A stretch of 46,123 nt of DNA from Tangfeifania diversioriginum (lineage in GTDB: Bacteria > Bacteroidota > Bacteroidia > Bacteroidales > Prolixibacteraceae): positions 1 through 46,123 of the forward strand of contig CAMCBW010000041.1 of NCBI GenBank assembly GCA_945873105.1, written 5' to 3'. The notes under the pieces were generated by a model. The model searched no databases. It was not told the origin of the DNA and worked only from the letters and a program-made list of their open reading frames with translations. Positions 1 through 46,123 of this stretch are shown one piece after another. The number at the start of each line of letters is the position of its first letter. Position 1 is the stretch's first letter. The translations under genes were made by a program, and so were the position numbers.

Positions 1-403
1 CGAAGGAGTGAAACATGTTACTCCCCGGGAGGCGCTCGGGGCACTGGAAAATGGCAGTGTGGTGATGATTGATGTCAGGGAATTGAGTGAGGTAAGATTG
101 GAGATCATTCCGCTGGATCGTGTATTGAATCACCCGATGTCGGTCATCATGGATCGGCTACCTTACATCTCCAAAGACCAAAACATTGTATTGATTTGCC
201 AGGGTGGTGTGCGCAGCGTAAAGGTTGCCAATTTGCTGAACAGGCACGGATACCCCCATGTAGCCAATCTGGAGGGTGGCTTTACCCTTTGGAAGGCACT
301 TGGATTGCCTGTCGAAAGCAAGATACCTTCCGGCGGATGCGGGTGCAATTCAGCAAAACCAACTTTTACAGGTATTAAAATGGTGAAGCCAAACGAGAGG
401 TGA
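1..403 (+). CDS. Rhodanese-like single-domain protein, probably 5' truncated by the window edge
   Basis: Single rhodanese domain that would move sulfane sulfur or act in thiol/arsenic redox chemistry. Visible features are the N-terminal VIDVRE-like motif (IDVRE around residue 21) and the active-site loop CQGGVR, giving a catalytic Cys at about residue 64 and Arg five positions on, when counted from the GTG at position 8. The tail GGCGCN holds two further cysteines. The frame is open to position 2, so the GTG at 8 may be an internal codon and the true start may lie outside the window. It heads the arsenic gene series, so a role in arsenate/thiol chemistry is an inference. A 224-bp gap holding a palindromic element separates it from the next gene. 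Confidence 0.85.
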   Translation, partial: EGVKHVTPREALGALENGSVVMIDVRELSEVRLEIIPLDRVLNHPMSVIMDRLPYISKDQNIVLICQGGVRSVKVANLLNRHGYPHVANLEGGFTLWKALGLPVESKIPSGGCGCNSAKPTFTGIKMVKPNER

Positions 404-424
404 TAACCTTCAATTTTAATTCTA

Positions 425-590
425 CAACGTTGAGTCCACTCCGACAACTCTTTCCCTGCCACAAAGACACCAAGACACAAATGACTACAAAGAATTAATA
501 AGTTGATATCTAGATATATATAAAGTCTTGGTGACTTTGTGACTTAGTGGCATTCTCATTTTCCAGCTTATCGGAGCAGACTCAATGTTG
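425..590. repeat. MITE-like nested palindromic element
   Basis: The outer arms at 425-444 and 571-590 are imperfect inverted repeats (17 of 20 matching, CAACRTTGAGTC core). Inside them a second pair lies at 457-480 and 525-552 (TGCCACAAAGACACCAAGAC against its near complement). No ORF is present. The shape, about 166 bp with terminal inverted repeats in an intergenic gap, is that of a non-autonomous MITE or REP-like element. Related CACAAAGACACCAAGAC palindromes are frequent in Bacteroidota genomes, from memory. Confidence 0.6.
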
Positions 591-627
591 ATTAAATGAT
601 TATTCCAATATCTTAATTACTTACATT

Positions 628-1401
628 ATGAAAACAAAATCATTGGGCTTTATTGGTGGCGGACGCATCACCAAAATCTTCCTTCAGGCTTTGGCCAATA
701 AGAATTTTGAATTCCAATCTGTCGTGGTTTTCGACACCAATGCTGAGGTAATTTTAGCGCTGAAACAACAGTTCCCAAAGATTGTTGTTGCCGAAACTCC
801 GGAACAAGCAGCGCAACAGCCAACCGTGTTTATTGCACTGCACCCACCGGTGATCATGGAATCACTTGACAATATCGCCGGTGTCATCACCCCCGACACC
901 CTGGTTATTTCGCTGGCTCCAAAAATTACGATCGAAAAAATCCGGTCCAAACTCAATACCCCGCATGTTGCCCGCATGATCCCAAATGCGACATCCTACA
1001 TTAACCAGGGATACAATCCGGTGACCTTTGCGAAAGATTTCAATCCGAAAGAAAAAGCACTCTTCCTACAGCAGATGGAAGTACTAGGGACAACTTTCGA
1101 AGTAGAGGAGCCAAAACTAGAGGCCTATGCCCTGCTTTCGGCCATGCTCCCAACCTACTTTTGGTTCCAGTGGAAAGAATTAGCCAAACTTGGCGATCCC
1201 ATGGGGCTGACCGAAGAAGAAAGCAAGGTGGCCATTCAACAAACACTGCAAGCTGCTATGAACCTCTATTTCGAATCCGGACTTTCACCCGAACAGGTAA
1301 TGGATTTGATTCCGGTAAAACCAATTGGGGAGCACCAGCAGCAGATCTCTGAAATATACCAGACCAAACTCATGGGGCTATTTGAAAAAATCAAACCTTG
1401 A
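628..1401 (+). CDS. ProC-like NAD(P)-binding reductase in ars operon
   Basis: 257 aa, the size and layout of pyrroline-5-carboxylate reductase family proteins. The N-terminus has a Rossmann dinucleotide-binding motif, GFIGGGR at residues 7-13. A helical dimerisation-type C-terminal half follows from about residue 155. The text around residues 119-131 (MIPNATSYINQGYN) resembles the ProC segment following the cofactor domain. P5C reductase activity is not assured, since ProC-like proteins in operons such as this may reduce other imines or act as generic NADP-dependent reductases. It lies 51 bp before arsC on the same strand, so it is probably co-transcribed with the arsenic genes. The first ATG is used because it sits directly at the start of the Rossmann strand. 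Confidence 0.75.
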   Translation: MKTKSLGFIGGGRITKIFLQALANKNFEFQSVVVFDTNAEVILALKQQFPKIVVAETPEQAAQQPTVFIALHPPVIMESLDNIAGVITPDTLVISLAPKITIEKIRSKLNTPHVARMIPNATSYINQGYNPVTFAKDFNPKEKALFLQQMEVLGTTFEVEEPKLEAYALLSAMLPTYFWFQWKELAKLGDPMGLTEEESKVAIQQTLQAAMNLYFESGLSPEQVMDLIPVKPIGEHQQQISEIYQTKLMGLFEKIKP

Positions 1402-1452
1402 GCTATACATTTAACTGTTTATTAATCAAATACACACAACTCCAACCAAAGC

Positions 1453-1866
1453 ATGAAGATATTGATACTTTGTACCGGCAACAGTTGCCGCAGTCAGATG
1501 GCGCATGGGTTTTTACAATCGTTTGACACGAATATTACCGTTTGTTCAGCCGGAACCGAAGCCTCCGGGAAACTGAACCAAAAGGCGGTTGCCGCCATGC
1601 AGGAGATCGGGATCGACATCAGTCACCATACCTCCGATTCTGTTGATTTATACCTGGACCAGGAGTGGGACTATGTGATTACCGTTTGCGGTGGAGCAAA
1701 CGAAAACTGTCCGGCCTTTCTTGGAAAGGTAAAACACCGGCTTCATATTGGTTTCGATGATCCATCTCACGTGGTCGGTACCGATGAATTTATTTGGAGT
1801 GAGTTTATCCGCGTCAGGGATGAGATTAAAGAAGGGTTCTGGAAGTTTTACAATGAGACAATGTGA
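1453..1866 (+). CDS. arsC: Arsenate reductase, low-molecular-weight phosphatase (thioredoxin-coupled) type
   Basis: 137 aa cytosolic enzyme reducing arsenate to arsenite. The P-loop CTGNSCR (Cys7 to Arg13, CX5R) begins the protein. The redox pair Cys79 and Cys86 (CX6C) matches the shuttling cysteines of pI258-type ArsC, so recycling by thioredoxin is expected from family knowledge. It precedes arsM and acr3, supplying arsenite for methylation and export. Oddity: the last codons (NETM) and the TGA stop at 1864-1866 are written in 8-bp repeat units of the array that begins at 1849, so the repeat has either replaced or created the C-terminus. Confidence 0.93.
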   Translation: MKILILCTGNSCRSQMAHGFLQSFDTNITVCSAGTEASGKLNQKAVAAMQEIGIDISHHTSDSVDLYLDQEWDYVITVCGGANENCPAFLGKVKHRLHIGFDDPSHVVGTDEFIWSEFIRVRDEIKEGFWKFYNETM

Positions 1867-1936
1867 CAATTCGGCGATTCGACAATGTGACAATTCGACG
1901 ATTCGACAATGAGTCAATTCGACAATTCGACAATTA
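1849..1936 (+). repeat. Tandem 8-bp repeat array 1, consensus GACAATTC
   Basis: Eleven consecutive 8-bp units without indels, including GACAATGT, GACAATTC, GGCGATTC and GACGATTC. The array begins inside arsC and runs to 26 bp before the ATG of the four-helix-bundle gene. The strict 8-bp period with point changes suggests expansion followed by drift. It has the same orientation as array 2 and the opposite one to array 3. Confidence 0.9.
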
Positions 1937-1961
1937 TAAAAAAACCCATAATACTAAAGTT

Positions 1962-2318
1962 ATGAAGGATGAATTTAAGGAGAATGTAATTATCAATCTC
2001 ACTTTTGAATTTGCATTGAAGATTATTGATTTCTGCGATGATCTGGATGGACTAAGAAAATTTGCCCTTTCAAATCAACTTTTTAAGTCTGGAACATCGA
2101 TCGGGGCCAATGCCAGGGAAGCACAAAATGCAGAAAGTAAAGCTGATTTCATACACAAATTCAAGATTTCAGCCAAAGAAGTTGATGAAACCGAATATTG
2201 GCTGTTGCTATGCAAACACTTAAAGAAATTGCCTGATTCAACACATTTGCTTACAGAATTAGAACCAATCAAAAAAATCATTTCAAAAATAATAGGCACC
2301 TCAAAACGCACCAACTAA
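1962..2318 (+). CDS. Four-helix-bundle protein (23S rRNA intervening-sequence protein family)
   Basis: 118 aa from the ATG at 1962. An open frame back to 1863 only translates the 8-bp repeats, so the longer start is rejected. Family hallmarks are the FEFALKIIDF start helix, LSNQLFKSGTSIGANAREAQ (residues about 36-56) and the helix KFKISAKEVDETEYWLLL. The fold is a small helical bundle that oligomerises and is basic enough to bind nucleic acid in related proteins such as Avd of diversity-generating retroelements. Function of stand-alone copies is unknown. No 23S rRNA or reverse transcriptase is present here. It interrupts an otherwise compact ars operon and has repeat arrays on both sides, so it looks inserted. 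Confidence 0.85.
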   Translation: MKDEFKENVIINLTFEFALKIIDFCDDLDGLRKFALSNQLFKSGTSIGANAREAQNAESKADFIHKFKISAKEVDETEYWLLLCKHLKKLPDSTHLLTELEPIKKIISKIIGTSKRTN

Positions 2319-2353
2319 TTCGACAATGTGACAATTAGATAATTCGACAATGA
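2315..2353 (+). repeat. Tandem 8-bp repeat array 2
   Basis: About five units (CTAATTC, GACAATGT, GACAATTA, GATAATTC, GACAATGA) in the same 8-bp phase and orientation as array 1. The TAA stop of the four-helix-bundle gene lies in the first unit, the same CTAATTCGAC junction that ends arsM. Confidence 0.85.
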
Positions 2354-2393
2354 TGGTCATTACTTCATTCCCAATTTTATAACACAATGCATT

Positions 2394-2577
2394 AATGAAT
2401 TGTAACATTATCAAATAGTTGAATCATCACATTATCTAGTAAATTAATTGTCGAATCATCACATTGCCGAATTAACTCATTGTCGAATTATCACATTGTC
2501 GAATCATCACATTGCCGAATAATCTAATTGTCTAATCGTCACATTGTCGAATTATCTAATTGTCTAATTAACACATT
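2394..2577 (-). repeat. Tandem 8-bp repeat array 3, inverted orientation
   Basis: From 2418 to 2577 there are exactly twenty 8-bp units, mostly alternating GTCGAATT-like and ATCACATT-like forms, i.e. a 16-bp higher-order dimer. Degraded units extend back to about 2394. The units are the reverse complement of array 1. The array stops 6 bp before the arsM ATG, so it forms nearly the whole arsM leader. Confidence 0.9.
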
Positions 2578-2583
2578 ATTACC

Positions 2584-3393
2584 ATGAAAGCAGAAGATCT
2601 AAAGTTAGTTGTACAGGAAAAATATGGAGCTATCGCCAAACAAAGTCTATTGTTGAATCAGTCATCTTGCTGTGGAACTTCTGGTTGTTGTGGTGACTTG
2701 GACATCAAAATGATCGGCGATGAATATCAAAATATAGATGGACATCACAAAGAGGCAGATTTAGGCCTGGGATGTGGCATTCCAACACAATATGCAGGAA
2801 TTAAGCCCGGTGATTCGGTGCTTGATCTGGGAAGCGGAGCCGGCAATGATTGCTTCGTTGCGAGGGCCATTGTTGGGGATACAGGCAAGGTAACCGGATT
2901 GGACTTTACCGAATCCATGGTGTCGAGAGCCATCGACAACAATAAGAAGCTTGGTTTCACCAACGTTGAATTTGTACAGGGCGATATTGAAGAGATGCCA
3001 TTCCCAAAGGAGAGTTTTGATGTAATTGTATCGAATTGCGTTTTAAACCTGGTGCCAGACAAGAATTTGGCCTTTGCCCAAATGATGCGTGTATTAAAAC
3101 CCGGGGGCCATTTCTGCGTTTCAGACGTGGTAATTAAAGGCAACCTGCCCGATAAATTGCAAAAAGATGCCGAAATGTACGCAGGCTGTGTTGCAGGTGC
3201 TATTGAAATAGAGGAATACCTTGGCATCATAGCGAAAAATGGCTTTGCGGACACAACTGTTCACAAACAAAAAGCCATCTCCATACCAGAAGACTTGCTT
3301 GCAAACTACCTCACCCCGGAAGAAATTGCACGTTTTCAGAATCGGGAGAACGGGATCTTCAGCATCACTGTTTCAGGCTACAAACAAAGCTAA
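2584..3393 (+). CDS. arsM: Arsenite S-adenosylmethyltransferase
   Basis: 269 aa class I SAM-dependent methyltransferase that methylates arsenite. The SAM-binding motif VLDLGSGAGND lies around residues 79-89. The three arsenic-binding cysteines expected for ArsM are seen at Cys64 (LGLGCG), Cys152 (SNCVLNL) and Cys202 (YAGCVAGA); the 50-residue spacing of the last two fits the family. An N-terminal CCGxxGCCG cluster at residues 29-37 is also typical. The position between arsC and acr3 supports the role. Its leader is entirely repeat array 3 and its TAA stop lies in the first unit of array 4. Confidence 0.95.
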   Translation: MKAEDLKLVVQEKYGAIAKQSLLLNQSSCCGTSGCCGDLDIKMIGDEYQNIDGHHKEADLGLGCGIPTQYAGIKPGDSVLDLGSGAGNDCFVARAIVGDTGKVTGLDFTESMVSRAIDNNKKLGFTNVEFVQGDIEEMPFPKESFDVIVSNCVLNLVPDKNLAFAQMMRVLKPGGHFCVSDVVIKGNLPDKLQKDAEMYAGCVAGAIEIEEYLGIIAKNGFADTTVHKQKAISIPEDLLANYLTPEEIARFQNRENGIFSITVSGYKQS

Positions 3394-3473
3394 TTCGACC
3401 ATTTTTTAATTCGACAATTCGACAATTTAGGATCTGCAATTGTCGAATTGTCGAATCATCACATTGTGAAATT
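3390..3473. repeat. Repeat array 4 with perfect 19-bp hairpin
   Basis: Forward units up to 3427 are followed by a 10-nt spacer and then inverted units. Arms 3409-3427 and 3438-3456 are perfect 19-bp complements (core AATTCGACAATT), with the loop at 3428-3437. This fills the arsM-acr3 gap. In RNA it would form a strong stem between the two cistrons. Confidence 0.9.
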
Positions 3474-3486
3474 TAAAGTTAATACC

Positions 3487-4545
3487 ATGCAAAAGCGACT
3501 CAAATTTCTCGACAGGTACTTGACGCTATGGATCTTTCTGGCCATGTTTATCGGCGTATTTGCTGGTTGGGCCGTTCCGGGTGTAGCCCAATTCTGGAAC
3601 AGCCTATCGTCGGGCACTACCAATATTCCCATTGCCATTGGCTTGATCGTTATGATGTATCCGCCTTTGGCCAAAGTAAAGTACGAAGAATTGGGAGATG
3701 TATTCCGAAATACCAGGATTCTGATGCTTTCCCTGTTTCAGAACTGGGTGCTGGGACCTCTCTTGATGTTCGCATTGGCCATAGCATTTTTCAAGCTATT
3801 CCCTGGCGAAAACAATGCCAATCTGCCTTACATGTATGGAATTATCCTGATAGGGCTAGCTCGGTGCATCGCCATGGTAATAGTTTGGAATGATCTTGCC
3901 AAAGGGGACAGACAATATGCAGCCGGTTTGGTGGCCTTCAATGCTGTTTTCCAGGTTCTGCTTTTCTCTGTGTACGCCTATCTGTTTATCGCCATATTGC
4001 CTGAATGGTTTGGCATTCCGGTTAATGAGGCTGTCTCACAAATTACGATGGGTGCCATTGCTGAAAGTGTTTTCATTTACCTTGGAATACCAATGATTGC
4101 AGGTTTTCTCACCCGGTATATCTTAACCCGCATTAAGAGTAAGGTATGGTATGAAACCAAATTTATTCCTAAAATCAGTCCATTAACGCTGATTGCGTTG
4201 CTTTTCACTATTGTCGTGATGTTCTCGCTGAAAGGCGAATACATCGTAAAAATCCCGATGGATGTGGTGCTGATAGCGATTCCCCTCTTGATTTATTTTG
4301 TGGTCATGTTTATAGGCTCGTTCTTCCTGAGTAAAAAGATTGGAGCCAACTATGAGCAGTCGACTACCCTTGCATTTACCGCTGCCAGCAACAATTTCGA
4401 ATTGGCTATCGCCGTGGCCATCGCCATTTTTGGCATCAATTCGGGAGAGGCATTTGCCGGTGTCATTGGACCGTTGGTGGAAGTTCCGGTGATGGTGGGA
4501 TTGGTAAATGTTGCCACCTATTACAAAAAGAAATATTTCGCTTAA
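3487..4545 (+). CDS. acr3: Arsenite efflux permease, ACR3 family
   Basis: 352 aa inner-membrane protein with about ten hydrophobic segments, the usual ACR3 length. The conserved cysteine in TM4 is Cys127 ([16 protein letters not shown]) and the conserved glutamate in TM9 is Glu305 ([14 protein letters not shown]), both needed for arsenite transport in studied homologues. The ATG at 3487 is chosen because the longer frame would start with a TTG inside the repeat hairpin. It ends the ars operon and exports the arsenite made by ArsC. Confidence 0.95.
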
Positions 4546-4635
4546 TCAGAGAGTTATAAAATACGCAAAAATAAACCGCTGGATAATCCACTGGGATTTC
4601 ATACACCAGTAACCCCCGGTATAAAACAGAAATGG

Positions 4636-4786
4636 GTTAGACCTCCCACTCATTATCAGGGGGTCGTAGGAGTTTGCCCTACTGGGCCCACCCTCAGAAT
4701 TAAACACTTACAAGGTCAACTTGTAGGTGTTTTGTTTTTTACACCAGGAAGACGCCAGGAATTGGGGGAAATTGGAGGTTTTGTGG
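4636..4786 (+). repeat. Dispersed direct repeat copy A with tRNA-derived segment
   Basis: About 151 bp, closely matching 7152-7301. The first 60 bp align with the 3' part of a Bacteroidota CAU-anticodon tRNA (Met or Ile2): TTAGA of the D arm, CTCATTATCAGGGGG of the anticodon arm, T stem GTAGG/CCTAC and acceptor GGGCCCACC. The T loop is no longer TTCGAGC and the 5' half with its acceptor strand is absent, so it is not a functional tRNA. A hairpin and a CCAGGAAGACGCCAGGA tail follow. The tRNA match is from recalled sequence. Confidence 0.75.
4702..4740 (+). terminator. Hairpin plus T-tract in repeat copy A
   Basis: A 13-bp stem (AAACACTTACAAG at 4702-4714 with CTTGTAGGTGTTT at 4720-4732, one G-T pair) is followed by TGTTTTTT. 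The shape is that of an intrinsic terminator on the + strand, downstream of acr3 and of the tRNA-like segment. Confidence 0.6.
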
Positions 4787-5382
4787 TGAAAAATTCTGCG
4801 GGGGAGTTCGTTTATTTTTAACTAATTAAGAGCACAATCTGCTATTTTTCTCCCCCACTATTATACCGGATTTCCGTGACATGAAAAATCACCATAACCC
4901 TGATCATCAGATCAAACAATGATTATGTTGGGTTTGGTCATTTTGCTCTCTGCCTTCATATTCAGAACTATTAAAAGCGATGAAGCAATACAACCTGACA
5001 ATAAATACTTCATAAGATGATGCTCAATTAATTAAAATTAGTCTTGGCTTACACATTTCCCTGTTTTAACAAATATTTATTTTCAGCTCCTCTTTCCCCT
5101 CCCAACATACTGGTTCTTTAAAATTTTTGCAGTATTTACTCTGGTTTTTGTATAGCTGTCTCCAAACGCCCAATAAATGCTTTCATATAAAAATAATCTT
5201 TTGTCTGGTTGCCAGTGTCCATTGAGAAGCCCGGTGAGTTTTCAGGAAATAAAATTAAGCTAATTTTTGATTGATTCTTTCACTTAATACAATCATGGTC
5301 ATTTACTATATTTTCGAATGGCAACTTTGTGTTGTAATCAACCCGAAAATTTGAACAATAACAAAATGATTTAAAAAACTTT

Positions 5383-5428
5383 CAGGAAATCTACCAGGAT
5401 TTCCGACAACCAGTATCAACCAGTGGAA
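5383..5428 (+). repeat. 46-bp direct repeat, left copy
   Basis: Begins CAGGAAATC and ends CAACCAGTATCAACCAGTGG then AA. It matches 7045-7090 with three mismatches. The two copies flank the ATPase gene and lie inside the outer 150-bp direct repeats. Confidence 0.8.
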
Positions 5429-5628
5429 GATGGTTTTTTACCAAAGCTTTTGCAGTATATATACAGCATTGTAATTATCAATAGGTGAGACATATAAGAA
5501 TTTGTCCCTCGATTAATCACAGATAAGTTCGAAAATATCCCTCAATTTACTACAATTTATTCTATAATCATCCCCCAATCTATTACATTTTCAATATCTT
5601 TATCCCAATCATTCATACTCTTTCATGC

Positions 5629-6972
5629 ATGTTCAATAGGGATATAACCAACGAATTAAAAAAATGGGCTGTAAAACCATCACGAAAGCCTCTCATATTA
5701 AGAGGAGCAAGGCAGGTGGGTAAAACAACTTCGGTTAATTTGTTTTCAACTGAGTTTGACCAGTATATTTACCTAAACCTGGAAAAGGAGGAACACCGGG
5801 AAATTTTTGAGCGAAAATATCCATTCGCGGACTTACTCACCACGCTTTTTATTTTTGCTCAAAAGCGGCGAAGTGGCGGAAAAACCCTGATTTTTATTGA
5901 TGAAATTCAGAACTCTCCAAAGGCAATAGCATTATTGCGCTATTTTTACGAGGAAGCAAGCGATCTTTTTATCATTGCAGCAGGCTCCTTACTGGAGAGC
6001 ATCATGGGTAGAAACATTTCCTTCCCGGTAGGAAGGGTCGAATACATGGCATTACGACCATGCTCATTCAGGGAATTTCTTTATGCGACAAAAAGCGATC
6101 AGTTACTTGAAATGCTTGAAAAACCTGAAGTACCAGAGTTTTTGCATTCGCAGTTTATATCCTTGTTTAAGAAATACGCTACTATCGGTGGTATGCCTGG
6201 GGTACTCAATCTTTATTCCCAAAGTGCGGACATCACTGCTCTCGAACCAGTATATAGCAGTCTTATTTATTCCTATACGGACGATATCGAAAAATATGCC
6301 AACTCATCTGCCCAGGTTCACTATATCAGACACATTATTTCGAATGTGTTCCGTGAAGCAGGAACGAAAATAACCTTTGAGAAATTTGGCAACTCTCCTT
6401 ACCGGTCAAGAGAGATGAAGGAAGCTTTTGTATCGCTCGAAAAAACCATGCTCGTAAAACTGATTTATCCATGCACATCGACAGAGTTGCCTTTAAAACC
6501 AAGTTTGGTCCGAAAACCGCGTTTACATGCTCTGGATACCGGGTTAGTCAATTACTCAAATAGAATTATGGGTGAGCTTGTTTTTAATGAAGAAATTAGC
6601 GATACACATCGGGGGTTGATTGCTGAGCATATTGTCGGACAAGAACTATTGGCTACCAATTTCACCATGAGCAACGATCTGCATTTTTGGGTACGCGAAA
6701 AAACCGATTCCAGTGCAGAGGTGGACTATATTCTTCCTTACAATGGGAAACTTATCCCTATTGAAGTAAAATCCGGAAGTATTGGTAAACTTCGCTCGTT
6801 GCATCAGTTTATGGATGTAGCGCCACACCACGTGGCAGTCCGTGTATGGCAAGGACCTTATTCGGTTGAGAAAGCAAAAACCATTGCCGGTACGGAGTTT
6901 ACCCTGCTCAACCTTCCGTTCTACCTGGTTCATCGACTTGAAAGAGAACTGGATAAAATATCGGTCAAATAG
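5629..6972 (+). CDS. AAA ATPase (AAA_14) with C-terminal DUF4143 nuclease-like domain
   Basis: 447 aa. Walker A GARQVGKT is at residues 26-33 and Walker B LIFIDEIQ around 87-94. Sensor-like AAGSLLES is near 117-124. The last third is the DUF4143 region with VDYILPYNG then PIEVKSG, a D-x(n)-ExK signature of the restriction-endonuclease fold. Proteins of this family are widespread, multi-copy and of unknown function in Bacteroidota and archaea. The gene is isolated, with about 650 bp of free DNA before GH28 runs towards it, and is bracketed by nested direct repeats, which suggests it moves or was acquired as a unit. No partner gene is visible. Confidence 0.9.
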   Translation: MFNRDITNELKKWAVKPSRKPLILRGARQVGKTTSVNLFSTEFDQYIYLNLEKEEHREIFERKYPFADLLTTLFIFAQKRRSGGKTLIFIDEIQNSPKAIALLRYFYEEASDLFIIAAGSLLESIMGRNISFPVGRVEYMALRPCSFREFLYATKSDQLLEMLEKPEVPEFLHSQFISLFKKYATIGGMPGVLNLYSQSADITALEPVYSSLIYSYTDDIEKYANSSAQVHYIRHIISNVFREAGTKITFEKFGNSPYRSREMKEAFVSLEKTMLVKLIYPCTSTELPLKPSLVRKPRLHALDTGLVNYSNRIMGELVFNEEISDTHRGLIAEHIVGQELLATNFTMSNDLHFWVREKTDSSAEVDYILPYNGKLIPIEVKSGSIGKLRSLHQFMDVAPHHVAVRVWQGPYSVEKAKTIAGTEFTLLNLPFYLVHRLERELDKISVK

Positions 6973-7044
6973 CTTCCCGCATATTTGAACTTGATATGTT
7001 AAATGAATGCAAAAACCCCTAGATCGAGTGCCAAAATGACCCGC

Positions 7045-7090
7045 CAGGAAATCCCCCAGGTTTTCCGACAACCAGTATCAACCAGTGGAA
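7045..7090 (+). repeat. 46-bp direct repeat, right copy
   Basis: Right-hand copy of the element at 5383-5428. It is followed by further CAACCAGTG-like partial units up to about 7139, so the motif was amplified on this side. Confidence 0.8.
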
Positions 7091-7151
7091 AATAATATGG
7101 TTAATGACAACCAGTGTTAACCAATATCAACCAGTGGAATCTCATAATAGT

Positions 7152-7301
7152 TTAGACCTCCCACTCATCATCAGGGGGTCGTAGGATCATGCCCTACTGG
7201 GCCCACTCTCAGAATCAAACACTTACAGACCTGCGCTGTAGGTGTTTGATTTTTCACGCCAGGAAGACACCAGGATTTAGGGGAGTTTGGTGGTTTTGTG
7301 G
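7152..7301 (+). repeat. Dispersed direct repeat copy B with tRNA-derived segment and hairpin
   Basis: Same orientation as copy A. The T stem GTAGG/CCTAC and the acceptor GGGCCCAC are kept, while the T loop differs from that of copy A. A 15-bp hairpin follows (7214-7228 with 7236-7250, loop ACCTGCG, then TTTTT). Its stem is paired in both copies although the loop sequences are unrelated. The reverse strand gives a spurious frame ending RVGPVGHDPTTP, an ORF type I associate with tRNA-derived sequence. Confidence 0.75.
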
Positions 7302-7318
7302 AAAATAAACAGATTTTA

Positions 7319-8716
7319 TTAATCAACTTTATATTGAGAATTTTTAAATCTCTTCCCATTAGTAAAAATATCTATCTCATTAAGATTAATGACATTATCA
7401 AATTTCACTACTGGACGGGCATCAGGTTGTACCGTTTTTACTGAAAAGTTATGAATGGTCAATCCATCGATATTTCTGGCATAAATTCCATAAGCCGGAA
7501 TTGTTCCAATCAAACTAAACCCCGGAAACCTATCACCTAATTCTTCAGGTGTATATTCTTTAACTGTTAAATTGGCATCCTCCATTGATCCACCTCCTGA
7601 AACAACAAGTTGCACGTTGCTAATCAGGATATTTTCGATCTTGTTTTTCGGTAATCCGGTCAAAAAGAAAGCGGAATTTTTATCGAGTTTGCTATTGTCA
7701 ATAAGCATATTCTGAAAAATGAAATGATGCATGGCTTTCATTGGGGCCAGCTCGATAGGTGAATCCACACAAGCTCTCTGTTGGCAGAAAGTCATGAACA
7801 CAGGTCGGGTAACATTTTCCATTACCAGATTCGAGAAAATCATGTTTTTCATCTCTCCTCCTTCATTCATCTGTATCTTTAGTCCGGAATCGTTGCAATT
7901 CCGGAAAGCACAATTAGTGACACTAACCGAACTGAAATCCCCACGGGAAAGCAAGCCAATACGCATTCCTGCCCACTTGGATGAGAAGATACAATTGCTG
8001 ATCAAAATGTCTCTGCAAGGTTTATCCACACGTGAAGTTTGTAAACAAATGCAATCGTCGCTGTTGTCAAAACTACAATTTGTAACTCTTACATTGGTAC
8101 AACCATCAAAATCCAACCCATCACCATTCCCATTGACACGACTTTGAATCTTTACTCCAGTTACAGTTATGTCATCGCAGTAAAGCCAGGCAGAAGTCCA
8201 GGATGCAGGATTAATGATGTTGACATTATTTACATGAAGGTTTCTACAATTCAGGAACCGCATGAGCATAGGGCGTTCTTTTACAAAAACTGAATCTGAT
8301 TTATGCCCGTTACCGTCAATTGTGCCATTCCCCACGATGGCAATTGAACTTGCATCGCGGGCATAAATTAGACAACGGTCCATATGGGACTCATTTTTAT
8401 ACATATTTTTATGAGTATCAGTGGCATAATCACTATACTTTCTGCTTCCCAGTAAAGTAGTTCCATTGTCAATGTATATAGTCACATTATCTTTCAAATA
8501 TATTGTTCCTGTCAGGTATTTACCTCCACCGGAAAACAATACAATCCCTCCACCTTCATCAAAACACTGATCAATCGCTTTCTGAATATACTTAGTATTT
8601 AGCACTTTACCATCACTCACCGCTCCAAAATCAGTAACACTATGTGTCTTTGCAGAGATTCCTATACTGATAAAATTGAAGAGAAGTAAACTGATATGCA
8701 CAAATGTTTTCATCAT
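7319..8716 (-). CDS. Secreted GH28-like (polygalacturonase family) right-handed beta-helix protein
   Basis: 465 aa with an N-terminal signal peptide (hydrophobic residues 7-21). The start VTDFGAVSDGK and repeated short beta-helix turns are typical of GH28/pectin-lyase folds. The NTD-type motif appears as NGDGLD (197-202) and the DD motif as SDDC (219-222). At the expected GHG motif the text is KWAGMRIG (247-254), so the conserved histidine appears replaced by alanine, and RIK appears as LKI. It may therefore cleave a modified uronide or have altered catalysis. It is the last gene of the PUL, 62 bp after the FAD enzyme, and its product should act in the periplasm or at the surface. Confidence 0.85.
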   Translation of the reverse strand: MMKTFVHISLLLFNFISIGISAKTHSVTDFGAVSDGKVLNTKYIQKAIDQCFDEGGGIVLFSGGGKYLTGTIYLKDNVTIYIDNGTTLLGSRKYSDYATDTHKNMYKNESHMDRCLIYARDASSIAIVGNGTIDGNGHKSDSVFVKERPMLMRFLNCRNLHVNNVNIINPASWTSAWLYCDDITVTGVKIQSRVNGNGDGLDFDGCTNVRVTNCSFDNSDDCICLQTSRVDKPCRDILISNCIFSSKWAGMRIGLLSRGDFSSVSVTNCAFRNCNDSGLKIQMNEGGEMKNMIFSNLVMENVTRPVFMTFCQQRACVDSPIELAPMKAMHHFIFQNMLIDNSKLDKNSAFFLTGLPKNKIENILISNVQLVVSGGGSMEDANLTVKEYTPEELGDRFPGFSLIGTIPAYGIYARNIDGLTIHNFSVKTVQPDARPVVKFDNVINLNEIDIFTNGKRFKNSQYKVD

Positions 8717-8778
8717 TTGATGTTTTTAAACTAACGGTGTAGATATTACTTTAAAATGAGAGATAATATAAATTTTAC

Positions 8779-11202
8779 TTACAATTCCCAGGGAAGAGAT
8801 ACGTTTTCAATAGGTTTTTCCATGGTCCTGTTTATTCTTTTTATCATTTCAATTTTTTCTGGTTGTTCATGATAAATCCTTACTTCACAAATGCCTCCAT
8901 GTAATTCCTGGTCATTTAATACTATTCGGAAAGCCTTTGTTTTAATGTTGCCTACCGGGATAACCAATCTCCTAAATGCATGTATATTATCTACTTCTGC
9001 TATTTTTACCCAATTATTATCTGTTTGATATTCAAGGGTGAATTTTTTAGAAGCAAGGTTTCCTCTGTTTTGAAAAACTAAATGAACCACATTGAATTTT
9101 TGAGGTTTATCCCAGGATAATTGTAACCACTGAGGTTTGACGGAATTTGTATCAGGGATCCAGGCATTCAATTTCAAATCTAATCCTGGAAAAACTGTAG
9201 GCAGCCTTACCCGCGAGAAACCATTAATTGCTTCAGATGCAGGTTGAAGTTCGCTTGATGCCTTAGTAACTGCCCGTAATGCAAGATCATTACTATCCAT
9301 ATTCGGCATTTCAATAATATAGGCTCCGTCTTTTATTAATTTTTGTTGAAGTTCCATCAAATAGTTTTGATAAATCCCCCGGGGGTCCAAATTTTTATTT
9401 ATACACATACCAGCAGCTGTACCAACTGCCTGCCCAATTGTCCCTGTTGTCAGCTGCACTCTTGTGGCTGACAAAGCCACGTGAGTAGCTGAAATGTTCC
9501 TTCCCGCCATCATCAGGTTACTGATGTTTTTCGAATAAAGACTTCGAAAAGGTATCGAAAACAATAAACCTCCATGAGTATGGTAGTTTAATCGTGTTTT
9601 GTCGAAAAATCCCAATGAGGGATGATCATCAAGTCCCCAACCTCCATAGGCCACCCGATCCTCTAAAAAGGGTTGTTTCGTTACATCGGATTCAGACATC
9701 ACATAGTCTCCTACCAGGCGGTAATTTTCCCGCATTCCTAACACATGTCCAACCCATACAAGGTTCCAGTAATCAGCATCCTTGTTCGATATGTCCGTAC
9801 AATGATTTTTTATGTGGTCCCAAATTCCATAAATCAATCTTAGAAGGTCGTCCCTGGTTTCTTCTGCATTTTTATAAGAATTTACCTTGCCTCCAAGTTC
9901 AATAACCCATTGTTTATCTATTATATCTCCAACAGATAGATGTCTGTCCTTAAACAGACCAAAATCGGAGCAATTTTGGAAAGAATATATCCAATCTGGA
10001 GTAGCAAAAGGGCTGGGTTTATCTTGTTTTTTTCCCCAATATTTAAGTGAACTTCCCAGGATCTCATTATTTGTCGTATCCGGTGCTTTTGTTTCCTGGA
10101 ACATATTTCTGGATTCCCTGCCTATCATATATTCTGCCCCGGCTTTCAACCCGATGATACCATTACCAGTGCAATCGATAAAAATTTTTCCACGAAATAT
10201 CATCCTTTTACCTGAAGTAATATCGGTACATATTATTCCCGAAATTTCAGTTTTGTTTTTCATTCTTACAGAGTCAGCCTCAGTATTTAAAAACAACTTA
10301 AGTTCTGGTTCTGATCGTGCCAATTGGGATAAACGACTGGGCCAATACTTTCCAACCTCAAGATATCTTTGCTTGCCATAAAGGTTGATTTCTTCAATAA
10401 GCCCAGTTTCCCGCGGATCAAGTTTTATTTCTTCTTTCGATAATAAGTTTTGCATAGCGCCAATTGGAGGAACAAGGTTTTCGGTACTTGCATTTCCACC
10501 CAGCTCTGTTCTATTTTGGATCAAAACGGTTTTTGCTCCTTGTCTTGCAGCAGAGACTGCTGCAAATGTGCCAGCAACTCCACCTCCCACAACCACCACA
10601 TCATACATTCCCATTTCTTTAATATTGGAGCTGATTACACCATATTTAATCCTTAATGCTAATACCTGTTTAGTTTCTGTAGGAGGAATCCAATTAGAGT
10701 CAGGACTCAAAATAATGGCATCACAACGACCATAATAACCTGTTAGGTCGTGTAAGTTCAAGGTTACTTCATCTTTTAAGTTAAAAGTGCCAGCGTCTTC
10801 CCATAGCCAGCCTTTCTGACCACTTGCGCCAAGAATTTTAGATTTTCTATTCTCATTTATTATTATTTCAAATTTTCCGGGATGATATTGTGGCATCCAG
10901 TCTTTTGTTCTTGCCCACAGCTTATAATTACCTGGTTTTATTCCCTTTATCGTAGTTGTAGCATCAGCCACAGGAGCTCCATAACCAATAGACATCAAAT
11001 AGGGTGACCCCATTTGGGCGACAAATTGCCAATCTTTAGTCCATCCACCAGGATTTTTAAAATTTTCAGTTTCTATCCAGATCAATCCCGGACTCTTTCC
11101 AAAAGTATTTCCTAACCATATAAAACATATTATGCAACTCAAGAATATTTTATTACTCAATCTAACTGAATAGAAAATTGGATTATTAAATTTATTTGAC
11201 AT
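8779..11202 (-). CDS. Secreted multidomain FAD-dependent oxidoreductase
   Basis: 807 aa. After a signal-like hydrophobic segment (about 17-35) comes a beta-rich, CBM-like region (about 40-170, IWIETENFKNPGGW start). The FAD domain follows, with the dinucleotide motif VVVGGGVAG (203-211) and NRTELGGNAS (230-239), typical of the FAD_oxidored (PF12831) family. The last 120 residues (about 690-800) look like a discoidin/F5-8C-type carbohydrate-binding beta sandwich. The substrate is unknown; from context it is a sugar or uronide released in the PUL. It is the upstream neighbour of GH28 and a distant relative of the next gene. Confidence 0.8.
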   Translation of the reverse strand: MSNKFNNPIFYSVRLSNKIFLSCIICFIWLGNTFGKSPGLIWIETENFKNPGGWTKDWQFVAQMGSPYLMSIGYGAPVADATTTIKGIKPGNYKLWARTKDWMPQYHPGKFEIIINENRKSKILGASGQKGWLWEDAGTFNLKDEVTLNLHDLTGYYGRCDAIILSPDSNWIPPTETKQVLALRIKYGVISSNIKEMGMYDVVVVGGGVAGTFAAVSAARQGAKTVLIQNRTELGGNASTENLVPPIGAMQNLLSKEEIKLDPRETGLIEEINLYGKQRYLEVGKYWPSRLSQLARSEPELKLFLNTEADSVRMKNKTEISGIICTDITSGKRMIFRGKIFIDCTGNGIIGLKAGAEYMIGRESRNMFQETKAPDTTNNEILGSSLKYWGKKQDKPSPFATPDWIYSFQNCSDFGLFKDRHLSVGDIIDKQWVIELGGKVNSYKNAEETRDDLLRLIYGIWDHIKNHCTDISNKDADYWNLVWVGHVLGMRENYRLVGDYVMSESDVTKQPFLEDRVAYGGWGLDDHPSLGFFDKTRLNYHTHGGLLFSIPFRSLYSKNISNLMMAGRNISATHVALSATRVQLTTGTIGQAVGTAAGMCINKNLDPRGIYQNYLMELQQKLIKDGAYIIEMPNMDSNDLALRAVTKASSELQPASEAINGFSRVRLPTVFPGLDLKLNAWIPDTNSVKPQWLQLSWDKPQKFNVVHLVFQNRGNLASKKFTLEYQTDNNWVKIAEVDNIHAFRRLVIPVGNIKTKAFRIVLNDQELHGGICEVRIYHEQPEKIEMIKRINRTMEKPIENVSLPWEL

Positions 11203-11285
11203 TTGTATATTAATAGTTATGAGATTATTATGACGATTTCCTTAAAGATGTTGTCTCACATTATAGTAATAAAATAAAACTTCAA

Positions 11286-12968
11286 CTATTCTTTTTTCCC
11301 CATTCGGGCTTGTTCAAATTCTTTTGCAAATTCTGATTGTTTTCTGGGTCCTTTGAGTATAGATGCAATTGGCTTCACTTTGTAGTCTTCTGGGTGTTTG
11401 TACCACCAACATTTTTCACTTCCACCCCAACAACCAAATCCTGTTCCATCCCATTCAAGTATTTGGCCTGCCGATAACAGATTTTGATTGTATTTTGACA
11501 TATCAATTCTTTGAACCGGCACTCCTTCATTGATCGATTGTGCAGCTGCAATTCCTGCAGATTCACCAATGAGCATCCATGTGGCTTCCATCCTAATTGA
11601 AGACATAGCAATATGTGTTGAAGATAGGCAAACGGGTACCAATAAATTACTGCATTCATCTTCTTTTGGGATAATCGAACGGTAAGAAATTTTGTAGGGA
11701 CCCGGAGAAATAGTTTCATTGGATTCACCTTCAGTGGCAACTTTTCCTTCTGAAGTTGCAATAATTCTTACAGGATATATATCCGTCCAACCATCCCATC
11801 CATATCCAAGACCAATGCAATCGGCTACATCGGTTTGTAACATTAAATCATGCTGAGTCATTACGTAAGGTCCCCTCATTCTTCTCCCTAAACGAATGTA
11901 TAATTGGTCAGGAAAGTCATTATTTTCAGCAAACTCTCCTTTCTTAAGTGACTTATCACAATTTGTGAGTTTGTGCATGATTTTTACATGGTCTATCCAT
12001 TCCTGCCATATTTTGGATCTTTCAACCCAATTACCATCTGGATAGTCGGATTGTCTGCCAGGCAATCCTCCTGAAAATAGTGACTCTCTGGTATAATTGT
12101 CGCTCGGCCAACCAATATATTTCGGATTGATAGCCAATGCCCTCCGCACTAATTCATACTTTTCAGGATTGTAGTGTGAAGGTTCACCAAGAATCGTTCC
12201 AAATTCAGGTGAAACCCACTGAAGACGAAAATTATAGGCCATAATATGTCTTGATGCTGCGCCTTCCGCAAAAGGTTCACTATCGATAAATGGCAGTAAC
12301 CCACTCGATGGGTCATTTGGAATTTTATATGGACTGATATCAAATACCCGCAGATTCCTTTGACCTGCTAAAGACTCTTTAAATTCATCTCTCGATTCGC
12401 GACCGACAACATAGGAAACCCCTGATAATGCCATTAAATCTCCTTCATAACTACAATCAATAAAAGTTTTTGCAACAACAGATTTAGCATTTACTTTCAG
12501 AGGATAAGGGACAGGGCACCCATACTTTCCTGTTGGAGCATAATCCAGGAACAATTTGTGTATTCTGTTATTAATTTTATTTATATTCCCAAGTCTATGC
12601 TCAAAAATCACGGGAATCTTATTTTTCTTAACTAATTCTGTAAATAGCTCCCTCAGTTTGGATTGATTTTCATGCGGCCCTCCCCCAATTCCCATGTCTT
12701 TTTTCATCAATAGGAGGGTTAGTCCACCAATTTCCTCCGGATGCCTGGTATCTCGATTGATACGAATACCACCGCCAATAATGCCTCCAAGATATCTGGT
12801 TGTTTCAACTATTATAACTGATTTACCTGCTTTTTTTGCAGCAACTGCTGCCATTACCCCGGATGCTGTACCTCCATAAATACAAATATCCAAAGTTTGG
12901 GCTGGCAGAATAATAACCCACAGGCAAAATATGGCGGTAATGTATAGTTTGAAAAATTTACTTTTCAT
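11286..12968 (-). CDS. Secreted FAD-dependent oxidoreductase
   Basis: 560 aa. A signal peptide (residues 1-23, ending in LPAQ) is followed directly by the FAD motif IYGGTASGVMAAVAAKKAGKS (split: GGTASG at 32-37) and ETTRYLGG (55-62), both PF12831 features. It has no extra N-terminal binding domain, unlike its neighbour. Family members are annotated as generic FAD-dependent oxidoreductases or, by transfer, xanthan-lyase-associated proteins, and the substrate is unknown. It lies between SusD and the larger FAD enzyme, with 83-85 bp gaps, so a single transcript is likely. Confidence 0.8.
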   Translation of the reverse strand: MKSKFFKLYITAIFCLWVIILPAQTLDICIYGGTASGVMAAVAAKKAGKSVIIVETTRYLGGIIGGGIRINRDTRHPEEIGGLTLLLMKKDMGIGGGPHENQSKLRELFTELVKKNKIPVIFEHRLGNINKINNRIHKLFLDYAPTGKYGCPVPYPLKVNAKSVVAKTFIDCSYEGDLMALSGVSYVVGRESRDEFKESLAGQRNLRVFDISPYKIPNDPSSGLLPFIDSEPFAEGAASRHIMAYNFRLQWVSPEFGTILGEPSHYNPEKYELVRRALAINPKYIGWPSDNYTRESLFSGGLPGRQSDYPDGNWVERSKIWQEWIDHVKIMHKLTNCDKSLKKGEFAENNDFPDQLYIRLGRRMRGPYVMTQHDLMLQTDVADCIGLGYGWDGWTDIYPVRIIATSEGKVATEGESNETISPGPYKISYRSIIPKEDECSNLLVPVCLSSTHIAMSSIRMEATWMLIGESAGIAAAQSINEGVPVQRIDMSKYNQNLLSAGQILEWDGTGFGCWGGSEKCWWYKHPEDYKVKPIASILKGPRKQSEFAKEFEQARMGKKE

Positions 12969-13053
12969 TTGATTATTCTAAATAGCTAGATTACTATTGA
13001 ATGAATAACTCACTACTGTTTCCATCAATGGAACAGTAGTGAGCTTAAAATGG

Positions 13054-14772
13054 CTAATTATATCCTGGATTTTGTTTAAATTCCGAATTGATATTCAAAT
13101 CAATTTCTGTTTGCGGTATAGGCCATAAATTGTGGTAGTCTTTTATGTTTAACCCAGGAATAACGGGATTATTATTATACTTTCTTACGCGTTCCACTAA
13201 TTTCCCTAGTCGCATTAAGGTGATCAACCTCCATTCCTCAGTGTATAATTCTCTAGCACGTTCATCCAGAATATAGTCAATTGTAACTTTACTTGGCTCA
13301 ACAGGAGATGCATTTGCTCTGCTTCGAATTATGTTTATATCCCTTGCTGCAAGATCTTTCTGATTCAAGCCGAGATATGCTTCAGCTCTCAATAAATATG
13401 TTTCTGCCAATCGCATTGCATAAATATCCTTATTGGTTGTCCCACCTCCTGATCTATTTAAATCGGTAAAATGTTCCAATGGTGCAGCAGCCTTCATGAA
13501 ATAAGGATATATGTATTGACATGTGTCATTCAATGTACTTGCTCTTGCACCTTTAGGATATAAACTCCAGTCTATTCTTTTCCCATTATAGATTGAAGCG
13601 GGATTGTCAAAGTAGAAATTACGTTTTATATTATGCTCTGCGTTACGAATATCATTTTTCCAGTCACTCCTCCAAATATCATATGCAAGATAATTGGTTG
13701 GCCTGTTCCAAGAAACAGGTCGACCCAAAGTATCACTATAACCTGTATAAACACCTTGGTATAATTCTCCTCTAAAAGCGACTTTCCCATCTGGAGTATT
13801 ACCCATTCTATAATAAGCTGGTCCATACATTCTTTCACCCGGATATGCATCACCGCCTGTTATCAACGGTTCAACCTGAATAACCCATATTGCTTCTTTG
13901 TTCTCGGGAAGGTTATGATTATTCAACTGAAAAAGATCATAATATGGATCACCGGAACGAAAGATATCTTTACCTAATTTCGTTCCAAATCTTTTTGTCA
14001 TTAATGCATAATTGTAATCAAGTATAACATGAGATGCAGCGTCGACAGCATTTTGAAATTTTGATTGTGCCAGATAAACTTCACTTAATAAGTTCCACGC
14101 TGCCCCTTGCGTGATACGACCAGGGGCCTTTTCTTTACCTTTCGGCGGTAAATTGGTTGCGGAGAATTTTAAATCTGATTCTATAAGTTCATAAAGTTTC
14201 GATTTTGGTGAGCGAACAAAGTCAGTCTTGACGTAATCAAAAGCTTCTATAACCAATGGAGCATCCCCCCAAAGAACCACAATGTTTCTATATGCAAGTG
14301 AACGAAAGAACATTGCCTCAGCTAAATAGGCATTTTTTTCTGCTTCGTTTGCCCAAATCTTTGTATCGCTAGACTTAATGCTGTTAATTAAAACATTCGC
14401 CCGTTGGATGAGTGTGTAAAAATAATCCCAGTAAAGAGTTGGAGGTGCACTGGTAGGAGTAATTACAATTGAATAATCATATAATATTCCACCGCCTGGG
14501 TTTTCCCCGTTATAAGCTAGATCTGTTCCATTAGCAAACATGATTGTTGTTGTACCAGAATTGTAAGTCCACCATGTTCTAACATACTGATGGATTCCAA
14601 TAATCCCCTGCTCAATATTTGCAGGACTTGAATATGCGTTTCCCGGAGTAAGAAAATCCAACGGCTTTTCGTCCAAAAAGCCTTTATCACAAGACGTTAA
14701 TATAAATAAATATATTTGGAGGCCAAGCAAGCTGCTCCATTTGAACCTTTTTAAGATATTAATGTATTTCAT
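13054..14772 (-). CDS. susD: SusD/RagB-family outer-membrane glycan-binding lipoprotein
   Basis: 572 aa. The lipobox ILTSC places the lipidated cysteine at residue 28, followed by the typical start of mature SusD (DKGFLDEKPLDFLTPGNAYSS has the usual shape). TPR-like helices follow (AEAMFFRSLAYRNIVVLWGD) and the C-terminal AETYLLRAEAYLGLNQ and RARELYTEEWRLITLMRLGK segments are family hallmarks. It binds oligosaccharide at the cell surface and caps the SusC partner encoded 41 bp upstream. Confidence 0.95.
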   Translation of the reverse strand: MKYINILKRFKWSSLLGLQIYLFILTSCDKGFLDEKPLDFLTPGNAYSSPANIEQGIIGIHQYVRTWWTYNSGTTTIMFANGTDLAYNGENPGGGILYDYSIVITPTSAPPTLYWDYFYTLIQRANVLINSIKSSDTKIWANEAEKNAYLAEAMFFRSLAYRNIVVLWGDAPLVIEAFDYVKTDFVRSPKSKLYELIESDLKFSATNLPPKGKEKAPGRITQGAAWNLLSEVYLAQSKFQNAVDAASHVILDYNYALMTKRFGTKLGKDIFRSGDPYYDLFQLNNHNLPENKEAIWVIQVEPLITGGDAYPGERMYGPAYYRMGNTPDGKVAFRGELYQGVYTGYSDTLGRPVSWNRPTNYLAYDIWRSDWKNDIRNAEHNIKRNFYFDNPASIYNGKRIDWSLYPKGARASTLNDTCQYIYPYFMKAAAPLEHFTDLNRSGGGTTNKDIYAMRLAETYLLRAEAYLGLNQKDLAARDINIIRSRANASPVEPSKVTIDYILDERARELYTEEWRLITLMRLGKLVERVRKYNNNPVIPGLNIKDYHNLWPIPQTEIDLNINSEFKQNPGYN

Positions 14773-14813
14773 AATAAATTCTTTTAATCTTTTATTTCAA
14801 AGTAGAATACAAA

Positions 14814-17800
14814 TTAGAAATTAAATTTAACTCCCCCTATTACGCTTCTCATTAAAGGAGTTCCATCACTTTCTGGATCCCATCCTGACCATTTTGTCCA
14901 GGTATGAAGATTTTTCCCACTTATAAAAAGTTGTAAACTATTAAATCCCAAGCTATTTAGTGTCCTCTTCCCAAAACTATAGGAGAATGATACGTCCTGT
15001 AACCTAACAAAGCTCCTTTCTTCATAAACTCCATGTATTTGCGGCGGTGAATAAAACATAGCGGGTGCGTTTTTCACTGGATTATTTGGCATCCAATAAC
15101 TATATGATCCTGGTCTATTAACTCGATATTCAAAATCAGTTCCCCCTGCCACAATTGCACTGTAATTATTTGACAAATAGTAGCCATTTCCTCCTTGTAT
15201 CGAATTAAGAAAGAAACTAAAGGATAAATTTTTATATGATATAGTGTTATTTATACCAAAACGATAATTCGGTGTTCCATATCCAACAATTGCCCTATCA
15301 TCAGTTGGAGTAATTTTGCCATCGCTGTTTAAATCTCGGAGTTTATACATCCCAGGATAATAATTTGCCTGAATTGATTTATTAAATAATGCTTCTTCTT
15401 GCCAAACTCCATCGACATAATAATTATAAAGTGAGCTAATGGGTTTTCCAACAAACCAAGAGTTACCAATATCAGAATCATTTTTCCCACCGTACAGTTT
15501 AGAAATCTTATCTCTATTCAATGAAAATACCACTCTTGACTCCCAATTAATATTTGGTCTTTTCACGTTAATGGTTGTTAACCCAAATTCAATACCTTTA
15601 TTGTCAATACCTCCAATATTTGTCCAAATATTGTCATATCCAGAAGCCATAGGTAATGTTCTTTTTACCAGAACATCTTCAGTGATGGCTTTATATACAT
15701 CAATCTCAGCAGAAATTCTTTGGTTAAGAATCTTTAAATCCAGACCTAAATTTGTTGAGGTTGTTGTTTCCCAACTCAAATCAGAATTTCCAATTGTTTC
15801 AGGATAGACACCAACGTATGAATTACTTCCAAATACATGAGAAGTATTTGTTACTTTAGAAAGGCTAGAATAACGACCAATACCTTGATTCCCATTTTTC
15901 CCATATGAAAGTCTAAATTTGAGGTAGCTTAGCCAATCAATATGCTTAAAAAATGTTTCTTCAGATGCAACCCATCCTATTGAAATGGAAGGAAATAATG
16001 CATATTTATTATTTTTCCCAAAACCGGAAAATCCATCCTTTCGTAATGTAGCTGTTAATAAATATCGATTTGCATATGAATAGTTTATTCGAGACATGTA
16101 AGAAATACTTGTTTCCTCCCAGGCACCACTTGCCAGTTTTTGATTTTTGCCAAATTGGAGTGCATTGTACCCTAATATGGGATTATCGAACCCATATGCC
16201 ACCATACTTGAACTTTCTGATTCTTTCTTTTCATTACTGAACAATAAAGTAACATTAACACTGTGTCTCTCATTAAATATCCTGGAATAAGTAAGGATAT
16301 TATTGATCAGCCAGTCAAATTCTTCTACATAATATTTTGTACCATAATTGTTGTATAATGCACCCTCTATTGTAGATAAGGGAAAGAAATCATTTTGTAT
16401 ATTATTGCTATATTTCCCGGAATAGTTTATCTCATACTTAAGACCTGTGACATAAGGTATATCTAATTTGGCTGATAAAACCATGAAAATATTGTTACTT
16501 ATATTATGATCGTCTATATTTTCATTTAGCAATGGATGTTTTTGATAACTTTCACCAGCAAGGTACAGCGGATAATTTCCATTAGCATCATAAACATTTG
16601 CTAGTGGACTTGCCCTTAAAGCATCAGTCATCCCAGCAGGATTTGTAAAGCCATCAAAAGTTATGCTTGTTGTATTATTATAATAACCAGAATTATTCAA
16701 CTTTGACAATGAAATATTCATTCCAATTGCTAACCAGTCTGTAATTTTGTTTTCAAAATTAGCTCGTAAGGAGACTCTATTGAAATTATCATTTTTAACA
16801 ATTCCTTCCTGCTTAATATAGGAACCAGATAAATAATAATTTGTCTTATTTGTTTTTCCTGAGACACTTAGACTATAATTCTGAATTGGTGCTCGTCTTA
16901 GAACAAGATCTAACCAGTCAACTTCATATCCATTTAAGTAGTTCTGTTGTTCTTCCAATGATCTTAAACTTTTTGCTACGAGTTCCCGATTGGTAATATC
17001 CGGTCTAATTGGCCTTCCTTCACTGCTGCCAGGATTCGTCTTATACCATGGCAACAGTTTTTGCTGATAATAGTTATAATCAACTAATCGAACTGCGTAT
17101 TGGTTGGCATCCATAACGTGTGCCATTTTATTTGGTGACATCTCCTGTATCCCATAATACATATTGAAGTTAAAAGTGGGTTTTTCATTCTTACCTTTTT
17201 TGGTGGATATAATAATTACACCATTCGCTGAACGAGATCCATATACTGCAGCGGCACTCGCGTCTTTTAATATGTCAATCTTTTCAATATCAGCTACATC
17301 AATGTCTGAAAGGCCTCCATTGTAAATTATGCCATCCAGGATTATAAGTGGAGTATCATTTGCAGATAAAGATGTTCTCCCCCGTATAGATAAACTTCCT
17401 GATTCACCAGCCTTTACAGCACCACCGACATTTACTCCTGGCACATATCCCTGTAATGTCTGGGACAAATTTACGTTTGCAGCCATTTCCCTCTTCCCTA
17501 AATCAACACTTACGACGGCACCTGTTAAGTCACTTTTTTTCACAGTGCCATAACCAATAGCCACTACCTCTTCAATACCAACGGTCTCCTCAGCAAGAGT
17601 AACATTAATGATTGTTTTTCCGCCAATAGAAATTTCCTGCATCTTCATCCCCACAAACGAAAACTGCAAAACGGCATTTTCAGGGACATTTGAAAGCGAG
17701 TAAGAACCGTTGTTATCGGAGATTATACCGATAGTTGTGCCTTTGACGATTACAGAAACCCCAGGCAAAGTAGCTCCGGAAGTGTCAGTGACTTTGCCCG

Positions 17801-18218
17801 AGATGGTCTTTTTTTGCTGCTGGCTGGTTGCCTCCCCACTTTCTCCCTGCAGATGACTGTTTATCAACATAATCTGCCGGTCTTTGATCGAATAGGTAAC
17901 ATCCGTATTCTCAAAAAGCTTGTCCAATATTTGGTTGACCAATTGCCCTTCAACGACGATGTCAACTTTTCTGTCGACATTGACCATGCCCTTGTTGTAC
18001 ATAAAGAAGAATTCGGAACTCTTCTCTATCTGGTCAATAACATCCTCCACCCTTGCATTCTTCATATCCAGGCTAAGTTTGGTTTGCTGGGAATAAGTAC
18101 TCACTGCAAAGGCCTGGGAGAGGGTCAGTAAAAGAAAATAAAGGGTAAAACGCATCATCTTAAGCATTTTTAACAGGCCAATAGAGTCTACCAGCCCATA
18201 AGTTCTGTTTTTTTTCAT
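14814..18218 (-). CDS. susC: SusC/RagA TonB-dependent outer-membrane transporter with STN domain
   Basis: 1134 aa. Order of domains: signal segment (about 20-43), secretin/TonB N-terminal STN domain (about 47-120), carboxypeptidase-regulatory-like beta sandwich (ISGKVTDTSGATLPGVSV, about 139-215), plug (about 225-345, with LSIRGRTSLSANDTPLIILDG) and the long C-terminal beta barrel ending in VKFNF. The STN domain marks a transducer that signals to the FecR anti-sigma factor encoded upstream. It imports the glycan fragments bound by SusD. Confidence 0.96.
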   Translation of the reverse strand: MKKNRTYGLVDSIGLLKMLKMMRFTLYFLLLTLSQAFAVSTYSQQTKLSLDMKNARVEDVIDQIEKSSEFFFMYNKGMVNVDRKVDIVVEGQLVNQILDKLFENTDVTYSIKDRQIMLINSHLQGESGEATSQQQKKTISGKVTDTSGATLPGVSVIVKGTTIGIISDNNGSYSLSNVPENAVLQFSFVGMKMQEISIGGKTIINVTLAEETVGIEEVVAIGYGTVKKSDLTGAVVSVDLGKREMAANVNLSQTLQGYVPGVNVGGAVKAGESGSLSIRGRTSLSANDTPLIILDGIIYNGGLSDIDVADIEKIDILKDASAAAVYGSRSANGVIIISTKKGKNEKPTFNFNMYYGIQEMSPNKMAHVMDANQYAVRLVDYNYYQQKLLPWYKTNPGSSEGRPIRPDITNRELVAKSLRSLEEQQNYLNGYEVDWLDLVLRRAPIQNYSLSVSGKTNKTNYYLSGSYIKQEGIVKNDNFNRVSLRANFENKITDWLAIGMNISLSKLNNSGYYNNTTSITFDGFTNPAGMTDALRASPLANVYDANGNYPLYLAGESYQKHPLLNENIDDHNISNNIFMVLSAKLDIPYVTGLKYEINYSGKYSNNIQNDFFPLSTIEGALYNNYGTKYYVEEFDWLINNILTYSRIFNERHSVNVTLLFSNEKKESESSSMVAYGFDNPILGYNALQFGKNQKLASGAWEETSISYMSRINYSYANRYLLTATLRKDGFSGFGKNNKYALFPSISIGWVASEETFFKHIDWLSYLKFRLSYGKNGNQGIGRYSSLSKVTNTSHVFGSNSYVGVYPETIGNSDLSWETTTSTNLGLDLKILNQRISAEIDVYKAITEDVLVKRTLPMASGYDNIWTNIGGIDNKGIEFGLTTINVKRPNINWESRVVFSLNRDKISKLYGGKNDSDIGNSWFVGKPISSLYNYYVDGVWQEEALFNKSIQANYYPGMYKLRDLNSDGKITPTDDRAIVGYGTPNYRFGINNTISYKNLSFSFFLNSIQGGNGYYLSNNYSAIVAGGTDFEYRVNRPGSYSYWMPNNPVKNAPAMFYSPPQIHGVYEERSFVRLQDVSFSYSFGKRTLNSLGFNSLQLFISGKNLHTWTKWSGWDPESDGTPLMRSVIGGVKFNF

Positions 18219-18342
18219 AAATTTGTTTGTTGTGGATTACTACTTCTCAAAGTTTAATTCTACAGTTTAACAGGGCTGGTAGTGCAAATACCTCCCTGTT
18301 TTTCATTTAATCATCATAGGCGAAAGCATTTAAGTTTGTTAA

Positions 18343-19362
18343 TTATTTTAACCACATCTCAATTTTACTGTTGGTAAAAGTACTGTCAGCCTGCTTTTCC
18401 CGCTTGTGTATTTTGTACCTGATGGGAGCGACAGTTGACAGCATCTTGCAGATCTCATCAATATTTTCATCCAGGAAAGTGGCCCGGAAGACGGAAGATT
18501 TTAAAGAATCACCATGTAGTACGATCTCTGTATTGTATTTCCGCTCAAGTCTTCTTGCTATTTCAGTCATAGGAACATTTTTGAAGACCAGCAAACCATC
18601 CTTCCAACTGGTATAATTCCTTGAATCTATGTTGGATTTCACCATCTCTTTGGTCAATCTATTGAAAACCATCTGCTGATCAGGTTTTAGCTCTCCTTTA
18701 ACCTGATCATGCTTATCCAGGAGAAGAACTTTCCCGCGTTCAAGAATAACTTCAGCGGTCGTCTCATTCTCATAGGCAATTACATTGAACTGCGTGCCAA
18801 CCACCTTCACATTGAAATAGGGAGTAATCACACGAAAATCGCTGGTATGGAGATGCACAACATCAAACCAGACTTCACCGGTGACTTCAACCTTTCGATC
18901 CTTCCTGAAATTAATGGGATATTTGATCATAGAGCCACTGTTCAGCCATCCGACAGATCCATCCGGAAGTTTGAATTTGGTCCTTGATCCGAGCGGAGCA
19001 TGAATCTCTGCCCATGATTCCTCATTTTCCGGGGCATTAACGGTTATATAGGTTAGGATGGAGATGGTGATCAATGCCGGAATGATCAGTATCGCGGCAA
19101 TTTTGGAAAAGAGCCGGTAGATGGAGCTGATAGTATAGCGTTTTGGTTGATTTCTTGCTGCTATTTGCTGATGAAGGTTATCAAGAATCTTGTTTAGCCG
19201 GACATCGTGTGCAGGGGAAAACTCCGTCTCATTCCAGTCCCCTTCCATAGCGGTGATTAATTCCTTTTCCTCCTGCTGAAACCCTGACGATACAGACAAA
19301 TAGTCGTTGAAGGAATATTTGTCTGAAGTAAACCGGTCTATTTTGTCTTTTTTAGCATCCAT
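18343..19362 (-). CDS. FecR-family anti-sigma factor
   Basis: 339 aa. An N-terminal cytoplasmic part (1-85) precedes one membrane segment (about 88-108). The periplasmic FecR domain follows (SWAEIHAPLGSRTKFKLPDG, then VWFDV), and a DUF4974-type end (FKNVPMTEIARRLERKYN) closes the protein. It holds the ECF sigma factor inactive until the STN domain of SusC signals. It sits between the sigma gene and susC, the standard arrangement in Bacteroidota. Confidence 0.94.
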   Translation of the reverse strand: MDAKKDKIDRFTSDKYSFNDYLSVSSGFQQEEKELITAMEGDWNETEFSPAHDVRLNKILDNLHQQIAARNQPKRYTISSIYRLFSKIAAILIIPALITISILTYITVNAPENEESWAEIHAPLGSRTKFKLPDGSVGWLNSGSMIKYPINFRKDRKVEVTGEVWFDVVHLHTSDFRVITPYFNVKVVGTQFNVIAYENETTAEVILERGKVLLLDKHDQVKGELKPDQQMVFNRLTKEMVKSNIDSRNYTSWKDGLLVFKNVPMTEIARRLERKYNTEIVLHGDSLKSSVFRATFLDENIDEICKMLSTVAPIRYKIHKREKQADSTFTNSKIEMWLK

Positions 19363-19475
19363 GATGTCTATTATGTCCTTTTAAGTTCATTTTCCACTAT
19401 TTAAATTTAGGAAAAAATGAAAATATTTTAGTGACAAAAAATAGAACGCTAAAAATCAGGATACTACAAAAGACA

Positions 19476-20069
19476 TCAGATAGAAACAAAGAGGACAAAG
19501 AAGAGCAATCCCGCCAATTTCTCCTTTTGAAGTTCCTCCTGGATTTGCTTTTGAGCAGATGCCAACTGATTTTCTACCGTGTTGGGAGAGATCCCAAGTT
19601 CTTTGGCAATCTGTTTGACCGATAACCCGTCGTACTTCCTTTTAACAAATATTTCTTTCCGCCTTTTGGGCAAGGCCTCAATGTACTTCTCAACTTTTTC
19701 CAGGAGAAATTTATAATCAATGATCTGGTCCAGCTTATTTTCCTGCTGAAGAAGCGAATAGATCAGATCATCCTTAAAGGCATTATCCCTGGACTTTTTA
19801 AGGAAATATTTTTTGATAATGTTGTAGGCGATGGTAAAAATGTAGGAGTTGAAAGACTGGTCCGGTTTTAACCCTTCCCTTTTGTCCCAGATGTAAAGAA
19901 ATACCTCCTGGACCACCTCCTCTGCCTCTTCATTCGACTTCAGGTACTTCAATGAAAAACTGAACAATCTGGATGAGTACTTGTTGAACAGGTCATCAAA
20001 TGCCTTTATGTCGCCTTTTTGTAAGTTTTCGACGGCCAAATGATCGATATGTTTGAGCGGACTATTCAA
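19476..20069 (-). CDS. ECF RNA polymerase sigma factor
   Basis: 197 aa. Region 2 (about 20-65: LFNKYSSRLFSFSLKYLKS then AEEVVQEVFLYIWDKRE) and region 4 (about 130-180: LPKRRKEIFVKRKYDGLSVKQIA, GISPNTVENQL) are clear. It is the first gene of the PUL and probably drives susC transcription on release from FecR. A hydrophobic C-terminal tail (LAGLLFFVLFVSI) is typical of PUL ECF factors in this phylum. Confidence 0.94.
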   Translation of the reverse strand: MNSPLKHIDHLAVENLQKGDIKAFDDLFNKYSSRLFSFSLKYLKSNEEAEEVVQEVFLYIWDKREGLKPDQSFNSYIFTIAYNIIKKYFLKKSRDNAFKDDLIYSLLQQENKLDQIIDYKFLLEKVEKYIEALPKRRKEIFVKRKYDGLSVKQIAKELGISPNTVENQLASAQKQIQEELQKEKLAGLLFFVLFVSI

Positions 20070-20092
20070 TGAGTAGTTGGTTGTTTCAGAAT

Positions 20093-20100
20093 CAAAATTA
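20093..20100 (-). promoter_or_regulatory. Candidate -7 box of the ECF sigma gene
   Basis: TAATTTTG on the - strand fits TAnnTTTG and ends 23 bp before the sigma start codon. No good -33 TTTG is seen at the usual spacing, so the call is weak. Confidence 0.35.
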
Positions 20101-20408
20101 AAGAAATTATTGAGACTAACTCACACAAGGGGATAAGGCAGAAGTTTGGACTTCATCTTGTCCAATCAGGAATTGTTTCTTAAGAAGATGACCGTTTTTT
20201 TTTTGACCTCCATGACAGAAGACAAACCGGAGTTTACGATGATTATGTCTTATACGATGAAGCTACGGTTTTAAGTTTATACAATCAAGCTAAGGAGATT
20301 ATTGGCAGGATGATGAAATTGGAGCAACCCCATCCCAATAATAGTCACTTCAAAAAACACGCAAGGAAATCCGATAGGATTTGGGGGATTTTTGATGTTT
20401 TGTGGTGA
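20094..20408 (+). pseudogene. Remnant of a HEPN-domain gene (UPF0332-like C-terminal half)
   Basis: One frame reads ETNSHKGIRQKFGLHLVQSGIVS, then TAA at 20181-20183, then EDDRFFFDLHDRRQTGVYDDYVLYDEA (given in two parts because the stop splits it). The order THKG, FGLHLV-SG, then RQ-G-YDDY is the pattern of HEPN proteins paired with minimal nucleotidyltransferases. No start codon or N-terminal half is present and no nucleotidyltransferase gene is adjacent. The frame ends at 20408 in a short tail that is also found at 4778-4799. Confidence 0.7.
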
Positions 20409-20513
20409 AAAATTCTGAGGGAGATTTGATAACTTGAAGCGATATGGGGAATCTCTAACAACATAAGAGGTCTAAATTTTTCTATTCAAGCTAAACAGAG
20501 CGAAGCGTGAAAC

Positions 20514-20669
20514 TTAGCGACTTGGTAAAATACGCTCCTTTGGCCTTTTTTTATCCAAATATTCCTTTAACTGCTCAAAACTCATATCGGCAGTTTCTTT
20601 GCTTATTCTATCACGCTGTTGACGCATATATTCAACTGCATCAAACTTTTTTTTAATAGTTGTCTTCAT
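20514..20669 (-). CDS. Small basic protein, possible antitoxin partner of the PIN gene
   Basis: 51 aa beginning MKTTIKKKFDAVEYMRQQR, highly charged and helical by composition. Its ATG (20669) overlaps the end of the PIN gene by 17 bp, so the two are translationally linked. A toxin-then-antitoxin order is reversed from the usual VapBC arrangement. No known antitoxin domain is recognised, so the antitoxin role is inferred from size, charge and overlap alone. Confidence 0.65.
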   Translation of the reverse strand: MKTTIKKKFDAVEYMRQQRDRISKETADMSFEQLKEYLDKKRPKERILPSR

Positions 20670-21120
20670 AATCTATCATCTCTTTAGGTGAACGTATCTC
20701 CAATGTAGGATATCCAAGCTTCAGATTTACGGAATTATACCCATGGATTCTTTTTAAATTTACAATATGCTTAAAGTTCCAGCTTATTAGAACATCTGCT
20801 CTGTTGATTGTCGCCAATGCAATATGGACACAATCATCATTGCTGGTTTTTCCAACAACTTTTCCAACAATATATTGGTTCGCCAGATCAAAAGATTCCT
20901 GCGTAATTTCAACGAAGTCGACTAAGTCTGCCGGTAATTTTTTAATGAAGGACTTTACCCTTTCTGGAGCATTGTCCAATTCGTTTTCAGTTAATTCAGA
21001 ATAAATAATCTTAATCTTTTCGTCAACAATCTTTTCAAACAAAAGTTTGGTGAACACCTGAAATTCATCATCATAGTAGCCGCCAAAGACAGAAGTATCC
21101 AAGTAATACTTTAAAATCAT
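20653..21120 (-). CDS. PIN-domain protein (VapC-like)
   Basis: 155 aa from the ATG at 21120. A TTG-started longer version is rejected because AGAAGAGAAG directly precedes this ATG as a possible binding site and the protein then begins with the first PIN strand. The acidic residues of a PIN nuclease are visible: Asp8 (YLDTS), Glu42-Glu47 (ELTENE) and Asp95-Asp96 (NDDCVHIA), followed by ISWNFKHIVN. Expected activity is Mg-dependent RNA cleavage; family members are often toxins of type II modules. Confidence 0.8.
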   Translation of the reverse strand: MILKYYLDTSVFGGYYDDEFQVFTKLLFEKIVDEKIKIIYSELTENELDNAPERVKSFIKKLPADLVDFVEITQESFDLANQYIVGKVVGKTSNDDCVHIALATINRADVLISWNFKHIVNLKRIHGYNSVNLKLGYPTLEIRSPKEMIDYEDNY

Positions 21121-21522
21121 CTTCTCTTCTATTTTAAACAAAGATATTCAATTTTAGGGTATAGTCAAATTCTCGCTAGAAACGAGCATGGGCAAAGCCC
21201 ACAAAAGGCTATGTAAATCTATTTGCGAGTTCCATACGTACGAACAGATATTCAATTATTTACCTATCATATTTACGTGTGAAATGGGACGGCTTCTATG
21301 AGAACAGAAACCACAAAATCAAACAGATAATCAACCATGATCTGACAAAGATTCGTACCAAACTGATACTTACTACCCCTTAAACAATCTTAAATGGAAC
21401 CCACACCACCAACCTGTTCTCTGCAGGGAGTTCGACAACCTGGAGATGCTCCCTGCCGGAGGTAAACTACTCCTCCACAAACTACATAGGCTTTTCTATT
21501 GCCATTCATTCTTCCCGGATGA

Positions 21523-21659
21523 TTTGACCTCCCCCAACCTCCCGATGAATCGGGACAAGCTCTCCAAAGGAGGGGGGGGTAACGCACGGATGTTGATCCG
21601 AATGCAAATCTGAAGTCTCCCCTTTGGAGTCCCGAAAGCTTTCGGGAAGAGGGGTCAAA
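21523..21659. repeat. 137-bp palindromic element
   Basis: The arms start TTTGACC(T)CCCC at 21523 and end GAGGGGTCAAA at 21659. Each arm carries an inner palindrome (TCCCGATGAATCGGGA and TCCCGAAAGCTTTCGGGA) and CTCCAAAGG. No ORF. This is a MITE/REP-like form; similar CTCCAAAGGAG elements are common in Bacteroidota, from memory. Confidence 0.7.
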
Positions 21660-21751
21660 CAGTTGAAAAATGAGGCATTAATTCTTTCTCTTTACTTAAA
21701 ATGAGCCTCGCTGAACTTCGTTTCGTAATTATTCCCACCTCCCTCCCGCAT

Positions 21752-21812
21752 TTGTACACCAAGCCTTAGAGAATGACAAGTAACCCTTAGGGATTGTACA
21801 CCAAGCTTTAGA
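21752..21812 (+). repeat. Pair of 19-bp direct repeats
   Basis: TTGTACACCAAGCYTTAGA occurs at 21752-21770 and 21794-21812, 42 bp apart (four helical turns). It lies about 30-90 bp upstream of the NifX-like gene's promoter and could be an upstream activator site, or merely a duplication. Confidence 0.6.
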
Positions 21813-21840
21813 AGATATCCAAAAAATATTTGCCGTAATA

Positions 21841-21871
21841 TTTCATAATGAGCATATGTTCGTTACATTTG
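21841..21871 (+). promoter_or_regulatory. Promoter with operator in the spacer, NifX-like gene 22097
   Basis: TTTC at 21841-21844, then 19 nt, then TACATTTG at 21864-21871 match the Bacteroidota -33/-7 pattern. The spacer holds ATGAGCATATGTTCGT (21848-21863), an imperfect palindrome of the ATGARCA-N2-TGYTCAT class found at three other promoters here. Occupancy there would block polymerase. The leader to the ATG is about 220 nt. Confidence 0.6.
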
Positions 21872-22096
21872 CAAAAACTGAATCATTTGTCATGAAACGA
21901 ACATGTTGCTTCACAACATCCAGGAGAATGATAATAATTTCAGCAACATGGAGTTCCCTACTACCTTTAAAAGACAAATTATTATAGTATGAAATGCCCA
22001 TGAGAATATGTTCACACCAACCAAAAATGATTATGTGGGCATTAGCTTCGCTGATCTTCGATTCCATTTGGCCTTTAAAAAACAAAATATAAACAA

Positions 22097-22480
22097 ATGA
22101 AAATAGCCGTACCAGTCACTGAATTCAACCAAGTAGACAACCATTTTGGCCATTGCAACTTTTACAATGTATTCTCCGTCACAGGAGGAATTGTAACGGA
22201 TATCAAAAGAGTACCTTCTCCCCAGGGTTGTGGATGCAAATCAAATATTGCTGAGCTCCTGGCCGCCGACGGTGTCAAAGTAATGCTGGCAGGAGGCATC
22301 GGAAACGGAGCCATCAACGTACTGAATAATTCCGGTATAGCTGTGATAAGGGGATGCTCAGGTGACTCATTGGAGCTTGTCAACCTATACAATTCAGGAG
22401 ATTTGACCGACAGTGGTGAAAGTTGTCACCACCACGACCACCATCAGGCGGAAGAAAGCGGCCATCAATGCAGTCATTAG
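22097..22480 (+). CDS. NifX/NifB-C-terminal-like (dinitrogenase iron-molybdenum cofactor) domain protein
   Basis: 127 aa. The PF02579-type fold is recognised from the MKIAVPVTEFNQVDNHFGHC start and the GGIGNGAINVLNNSGIAV segment. Cysteines in GCGCKS (about 45-49) and HCN could carry a metal cluster. The tail (from residue about 108) is His- and Cys-rich (CHHHDHHQAEE), pointing to metal binding. Nitrogenase genes are absent, so a role as metal-cluster carrier of the orange-protein type is more likely. It precedes the cytochrome bd genes and has its own operator. Confidence 0.8.
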   Translation: MKIAVPVTEFNQVDNHFGHCNFYNVFSVTGGIVTDIKRVPSPQGCGCKSNIAELLAADGVKVMLAGGIGNGAINVLNNSGIAVIRGCSGDSLELVNLYNSGDLTDSGESCHHHDHHQAEESGHQCSH

Positions 22481-22575
22481 CAAACTTAAAATACTGCTTG
22501 ATAATTTATCCCTTTGGCTACCATCCAAGCAGATTTATTTGTATTTTTAACTCTCCCGAAAAGGACCTTTAACAA

Positions 22576-22785
22576 ATGAAGGAGGTTTTTCACAATATCT
22601 TTCAGTTTTACTACCAGGGTTTTAGCCACATGACCCTGGGCAAGCGGCTTTGGGCCATTATCCTCCTTAAATTGATCATCCTTTTTCTGATTCTAAAGCT
22701 GTTCTTCTTCCCCAATTTTCTGAAAACCAACTTCAGCACCGACGAACAGCGCAGCAATCACGTATTTGAACAACTCACCAAATAA
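22576..22785 (+). CDS. DUF4492 membrane protein, cytochrome bd accessory
   Basis: 69 aa with one hydrophobic segment (LWAIILLKLIILFLILKLFFF, split: residues about 26-46). The FYYQGFSHMTLGKRLW part before it is characteristic of DUF4492. It ends 6 bp before cydA, the usual location of this family. The role is unknown; an assembly or small-subunit function is inferred from linkage. Confidence 0.85.
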   Translation: MKEVFHNIFQFYYQGFSHMTLGKRLWAIILLKLIILFLILKLFFFPNFLKTNFSTDEQRSNHVFEQLTK

Positions 22786-22791
22786 GCGCAT

Positions 22792-24333
22792 ATGGAAAAT
22801 GTTGATTTTTCGCTGGTCGATTGGTCGCGGGCACAATTTGCACTGACGGCCATGTATCATTGGCTGTTTGTTCCATTGACCCTGGGACTCTCCTTCATCA
22901 TCGCCTTCATGGAAACCCTGTACGTCAGAACCGGCGATCCCGAATGGAAGCGTATTACCAAATTTTGGTTGACCCTTTTCGGCGTCAACTTTGCCATCGG
23001 GGTAGCCACCGGAATTATCCTTGAATTTGAATTCGGTACCAACTGGTCGAACTATTCGTGGTTTGTAGGCGACATCTTTGGCGCTCCATTGGCCATCGAA
23101 GGGATCATGGCCTTCTTCCTGGAGAGTACATTTATTGCCGTGATGTTCTTTGGATGGAACAAGGTAAGCAAGAAATTCCACCTCTTGTCGACCTGGTTGG
23201 TGGCCATCGGCTCCAATCTGTCTGCCCTTTGGATCCTGGTAGCCAATGGTTGGATGCAAAATCCCGCTGGGATGAAATTCAATCCCGACACAGTAAGAAA
23301 CGAAATGGTCAACTTCTGGGAGGTACTCTTCTCCCCGGTTGCCATCAACAAATTCCTTCACACCATTTCATCAGGGTATGTCCTTGCTTCAGTTTTTGTC
23401 ATCGGGGTGAGTGCCTGGTATCTCTTGAAGAACAGGGAACCGATTTTGGCAAAAAGGAGCATCGTAGTAGCAGCTGTTTTCGGCTTAATTACGACGGCTT
23501 TTGTCGTTCTTACGGGAGACGGATCAGCCCGAAACATGGCAAAATACCAGCCCATGAAATTTGCAGCCATGGAGAATCTCTATGTCGGGCAACAAAATGC
23601 CCCGCTGGTTGCCATTGGCATCCTCAAAGCTGACCCCAAAGAGGCTGCCCATAAAAAGCAGGATTTTTTGTTTGAACTGGAGATCCCAAATATGCTCTCT
23701 TACATGGCATTTCTCGATCCGAATGCCTACGTCCCGGGCATACAGGATTTGGTGCACGGCAATGCAGCGCATCAAATTCCATCCTACCGGGAAAGAAGCG
23801 AAAAAGGAAAGATTGCCATACAATCACTGGCAGCCTACAAGGAGGCCAAAAAAGCCGGGAATGATTCACTGGCAAAAAGTGCATTGTCCAGTTTTGAGGC
23901 CAATTATCCCCACTTTGGGTATGGATATTATGCAGGCCGCGACGTGCATGAACTGGTACCCAGTGTTCCCACTACCTTCTATTCTTTCAGGATCATGGTT
24001 GGTTTGGGGGTGCACTTTGGGGCACTGTTTCTGGTAGTACTGCTTTTAACGATCAAAAAGAGGATCGAAAAGAAGAGATTCATCCTCTATACGGCACTAT
24101 GGACAATTCCCCTGGCTTACATTGCCTCCGAACTTGGCTGGGTAGTAGCAGAAGTGGGCCGGCAACCCTGGGTGATACAGGATATTTTACCGGCCATCGC
24201 AGCAGTATCCCAATTGAAATCCTCCTCCGTCCAAATCACCTTCTGGATGTTTTTTATCCTCTTTACGGGTCTGTTGATAGCTGAGATCAAAATCATGCTT
24301 GCTGTCATCCAAAAAGGGCCCGACTCAAATTAA
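22792..24333 (+). CDS. cydA: Cytochrome bd quinol oxidase subunit I
   Basis: 513 aa inner-membrane subunit carrying the hemes. Heme ligand candidates are His23 (MYHWLF), the histidine in NKFLHTISSGYV (about 184) and Met in YSFRIMVGLG (about 400). GRQPWVIQ, conserved near the quinol site, is present. Oxygen is reduced to water using menaquinol. A high-affinity oxidase in an otherwise anaerobic gene set suggests oxygen scavenging. Confidence 0.97.
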   Translation: MENVDFSLVDWSRAQFALTAMYHWLFVPLTLGLSFIIAFMETLYVRTGDPEWKRITKFWLTLFGVNFAIGVATGIILEFEFGTNWSNYSWFVGDIFGAPLAIEGIMAFFLESTFIAVMFFGWNKVSKKFHLLSTWLVAIGSNLSALWILVANGWMQNPAGMKFNPDTVRNEMVNFWEVLFSPVAINKFLHTISSGYVLASVFVIGVSAWYLLKNREPILAKRSIVVAAVFGLITTAFVVLTGDGSARNMAKYQPMKFAAMENLYVGQQNAPLVAIGILKADPKEAAHKKQDFLFELEIPNMLSYMAFLDPNAYVPGIQDLVHGNAAHQIPSYRERSEKGKIAIQSLAAYKEAKKAGNDSLAKSALSSFEANYPHFGYGYYAGRDVHELVPSVPTTFYSFRIMVGLGVHFGALFLVVLLLTIKKRIEKKRFILYTALWTIPLAYIASELGWVVAEVGRQPWVIQDILPAIAAVSQLKSSSVQITFWMFFILFTGLLIAEIKIMLAVIQKGPDSN

Positions 24334-24374
24334 CCATCTTCATCCATTCTACAACCATTTAAAAATCTGGAACC

Positions 24375-25547
24375 ATGTTCGAAGCATTACCTTACCACAT
24401 TTTGCAACAATACTGGTGGATGATTGTCTCACTGCTGGGAGCCATTCTGGTATTCCTCATGTTTGTCCAGGGAGGACAGACGCTCATCTATACCATTGGG
24501 AAAACCGACGACGAAAGGACCCTGCTGATCAACCTCCTGGGACGGAAATGGGAATTCACCTTTACCACCCTGGTTACTTTTGGAGGGGCATTCTTTGCCT
24601 CCTTCCCGCTCTTCTACTCGACCAGCTTCGGCGGCGCCTACTGGGTCTGGATCCTGATTCTGTTTGCCTTCATTGTGCAGGCAGTCTCCTACGAATTCCG
24701 CAGCAAGGCCAATAATTTCCTGGGAAAGAGAACTTTTGAAACTTTTTTACTCCTCAACGGGATTATAGCACCCCTGCTGATCGGTACAGCCGTTGCCACT
24801 TTTTTTACCGGGTCGCAATTTTCAATCAACTTCACCAATATCACCCTCCTTACCGGAGACAAGATGCCTGTCATTTCTGAGTGGAAAGGTCCGGCACATG
24901 GACTGGAGGCTGCACTGAATCCACAAAATCTATTACTGGGGCTTACGGTACTGTTTCTTGCCCGCGTACTGGCACTGCTCTATTTCATGAACCGGATTGA
25001 CCATCGTGAAATGTTGGAACGGATCAAAAAGCAGTTGCTTGTCAATGCAGTCCCATTTGTCGTTTGCTTCCTTGCATTTGTGGGTTGGACACTTTTAAGT
25101 ACAGGTTTTGCAGTGAATCCCCAAAATGGCGAGGTATCTCCGGAACCATTGAAATACCTTCACAACCTGCTGCAGATGCCAATAGTCGCTTTGGTTATGG
25201 TGCTGGGCGTGGTATTGGTGTTAAACGGAATCATCCGGCCACTCCTGCAATTCGAGAAATACAGCTCCAAAGGAATCTGGAGTGCAGGCATCGGGACAGT
25301 GCTTACCGTGTTTGCCTTGTTCCTGCTGGCAGGATTCAACCATACCGCCTATTATCCATCAACTTTCGACCTCCAAAGTTCGCTCACCATACAAAATAGC
25401 TCCTCCAGCCAATATACGCTCACCGCCATGAGCTATGTATCGCTGCTGGTTCCATTTGTGCTGGCCTATATCTGGGTCGCCTGGCGTGCCATAGACAATA
25501 AAAAAATTGACTATGATGAGCTTAAAAGTGAGTCTCACCTCTATTAA
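24375..25547 (+). CDS. cydB: Cytochrome bd quinol oxidase subunit II
   Basis: 390 aa with about nine hydrophobic segments. It starts 41 bp after cydA. The pattern VQGGQTLIYTIG near the N-terminus and SYEFRSKANNF in the second loop are CydB features. It forms the heterodimer with CydA. Confidence 0.96.
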   Translation: MFEALPYHILQQYWWMIVSLLGAILVFLMFVQGGQTLIYTIGKTDDERTLLINLLGRKWEFTFTTLVTFGGAFFASFPLFYSTSFGGAYWVWILILFAFIVQAVSYEFRSKANNFLGKRTFETFLLLNGIIAPLLIGTAVATFFTGSQFSINFTNITLLTGDKMPVISEWKGPAHGLEAALNPQNLLLGLTVLFLARVLALLYFMNRIDHREMLERIKKQLLVNAVPFVVCFLAFVGWTLLSTGFAVNPQNGEVSPEPLKYLHNLLQMPIVALVMVLGVVLVLNGIIRPLLQFEKYSSKGIWSAGIGTVLTVFALFLLAGFNHTAYYPSTFDLQSSLTIQNSSSSQYTLTAMSYVSLLVPFVLAYIWVAWRAIDNKKIDYDELKSESHLY

Positions 25548-25570
25548 ATAAACCCCCAAACTCCTGAATT

Positions 25571-25690
25571 ATGTTAACTCAAATAGTCTGGTTCCTCAGT
25601 TGGCCGCTGCTAATTTTTCTCTCTTTTTATGCCATCAGCTGGACATTTAAAAAGTATTTCTCTGAAGACAAATCCGATTCTCCGAAATAA
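25571..25690 (+). CDS. CydX-like small membrane protein
   Basis: 39 aa beginning MLTQIVWFLSWPLLIFLSFY, with one membrane span and then KKYFSEDKSDSPK. It lies 23 bp after cydB on the same strand. CydX/CbdX proteins are 30-40 aa single-span subunits that stabilise the heme sites. Recognition is from size, topology and place; the sequence does not match the E. coli CydX motif in detail. Confidence 0.7.
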   Translation: MLTQIVWFLSWPLLIFLSFYAISWTFKKYFSEDKSDSPK

Positions 25691-25702
25691 TTTCAAAAAT
25701 TT

Positions 25703-25765
25703 AGTGATATTATAACGATTTAGGTGATATTATAGCGATTTATATTTTTTTGTTTTATATATTTG
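25703..25765 (+). promoter_or_regulatory. Tandem 20-bp repeat operator and -7 box of gene 25788
   Basis: Two adjoining 20-bp units at 25703-25722 and 25723-25742 differ at two positions (RGTGATATTATARCGATTTA). The 20-bp register places both copies on about the same face of the helix. TATATTTG at 25758-25765 fits the -7 box, and the ATG is 22 bp later. No TTTG -33 box is at the usual distance, so activator dependence is plausible. Confidence 0.6.
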
Positions 25766-25787
25766 CCCAACAAATTAAAACAAGAGA

Positions 25788-26033
25788 ATGTCAAACAGCT
25801 GTGAAACGGAGCCTACGCCCAAAAGCACCAAAGAGGTTTTAAAAACCTGGAAATTCTGGAAGCCTGTAACTGCCATTGCCGTTGGAAGTCTCCTTGGCTT
25901 CCTCTATTACTATTTTATAGGCTGTACCTCAGGAAGTTGCGGAATCACCAGCAATCCATACCAGAGTGCTGCCATGGGCGGTCTGATGGGCCTGTTTATG
26001 GTAAACAGTCCTTGCAGCAGAGGAAACTGTTAA
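25788..26033 (+). CDS. Small Cys-containing membrane protein (DUF6132-like)
   Basis: 81 aa, two hydrophobic segments: VTAIAVGSLLGFLYYYFIG (about 27-45) and AAMGGLMGLFMV (about 62-73). Cysteines in GCTSGSCGIT between the spans and in SPCSRGNC at the end suggest redox or metal binding at a membrane face. It has its own promoter and is followed by a thioredoxin lipoprotein, so both may act in extracytoplasmic thiol stress. Confidence 0.7.
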   Translation: MSNSCETEPTPKSTKEVLKTWKFWKPVTAIAVGSLLGFLYYYFIGCTSGSCGITSNPYQSAAMGGLMGLFMVNSPCSRGNC

Positions 26034-26064
26034 TCTGAATTACAACCAAAATCAAATAATACCA

Positions 26065-26526
26065 ATGAAGCTTATTTTTACCCCCTTTCTCCTCGGATTG
26101 TTGCTGGTCTTCAGCAACTGCAATGCCGGTTCTCCGGCCAAGCCCAGTGGAACCGCCAACAGTGCAGGTTCTGTCATTGTTTTAACCAACGAGACCTTCA
26201 AGCAGAAGGTTTTCGATTATGAGAAGAACACCACCTGGAAATATGAAGGAAACCTTCCGGCCATTGTCGACTTCTATGCAGACTGGTGTGCCCCTTGCCG
26301 CAAATTATCTCCGCTGGTGGAAGAGATTGCAACCAAGTACAAGGGAAAAATCGTGGTCTACAAAGTGGATACCGATGCCCAGCAGCAACTGGCCCAAAGC
26401 ATGGGTATCTCCAGTTTGCCTACCCTGCTTTTCATTCCGGTAAAAGGTCAGCCAAGGTCTTCCCTTGGCGCTCTTCCCAAGGAAAATCTTGAAAAAGCCA
26501 TCAAGGAGGTTTTGATGGTTCAATAA
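26065..26526 (+). CDS. Thioredoxin-fold lipoprotein
   Basis: 153 aa. The lipobox VFSNC puts the lipidated cysteine at residue 19. A thioredoxin domain follows with DFYADWCAPCRK (active-site Cys75 and Cys78) and SLPTLLF containing the cis-proline. The protein would be an envelope thiol-disulfide carrier. It starts 31 bp after the Cys-rich membrane protein, implying joint expression. Confidence 0.88.
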   Translation: MKLIFTPFLLGLLLVFSNCNAGSPAKPSGTANSAGSVIVLTNETFKQKVFDYEKNTTWKYEGNLPAIVDFYADWCAPCRKLSPLVEEIATKYKGKIVVYKVDTDAQQQLAQSMGISSLPTLLFIPVKGQPRSSLGALPKENLEKAIKEVLMVQ

Positions 26527-26547
26527 AAAGATCTTGCCAAAAAATTC

Positions 26548-26763
26548 AAATGAGGCTGTATCAAAAGACAAGATGAATTTTTAGCTATTACAATTTGAAA
26601 GCTAATTCCCTTTTTTTTTACCCCTAAATCCCCTAAAGGGGACTTGGAGATCGTGAAATGGTCAGGATTTAAGCCCCTTTAGGGGTTTGGGGTCTGAACA
26701 ATTCGGAAATAACTTTCAAATTAGCTACAAAAGAAATACTTGACTTTTGAGACAGCCTCATTT
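26548..26763. mobile_element. 216-bp MITE with long terminal inverted repeats
   Basis: The left end AAATGAGGCTGTATCAAAAG (26548-26567) matches the reverse complement of the right end (TTTTGAGACAGCCTCATTT, 26745-26763) with one or two mismatches. Inside, CCCCTAAATCCCCTAAAGGGG and CCCCTTTAGGGGTTTGGGG form a second inverted pair (26621-26640, 26672-26690). No ORF is present. The GAGGCTGTCTCAAAAG end is of a type found on Bacteroidota insertion sequences, from memory, so this is probably a non-autonomous derivative. Confidence 0.8.
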
Positions 26764-26870
26764 TGTTTGATCACCCGCAAGTATCCGTTCACTTTTGCCA
26801 AAATCTTAAAGTGTATTCCTAAAAGTCCTATCTTTAAAGCACTACTTTTAGGCCATCGGTTGATCAGTTT

Positions 26871-27578
26871 ATGCAGAAAATTCAGCTCAGCTTCCTCTCT
26901 TTACTCCTGTTGCTGCTTGTTGCCTGGGAACAACCGCAGAAAAGGGAGAATCCCTATGGTTTAAAAATTGTTTCCGGGATGAGCGCTTACCACCAGTTGG
27001 TGAAGGAAAATCCCTCCCAAAACCTCGTTGACCTGGAAATAACCATAAAAGGCCTCAGGCTGGATATCCGCTACGCGACCACCAACAATTTCACAGGTCA
27101 GGTGATCTATCCTTCCCCCAAAGCCTATCTGCGGCTTCCTGCCGCAGAGGCACTTGCAGGGATACAGCGAGAGTTGAAATCAATTGGACTGGGTCTAAAG
27201 ATCTACGATGCCTACCGGCCTTATGCAGTGACCCTGAAGTTTTTTGAAGTATATCCGGATACTACCTTTGTTGCCTCTCCCCTAACGGGATCCAAACACA
27301 ACAGGGGTTGTGCCGTAGATTTAACCCTGATCGATCTGGCATCCGGCGCTGAGAAAGAGATGCCTTCCACCTTTGACGATTTCACCGAGAAAGCCAGCCA
27401 TTCCTACAGAAATGCTTCGCCAGCAGCCATTGCCAACCGGCAGCTCCTGCGGGAAATCATGACAAAATACGGCTTTCTACCCTACGAAAGCGAATGGTGG
27501 CATTATGATTTCAAGGATTGGAAGAACTACCCCATTATGGACCTTTCCTTCAACGAATGTGCAAACAACAAACTGTAA
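26871..27578 (+). CDS. D-alanyl-D-alanine dipeptidase, VanX family (M15D)
   Basis: 235 aa with a signal-like N-terminus. Zinc and catalytic motifs are present: YDAYRPY (Arg117), SKHNRGCAVD (His143, Asp150) and ESEWWH (Glu208, His211). Cleaves D-Ala-D-Ala in peptidoglycan salvage. No van genes are nearby, so this is a housekeeping-type enzyme rather than glycopeptide resistance. Confidence 0.9.
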   Translation: MQKIQLSFLSLLLLLLVAWEQPQKRENPYGLKIVSGMSAYHQLVKENPSQNLVDLEITIKGLRLDIRYATTNNFTGQVIYPSPKAYLRLPAAEALAGIQRELKSIGLGLKIYDAYRPYAVTLKFFEVYPDTTFVASPLTGSKHNRGCAVDLTLIDLASGAEKEMPSTFDDFTEKASHSYRNASPAAIANRQLLREIMTKYGFLPYESEWWHYDFKDWKNYPIMDLSFNECANNKL

Positions 27579-27594
27579 AATTAAACAATAGGTC

Positions 27595-28023
27595 ATGAGA
27601 ACATTACTGCTATCCTTCCTGATGCTAGTTGTCCTCCTCCTGAAAGGACAGACACCCTACAACAGCGACCTGGTCATTGAACAGATCCTTAAAACCGACA
27701 CCACCTCCCTGGGGCAGAAAATTAATTATCCCTCCTTTTTGCAAAATGAAGTGACCATGCTCAAAATTACCATTCCACCGGGTAAGACCACCGGATGGCA
27801 TGAACACGGCTTTCCGGTCTTTGCTTATGTCATGAAAGGAACCCTAACGGTGGAGTTTGAAAACAACAAGATCATGACGTTTCATGAAAACAGCTCTTTC
27901 GCTGAAGTCGTCAACATAGCCCACAAAGGAGTCAACCTGGAAAAGGTAGATCTGGTGCTGCTTGCGATCTACCTCGGGGAGAAGGGGAAAGCGCTGTCGG
28001 TGAAACGAGAGGATAAAAAATAA
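27595..28023 (+). CDS. Secreted single-domain cupin
   Basis: 142 aa with a signal peptide (about 1-19). Cupin motif 1 reads PGKTTGWHEHGFPVFAYVMKG (split at WHEH; His about 68 and 70, with G-x5 spacing). Motif 2 follows near NSSFAEVVNIAH. Metal-dependent sugar isomerase, dioxygenase and regulatory roles all occur in the fold, so the substrate is unknown. It lies 16 bp after the dipeptidase gene. Confidence 0.82.
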   Translation: MRTLLLSFLMLVVLLLKGQTPYNSDLVIEQILKTDTTSLGQKINYPSFLQNEVTMLKITIPPGKTTGWHEHGFPVFAYVMKGTLTVEFENNKIMTFHENSSFAEVVNIAHKGVNLEKVDLVLLAIYLGEKGKALSVKREDKK

Positions 28024-28135
28024 GTTACTATTGGAAATTTTGGTGAGTTATGAGTTATTAGTTGTGAGTTAAGTAATGGTTTAATAGTCCCTCAGTATTG
28101 AATCAATAAAGTTCGTTGATGAATAACAAAAATGA

Positions 28136-28223
28136 TTCACGCAAAACACGCAAAGAAAGACGCAGAGAATTCCAAAATGAACTTTGCGGTACTTTGCGAT
28201 TTTACTTGGCGCCCTTTGCGTGA
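28136..28223. repeat. Palindromic repeat with CACGCAAAG units
   Basis: The left arm TTCACGCAAAACACGCAAAG (from 28136) and the right arm, ending CCCTTTGCGTGAA at 28223, are imperfect inverted repeats around an EcoRI-like centre (GAATTC at 28167-28172). CTTTGCG is repeated three times in the right arm. No ORF. This is the same architecture as the 425-590 element with different sequence. Confidence 0.7.
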
Positions 28224-28282
28224 AATATGGTAATTACATAAGAGAAAGTTGATAAAAATAAAGTCATTTAAAAAACAGATAT

Positions 28283-28882
28283 ATGAGTGAATTTGACAGT
28301 CGTGCCAAGGATTGGGACAAAGATAAAATGCACATGGAACGATCCGCAGCCATAGCGGAGAGGTTGAGGAAAATGATCCCCCTCTCTTCTGCCATGAAAG
28401 CGCTTGAAATGGGTGCTGGCACAGGAATTCTTAGTTTCATGCTGCGGGAGGAGCTGGCAGCAATAACCCTGGTTGACAACTCCTCCGGGATGATCGAAGT
28501 TTGTGAGCAAAAGATAGAATACCTCCAAACCAAACATATCAAAGCCCTGTGCATGGATCTTGAGCAGACGGATCCGGGCGAAAAATATGACTTGATCTAC
28601 TCCCAAATGGTGCTTCATCATGTTACGGATGTGGAGACCATCTTTCAAAAATTTTACGCTCTCCTAAATCCGGGTGGATATCTTGCCATTGCGGATCTGT
28701 ACACAGAAGATGGTTCTTTTCATGGACCGGAAGTCAAAGTCCACCTGGGCTTCGATCCGGAAACACTGGCAAAGCAACTGGAAGCCAACGGATTCAATCA
28801 GCTCAAATTTGAAACTTGTTACGAAATAAAACGTGAATCGGGGAAAACATACCCGGTATTTTTGCTGGTCGGGCAGAAGTAG
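28283..28882 (+). CDS. Class I SAM-dependent methyltransferase
   Basis: 199 aa. SAM motif I is LEMGAGTGIL (about 35-44), with VDNSSGMIEV after it and YDLIYSQMVLHHV as motif II/III. Small-molecule methylase of the UbiE-like type; substrate unknown. The gene stands alone between a palindrome and the octaheme cytochrome promoter. Confidence 0.85.
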   Translation: MSEFDSRAKDWDKDKMHMERSAAIAERLRKMIPLSSAMKALEMGAGTGILSFMLREELAAITLVDNSSGMIEVCEQKIEYLQTKHIKALCMDLEQTDPGEKYDLIYSQMVLHHVTDVETIFQKFYALLNPGGYLAIADLYTEDGSFHGPEVKVHLGFDPETLAKQLEANGFNQLKFETCYEIKRESGKTYPVFLLVGQK

Positions 28883-28923
28883 AATTTAAAATGTTTCTAA
28901 GTATCTAGGTTTTGATATATTAT

Positions 28924-28965
28924 TATATTTGCATTTCTAATGCATTATGAGCAATTGCTCATAAT
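28924..28965 (+). promoter_or_regulatory. -7 box and perfect 22-bp palindromic operator of the octaheme cytochrome gene
   Basis: TATATTTG at 28924-28931 fits the -7 box. A perfect palindrome with 11-bp arms (ATTATGAGCAA and its complement) spans 28944-28965, where transcription would begin, and contains ATGAGCAATTGCTCAT. It overlaps an upstream in-frame ATG at 28940, which is why the start at 28988 is preferred. The position suggests repression. Confidence 0.65.
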
Positions 28966-28987
28966 GATTGTCAGAAAAAGAGATGCC

Positions 28988-30592
28988 ATGCTTAGAAACT
29001 TGCTATTTGTAATCTTGCTAATCGTTTTCACGCTGGTCCTGGTGAATGTACTTCACCAGGAAGATTCCTACAACCTGAAACTGGAGGAATTGAAGCACAA
29101 GTATGCCTTAAAACCAGTTCCCTCCGTGAATCACAACAAGTTGCCTGCATTGCAGGTGAACTTCAAGTCTCCGCAGGAAGTTACCGAAGCTTGCCTGCAG
29201 TGTCATACAGAGACACACAAGGAGATTATGGCCTCCTCCCATTGGAATTGGGAACGAGCCTCCTATGTTGAAGGACGCGGAGTTTCTTCGGCAGGAAAGA
29301 AGAATGTAATGAACAACTTCTGCATCGGCACCAATTCCAACCAACAATCCTGTGCAAAGTGCCACATCGGTTTCGGAATGACCAGTACCCATTATGATTT
29401 TAACAATGCAAGGAATGTGGATTGCATGGTCTGTCACGACAACAGTGAGGAGTACCTGAAAGGAGCCTCCATGGCCGGTTATCCGGATAGAACAGTCAAC
29501 CTGGAGAATGTGGCGCAGAGTGTAGGCTCCCCCAGAAAAAGCAATTGTGGCTCCTGCCACTTCTTTGGTGGGGGGGGAAACAACGTCAAACACGGTGACC
29601 TGGAAAGCGCCCAACTCTCCTGCAGCCGGGAGGTAGATGTCCACATGGGGGCAAACGGGATGAACCTGGAATGCGTCGCCTGCCACACAGCAGAAAACCA
29701 TAAGATGCTTGGTAAACTCTATTCTGTATCCACCGACAACAGCGACAGGGCAACCTGTGAGCAATGCCATACTTCCACTCCTCATCTTAGCGATGTGCTC
29801 AATCGTCACGACTCCAAAGTCTCCTGCCAGGCCTGCCACATTCCGCAATATGCCAAAGTCAATTCCACCAAGATGTCATGGAAATGGTCGGATGCCGGAA
29901 AACTTAGGAATGGACAACCATTTGAGGAGGAAGACTCTTTGGGGAACCACAACTATTTGTCGATCAAAGGCTCTTTCGTTTGGGAACGAAATGTAAAGCC
30001 CGACTATGTTTGGTTCAACGGAACGGCAGATCAATACCTTTTGGGAGATTCGATCCAATCTGTACCCGTAAAAATGAACACCCTCAACGGTGATTACCAC
30101 GATAGGCTGTCCAAAATCATCCCTGTTAAGATTCATGTTGGTGATCAGATTTATGACAAGGTCTACAATCGTCTGGTTCAGCCTAAATTGTATGGGGAAG
30201 CCGAAGGAGACAGCGCCTTCTGGAAAGACTTCAAATGGGACGAGGCCGTAGCTGCGGGAATGAAAGAATCAGGACTCCCATACAGCGGCGAGTATGGATT
30301 CATTGAAACAGAGATGTACTGGCCTGTCAACCATATGGTTGCCCCAAAGAGTCAGTCTGTAGGCTGTGCTGAATGCCACACCCGTTCCAATGGGAGACTG
30401 GCAAAACTGTCAGGGTTTTACCTGCCAGGACGTGATTCGAACGAGACACTGGATACCCTAGGATTCTGGATGTTTATCCTAACACTGCTATCGGTATTCG
30501 GACATGCCATGGTAAGGATGCTTGCCAAGATCTACCTGAATAAATATGAGAAACAGGTGATCAGCTACGAGGAAGACAAACCCGAGGAATAG
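28988..30592 (+). CDS. Octaheme c-type cytochrome, tetrathionate reductase (OTR) family
   Basis: 534 aa. An N-terminal membrane anchor (LLFVILLIVFTLVLVNVL) is followed by eight CxxCH heme sites: CLQCH, CAKCH, CMVCH, CGSCH, CVACH, CEQCH, CQACH and CAECH. The last is near residue 455, close to a C-terminal span (LGFWMFILTLLSVFGHAMVRML, split after FGHA). The heme count, size and tail match the octaheme tetrathionate reductase family, studied in Shewanella, which also reduces nitrite and hydroxylamine. It lies 41 bp before its cytochrome b partner. ATGs at 28940 and 28964 are alternatives. Confidence 0.9.
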   Translation: MLRNLLFVILLIVFTLVLVNVLHQEDSYNLKLEELKHKYALKPVPSVNHNKLPALQVNFKSPQEVTEACLQCHTETHKEIMASSHWNWERASYVEGRGVSSAGKKNVMNNFCIGTNSNQQSCAKCHIGFGMTSTHYDFNNARNVDCMVCHDNSEEYLKGASMAGYPDRTVNLENVAQSVGSPRKSNCGSCHFFGGGGNNVKHGDLESAQLSCSREVDVHMGANGMNLECVACHTAENHKMLGKLYSVSTDNSDRATCEQCHTSTPHLSDVLNRHDSKVSCQACHIPQYAKVNSTKMSWKWSDAGKLRNGQPFEEEDSLGNHNYLSIKGSFVWERNVKPDYVWFNGTADQYLLGDSIQSVPVKMNTLNGDYHDRLSKIIPVKIHVGDQIYDKVYNRLVQPKLYGEAEGDSAFWKDFKWDEAVAAGMKESGLPYSGEYGFIETEMYWPVNHMVAPKSQSVGCAECHTRSNGRLAKLSGFYLPGRDSNETLDTLGFWMFILTLLSVFGHAMVRMLAKIYLNKYEKQVISYEEDKPEE

Positions 30593-30633
30593 CAGGGAAC
30601 CTAACAAAATACATCCATAAAACACCACAGGAA

Positions 30634-31287
30634 ATGGAAAAAATATACATCTACAAAGGGTTTGAACGCTTCTGGCACTGGACTCAGGCTTCACTGATCC
30701 TGTTTCTTGCCCTCACCGGATTCGAAGTCCATGGAGCATTCCATGTATTTGGTTTCGAAAAGGCAGCTGCCTTTCACCGGACAGCCTCCTGGTTGTTGAT
30801 CGGGCTGATCATTCTTGCCATCTTCTGGCACATCACTACCGGAGAGTGGCGTCAATACATTCCCACGACCAAACAACTGAAAGAGCAGATCCTTTATTAC
30901 CTAAAAGGCATTTTTAAAGGAGAGCCACATCCAACAGAGAAAACGGAACTAAGCAAGCTAAATCCATTGCAACGAATTGTATACCTTGGATTTAAACTCA
31001 TACTGGTTCCACTTACCATTCTATCAGGGATACTCTACATGCTTTACAAAACCTTCGACCAAAACAATTTAATTGTCATTGAGGAATACCCGCTTGAAAG
31101 CATTGCCTTTTGGCATACGTTGGGAGCCATACTACTGATGGTGTTCCTTGTGGTGCATGTATACATGACCACCACGGGCAAAACACCAACTTCCAACATC
31201 AAAGCCATGATTACCGGATACGAGGAATTTGATGAAGAACATAAGGAGGAGACAGTTAAAAACAAGAATACCAAAAACCAACCATGA
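30634..31287 (+). CDS. Cytochrome b membrane anchor subunit (Ni/Fe-hydrogenase b type)
   Basis: 217 aa with four main hydrophobic segments. Histidines for heme b ligation are seen in FWHWTQ (15), AFHR (about 47), FWHI and FWHTLGA plus VVHVYM (about 171). It would pass electrons from menaquinol to the octaheme subunit. It overlaps the next gene by 4 bp (ATGA), so the two are translationally coupled. Confidence 0.88.
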   Translation: MEKIYIYKGFERFWHWTQASLILFLALTGFEVHGAFHVFGFEKAAAFHRTASWLLIGLIILAIFWHITTGEWRQYIPTTKQLKEQILYYLKGIFKGEPHPTEKTELSKLNPLQRIVYLGFKLILVPLTILSGILYMLYKTFDQNNLIVIEEYPLESIAFWHTLGAILLMVFLVVHVYMTTTGKTPTSNIKAMITGYEEFDEEHKEETVKNKNTKNQP

Positions 31288-31802
31288 AGTCACAAAAATA
31301 CATGAACCCCTATCTGGCCGGATTCCTGCTCGGCTTAGTACTTTTGGGTACAATATATGTAACAGGCCGTGGTCTGGGAGCCAGTGGTGCTGTAAAAAGC
31401 GTGATCCTTTCCACTGTCACTGCCCTGGCACCGGAACATACTGCCGGAACCCCCTATCTTAGGAGTTACGAAGAAGAACACCCCAATGGCCCTTTGAATG
31501 ACTGGCTTGTCTTTGAGGTAATTGGTCTGATAATTGGCGCTTTCCTTTCCGGAATTGTTTCCAACCGCGTCGGAATCAAACTCGAAAGAGGTCCTAACAT
31601 CACCAACCGGACAAGGATTATTGCCGCCATTTTTGGGGGAGCACTCTTCGGACTGGGATCACAACTTGGCCGCGGTTGTACCAGTGGTGCAGCTTTGAGC
31701 GGCATGGCAGTCATGTCCCTTGGCGGTATCATTACCATGATGGCCATCTTTGGATCGGGATACGCATTTGCCTATTTTTTCAGAAAACTTTGGTTAAAAT
31801 AA
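31284..31802 (+). CDS. YeeE/YedE-family sulfur transporter, first half
   Basis: 172 aa, about four hydrophobic segments. GRGCTSGAALSG with Cys132 is the conserved cysteine loop of YeeE/YedE (TsuA-like) proteins, which take up thiosulfate in studied members. It is only half of a complete transporter; the other half follows 5 bp later. A short split pair of this kind is common in Bacteroidota and sulfur bacteria. Confidence 0.88.
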   Translation: MKSQKYMNPYLAGFLLGLVLLGTIYVTGRGLGASGAVKSVILSTVTALAPEHTAGTPYLRSYEEEHPNGPLNDWLVFEVIGLIIGAFLSGIVSNRVGIKLERGPNITNRTRIIAAIFGGALFGLGSQLGRGCTSGAALSGMAVMSLGGIITMMAIFGSGYAFAYFFRKLWLK

Positions 31803-31807
31803 TTGAC

Positions 31808-33004
31808 ATGGGACCACTCGTACCCTCCATACTCAGCAATGAATTCAGTTTGGTCATTGCCCTGATTGCCGGTATTGGATTCGGATTTGTGCTGGAGCAA
31901 GCAGGATTTTCTTCTACCAAGAAACTGGTCGGCCTGTTTTATGGCTATGATTTTACTGTGCTCAAAGTCTTTTTTACTGCAGGTGTAACTGCCATGATTG
32001 GCGTTTTACTGTTCGGTCAAATTGGAATTCTGGATTTGAGCATGATTTATATTAATCCGACCTTCCTCTGGTCCGCTCTCGTTGGAGGAGCAATCATGGG
32101 AGTAGGATTCATCATCGGCGGCTTTTGCCCCGGAACCAGCGTTTGTGCTGCCGCCATTGGGAAACTGGACGGCCTGGCATTTGTCTTTGGATCAGGACTT
32201 GGCGTGCTAATGTTCGCAGAAGGATACCCTATGTTCAAGGATATATACCTCTCCGAATCATGGGGAGCATTGTTGATCAACGAACAACTGGGTCTGTCAA
32301 AGGTCTTGTTTGCCTTTATCCTTGCGGCCATAGCCTTTGTCGCCTTTTATCTCACAAGGCAGATTGAGAACAAAGTAAACCGAACAACCGTTCAATTGCC
32401 AAAATCACGGATCATCCTCTATAGTTCGGCTGTAGTTTTTGCCTTTCTTGTATTGACGGTGGTAGCATTGATGCCGGATCGAAACAGCAGATTGGAGAAA
32501 AAGGCCCTCCAAGCACTTCAAAACACCGATTTTACTCCCTTGCAGGTTCCTGCAGATAAACTGGCAGGCGAAATCGTCAGCAATTACTACAAAATCAACA
32601 TCATAGACCTCCGAAATCCTGTAGCATTCAAGAGCTACCATCTTCCATTCGCCATCAACATTCCCGTCGATAAATTAACGGATCGTCAATGGAGGACCAT
32701 TCTGGACCAAAAACACAAGGTGAATTTCTTCTATGCAGATGATCCGCAGATTGCCAAAAAAGGCATTTTACTGGCCGGCTATTTGGGGAAAGCTGAGAAT
32801 TACCTGTTGTCCGGATCCTCCTCCGATTTTAAAAAATTGTTTTTTGATTTGACCGCTCCGGGGGCGGATGCTTCCAAGCAAGAGGTAAACAACTACCATT
32901 TCAGGAATAAGGCAGCCAATGATATGAAAATATTGCAGGATGCCCTAAAAAATTCAACGGAACCGGTGGTTGCCAAAACCTCAAAAATAAAAGGAGGTTG
33001 TTGA
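31808..33004 (+). CDS. YeeE/YedE second half fused to a Cys-less rhodanese-like domain
   Basis: 398 aa from the ATG at 31808. A longer frame would start inside the preceding gene. Membrane part (about 1-230) holds GGFCPGTSVCAAAIGKLDG with Cys107 and Cys113, the second conserved loop of the transporter. The extracytoplasmic tail (about 265-370) has the rhodanese pattern DLRNPVAFKSYHLPFAINIP, but where the active-site CxxxxR should follow the text is NFFYADDPQIAKKG, with no cysteine. The tail is likely to bind rather than transfer sulfur. A final GGC could be an unusual C-terminal cysteine. Confidence 0.85.
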   Translation: MGPLVPSILSNEFSLVIALIAGIGFGFVLEQAGFSSTKKLVGLFYGYDFTVLKVFFTAGVTAMIGVLLFGQIGILDLSMIYINPTFLWSALVGGAIMGVGFIIGGFCPGTSVCAAAIGKLDGLAFVFGSGLGVLMFAEGYPMFKDIYLSESWGALLINEQLGLSKVLFAFILAAIAFVAFYLTRQIENKVNRTTVQLPKSRIILYSSAVVFAFLVLTVVALMPDRNSRLEKKALQALQNTDFTPLQVPADKLAGEIVSNYYKINIIDLRNPVAFKSYHLPFAINIPVDKLTDRQWRTILDQKHKVNFFYADDPQIAKKGILLAGYLGKAENYLLSGSSSDFKKLFFDLTAPGADASKQEVNNYHFRNKAANDMKILQDALKNSTEPVVAKTSKIKGGC

Positions 33005-33224
33005 ATCAGGAAAAGAGGTTAACTTTGAACAAACATTGTTCAGAAGAGATCAGAAAGAGGATCACCCACAATTGACAATATTACTATTAACAGCAACATA
33101 GTTTGCAGGATTTGGTGCAGCCTTTTTTTGTCTCAATTCTCTATCATTGGGATTAACCTTATTTTTAACCCAACCCAACAGAGCCTTCGTTGGGTATGGT
33201 TAAGACAACTTTAACTGAAAAGGC
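33005..33224 (+). other. Spacer with an imperfect hairpin before the PHP gene
   Basis: 220 bp. Inverted GAACAA-N3-TTGTTC lies near 33026-33040. A stem AACCCAACCCAAC with GTTGGGTATGGTT (loop AGAGCCTTC) lies at about 33167-33201. It is directly followed by the gene at 33225. No ORF. The hairpin could end the sulfur operon or protect the mRNA; there is no clear T-tract. Confidence 0.45.
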
Positions 33225-34697
33225 ATGGAGGTTTCAAATAAAAAAAAGCAGATAGGATTATCCATCTTTCTGGCCGTCATCGTATTACCGGCCACTGTTT
33301 TTCATTATCCGATTGGCATCCTTGATGCATTAACGCTCCAGCCTTTGTCGGATTATGGTATCCAAATCCCGTTTTGGAGAGTCCTGTTCGAACCATTTCT
33401 GGGTTATTTGCTCTTCCTGAATCAATCCTTTTACACCCTCGACGAATTGAAATTTGTACTGCTATGGTTGGTGGTATTCTTTGTTGTTTACAGTTTGGCT
33501 AAAACCCTCTCCCTAAGTGACAGAACGCTACGGAGAAGTTTTATCCTCCGTCAATTGATCAATATCCCGTTGCTGATAGGTTTGTGGTTTGTGTTGCTTG
33601 TTGTGGTGATCTTCATCCCATTGCCAAACAATACAATTGTCAACAACTCGCCAAATGCCATTCTTGTAACGACACACACCCATACCGAATACAGCCATGA
33701 TGGACTGATCTCACAGGAGGGATTGTGGAAATGGCACAAACGCAATGGATTTGATGCATTTTTTATCACCGATCACAACAACCACGACAAAACCCTGGAG
33801 TTTGTCGCTGCCCAACGAAACAAGCAATTCCCCGGTGAGCCGCTTGTCATGGCAGGTGAAGAATTTTCAGGCACCAACCATTTGAGTCTGCTGGGCTTGA
33901 AAAAATCATTCAGGACCAAGGGAATGACCGACTCAATGGCGGTGGCCATGGCACGTGCCGACAACGGGGCCGTGATCGTCAACCATTGGTTCGATGGGGA
34001 ACGAAAGAGCCTCGACTATTACAAAGAGCTGGGGGTGGATGGTTTTGAGATTGAGAATACAGCTACCGACAAAAGATACGACCGGGAGGTGTACAAACGA
34101 ATAGGCAATTTTTGTGCAACCAATGGATTGCTCCTGAACGGGGGTTTGGATTTTCACGGATATGGAAGCGCTTGCACCCTGTGGAATGCGCTGGATATCC
34201 CCGGATGGAGAGCGTTGGATCCAGCTGCCAAAGAAGAAGCCATTCTACAAATAATCAGGAGTCGCGATCAAAGTAAAATAAAGGTGTTGTTGTACAACGA
34301 CAGGTCCTACTACAGCAAGGATCAGTTGCTATTCAGACCGATACTTGCCATTTTCAACTATTTCCGGACTTTGAATCTCTTCCAGGGTTTCTCCTGGCTT
34401 GTCTGGACCTTGCTGTTCGCCTTTATCTGCCAACGTATATCCAACAAGGAAAGAATAGTGAGAACCTTGACTGTTCAGCGCCTGCTGCCTCTGCTGGGAG
34501 TTATGGGGGCCCTTTTCCTGCTGGGCCTTGGATGGCACTATTTCAATCGGATAAAACCAGTTGAGGACTTTACTGAAATGTACCAGGAGTACAGTACACT
34601 GCTGTTTTATGCGGGTGCTGCATTTCTAATCTACTCCGTAATTGTGCTTCTTTTTAGACAGAATGAAGCAAAAAAAGGCAGGTCATCACACAGCTAG
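33225..34697 (+). CDS. Membrane-anchored PHP-domain metallophosphoesterase
   Basis: 490 aa. About four N-terminal hydrophobic segments (9-130) precede a PHP domain with metal motifs HTHTEYSHDG (His151, His153), ITDHNNH (Asp183, His184), GEEFS, NHWFDG and GLDFHGYG. Two more membrane spans lie near 410-430 and 455-475. PHP domains act as phosphatases or phosphodiesterases, often on polymerases or histidinol phosphate, but a membrane-bound, probably external, version has no known substrate that I can name. It may not belong to the sulfur operon, since 220 bp separate them. Confidence 0.8.
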   Translation: MEVSNKKKQIGLSIFLAVIVLPATVFHYPIGILDALTLQPLSDYGIQIPFWRVLFEPFLGYLLFLNQSFYTLDELKFVLLWLVVFFVVYSLAKTLSLSDRTLRRSFILRQLINIPLLIGLWFVLLVVVIFIPLPNNTIVNNSPNAILVTTHTHTEYSHDGLISQEGLWKWHKRNGFDAFFITDHNNHDKTLEFVAAQRNKQFPGEPLVMAGEEFSGTNHLSLLGLKKSFRTKGMTDSMAVAMARADNGAVIVNHWFDGERKSLDYYKELGVDGFEIENTATDKRYDREVYKRIGNFCATNGLLLNGGLDFHGYGSACTLWNALDIPGWRALDPAAKEEAILQIIRSRDQSKIKVLLYNDRSYYSKDQLLFRPILAIFNYFRTLNLFQGFSWLVWTLLFAFICQRISNKERIVRTLTVQRLLPLLGVMGALFLLGLGWHYFNRIKPVEDFTEMYQEYSTLLFYAGAAFLIYSVIVLLFRQNEAKKGRSSHS

Positions 34698-34714
34698 ATG
34701 GGATAACCTGCCTT
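34675..34714. terminator. Bidirectional terminator between convergent genes
   Basis: AAGGCAGGT at 34675-34683 pairs with ACCTGCCTT at 34706-34714, and GGATA extends the stem past a bulge. An A tract precedes it (U tract on the - strand). It lies at the end of the PHP gene and 18 bp after the stop of the peroxiredoxin gene read leftwards. Confidence 0.5.
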
Positions 34715-34731
34715 ACAATCGAAAACTACGA

Positions 34732-35442
34732 CTATTTCGCTTTAATTGCATTCATTACCTTCTCTTCTGAAAGCTCTTTGGTGCAGAAGAACCAATCGTA
34801 GCATTTCATCCCCTCCTCTTTGGCCTCCATACGATCTTTGGCTACGCCGCAAGAACCTGCCGGAGGAACAATAACTGCATCACCTGGTCGCCAGTCAGCC
34901 GGCATGGCAACACCAAAACTATCCGCCGCCTGAAGGGCAATAATCACGCGCTTCAGTTCATCAAAGTTACGACCAAGGGACAAGGGATAATAGATCATTG
35001 CCCGTATAATTCCTTTGGGATCTATGAAAAATACCGCGCGAACAGCCTTGGTGTTACTCTCACCGGGTTGAATCATGCCATATTTTTTGGCTACTTCCAT
35101 GGTAATATCCTCAATCAAGGGAAATTTTACCTCAACCTCTTTCATTCCCTTGTAAACGATCTTCTCCTTGATGGTACGCAACCAGGCGATGTGGCTGTAA
35201 AGTCCATCTACGGACAAACCCACCAATTCGCAATTGAAAGACCTGAAATCATCTTCCATGGAGGCAAAAGTCATGAACTCAGAGGTACAAACAGGCGTAA
35301 AATCGGCAGGGTGGCTAAACAAAATGACCCACTTCCCTGCATAGTCAGATGGGAAACTAATAGGTCCCTGGGTAGTTACCGCTTTAAATTCGGGTGCTGC
35401 TTCACCAATCCTTGGCAATAAAATTGAATCCTGATTTTCCAT
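34732..35442 (-). CDS. Peroxiredoxin, 1-Cys/archaeal Prx6 type
   Basis: 236 aa from the ATG at 35442; the longer frame (to 35511) is mostly untranslated leader. The peroxidatic Cys52 sits in HPADFTPVCTSEF. Cys214 and Cys220 in KCYDWFFC (CX5C) match the resolving pair of archaeal thioredoxin peroxidases such as the Aeropyrum enzyme. Cys198 is extra. Detoxifies peroxides and fits with cytochrome bd and thioferritin as oxygen defence. It follows a small membrane protein gene by 16 bp on the same strand. Confidence 0.93.
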   Translation of the reverse strand: MENQDSILLPRIGEAAPEFKAVTTQGPISFPSDYAGKWVILFSHPADFTPVCTSEFMTFASMEDDFRSFNCELVGLSVDGLYSHIAWLRTIKEKIVYKGMKEVEVKFPLIEDITMEVAKKYGMIQPGESNTKAVRAVFFIDPKGIIRAMIYYPLSLGRNFDELKRVIIALQAADSFGVAMPADWRPGDAVIVPPAGSCGVAKDRMEAKEEGMKCYDWFFCTKELSEEKVMNAIKAK

Positions 35443-35458
35443 ATCAATAATTATTAAA

Positions 35459-35683
35459 TTAAAAATAAAATTTGCGATGAATGTATTGATCATAAAACAG
35501 ATAGCCGGCATAAAGCATCGTTAGGATCAGCAGAGAAATGCCAAAATAGCAGTAGAAATTACAATAGAATTTTTCTCCGGCCCCACATAGGCCTGATATA
35601 CAACCTACGAAGATCATAATTATCCAATCCATAAATAATAGAACAGGAATAACAATGATCATTTTTACCATTGAGCGTTCCAT
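35459..35683 (-). CDS. Small two-span membrane protein with Cys cluster
   Basis: 74 aa, two hydrophobic segments (about 5-28 and 46-62). Between them GCISGLCGAGEKFYCNFYC supplies four cysteines, positioned for metal or redox chemistry. A consensus promoter lies directly upstream, and the stop is 16 bp before the peroxiredoxin start, so it is the first gene of a two-gene unit. No family is recognised. Confidence 0.6.
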   Translation of the reverse strand: MERSMVKMIIVIPVLLFMDWIIMIFVGCISGLCGAGEKFYCNFYCYFGISLLILTMLYAGYLFYDQYIHRKFYF

Positions 35684-35734
35684 TTTGATTAACTATTAAT
35701 TATGCTTATTTTCAAGATGTGAAATAAGTAATAA

Positions 35735-35765
35735 CAAAGATAAAAAAATATCAACAACAAGCAAA
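35735..35765 (-). promoter_or_regulatory. Consensus Bacteroidota promoter of the small membrane protein-peroxiredoxin unit
   Basis: On the - strand, TTTG at 35765-35762 is followed after exactly 19 nt by TATCTTTG at 35742-35735. This is an excellent match to TTTG-N19-TAnnTTTG. Its -33 box overlaps the upstream flank of the divergent DUF134 promoter, so the two directions may compete. Confidence 0.7.
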
Positions 35766-35772
35766 TGTTCTT

Positions 35773-35798
35773 TATGTTTGTTTAGATCATATGTTCAT
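35773..35798 (+). promoter_or_regulatory. -7 box and imperfect operator of the first DUF134 gene
   Basis: TATGTTTG at 35773-35780 is a -7 box. TAGATCATATGTTCAT at 35783-35798 keeps the right half TGTTCAT of the ATGARCA-N2-TGYTCAT palindrome and a poor left half. It ends 5 bp before the ATG. Confidence 0.5.
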
Positions 35799-35803
35799 AT
35801 ACT

Positions 35804-36391
35804 ATGCCAAGACCAAAGAGAATAAGAAGAATGAACAATCCCCCGCATTTCAAGGGGTACAGACCAATTGGTTTACCGGAAGAAAACAGTCCGGTCGTTA
35901 TTAATTTCGAAGAGTACGAAGCCATACGTCTGAGTGACTTTGAATTGCATGGACATGTTGAAGCTTCTAAGATCATGGGAGTATCAAGACCAACCTATAC
36001 ACGCATTTATGAAATTGCGCGGCGCAAAGTAGCACAGGCCTTTGTACAAGGAAAGGCCATTGTGTTTGAAGGGGGGAAGGTCTATTTTGACAGTGAATGG
36101 TATTCCTGCAACAGCTGTGGTTGCTGGTTCAATCATCCGGAAAAGACAGATGAAGTCAGTCGTTGTACGTTATGTGGGTCCACCGTTATCGAACAATACC
36201 ATCAAGGACCTCACGCTGGTTCTACCGATGATCTTTGCGTCTGCCCTACTTGTGGGTTCGAAAAAGTCCATTTACACACAAATCCCTGCAAAAGTGAGCG
36301 ATGCCCGAATTGCAGTTGTCAGATGATCAGTAAAGAGGCACCTCAACCCCATCGCTTGAAAAACAACAATTGCAAACAAAAAAATTCATGA
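35804..36391 (+). CDS. DUF134 (UPF0251) helix-turn-helix regulator with zinc-ribbon tail, copy 1
   Basis: 195 aa. The N-terminal MPRPKRIRR and LSDFELHGHVEASKIMGVSR (helix-turn-helix, about 43-62) are DUF134 hallmarks. The C-terminal half has CNSCGC, CTLCGS and CVCPTCGF plus CKSERCPNCSC, i.e. two zinc-ribbon-like clusters not found in the shortest family members. Probably a DNA-binding repressor for metal or redox cues. It is followed by a NifX-like gene, the same order as in copy 2. Confidence 0.85.
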   Translation: MPRPKRIRRMNNPPHFKGYRPIGLPEENSPVVINFEEYEAIRLSDFELHGHVEASKIMGVSRPTYTRIYEIARRKVAQAFVQGKAIVFEGGKVYFDSEWYSCNSCGCWFNHPEKTDEVSRCTLCGSTVIEQYHQGPHAGSTDDLCVCPTCGFEKVHLHTNPCKSERCPNCSCQMISKEAPQPHRLKNNNCKQKNS

Positions 36392-36395
36392 AATA

Positions 36396-36446
36396 CCCAT
36401 GATTTGGAAATCACCAATCGAGCTGATAACAAGCTCAGGGGTATTC
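36396..36446 (+). promoter_or_regulatory. Intercistronic stem-loop
   Basis: AATACCC (36396-36402) pairs with GGGTATT at 36439-36445, and GAGCT pairs with AGCTC inside (about 36419-36434). The stem sits between the DUF134 and NifX-like genes and could stabilise or end part of the message. No T-tract follows. Confidence 0.4.
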
Positions 36447-36477
36447 CATGTGGCAAGCAAAAAACAAATTACAATAC

Positions 36478-36795
36478 ATGAAAGTAGCCATCTCATCCGT
36501 AGGAAATAGTCCCGATGCAAAATTGGACAGCCATTTTGGTCGTTGCTCCTACTTCGTCATATACGATACCGAAACCGCTGCCACAGAGTACATTCCCAAC
36601 ATGAACAAAGAAAACATCGAAGGATGTGGTCCTGCATCAGTCCATTTTGTAGCTTCAAAAGGAGTTAAAAAGATCATCTCAGGTGAATTCGGAGCCAAAG
36701 TCAAAGCCATCTCCGACAGCTTTCAAATTCAACTGATTATTTTAAAAGATCAGGAAAAGACAATGAGTGAGATTTTTCAATTGTTAAACCATTGA
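36478..36795 (+). CDS. NifX-like (PF02579) protein, copy 1
   Basis: 105 aa from the ATG at 36478, chosen because it aligns with the copy at 38108; an upstream ATG at 36448 adds ten residues. Core signature: VAISSVGNSPDAKLDSHFGRCSYFVIYD (given by its key residues NSPDA, SHFGRCS), then GEFGAKVKAI. Single Cys in GRCSYF and one in EGCGPA. Binds metal-sulfur or molybdenum clusters in related orange proteins. Confidence 0.8.
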   Translation: MKVAISSVGNSPDAKLDSHFGRCSYFVIYDTETAATEYIPNMNKENIEGCGPASVHFVASKGVKKIISGEFGAKVKAISDSFQIQLIILKDQEKTMSEIFQLLNH

Positions 36796-36845
36796 TATAA
36801 TGCATCGTTCAATTTGTCTTGGTATCCTAGCTGTCTGTTTAAAAA

Positions 36846-37358
36846 TTACATCCTCATTTTCTTAAATTCCTCTTTCATCCTTCTGATATCCGTCAGCCAA
36901 TCTTCGATATCATTTTCGTGTTCAAGTTCTTCGTTCAGGATGGTGGTAGCCATAGCATGCGTGGTATGGTCTGCTCCTCCGGTAAAGTCAGCGATCTCTT
37001 TGTAGCGTTGAATCGCACATCGCTCACCTTTTAAGTTTTGTTCCAGAATCACCTCAATGTATGGATCAGAGGGTGCATCGTAGGAACAACGACTAAGTTT
37101 TGGCCACTCTTCAGGATTTAGAACCGGAGTTCCGCCCAGTTGAATGATTCGGCCGACGACCAATACAGCATGTCCCAATTCCTGGTTGGCATGAAGCAAC
37201 AATTCCGGCTCAACTTCACTGCGCATCGGGCCCTCCATGAGTCTGGCCCCAATCCAATACTGGTAATAAGCCAGCCATTCTTCAGCCAATGCAGCGTTTA
37301 ACATGTCAAGTAATTTTGGCACGTCTAAGTTTAAAATGTTTACAGCTTGTTTTCCCAT
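36846..37358 (-). CDS. DPSL thioferritin (Dps-like ferritin)
   Basis: 170 aa four-helix ferritin-like protein. Iron-site residues come from EEW (26-28), HANQELGH (56-63), GERCAIQRY and NEELEHEND (142-150). Cys91 and Cys114 form the thioferritin cysteine pair that sets DPSL apart from bacterioferritin; a Bacteroides fragilis DPSL has been structurally characterised. Oxidises and stores iron while consuming peroxide. It is transcribed away from the second DUF134 gene, sharing the operator region. Confidence 0.85.
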   Translation of the reverse strand: MGKQAVNILNLDVPKLLDMLNAALAEEWLAYYQYWIGARLMEGPMRSEVEPELLLHANQELGHAVLVVGRIIQLGGTPVLNPEEWPKLSRCSYDAPSDPYIEVILEQNLKGERCAIQRYKEIADFTGGADHTTHAMATTILNEELEHENDIEDWLTDIRRMKEEFKKMRM

Positions 37359-37453
37359 TACACTAAATTTTATTAAGTGATATTCTATGAGTTATTTGTG
37401 GTAGTGTCCGGAGAGATTTATGATGGCATTTCCACTTTATGATTACAGACAAA

Positions 37454-37461
37454 CAAATATA
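37454..37461 (-). promoter_or_regulatory. -7 box of the DPSL gene
   Basis: TATATTTG on the - strand at 37461-37454 is a good -7 box, but the -33 region lacks TTTG. It starts 27 bp from the inverted repeat at 37489-37512, so an activator bound there could serve both directions. Confidence 0.5.
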
Positions 37462-37488
37462 TTAAAAAAAACGTTAATACTACCATAT

Positions 37489-37521
37489 TGTTCATTATAT
37501 TTGTAATGAACATTTGCTCAT
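37489..37521 (+). promoter_or_regulatory. Compound operator with -7 box inside, second DUF134 gene
   Basis: TGTTCATTA (37489-37497) and TAATGAACA (37504-37512) are perfect 9-bp inverted arms around TATTTG, which is the end of the -7 box TATATTTG (37496-37503). The second site ATGAACATTTGCTCAT (37506-37521) overlaps the right arm. Three half-sites thus cover the promoter. The ATG is at 37526, 4 bp after the second site. Confidence 0.65.
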
Positions 37522-37525
37522 TATT

Positions 37526-38095
37526 ATGCCGCGTCCAAAACGAATTCGAAAGATGACCAATCCTCCACATTTTAAGGGATTCAGGCCTATTGCCCTGCCG
37601 GAAGAAAATGATCCGATTGTCTTAAATTACGAGGAGTATGAATCCATCCGGCTGAGCGACTTTGAATTACATGGTCACCTTGAAGCCTCAAAGATAATGG
37701 AAGTATCCCGCCCTACCTATTCACGGATTTACGAAAGTGCACGGCGCAAAGTTGCCGAAGCATTTGTGTTGGGAAAATCGATCCTGTTCGAAGGAGGCAA
37801 AGTATTTTTTGATACCGAATGGTATTCATGCAAGAGTTGTGGCTGTTATTTTAACCATCCAGCAAAAGAACAGCGAATGGACAACTGCCCGCTCTGTGGT
37901 TCTTCAGACATTGTACAATACAGCGAAAATACTCAACTAAGACCAACAGAAGGTAGTTGCGTTTGCCCAAAATGTGGTCTTAAAAAAGTCCATTCTCCGG
38001 GTATTCCATGCCGAAATGAGATCTGTCCGGATTGTAATAGCCCGATGATTATGGAAGGGGCGCCACACCAGCATCGAAACCTAAACTGTAATTAA
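37526..38095 (+). CDS. DUF134 (UPF0251) helix-turn-helix regulator with zinc-ribbon tail, copy 2
   Basis: 189 aa from the ATG at 37526; a TTG-started frame from 37514 is rejected because it lies in the operator. Highly similar to the 35804 copy throughout (MPRPKRIRK, LSDFELHGHLEASKIMEVSR, CKSCGC and CPLCGS), so a tandem duplication together with the NifX-like neighbour is likely. The divergent DPSL gene separates the two pairs. Confidence 0.85.
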   Translation: MPRPKRIRKMTNPPHFKGFRPIALPEENDPIVLNYEEYESIRLSDFELHGHLEASKIMEVSRPTYSRIYESARRKVAEAFVLGKSILFEGGKVFFDTEWYSCKSCGCYFNHPAKEQRMDNCPLCGSSDIVQYSENTQLRPTEGSCVCPKCGLKKVHSPGIPCRNEICPDCNSPMIMEGAPHQHRNLNCN

Positions 38096-38107
38096 AATAA
38101 ATTAAAC

Positions 38108-38431
38108 ATGAAAGTAGCAATCACATCAACAGGGAATAGCCCTGATTCAACGCTAGACAGCCGTTTTGGCCGATGTTCGTATTTTGTAATTTACGACAAT
38201 GAGAGCCATTCAACGGAGTTTATACCCAACCCAAACAAAGATAGCATAGAAGGTGCTGGACCAGCAGCGGTTCAATTAATAGCATCAAGAGGGGCTGAAA
38301 AGGTGGTATCCGGAGAATTTGGGGCTAAGGTCAAATCACTTTTCGATACCCTTAAAATTCAATTGGTTGTGCTCAATGATCCAGAAAAAAAGATCAGTGA
38401 AATAATCATGCTATTAAACCATAAAACATAA
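38108..38431 (+). CDS. NifX-like (PF02579) protein, copy 2
   Basis: 107 aa, closely similar to 36478 (NSPDS, SRFGRCSYFVIYD, GEFGAKVKSL). It follows the regulator by 12 bp. It keeps the Cys in GRCSYF but has EGAGPA where copy 1 has EGCGPA, so one candidate ligand is lost. A stem CCTGCCC with GGGCAGG lies about 10 bp after its stop (38437-38465). Confidence 0.8.
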   Translation: MKVAITSTGNSPDSTLDSRFGRCSYFVIYDNESHSTEFIPNPNKDSIEGAGPAAVQLIASRGAEKVVSGEFGAKVKSLFDTLKIQLVVLNDPEKKISEIIMLLNHKT

Positions 38432-38641
38432 TCATCCTGCCCAATTGGAGACTCCCGGGCAGGGAAAGAGGGTGTTTCAGAACGGTCGGGGATTGGAGAA
38501 ATGCCTTACAGTGAAGCAAGAAGATGCAATTGAGATATTATAACAAAATAAGGGTTTGCACCGCAAATTTGGCGGAGGACAAGCCAAATGAATACGCTTG
38601 AATAGCGGTTTTAATCTTACAAATCATTAAAAAAAAACATT

Positions 38642-38872
38642 ATGCCAGGATTTAACAAAACGGGCCCTCATGGAGAAGGTCCAATGTCAGGAAAGAAAAT
38701 GGGTCATTGCAATCCTGAAAACAAAGGAAAAACAGACGACGAAATTTTAAAGGAGAAAAAACCTTCATTGTCCACAGACGAAGGTACAGGGCATGGCAAA
38801 GGTTTAGGGCGCGGCAATGGTGGAGCAGGTCAGGGCCTTGGACGGCAACACCGTTTTAGGGGCGGCAATTAG
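38642..38872 (+). CDS. DUF5320-like small Gly-rich protein
   Basis: 76 aa. The N-terminus MPGFNKTGPHGEGPMSGKKMGHC (key features MPGF, GP, GPMSG and C) is typical of DUF5320 proteins, which accompany NifX-like and Mrp genes in anaerobes. The rest is Gly/Lys rich (GKGLGRGNGGAGQGLGR) and likely disordered. Function unknown. Confidence 0.75.
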   Translation: MPGFNKTGPHGEGPMSGKKMGHCNPENKGKTDDEILKEKKPSLSTDEGTGHGKGLGRGNGGAGQGLGRQHRFRGGN

Positions 38873-38936
38873 AGTCATTCAGTTGGATGGATGGCTAAAC
38901 CTCCCACTTAACTATAAATCAATTAAAGGAAATCAA

Positions 38937-39299
38937 ATGAACCAAAGAATTGCAATTCCGATGGAAAACGGAGTTTTGTGTGCTCATTTTGGGCATTGTC
39001 AGCAATTTGCAATTGTTGATGTAGTAGATAGTGTTATTACAGAAATAAAAGAAGTTACTCCTCCTGAACATGTACCGGGCTTATACCCACGTTGGGTTGC
39101 AGAGTTTGGGGTAACCGATGTGATTGGTGGAGGCATGGGACAAAAAGCGATTGATTTATTCAATCAACATAATATCAATGCATTCGTGGGTGCGCCAATA
39201 AAATCGGCGCGAGAATTGGTCCACGATTTTATTGAAAACAAACTTTCATTGACCGCAAATTACTGCAACCACGATGGGAAGCACGAGTGTAACCATTAA
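38937..39299 (+). CDS. NifX-like (PF02579) protein, third copy in this region
   Basis: 120 aa from the ATG at 38937; the frame further upstream overlaps the DUF5320 gene. Signature MENGVLCAHFGHCQQFAIVD (key CAHFGHC) and GGGMGQKAIDLF. A Cys/His tail (YCNHDGKHECNH) suggests metal binding, as in the 22097 protein. Closest by layout to the 22097 protein rather than to the two DUF134-linked copies. It overlaps the DUF89 gene by 26 bp. Confidence 0.82.
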   Translation: MNQRIAIPMENGVLCAHFGHCQQFAIVDVVDSVITEIKEVTPPEHVPGLYPRWVAEFGVTDVIGGGMGQKAIDLFNQHNINAFVGAPIKSARELVHDFIENKLSLTANYCNHDGKHECNH

Positions 39300-40173
39300 A
39301 GAAAAAGAAGAAATAATTTCAGATTATCGTTGTTACTTCTGTTTTGCCAGGGCTTTTGAACGGTTGTTGGAGAAGGCGGATCTACCAGAAGAGGAGAAGA
39401 GTGGGTTTGCCAAAGATATGTTCGGTTTATTCAACAATGTGAAAGGGAATTTATCCGTACCCCTGCTATCCAGGGAATTGCATCTCCTCTTAAGACAATA
39501 CACCAACAATCCAGATCCCTACAAAGAAGCAAAGAAGCAATGTAATGATCTTGTATTGGGCATGTATCCCTCATTGAAGAATATTGTAATCCAATCGCAC
39601 AATCAATTCGATACTGCTTTGCGCCTTGCCATTGCCGGTAATATCATTGATTTTGGTATTGGCAATGACTTTGATCTGCAGGCTACAATAGAGAAGGTGC
39701 AAAACTCTGATTTTGCGATTGATGATTCGCTCCAATTACAACAAGCGCTTACGGAAGCAAAAACAGTGCTTTACCTGGGTGACAATTGTGGCGAGATGGT
39801 TTTTGACAAACTATTTATCGAAACTATTGTGCATCCCAATTTGATTTATGCGGTTCGGGGTGCACCTGTAATCAACGATGCCACCCTTGAAGATGCCAAA
39901 TATATTGGGATGGATTTGGTTGCCGGAATCATATCCAACGGCTACGATGCCCCGTCAACCATTTTGGAGCATTGTTCATCCGAATTTAGGGAAGTTTTTA
40001 ACCGTGCTGATGTAATTATTTCAAAAGGACAAGGCAATCTGGAAGGTTTATTGGGCCAAACCGCGAAAGATGTCTATTTGCTGTTAATGGTCAAATGCGA
40101 GGTAATTGCAGATATATTAGGGGTAAAGAAAGGCGATTTTGTAGTAAAGAAAAATAAGGTTTTACCAAATTGA
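39274..40173 (+). CDS. DUF89 (ARMT1-like) damage-control phosphatase family
   Basis: 299 aa. CYFCFARAFERLL (about 20-32) resembles the N-terminus of archaeal/bacterial DUF89 proteins. YLGDNCGEMVFDK (about 166-178) carries the metal-binding Asp-Asn pair and ISKGQGNLEGL (about 250-260) the second conserved loop. Members hydrolyse phosphate from damaged metabolites using Co, Ni or Mn. The ATG at 39274 overlaps the NifX-like gene; no later start in frame is convincing. Its presence in the cluster suggests clearing of reactive phosphometabolites, by inference. Confidence 0.82.
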   Translation: MGSTSVTIKEKEEIISDYRCYFCFARAFERLLEKADLPEEEKSGFAKDMFGLFNNVKGNLSVPLLSRELHLLLRQYTNNPDPYKEAKKQCNDLVLGMYPSLKNIVIQSHNQFDTALRLAIAGNIIDFGIGNDFDLQATIEKVQNSDFAIDDSLQLQQALTEAKTVLYLGDNCGEMVFDKLFIETIVHPNLIYAVRGAPVINDATLEDAKYIGMDLVAGIISNGYDAPSTILEHCSSEFREVFNRADVIISKGQGNLEGLLGQTAKDVYLLLMVKCEVIADILGVKKGDFVVKKNKVLPN

Positions 40174-40619
40174 CAGTGGAAAAAATTAAAATTGGCATCA
40201 TTATTTGTGATCGCTACCGCTCTTGTGCGGGCGGCAAATGTTTCAGAGCCGCAAGGAACAAAGAGGGAGCATTTGAAATATATATGAACCAGGAAATTGA
40301 AATAGCCGCTTTTACAACCTGCGGCGGCTGTCCCGGAGGCAATATTGAATATGCACCTGAAGAGATGAAAAAGAACGGCGTAACGCATGTTCACCTTGCT
40401 ACAGGTTTATTGGTGGGATATCCCCCCTGTCCATTCATGGAGCATTTCCAAAGATTCATTCCCGAAAAATATGGAATGAAAGTTATTCTAGGGACACATC
40501 CCATACCACAGAAATATTTCAACACACACAACAAACTATACTCCTGGAATACTGAATTTCTGAAAAGAGCAATATTACCAGCGCTTACAGATGAGCAAAC
40601 CCGCTTAAAATATGACTGA
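40170..40619 (+). CDS. CGGC-domain protein
   Basis: 149 aa. CGGCPGGN (about 51-58) is the name-giving motif. IICDRYRSCAGGKCF upstream (about 11-25) and YPPCPFMEH (about 85-93) add more cysteines. Predicted metal-cluster or redox protein of unknown role in anaerobes. The start is TTG at 40170 (four-base overlap TTGA with the DUF89 stop) or GTG at 40176; neither is preferred. It overlaps the next gene by 8 bp. Confidence 0.75.
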   Translation: MTVEKIKIGIIICDRYRSCAGGKCFRAARNKEGAFEIYMNQEIEIAAFTTCGGCPGGNIEYAPEEMKKNGVTHVHLATGLLVGYPPCPFMEHFQRFIPEKYGMKVILGTHPIPQKYFNTHNKLYSWNTEFLKRAILPALTDEQTRLKYD

Positions 40620-41496
40620 TCATTCCAATCTTAAAATAGCAATTGCCAGTGGAAAAGGGGGGACAGGTAAAACCCTGGTATCCACCAATCTTTTTTGGAC
40701 AGTTCAAAAAGCAGGAATACCTGTCACACTGGTGGATTGCGATGCGGAAGAACCCAATGTGGCTGAGTTCATTACCGGGGGATCCGTCAGCAGTTGCGCC
40801 GTCAACCAAAACATTCCGGTGATTGATCCCGAACGTTGTGTTTTTTGTGGTAAATGCTTCGAATACTGCAATTACAATGCTATTGTATATCTTCCAGCAA
40901 AAAAATTTATTCAGGTAGTCGAAGATTTGTGCCACGATTGTGGCGCTTGTTCAGTGGCATGCAAATTCGGCGCAATTACTGAAAAGGTAAAACAAATTGG
41001 AATTGTTAAGTCGTTCTACCTAAATAGCCATGCCGAAATTATCGAAGCCTGCGCCGATGTTGGGGTTTATTCGCCTGTGCCAGTTATAAAAAAGGCCATC
41101 AAAGATTTAAATGAACGGTATTTGGCCATATTTGATGCTCCACCCGGAATTTCCTGTCCATTCATAGCCACTGTTGAACATGCCGATTTTGTGGTTTTGG
41201 TGACTGAACCAACACCTTTTGGCCTAAATGACCTGAAGCTTTCGGTCGAAACCTTGCAACAACTAAAAAAACCTTACGGAGTAATTGTCAACCGAGCCGG
41301 ACTAGGTAACCGGGAAGTTTATAACTGGCTTGAGGATAACAATATCCCATTGTTAATGGAAATACCTTTCGACAGGGAGATTGCCCGTATCTATTCTGAA
41401 GGCCTTTTGGTGGTTAAGGAGCAAACTAATTATCAGCTTCAGTTCTGGGAACTATTAAGAAATATTGAAAAGTTAGCAAACGGATGGACGAAATAG
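40612..41496 (+). CDS. MinD-type ATPase with 2[4Fe-4S] ferredoxin insert, copy 1
   Basis: 294 aa. Walker A SGKGGTGKT (13-21) is the deviant P-loop of the MinD/Mrp group. Cys76, 79, 82 and 86, then Cys107, 110, 113 and 117 form two [4Fe-4S] sites inserted in the fold. FDAPPGISCP is the switch region. Resembles the cytosolic ATPases of the Desulfovibrio orange-protein complex. It overlaps copy 2 by 13 bp, so the two are probably made in a fixed ratio and form a heterodimer. Confidence 0.88.
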   Translation: MTDHSNLKIAIASGKGGTGKTLVSTNLFWTVQKAGIPVTLVDCDAEEPNVAEFITGGSVSSCAVNQNIPVIDPERCVFCGKCFEYCNYNAIVYLPAKKFIQVVEDLCHDCGACSVACKFGAITEKVKQIGIVKSFYLNSHAEIIEACADVGVYSPVPVIKKAIKDLNERYLAIFDAPPGISCPFIATVEHADFVVLVTEPTPFGLNDLKLSVETLQQLKKPYGVIVNRAGLGNREVYNWLEDNNIPLLMEIPFDREIARIYSEGLLVVKEQTNYQLQFWELLRNIEKLANGWTK

Positions 41497-42350
41497 TAAT
41501 TCTAAGCGGGAAAGGGGGAACCGGCAAAACAAGTTTAAGTGCAGCTTTTGCCACCATCAACAAAAACACAATTGTTGCCGATTGTGATGTTGATGGAAGC
41601 AATCTCCACCTGATACTGCAACCTCAGAATTATCGCAGTGAAAGGTTTGTTTCTGGCCATAAAGCCATCATTGATTATAACACCTGCACCAACTGCGGAC
41701 TTTGCATGGATTATTGCCGTTTTGATGCCATTAACATGCAAAACGATCAAGTTACCATTTCTGAAGTAGCTTGTGATGGATGTAAATTGTGCCTTAGGAT
41801 TTGTCCTTCCTATTCCATTCAAATGATCCCCAGCGATAAAAGTTATTGGTATATTGGAAATTACAGGAATGGACGGATGATTCATGCCCGCCTTGCACCG
41901 GGAGAAGAGAATTCTGGTAAACTGGTGAACGTGGTGCGAGAAAACGCACGAAAATCTGCCCGGGAAACGGGCTTTGATACGATTATCGTTGATGGACCCC
42001 CGGGAATTGGTTGTCCGGTTATCTCCGCGGTAACTGGTGCGAACAAAGCCATTGTAGTGACAGAACCAACCAATTCCGGTTTTCACGACATGAAACGTGT
42101 ACTTGAAATTACTTCCAATTTCAAGGTAATCACCTATGTAGTGATCAATAAATTTGATCTTAATGAGTCAATTTCCGACAAAATCAAAAACTGGTGCAAA
42201 GAGAACAATATTCCCGTGATTGGCAGGATCGCTTTCGACACCCAAATTGTTGAAGCGATGATTCATTGCCAAAGCATTGTAGAGTGGATGCCTGAATCGG
42301 AAACAAGCAAAGAAATTATCTCAATCTATAACACAGTTTGCAAAAAATAA
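41484..42350 (+). CDS. MinD-type ATPase with 2[4Fe-4S] ferredoxin insert, copy 2
   Basis: 288 aa. Walker A SGKGGTGKT (8-16). Ferredoxin insert with Cys68, 71, 74, 78 and Cys97, 100, 103, 107. GPPGIGCPVI is the switch II region. Paralogue of the upstream gene with a similar layout, suggesting an alternating pair. It may use ATP to load or move a metal cluster onto the NifX-like proteins. Confidence 0.88.
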   Translation: MDEIVILSGKGGTGKTSLSAAFATINKNTIVADCDVDGSNLHLILQPQNYRSERFVSGHKAIIDYNTCTNCGLCMDYCRFDAINMQNDQVTISEVACDGCKLCLRICPSYSIQMIPSDKSYWYIGNYRNGRMIHARLAPGEENSGKLVNVVRENARKSARETGFDTIIVDGPPGIGCPVISAVTGANKAIVVTEPTNSGFHDMKRVLEITSNFKVITYVVINKFDLNESISDKIKNWCKENNIPVIGRIAFDTQIVEAMIHCQSIVEWMPESETSKEIISIYNTVCKK

Positions 42351-42369
42351 GGTTTATCAACAAGTTATC

Positions 42370-42981
42370 ATGATAGTCCCAATTATTAAATATGGTTCGC
42401 CAATCCTCAGAAAACATTCAAGTATTGTTTTAAACACGGACAATCCGGAAGAGATATCCGGCAATTTATTTGATACTGTTAGAAAAAATCAAGGTGTTGG
42501 ATTGGCAGCACCCCAGATCGGAATTCAAAAGCGCATATTCGTTATTGACACATTACCCCTTCATGAAAATAATGAGGAGGTCGAAAATTACGAAAAGGCC
42601 TTTTTAAATCCTGAAATTATTTGGAAAAGTTCCAGTCAATTTTGCTTTACAGAAGGCTGCCTTAGTCTTCCCGGCATTAAAGAAGAGGTAAATCGGCCTG
42701 AAAAGATCAGGGTAAGGTATCTTGATATAAATTTCAACAGGATTGAAGAAGAACTGGATGGCCTCAAATCGCGAATTTTTCAACATGAATACGACCACCT
42801 GGAGGGAATTCTTTTCACCGACAGACTAAGCCATTTGAGAAGAAAATTTCTTGCAACCAAATTGAATGAAATAAAACAAACTAAAAACAACAAATTATGG
42901 ATCAAAAACATCCAATTCCAAAAATTAAGCTTCCGAACATTAAAAGCATTATTCTGGTTGCGTCGGGCAAAGGTGGTGTAG
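42370..42981 (+). CDS. def: Peptide deformylase with C-terminal extension overlapping mrp
   Basis: 203 aa. All three motifs are intact: GVGLAAPQIG (42-51), EGCLSLPG (95-102, Cys97) and QHEYDHLEG (138-146; His139, Glu140, His143). The enzyme needs Fe2+ and removes N-formyl groups. The frame runs about 35 residues beyond the normal end and overlaps mrp by 85 bp. This is a strange neighbour for this cluster and is probably not the only deformylase of the cell. Confidence 0.88.
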   Translation: MIVPIIKYGSPILRKHSSIVLNTDNPEEISGNLFDTVRKNQGVGLAAPQIGIQKRIFVIDTLPLHENNEEVENYEKAFLNPEIIWKSSSQFCFTEGCLSLPGIKEEVNRPEKIRVRYLDINFNRIEEELDGLKSRIFQHEYDHLEGILFTDRLSHLRRKFLATKLNEIKQTKNNKLWIKNIQFQKLSFRTLKALFWLRRAKVV

Positions 42982-43706
42982 GCAAGTCAACGGTCGCAGC
43001 AGGAATGGCCATGGCACTTGCTGCTGAAGGCTACTCAGTTGGATTGTTTGATGCCGATATCTTTGGCCCGTCTGTTCCAACCTTGATGAATCTGCAGGAG
43101 GCAGGCCGTCCGGTTATGATCTCAAAGGAGGGGAAACAAGTCATGGAGCCTTATGTGCGATTGGGGATCAAAGTAATGTCCATTGGTTTCTTTTTTGAAC
43201 CTGAGCAAGCCGCCATCTGGAGAGGGCCAATGGTCTCCAACGTTCTCAAGCAGCTCCTCACCGAAACCGACTGGGGCGAGTTGGACTATTTGATCGTTGA
43301 TACCCCCCCCGGTACCGGAGATATACCGATCACCCTCCTCCAGGAATTTTTCATAGACAATGCTTTGGTGGTCACCACTCCTCAATTGGTAGCGATTGCA
43401 GATGTTCAGAAGGCAATTGGCATGTTACAGGATGAAGTTATCGGTGTTCCGGTATTGGGTATTGTTGAGAACATGGCCTGGTTTACCCCAACCAAACATC
43501 CGGAAGAAAAGTACTTTCTTTTTGGACAAGGAGGGGGCGAACTTTTATCACAAACATTCGATATCCCTTTGATTGCACAGATTCCAATCAATGAAACCAT
43601 TTGTTCTATTTGCGATGGCGGTAAACTGGGAGAACTGTTTAAAGATCCTTCCGTTAAGGCAGGATTTGACCGGATCATCGATTGCATATTAAATTTTGAA
43701 AAATGA
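42897..43706 (+). CDS. mrp: Mrp/NBP35-family iron-sulfur cluster carrier ATPase, short form
   Basis: 269 aa. Walker A SGKGGVGKST lies near residue 24-33 and VDTPPGTGD near 124-132. It lacks the N-terminal DUF59/MIP18 domain of the housekeeping Mrp, and the usual CPxC cysteines are replaced by NMAWFTPTKHPEEKYFLFG, a form I recall for Bacteroidota Mrp. The start must lie upstream of the Walker A, which confirms the overlap with def. It likely assists cluster transfer to the neighbouring proteins. Confidence 0.88.
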   Translation: MDQKHPIPKIKLPNIKSIILVASGKGGVGKSTVAAGMAMALAAEGYSVGLFDADIFGPSVPTLMNLQEAGRPVMISKEGKQVMEPYVRLGIKVMSIGFFFEPEQAAIWRGPMVSNVLKQLLTETDWGELDYLIVDTPPGTGDIPITLLQEFFIDNALVVTTPQLVAIADVQKAIGMLQDEVIGVPVLGIVENMAWFTPTKHPEEKYFLFGQGGGELLSQTFDIPLIAQIPINETICSICDGGKLGELFKDPSVKAGFDRIIDCILNFEK

Positions 43707-44113
43707 TAGAACACATTTACACATTGAGGGTAATGTACCCTGATACAGACAAAATGGGAACAGTACATCATTCAAACTATGCAAAATATTATGAGACAGC
43801 CAGATGGGAACTGTTCCGTACTATAGGTATTTCCTACCAGTCTGTTGAAGAAGCTGGTTTTATGTTGCCGGTAATTTCCATGAGTGTCAGATTTCATAAA
43901 ACAGCAAATTACGATGATATTTTAACTGTTAAAACCACGCTAAAAGCAATGAAAGGGGTTCGTATTTGGTTCAACTACAAAATTTATAATGCAAAATATG
44001 AACTAATTAATGATGCAGAAACAGTACTTGCATTTGTTAATAAACATAACTGGAAACCATGTGCTGCCCCAGAAATTGTAATCAATGCGATTGAACTCAA
44101 GCGAAAGGAATAA
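43703..44113 (+). CDS. YbgC/FadM-like acyl-CoA thioesterase (4HBT, hotdog fold)
   Basis: 136 aa. MYPDTDKMGTVHHSNYAKYYETAR (key Asp in DTDKMG, His in HHSNY) is the YbgC/4-hydroxybenzoyl-CoA thioesterase signature. It starts four bases inside the mrp stop (ATGA overlap), so it is translated with it. Substrate not known; CoA-related redox enzyme next to it suggests CoA metabolism. Confidence 0.85.
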   Translation: MIEHIYTLRVMYPDTDKMGTVHHSNYAKYYETARWELFRTIGISYQSVEEAGFMLPVISMSVRFHKTANYDDILTVKTTLKAMKGVRIWFNYKIYNAKYELINDAETVLAFVNKHNWKPCAAPEIVINAIELKRKE

Positions 44114-44174
44114 ACCCGCAATAAATAGAGTCGATGGTCGGATTAAGATAAAAGAATTCACTAATAAAAAGTCT

Positions 44175-45869
44175 ATGAGCACAAAACGAATTATCGTAAT
44201 TGGCGGTTCTGCTGCCGGTCCAAAAGCTGCTTCCAAAGCGCGCCGGATGGACGAGAATGCTGAAATTACTATTATACAGAAAGCCTCAGATCTGTCAATG
44301 GCTTCCTGTGGCTATCCCTATTACATTGGCGGATTCTTTGATGACAGGGATCAATTGCTATGTTCACCTGCCGGGGTTGTCCGTGACTCAAAATTCTTTT
44401 GGAATGCCAAAAAAATTACCACGATGGTGAATACAGAGGTAACCGCTGTTGACCGAGCCAGAAAGCAGGTACGCTATACCGATTTGGTATCAGGAATGGG
44501 AGGTTCTCTGGAATATGATAAACTAATCATTGCTACCGGTTCGACACCCCGCATGCCACAGATCCCTGGTCTTGAGCTGGATGGCGTTACTACCCTGCAA
44601 TCCTTGCCCGATGCGGATTATTTAAGAAAAGTGAGGGATGAAGGAATTATCAGGAAAGCCGTAGTTATCGGAGGCGGACTTATTGGAATAGAGACTTGTG
44701 AGGCACTCAATCTTGCCGGTATAGAGATTACGCTCATCGAATTGCTACCCCAACTATTAACTTTTCTTGACAAGAAAATGGCCAAGCTTGTTGAGAAATA
44801 TGTGATGACCAAAGCCAATGTAATACTGGAAAATGGTGTGGCTGCCCTGTTGGGCGAAAATGGCAAACTCGTTGCGGTCAAACTTCAAAATGGCACTGAA
44901 ATCCCTTGCCAGCTGGCAGTGATCGCCATAGGGGTTGTTCCCAATACCAAATTGGCCAAGGAATCAGGATTGCCTATTGGGCCATCCGGAGGGATGATGG
45001 TGAACGAATACATGCAAACTACCGACCCGGATATTTATGCGGTAGGCGACTGCATCGAAATCCCCAATTTAATAACCGGTGCTTCAGTTCATGCTCCATA
45101 TGGGGATTTGGCCAACTTGCAAGGCCGCGTTGCCGGGGAAAATGTCATTTCCGGCAATGTGGCTAGATTTCCTGGCACCATTCAAACCGGTATCTGCAAA
45201 GTTTTCGATTATGGCGTAGGTGCTACCGGACTCTCTAAGAAGAATTGCCATAGAGCAGGGATTACCAGTATAGAAACGGTAGTAAATGCAAGTCTCGACA
45301 AACCAGGATTTATGCAGGGCAAGTTGTTGATCACCAAACTAATTGTAGATAAACTAACTGGAAACATTTTGGGAGCGCAAGTTCTTGGTCCGGGCGATGT
45401 AAGCAAGCAGGTCGCTATTTGGGCGATGGCGATCAAAGGCAAACTGACTGTTGAGGATATGGTAAATGCGGATCTTCCTTATGCTCCACCCTATTCGTTG
45501 GCCATCGACCACAGTATTGCAACAGCCCACATCATGCAAAACAAGTTAAGCGGCCGTTTTTCAGGTATATCCTCCGAACAGCTCAGAGAGAAGCTTAAAA
45601 CCAAAGATGCAATTGTCCTGCTGGATGTTCGCAACCCCGACGAATATGAACAGATGCGCCTGGGAATTGGAGAGAAACTCATACCTTTGGGGCAACTGCG
45701 CAAACGCCTGGAGGAGCTGCCCCAAGATAAAAGCATCGAAATAATCACCTGGTGCAAAATATCTTTGCGGGGTTATGAAGCGGCACTAATCCTTCAGGCA
45801 AATGGATTTCAAAATGTAAAGGTATTGGAAGGTGGAATTATGGCCTGGCCCTACAAACGGGAGAAGTAA
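44175..45869 (+). CDS. CoA-disulfide reductase-like FAD enzyme with C-terminal rhodanese
   Basis: 564 aa from the ATG at 44175; the frame upstream of it overlaps the thioesterase. N-terminal FAD motif VIGGSAAGPKAASKARR, the redox cysteine in SMASCGYPYY (Cys45), NAD motif AVVIGGGLIG (near residue 160) and the C-terminal rhodanese (DVRNPDEYE, active Cys527 in CKISLR). Matches the CoADR-rhodanese (Npsr-like) enzymes that reduce CoA persulfide, elemental sulfur or polysulfide with NADH. Its presence ties the cluster to sulfane sulfur. Confidence 0.93.
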   Translation: MSTKRIIVIGGSAAGPKAASKARRMDENAEITIIQKASDLSMASCGYPYYIGGFFDDRDQLLCSPAGVVRDSKFFWNAKKITTMVNTEVTAVDRARKQVRYTDLVSGMGGSLEYDKLIIATGSTPRMPQIPGLELDGVTTLQSLPDADYLRKVRDEGIIRKAVVIGGGLIGIETCEALNLAGIEITLIELLPQLLTFLDKKMAKLVEKYVMTKANVILENGVAALLGENGKLVAVKLQNGTEIPCQLAVIAIGVVPNTKLAKESGLPIGPSGGMMVNEYMQTTDPDIYAVGDCIEIPNLITGASVHAPYGDLANLQGRVAGENVISGNVARFPGTIQTGICKVFDYGVGATGLSKKNCHRAGITSIETVVNASLDKPGFMQGKLLITKLIVDKLTGNILGAQVLGPGDVSKQVAIWAMAIKGKLTVEDMVNADLPYAPPYSLAIDHSIATAHIMQNKLSGRFSGISSEQLREKLKTKDAIVLLDVRNPDEYEQMRLGIGEKLIPLGQLRKRLEELPQDKSIEIITWCKISLRGYEAALILQANGFQNVKVLEGGIMAWPYKREK

Positions 45870-46123
45870 AACAACCCGTAACAGATATACATAGGTTAGG
45901 AGCATTGTATTTGCACACAAAAGGTGCTACAAATAAAATTGCAAAATTCATTTGTAAATATTAGAGACTGTTTAAATTTATAACACAGAGAATATCTAAC
46001 TATTTTTCGAAACCAGAGAGCAAATAGAAATTTCTGCTATTTTGAATTTTCTTTAGAGAAACCCCGGAGTTTCACAGAGTTGGAAAATCGCAAGCGATTT
46101 TCTCTCTGTGTACCTCATTTTTT
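45870..46123 (+). other. Terminal spacer with palindromic repeat
   Basis: Contains paired CACAGAGA and TCTCTGTG segments around 45980 and 46105, and a perfect hairpin AAAATCGC with GCGATTTT (46083-46100) inside them. This is the same style of dispersed palindrome as at 425-590 and 28136-28223. No ORF is seen; the element may continue outside the window. Confidence 0.55.

Follow-up and report, generated by a model that had tools for sequence, protein, structure and literature searches.

A dyad conserved at DUF134 genes suggests self-regulating helix-turn-helix proteins with a NifX-linked regulon

Several promoters in a stretch of 46,123 nucleotides from Tangfeifania diversioriginum (contig CAMCBW010000041.1; the whole stretch analysed is called the window) carry similar palindromes, raising the question which protein reads them and which genes are connected in this way. 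The original prediction was that palindromes of the form ATGARCA-N2-TGYTCAT occur at four promoters and that DUF134 proteins bind them, control themselves and link NifX proteins with a sulfur/cytochrome operon. The shared palindrome is real. Scanning the window, ATGARCANNTGYTCAT was matched exactly at 28947-28962 and 37506-37521, and five matches were obtained allowing up to two mismatches, a number reached by none of 100 shuffled sequences (mean 0.99, maximum 4). In the whole genome (5.36 Mb) ATGARCA-N2-TGYTCAT is found with at most one mismatch at six places, the reversed pattern at two, and three of the six, including both exact ones, are located inside the 46-kb window (P = 1.3e-5 assuming an even spread). 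Of the four promoters, the two exact sites and the one at 21848-21863 (one mismatch) hold, but the site at 35783-35798 is weak. As explanation for these sites we consider it quite probable, judged from sequence comparison, that DUF134 proteins are self-regulating regulators acting at this dyad with a NifX-linked regulon.

The window encodes two DUF134 proteins (all features described here are on the forward strand). Upstream of DUF134b (37526-38095; Pfam match to PF02001, AlphaFold model made) a first operator (O1; 37480-37495) with a good right half TGTTCAT precedes the -7 box TATATTTG (37496-37503), followed by a second operator (O2; ATGAACATTTGCTCAT, 37506-37521) that matches exactly. The separate 9-bp inverted repeat that had been described around this box really consists of the inner halves of these two operators. 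DUF134a (35804-36391; Pfam match to PF02001, Cys-rich C-terminal part) is preceded by a degenerate O1 (ACAAGCAAATGTTCTT, 35757-35772, three mismatches) directly before the -7 box TATGTTTG (35773-35780) and by O2 (TAGATCATATGTTCAT, 35783-35798). This O2 has three mismatches by reading, with only the right half being good, and is absent from the list of sites with up to two mismatches; despite its weak sequence it is placed exactly at the conserved second-operator position, 26 bp from O1. Each of the two genes is followed by a NifX-like gene detected by profile scan (36478-36795, scanned from 36448, and 38108-38431). Next to these lie a DUF5320 gene (38642-38872), a kind of gene that elsewhere has its own operator, and, further downstream, genes that probably belong to this cluster (38937-43706), encoding NifX, ARMT1-like and CGGC proteins, two P-loop ATPases with ferredoxin domains (MinD-like), peptide deformylase and Mrp, the names MinD-like, deformylase and Mrp being assigned by reading.

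Conservation of the motif upstream of DUF134 orthologues was the check on which the original prediction had staked itself, and the prediction came through it strongly. The dyad is present with up to two mismatches within 250 nt upstream of 107 of 149 DUF134 genes of relatives, the reversed pattern at one; these genes were fetched without regard to the motif, and eight genes from motif-fetched loci were excluded. The first collection contributed 66/89 genes (shuffles 0.4, reversed 0) and the second 41/60 (reversed 1). The analyses of box, words, site pairs, neighbourhood and covariation drew on a set of 157 genes, remaining from 191 after removal of near-duplicate proteins (>90% identical) and of genes whose upstream region was shorter than 60 nt, and including the eight from motif-fetched loci. 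The Bacteroidota -7 box TAnnTTTG was found in 133 of these 157 genes, and anchoring on this box alone, i.e., motif-free, recovers the dyad directly before it. Moreover, in motif-free word counts TGAAC-N4-GTTCA ranks first in the N4 frame (61/157 genes). Outside Bacteroidota, TTGRCA-N2-TGYCAA is found at 15 of 16 DUF134 genes. No site with up to two mismatches within 250 nt was found for 44/157 genes. Seven of these have a class-II site GAGAA-N2-TTCTC (up to two mismatches), six have a site and box further away (250-530 nt upstream), and 31, including the window's DUF134a and three genes of the same taxonomic family as the window (L037, L039, L040), have neither at these limits.

The geometry of the sites is informative for how the protein might act. 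The dyad most often directly abuts TAnnTTTG (offset 0, 74 cases) and pairs of sites are spaced by 26 bp in 34/43 cases. A conserved dyad at the own promoter that overlaps the core promoter is what is expected of an autoregulated repressor, and the predicted self-control of DUF134 is well supported by such indirect evidence. The protein would act mainly as a self-repressor, with O1 set directly against the -7 box and O2, 26 bp downstream of O1, covering the transcription start, so that bound DUF134 would block RNA polymerase. From this layout, repression is the likely outcome of binding. Alternatively, DUF134 might bind and activate, or do either depending on NifX. The DUF134 helix-turn-helix (HTH) resembles sigma region 4, and binding beside the -7 box can stimulate transcription in some HTH systems. 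However, the spacer next to the -7 box is occupied by O1, O2 lies over the start and the site of the octaheme operon described below is downstream of the box, all of which are positions of a repressor, making activation unlikely.

The usual regulon would comprise the operon of DUF134 itself, in most cases including NifX-type cluster-binding proteins, to which DUF5320 and MinD-like genes would be added in many genomes. In this genome it probably extends to two further targets. The first one is an operon starting with an octaheme cytochrome c gene of the tetrathionate reductase family (28988-30592; start MLRNLL set by comparison with relatives, searches done with the sequence from 28985 on), which is followed by genes for a cytochrome b561 and two YeeE/TsuA-like sulfur transport proteins (30634-33004, probable operon). 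The palindrome at this promoter, originally given as 22 bp (28944-28965), is in fact a perfect palindrome of 24 bp (CATTATGAGCAATTGCTCATAATG, 28943-28966) containing the exact operator 28947-28962. It had been placed over the transcription start; as it begins 11 nt past the end of the -7 box TATATTTG (28924-28931), it is situated mostly downstream of the likely start, 13 bp further downstream than the usual O2. In the best 30 of the octaheme loci (the window's and 29 others; 64 genomes matched) a near-gene site is present in only 2/29 other loci, and general operator conservation at octaheme cytochromes was rejected. This scarcity and the unusual position would fit the site of another regulator or a chance palindrome. 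Against this speak the exact match, one of only two in the genome, and the conservation in the nearest octaheme relative (G134, 81% identical), which keeps the box and the dyad (two mismatches) though the flanks have diverged. Furthermore, one genome beyond those two loci has an exact operator with box preceding a cupin-octaheme operon (G052, locus L156). A different origin of the palindrome is therefore rather improbable, and the octaheme operon of this genome is probably under DUF134 control. The proposed link of DUF134 to the sulfur/cytochrome operon applies to this lineage and a few others but not in general; such control is lineage-restricted.

The second probable target is the lone NifX-like gene at 22097-22480 (PF02579, profile match). 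The operator ATGAGCATATGTTCGT at 21848-21863, in O1 layout, lies 233 nt from the start codon and abuts the box TACATTTG (21864-21871) in the canonical manner, the composite of operator and box matching with one mismatch. Upstream of this box no TTTG was found at normal -33 spacing by reading. A weaker second site (ATGAGAATATGTTCAC, 22000-22015, two mismatches) may be due to chance. Loci of relatives of this gene contain DUF134 within about 1.5 kb in 14/30 cases, while a site (up to two mismatches, up to 420 nt upstream) is present in only 3/30, the window's included. The predicted DUF134-NifX link is supported for the family, and the support is thinner for this particular gene: a NifX gene is located within 3 kb at 87/99 DUF134 loci (a raw count), and DUF134-NifX fusions exist. 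These were found for 7/8 Bacteroidota DUF134 proteins of at least 240 aa and for both Clostridia proteins scanned, i.e., for 9/10 long proteins overall. In these fusions a domain of the cluster-binding type is linked to the regulator, as would be expected of a metal-cluster sensor; over all proteins they are the exception (7/157 in Bacteroidota), and the window's DUF134 proteins are unfused. Signal input would most likely come through the NifX protein, or the NifX domain where it is fused, with a metal-sulfur cluster probably bound there, and it is about evenly balanced whether NifX proteins sense the signal.

Which protein reads the dyad is answered by the DUF134 proteins themselves in the reading preferred here, according to which they are dimeric HTH regulators that recognize ATGARCA-N2-TGYTCAT in Bacteroidota and TTGRCA-N2-TGYCAA in other phyla. 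DUF134a and DUF134b belong to PF02001 (78.4 and 67.8 bits, cut-off 27), for which the Pfam name records neither a DNA target nor a regulatory role, and the sole NCBIfam match is PRK04217, 'hypothetical protein', below cut-off (60.2 and 56.5 vs 115 bits). In profile searches against the PDB the DeoR DNA-binding domain tops the results for two DUF134 profiles (E 2e-5 and 4e-4), and the AlphaFold HTH overlays DeoR at 0.7 A over 40 columns (Foldseek E 0.15). When Foldseek hits are ordered by E-value, DeoR comes 11th, with MCM and sigma region 4 chains placed before it. The lowest-E matches (MCM, over the Cys-rich part) were discarded as spurious and only the HTH overlays were used. With the full model (pTM 0.47) Foldseek gave no match with E < 0.001, and searching the PDB with the single DUF134b sequence retrieved no relative with an HTH (the best hit was LSm3, E 0.2). 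DeoR of Bacillus subtilis, a member of the SorC family, shares the SRPTxxR helix with DUF134. Its operator ATTGAACAAAATTTCAAT shows the TGAA-N6-TTCA frame of the DUF134 dyad, with the left-half base contacts falling within TTGAACA, and it likewise has two half-operators per promoter. Unlike DeoR, most DUF134 proteins comprise 100-220 aa, some with Cys-rich or NifX parts, and the O1/O2 spacing is 26 bp. The DeoR-type DNA-binding HTH is seen in profile match and overlay, but a C-terminal sugar-binding domain is not: in the window proteins Pfam detects DUF134 and nothing else, and long relatives contain NifX or nothing beyond DUF134, with no SorC sugar-binding domain. Likeness to sigma-70 region 4 and the HTH superfamily consists of weak Pfam matches and HTH structural overlays; no other sigma domain was found in the scanned DUF134 proteins. 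In the recognition helix, residue 67 is Arg throughout two alignments from Bacteroidota (comprising 27 and 75 rows), with Lys in L367 as exception, and never Arg outside Bacteroidota (16/16), with the operator flank differing between the groups alongside. For residue 66 and base -4, examined in 135 genes with a site, G is present in 19/182 half-sites with Thr66 vs 49/62 with Ala/Gly66; as independent contrasts were not significant (six for, two against, three ties, p = 0.29), this raw covariation was not used as proof.

The dyad and box composite is present in 123/155 DUF134-positive vs 18/140 DUF134-negative genomes (p = 1.5e-32), the reversed composite in 11/155 and 5/140, the latter counts being read by eye from match listings. 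The 295 genomes are an evenly drawn, incomplete sample of the order, and 155 of them contain a DUF134 match, 153 over the Pfam cut-off. The composite counts are dominated by DUF134's own promoters. The 18 negative genomes might indicate that another DNA-binding protein reads the dyad and that DUF134 genes are merely its commonest target; in G104, for example, the composite site precedes DUF5320-like genes, and in G199 it precedes a NifX gene. However, a dyad with the same core goes along with DUF134 in four phyla, it fits the operator frame of DeoR, the nearest solved relative, and operator flank and residue 67 differ together between groups. Another reader is thus quite improbable, and direct binding of DUF134 to the dyad, as a dimer, appears very probable. 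Forty loci with 41 sites were judged from the listing as being away from DUF134 genes; 18 of these sites, having neither a box nor a DUF134 or DUF5320 gene, are probably mostly chance matches. Since nine or more further listed sites of this kind, most of them in genomes without DUF134, were left out by choice, the DUF5320 share is that of this selection only.

The search for unconstrained palindromes was uninformative in this AT-rich DNA, as these are common (120/157 upstream regions vs a mean of 70.6/157 in shuffled ones), but that the sites themselves are chance palindromes or RNA hairpins is hardly credible, because the specific dyad exceeds its shuffles by two orders of magnitude, occupies a constant position relative to the -7 box, and with O1 upstream of the box, outside the transcript, acts as DNA and not as RNA.

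DUF134 also occurs on plasmids of Clostridia, Treponema, Salinivibrio and Enterobacterales (10/14 records fetched, then 5 more of 189; from IMG/VR 3/5 loci were used, two near-identical ones being dropped). Tentatively, and with slightly less than even confidence, DUF134 proteins could be seen as widespread autoregulators that share one recognisable operator code across four or more phyla, coupling the state of a NifX-held metal-sulfur cluster to the transcription of cluster-handling genes (NifX, MinD-like, DUF5320, Mrp) and, where other genes have been recruited locally, of genes for sulfur transfer (CoA-disulfide reductase-like, DsrE, TusA), a TonB receptor and the octaheme cytochrome. DUF134 is a common family without assigned function, and one open-access paper names it as such; among the open-access papers listed, no title or abstract beginning describes such regulation. 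The defined operator makes DUF134 a testable regulator, offers a sequence pattern with which its targets can be sought and hints at a signal pathway serving the NifX/MinD-like/DUF5320 gene clusters. The same kinds of genes, a NifX-type domain and an Mrp-type ATPase, make up the MrpORP/ORP (orange protein) systems, in which, according to the abstract, both domains bind Fe-S clusters (PMC6345978); DUF134 control is absent from the abstract and section headings of that paper. One Clostridia DUF134 cluster ends with a gene annotated MrpORP. Finally, the string TGACATATGTCA appears in a paper on E. coli binding motifs (PMC4655474).

A pattern search of the window supports in part the original prediction of one palindrome, ATGARCA-N2-TGYTCAT, at four promoters: exact matches to ATGARCANNTGYTCAT occur at 28947-28962 and 37506-37521, and 21848-21863 differs from it by one mismatch, whereas the site at 35783-35798 deviates at three positions. 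The 5.36-Mb genome holds six places with at most one mismatch (reversed pattern: two), and three of these fall in the 46-kb window (P = 1.3e-5 under an even spread). Both PF02001 matches of the genome also lie in the window, i.e., the DUF134 genes at 35804 (DUF134a) and 37526 (DUF134b). A two-mismatch site at 45646-45661, within a CoA-disulfide reductase-like gene, is probably due to chance.

The expected conservation of the motif upstream of DUF134 genes in relatives was found. Starting from 94 DUF134 genes of PF02001-listed loci, chosen without the motif, and the window (89 after removal of near-duplicates), the dyad was present with at most two mismatches within 250 nt upstream of 66 genes (dinucleotide shuffles: 0.4; reversed pattern: 0). 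A second set, found by protein only among genome contigs, showed it at 41/60 genes (reversed: 1), giving 107/149 genes for both motif-independent sets; with eight genes from motif-fetched loci added, the working set has the dyad at 113 of 157. Moreover, the 18 nt preceding each TAnnTTTG, the Bacteroidota -7 box, were aligned without any motif and yielded ATGAACA-wA-TGTTCAT as an in-register consensus (141 boxes, 133/157 genes), and gapped-word counts returned TGAAC-N4-GTTCA in 61/157 genes; the dyad is thus not imposed by the motif choice. At the level of genomes, PF02001 is present in 155 of 295 sampled from the same order. The exact 16-mer occurs in 51/155 DUF134-positive versus 15/140 negative genomes (p = 3e-6; reversed pattern: 10 and 6) and the dyad with box, up to two mismatches, in 123/155 versus 18/140 (p = 1.5e-32; reversed pattern: 11 and 5), with p values that refer to phylogenetically non-independent genomes. 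Since most of the listed sites lie at DUF134's own promoters, this co-occurrence gauges autoregulation more than a wider regulon.

The position of the sites is similarly constrained. The box begins immediately 3' of the site in 74 cases, while in 27 cases it starts 26 nt before the site end, marking a second operator, and 34 of 43 site pairs have a start-to-start spacing of 26 bp. The usual promoter is therefore O1 - TAnnTTTG - O2, with O1 and O2 as predicted first and second operators. DUF134a has a weak O1 (35757-35772), the box (35773-35780) and a weak O2 with three mismatches (35783-35798), DUF134b the right half of O1 (37480-37495), the box (37496-37503) and an exact O2 (37506-37521), and the lone NifX-like gene at 22097 O1 (21848-21863) and the box (21864-21871). 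The 9-bp inverted repeat previously noted around the -7 box at 37.5 kb corresponds to the pair of inner half-sites of O1 and O2. As O1 lies upstream of the -7 box, it acts as DNA, and both operator positions would fit a repressor. A ferritin-like gene (36846-37358, minus strand) lies between both DUF134 units on the opposite strand.

Among the 44/157 genes without a near site, seven carry a class-II dyad GAGAA-N2-TTCTC (at most two mismatches), which goes largely with one protein group, and six (L046, L053, L076, L078, L215, L229) have site and box farther away, 250-530 nt upstream; at L076 a NifX gene is the first gene of the operon (L315). Within these limits neither was found for the remaining 31, some of which, including DUF134a, carry three-mismatch sites. 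At eight loci, a second class of operator, with exact or near matches to ATGAGAATATTCTCAT, occupies the same place 5' of the -7 box (L194, L196, L197, L211, L213, L226, L228, L233). Short DUF134 proteins of about 100-120 aa (L007, L049, L062, L024, L059) go with TGAGCATATGCTTA-type operators, which are displaced by two bases with respect to the box. No operator was found upstream of the DUF134 genes of L037, L039 and L040 from one taxonomic family, which form a separate DUF134 subfamily. These three genes lie directly 3' of a gene that, judged by its end, resembles chorismate synthase.

The DUF134 protein itself is the candidate reader of the dyad. Two DUF134 profiles (Bacteroidota; others) have the DNA-binding domain of B. 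subtilis DeoR as their top PDB match, at E 2e-5 and 4e-4; a single-sequence PDB search did not find it. The helix-turn-helix of the AlphaFold model (whole-model mean pLDDT 83) superposes on that domain with 0.7 A over 40 columns, although the match ranks 11th in Foldseek, with E 0.15. The left operator of DeoR is ATTGAACAAAATTTCAAT with base contacts in TTGAACA (PMC11229326), and the DeoR operator TGAA-N6-TTCA shares its frame with the DUF134 dyad TGAA-CANNTG-TTCA. The two arginines of DeoR SRPTVSR, assigned by their spacing to the base-contacting R34 and R39, align with DUF134 R62 and R67, which do not vary across two Bacteroidota alignments of 27 and 75 rows; L367, outside those alignments, combines a normal operator with Lys at position 67. 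R67 is missing in 16/16 proteins of the other group, whose operator form is without G at -6, and this joint absence, in effect one contrast, is suggestive of DUF134 reading the dyad. Helix residue 66 and base -4 show a strong raw correlation that is not significant with independent contrasts.

These 16 non-Bacteroidota genes, some closely related to each other, derive from IMG/VR contigs and plasmid records of Bacillota (Clostridia, Negativicutes), Spirochaetota (Treponema) and Pseudomonadota (Salinivibrio, Aeromonas, Enterobacterales). The form TTGRCA-N2-TGYCAA, drawn from the first eight, is present (at most two mismatches, within 200 nt) at 15/16 genes and at 7/8 outside the pattern-defining set, against 0.48 for shuffles and none for both the reversed pattern and the Bacteroidota form. 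Conversely, among the 157 Bacteroidota genes the TTGRCA form is present at only 4 and the ATGARCA form at 112; the core RCA-N2-TGY is common to both. On Morganella, Aeromonas and Proteus plasmids (L323, L324, L326) DUF134 overlaps NifX, and a gene for a SLAC1-family anion channel comes next. The DUF134 genes of L241, L167 and L173 are 49-89% identical to the window's, and their contig titles (Dehalococcoidia, Chitinophaga pinensis, Bacteroides fragilis) may be wrong.

Most likely, DUF134 dimers sit on O1 and O2 and block RNA polymerase, so that their own operon would stay shut off until a signal releases them. DUF134-NifX fusions were found in 9/10 long proteins scanned (7/8 Bacteroidota proteins of at least 240 aa and two from Clostridia), which suggests that the signal may be carried by NifX domains or by the Cys-rich tail of the window's DUF134 proteins, whose C102, C105, C121 and C124 are invariant in 75 rows. 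NifX-type (Di-Nase) domains are capable of Fe-S cluster binding, as described for MrpORP (PMC6345978). This mode of action is of a known kind; no report of a DUF134 operator was found in the open-access literature, and the role of the family, its operator and its regulon appear to be new.

Regarding the wider regulon, raw counts of neighbours up to 3 kb away show a NifX gene at 87/99 DUF134 loci, MinD-like genes at 40, Mrp-like genes at 38 (overlapping families), DUF5320 at 17 and octaheme genes at two. For the NifX gene at 22097, the 30 best-match relatives' loci have DUF134 within about 1.5 kb upstream in 12 and downstream in two (peptide pattern), but an own site (at most two mismatches, within 420 nt upstream) in three, i.e., the window, L315 and L316; the family therefore travels with DUF134 and a lone operator-bearing NifX is unusual. 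Furthermore, 41 exact sites from 40 selected loci, none at a listed DUF134 gene, comprise 14 adjoining DUF5320 genes (by pattern), two at DUF134 genes absent from the listing, seven with a box only, where L129 and L136 read as DUF5320-like, and 18 with neither box nor DUF134/DUF5320. A Pfam check of the DUF5320 assignment covered five cases, among them the gene of the window. Twenty further loci chosen from the dyad and box listing have a regulon-type gene 3' of the site in 12, and none was found after the site in eight. Genes following the site include NifX-NifX and on (L361, L370), DUF5320 (L357, L365, L375), DUF134 (L367, L369, L371, L376) and, at L366, a gene resembling CoA-disulfide reductase, with DsrE and TusA farther downstream. 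The operator precedes such a reductase-like gene at L147 as well, and the two sites form a putative link to sulfur transfer. In three genomes (L357, L368, L372) the gene that begins +20 to +23 nt after operator and box encodes a TonB-dependent receptor of about 735 aa, possibly an uptake system in the regulon.

The proposed link to the sulfur/cytochrome operon probably holds locally. The genome's two exact sites include the one at the octaheme gene (tetrathionate-reductase family, 28988-30592), and the closest relative of that gene (G134, 81% identical) keeps box and dyad (two mismatches) with different flanks. Among the 29 other best-match octaheme loci a near site is present in L258 (G134) and L266 (G123) and a weak distant one in L263 and L276, and none was found in 25, so that the octaheme link would be a local recruitment. 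In G123, DUF134 and the octaheme gene are divergently oriented and share a dyad, and in G052 an exact O1 and box precede genes for a cupin, a cytochrome with eight heme motifs and, by reading, a cytochrome b-like protein.
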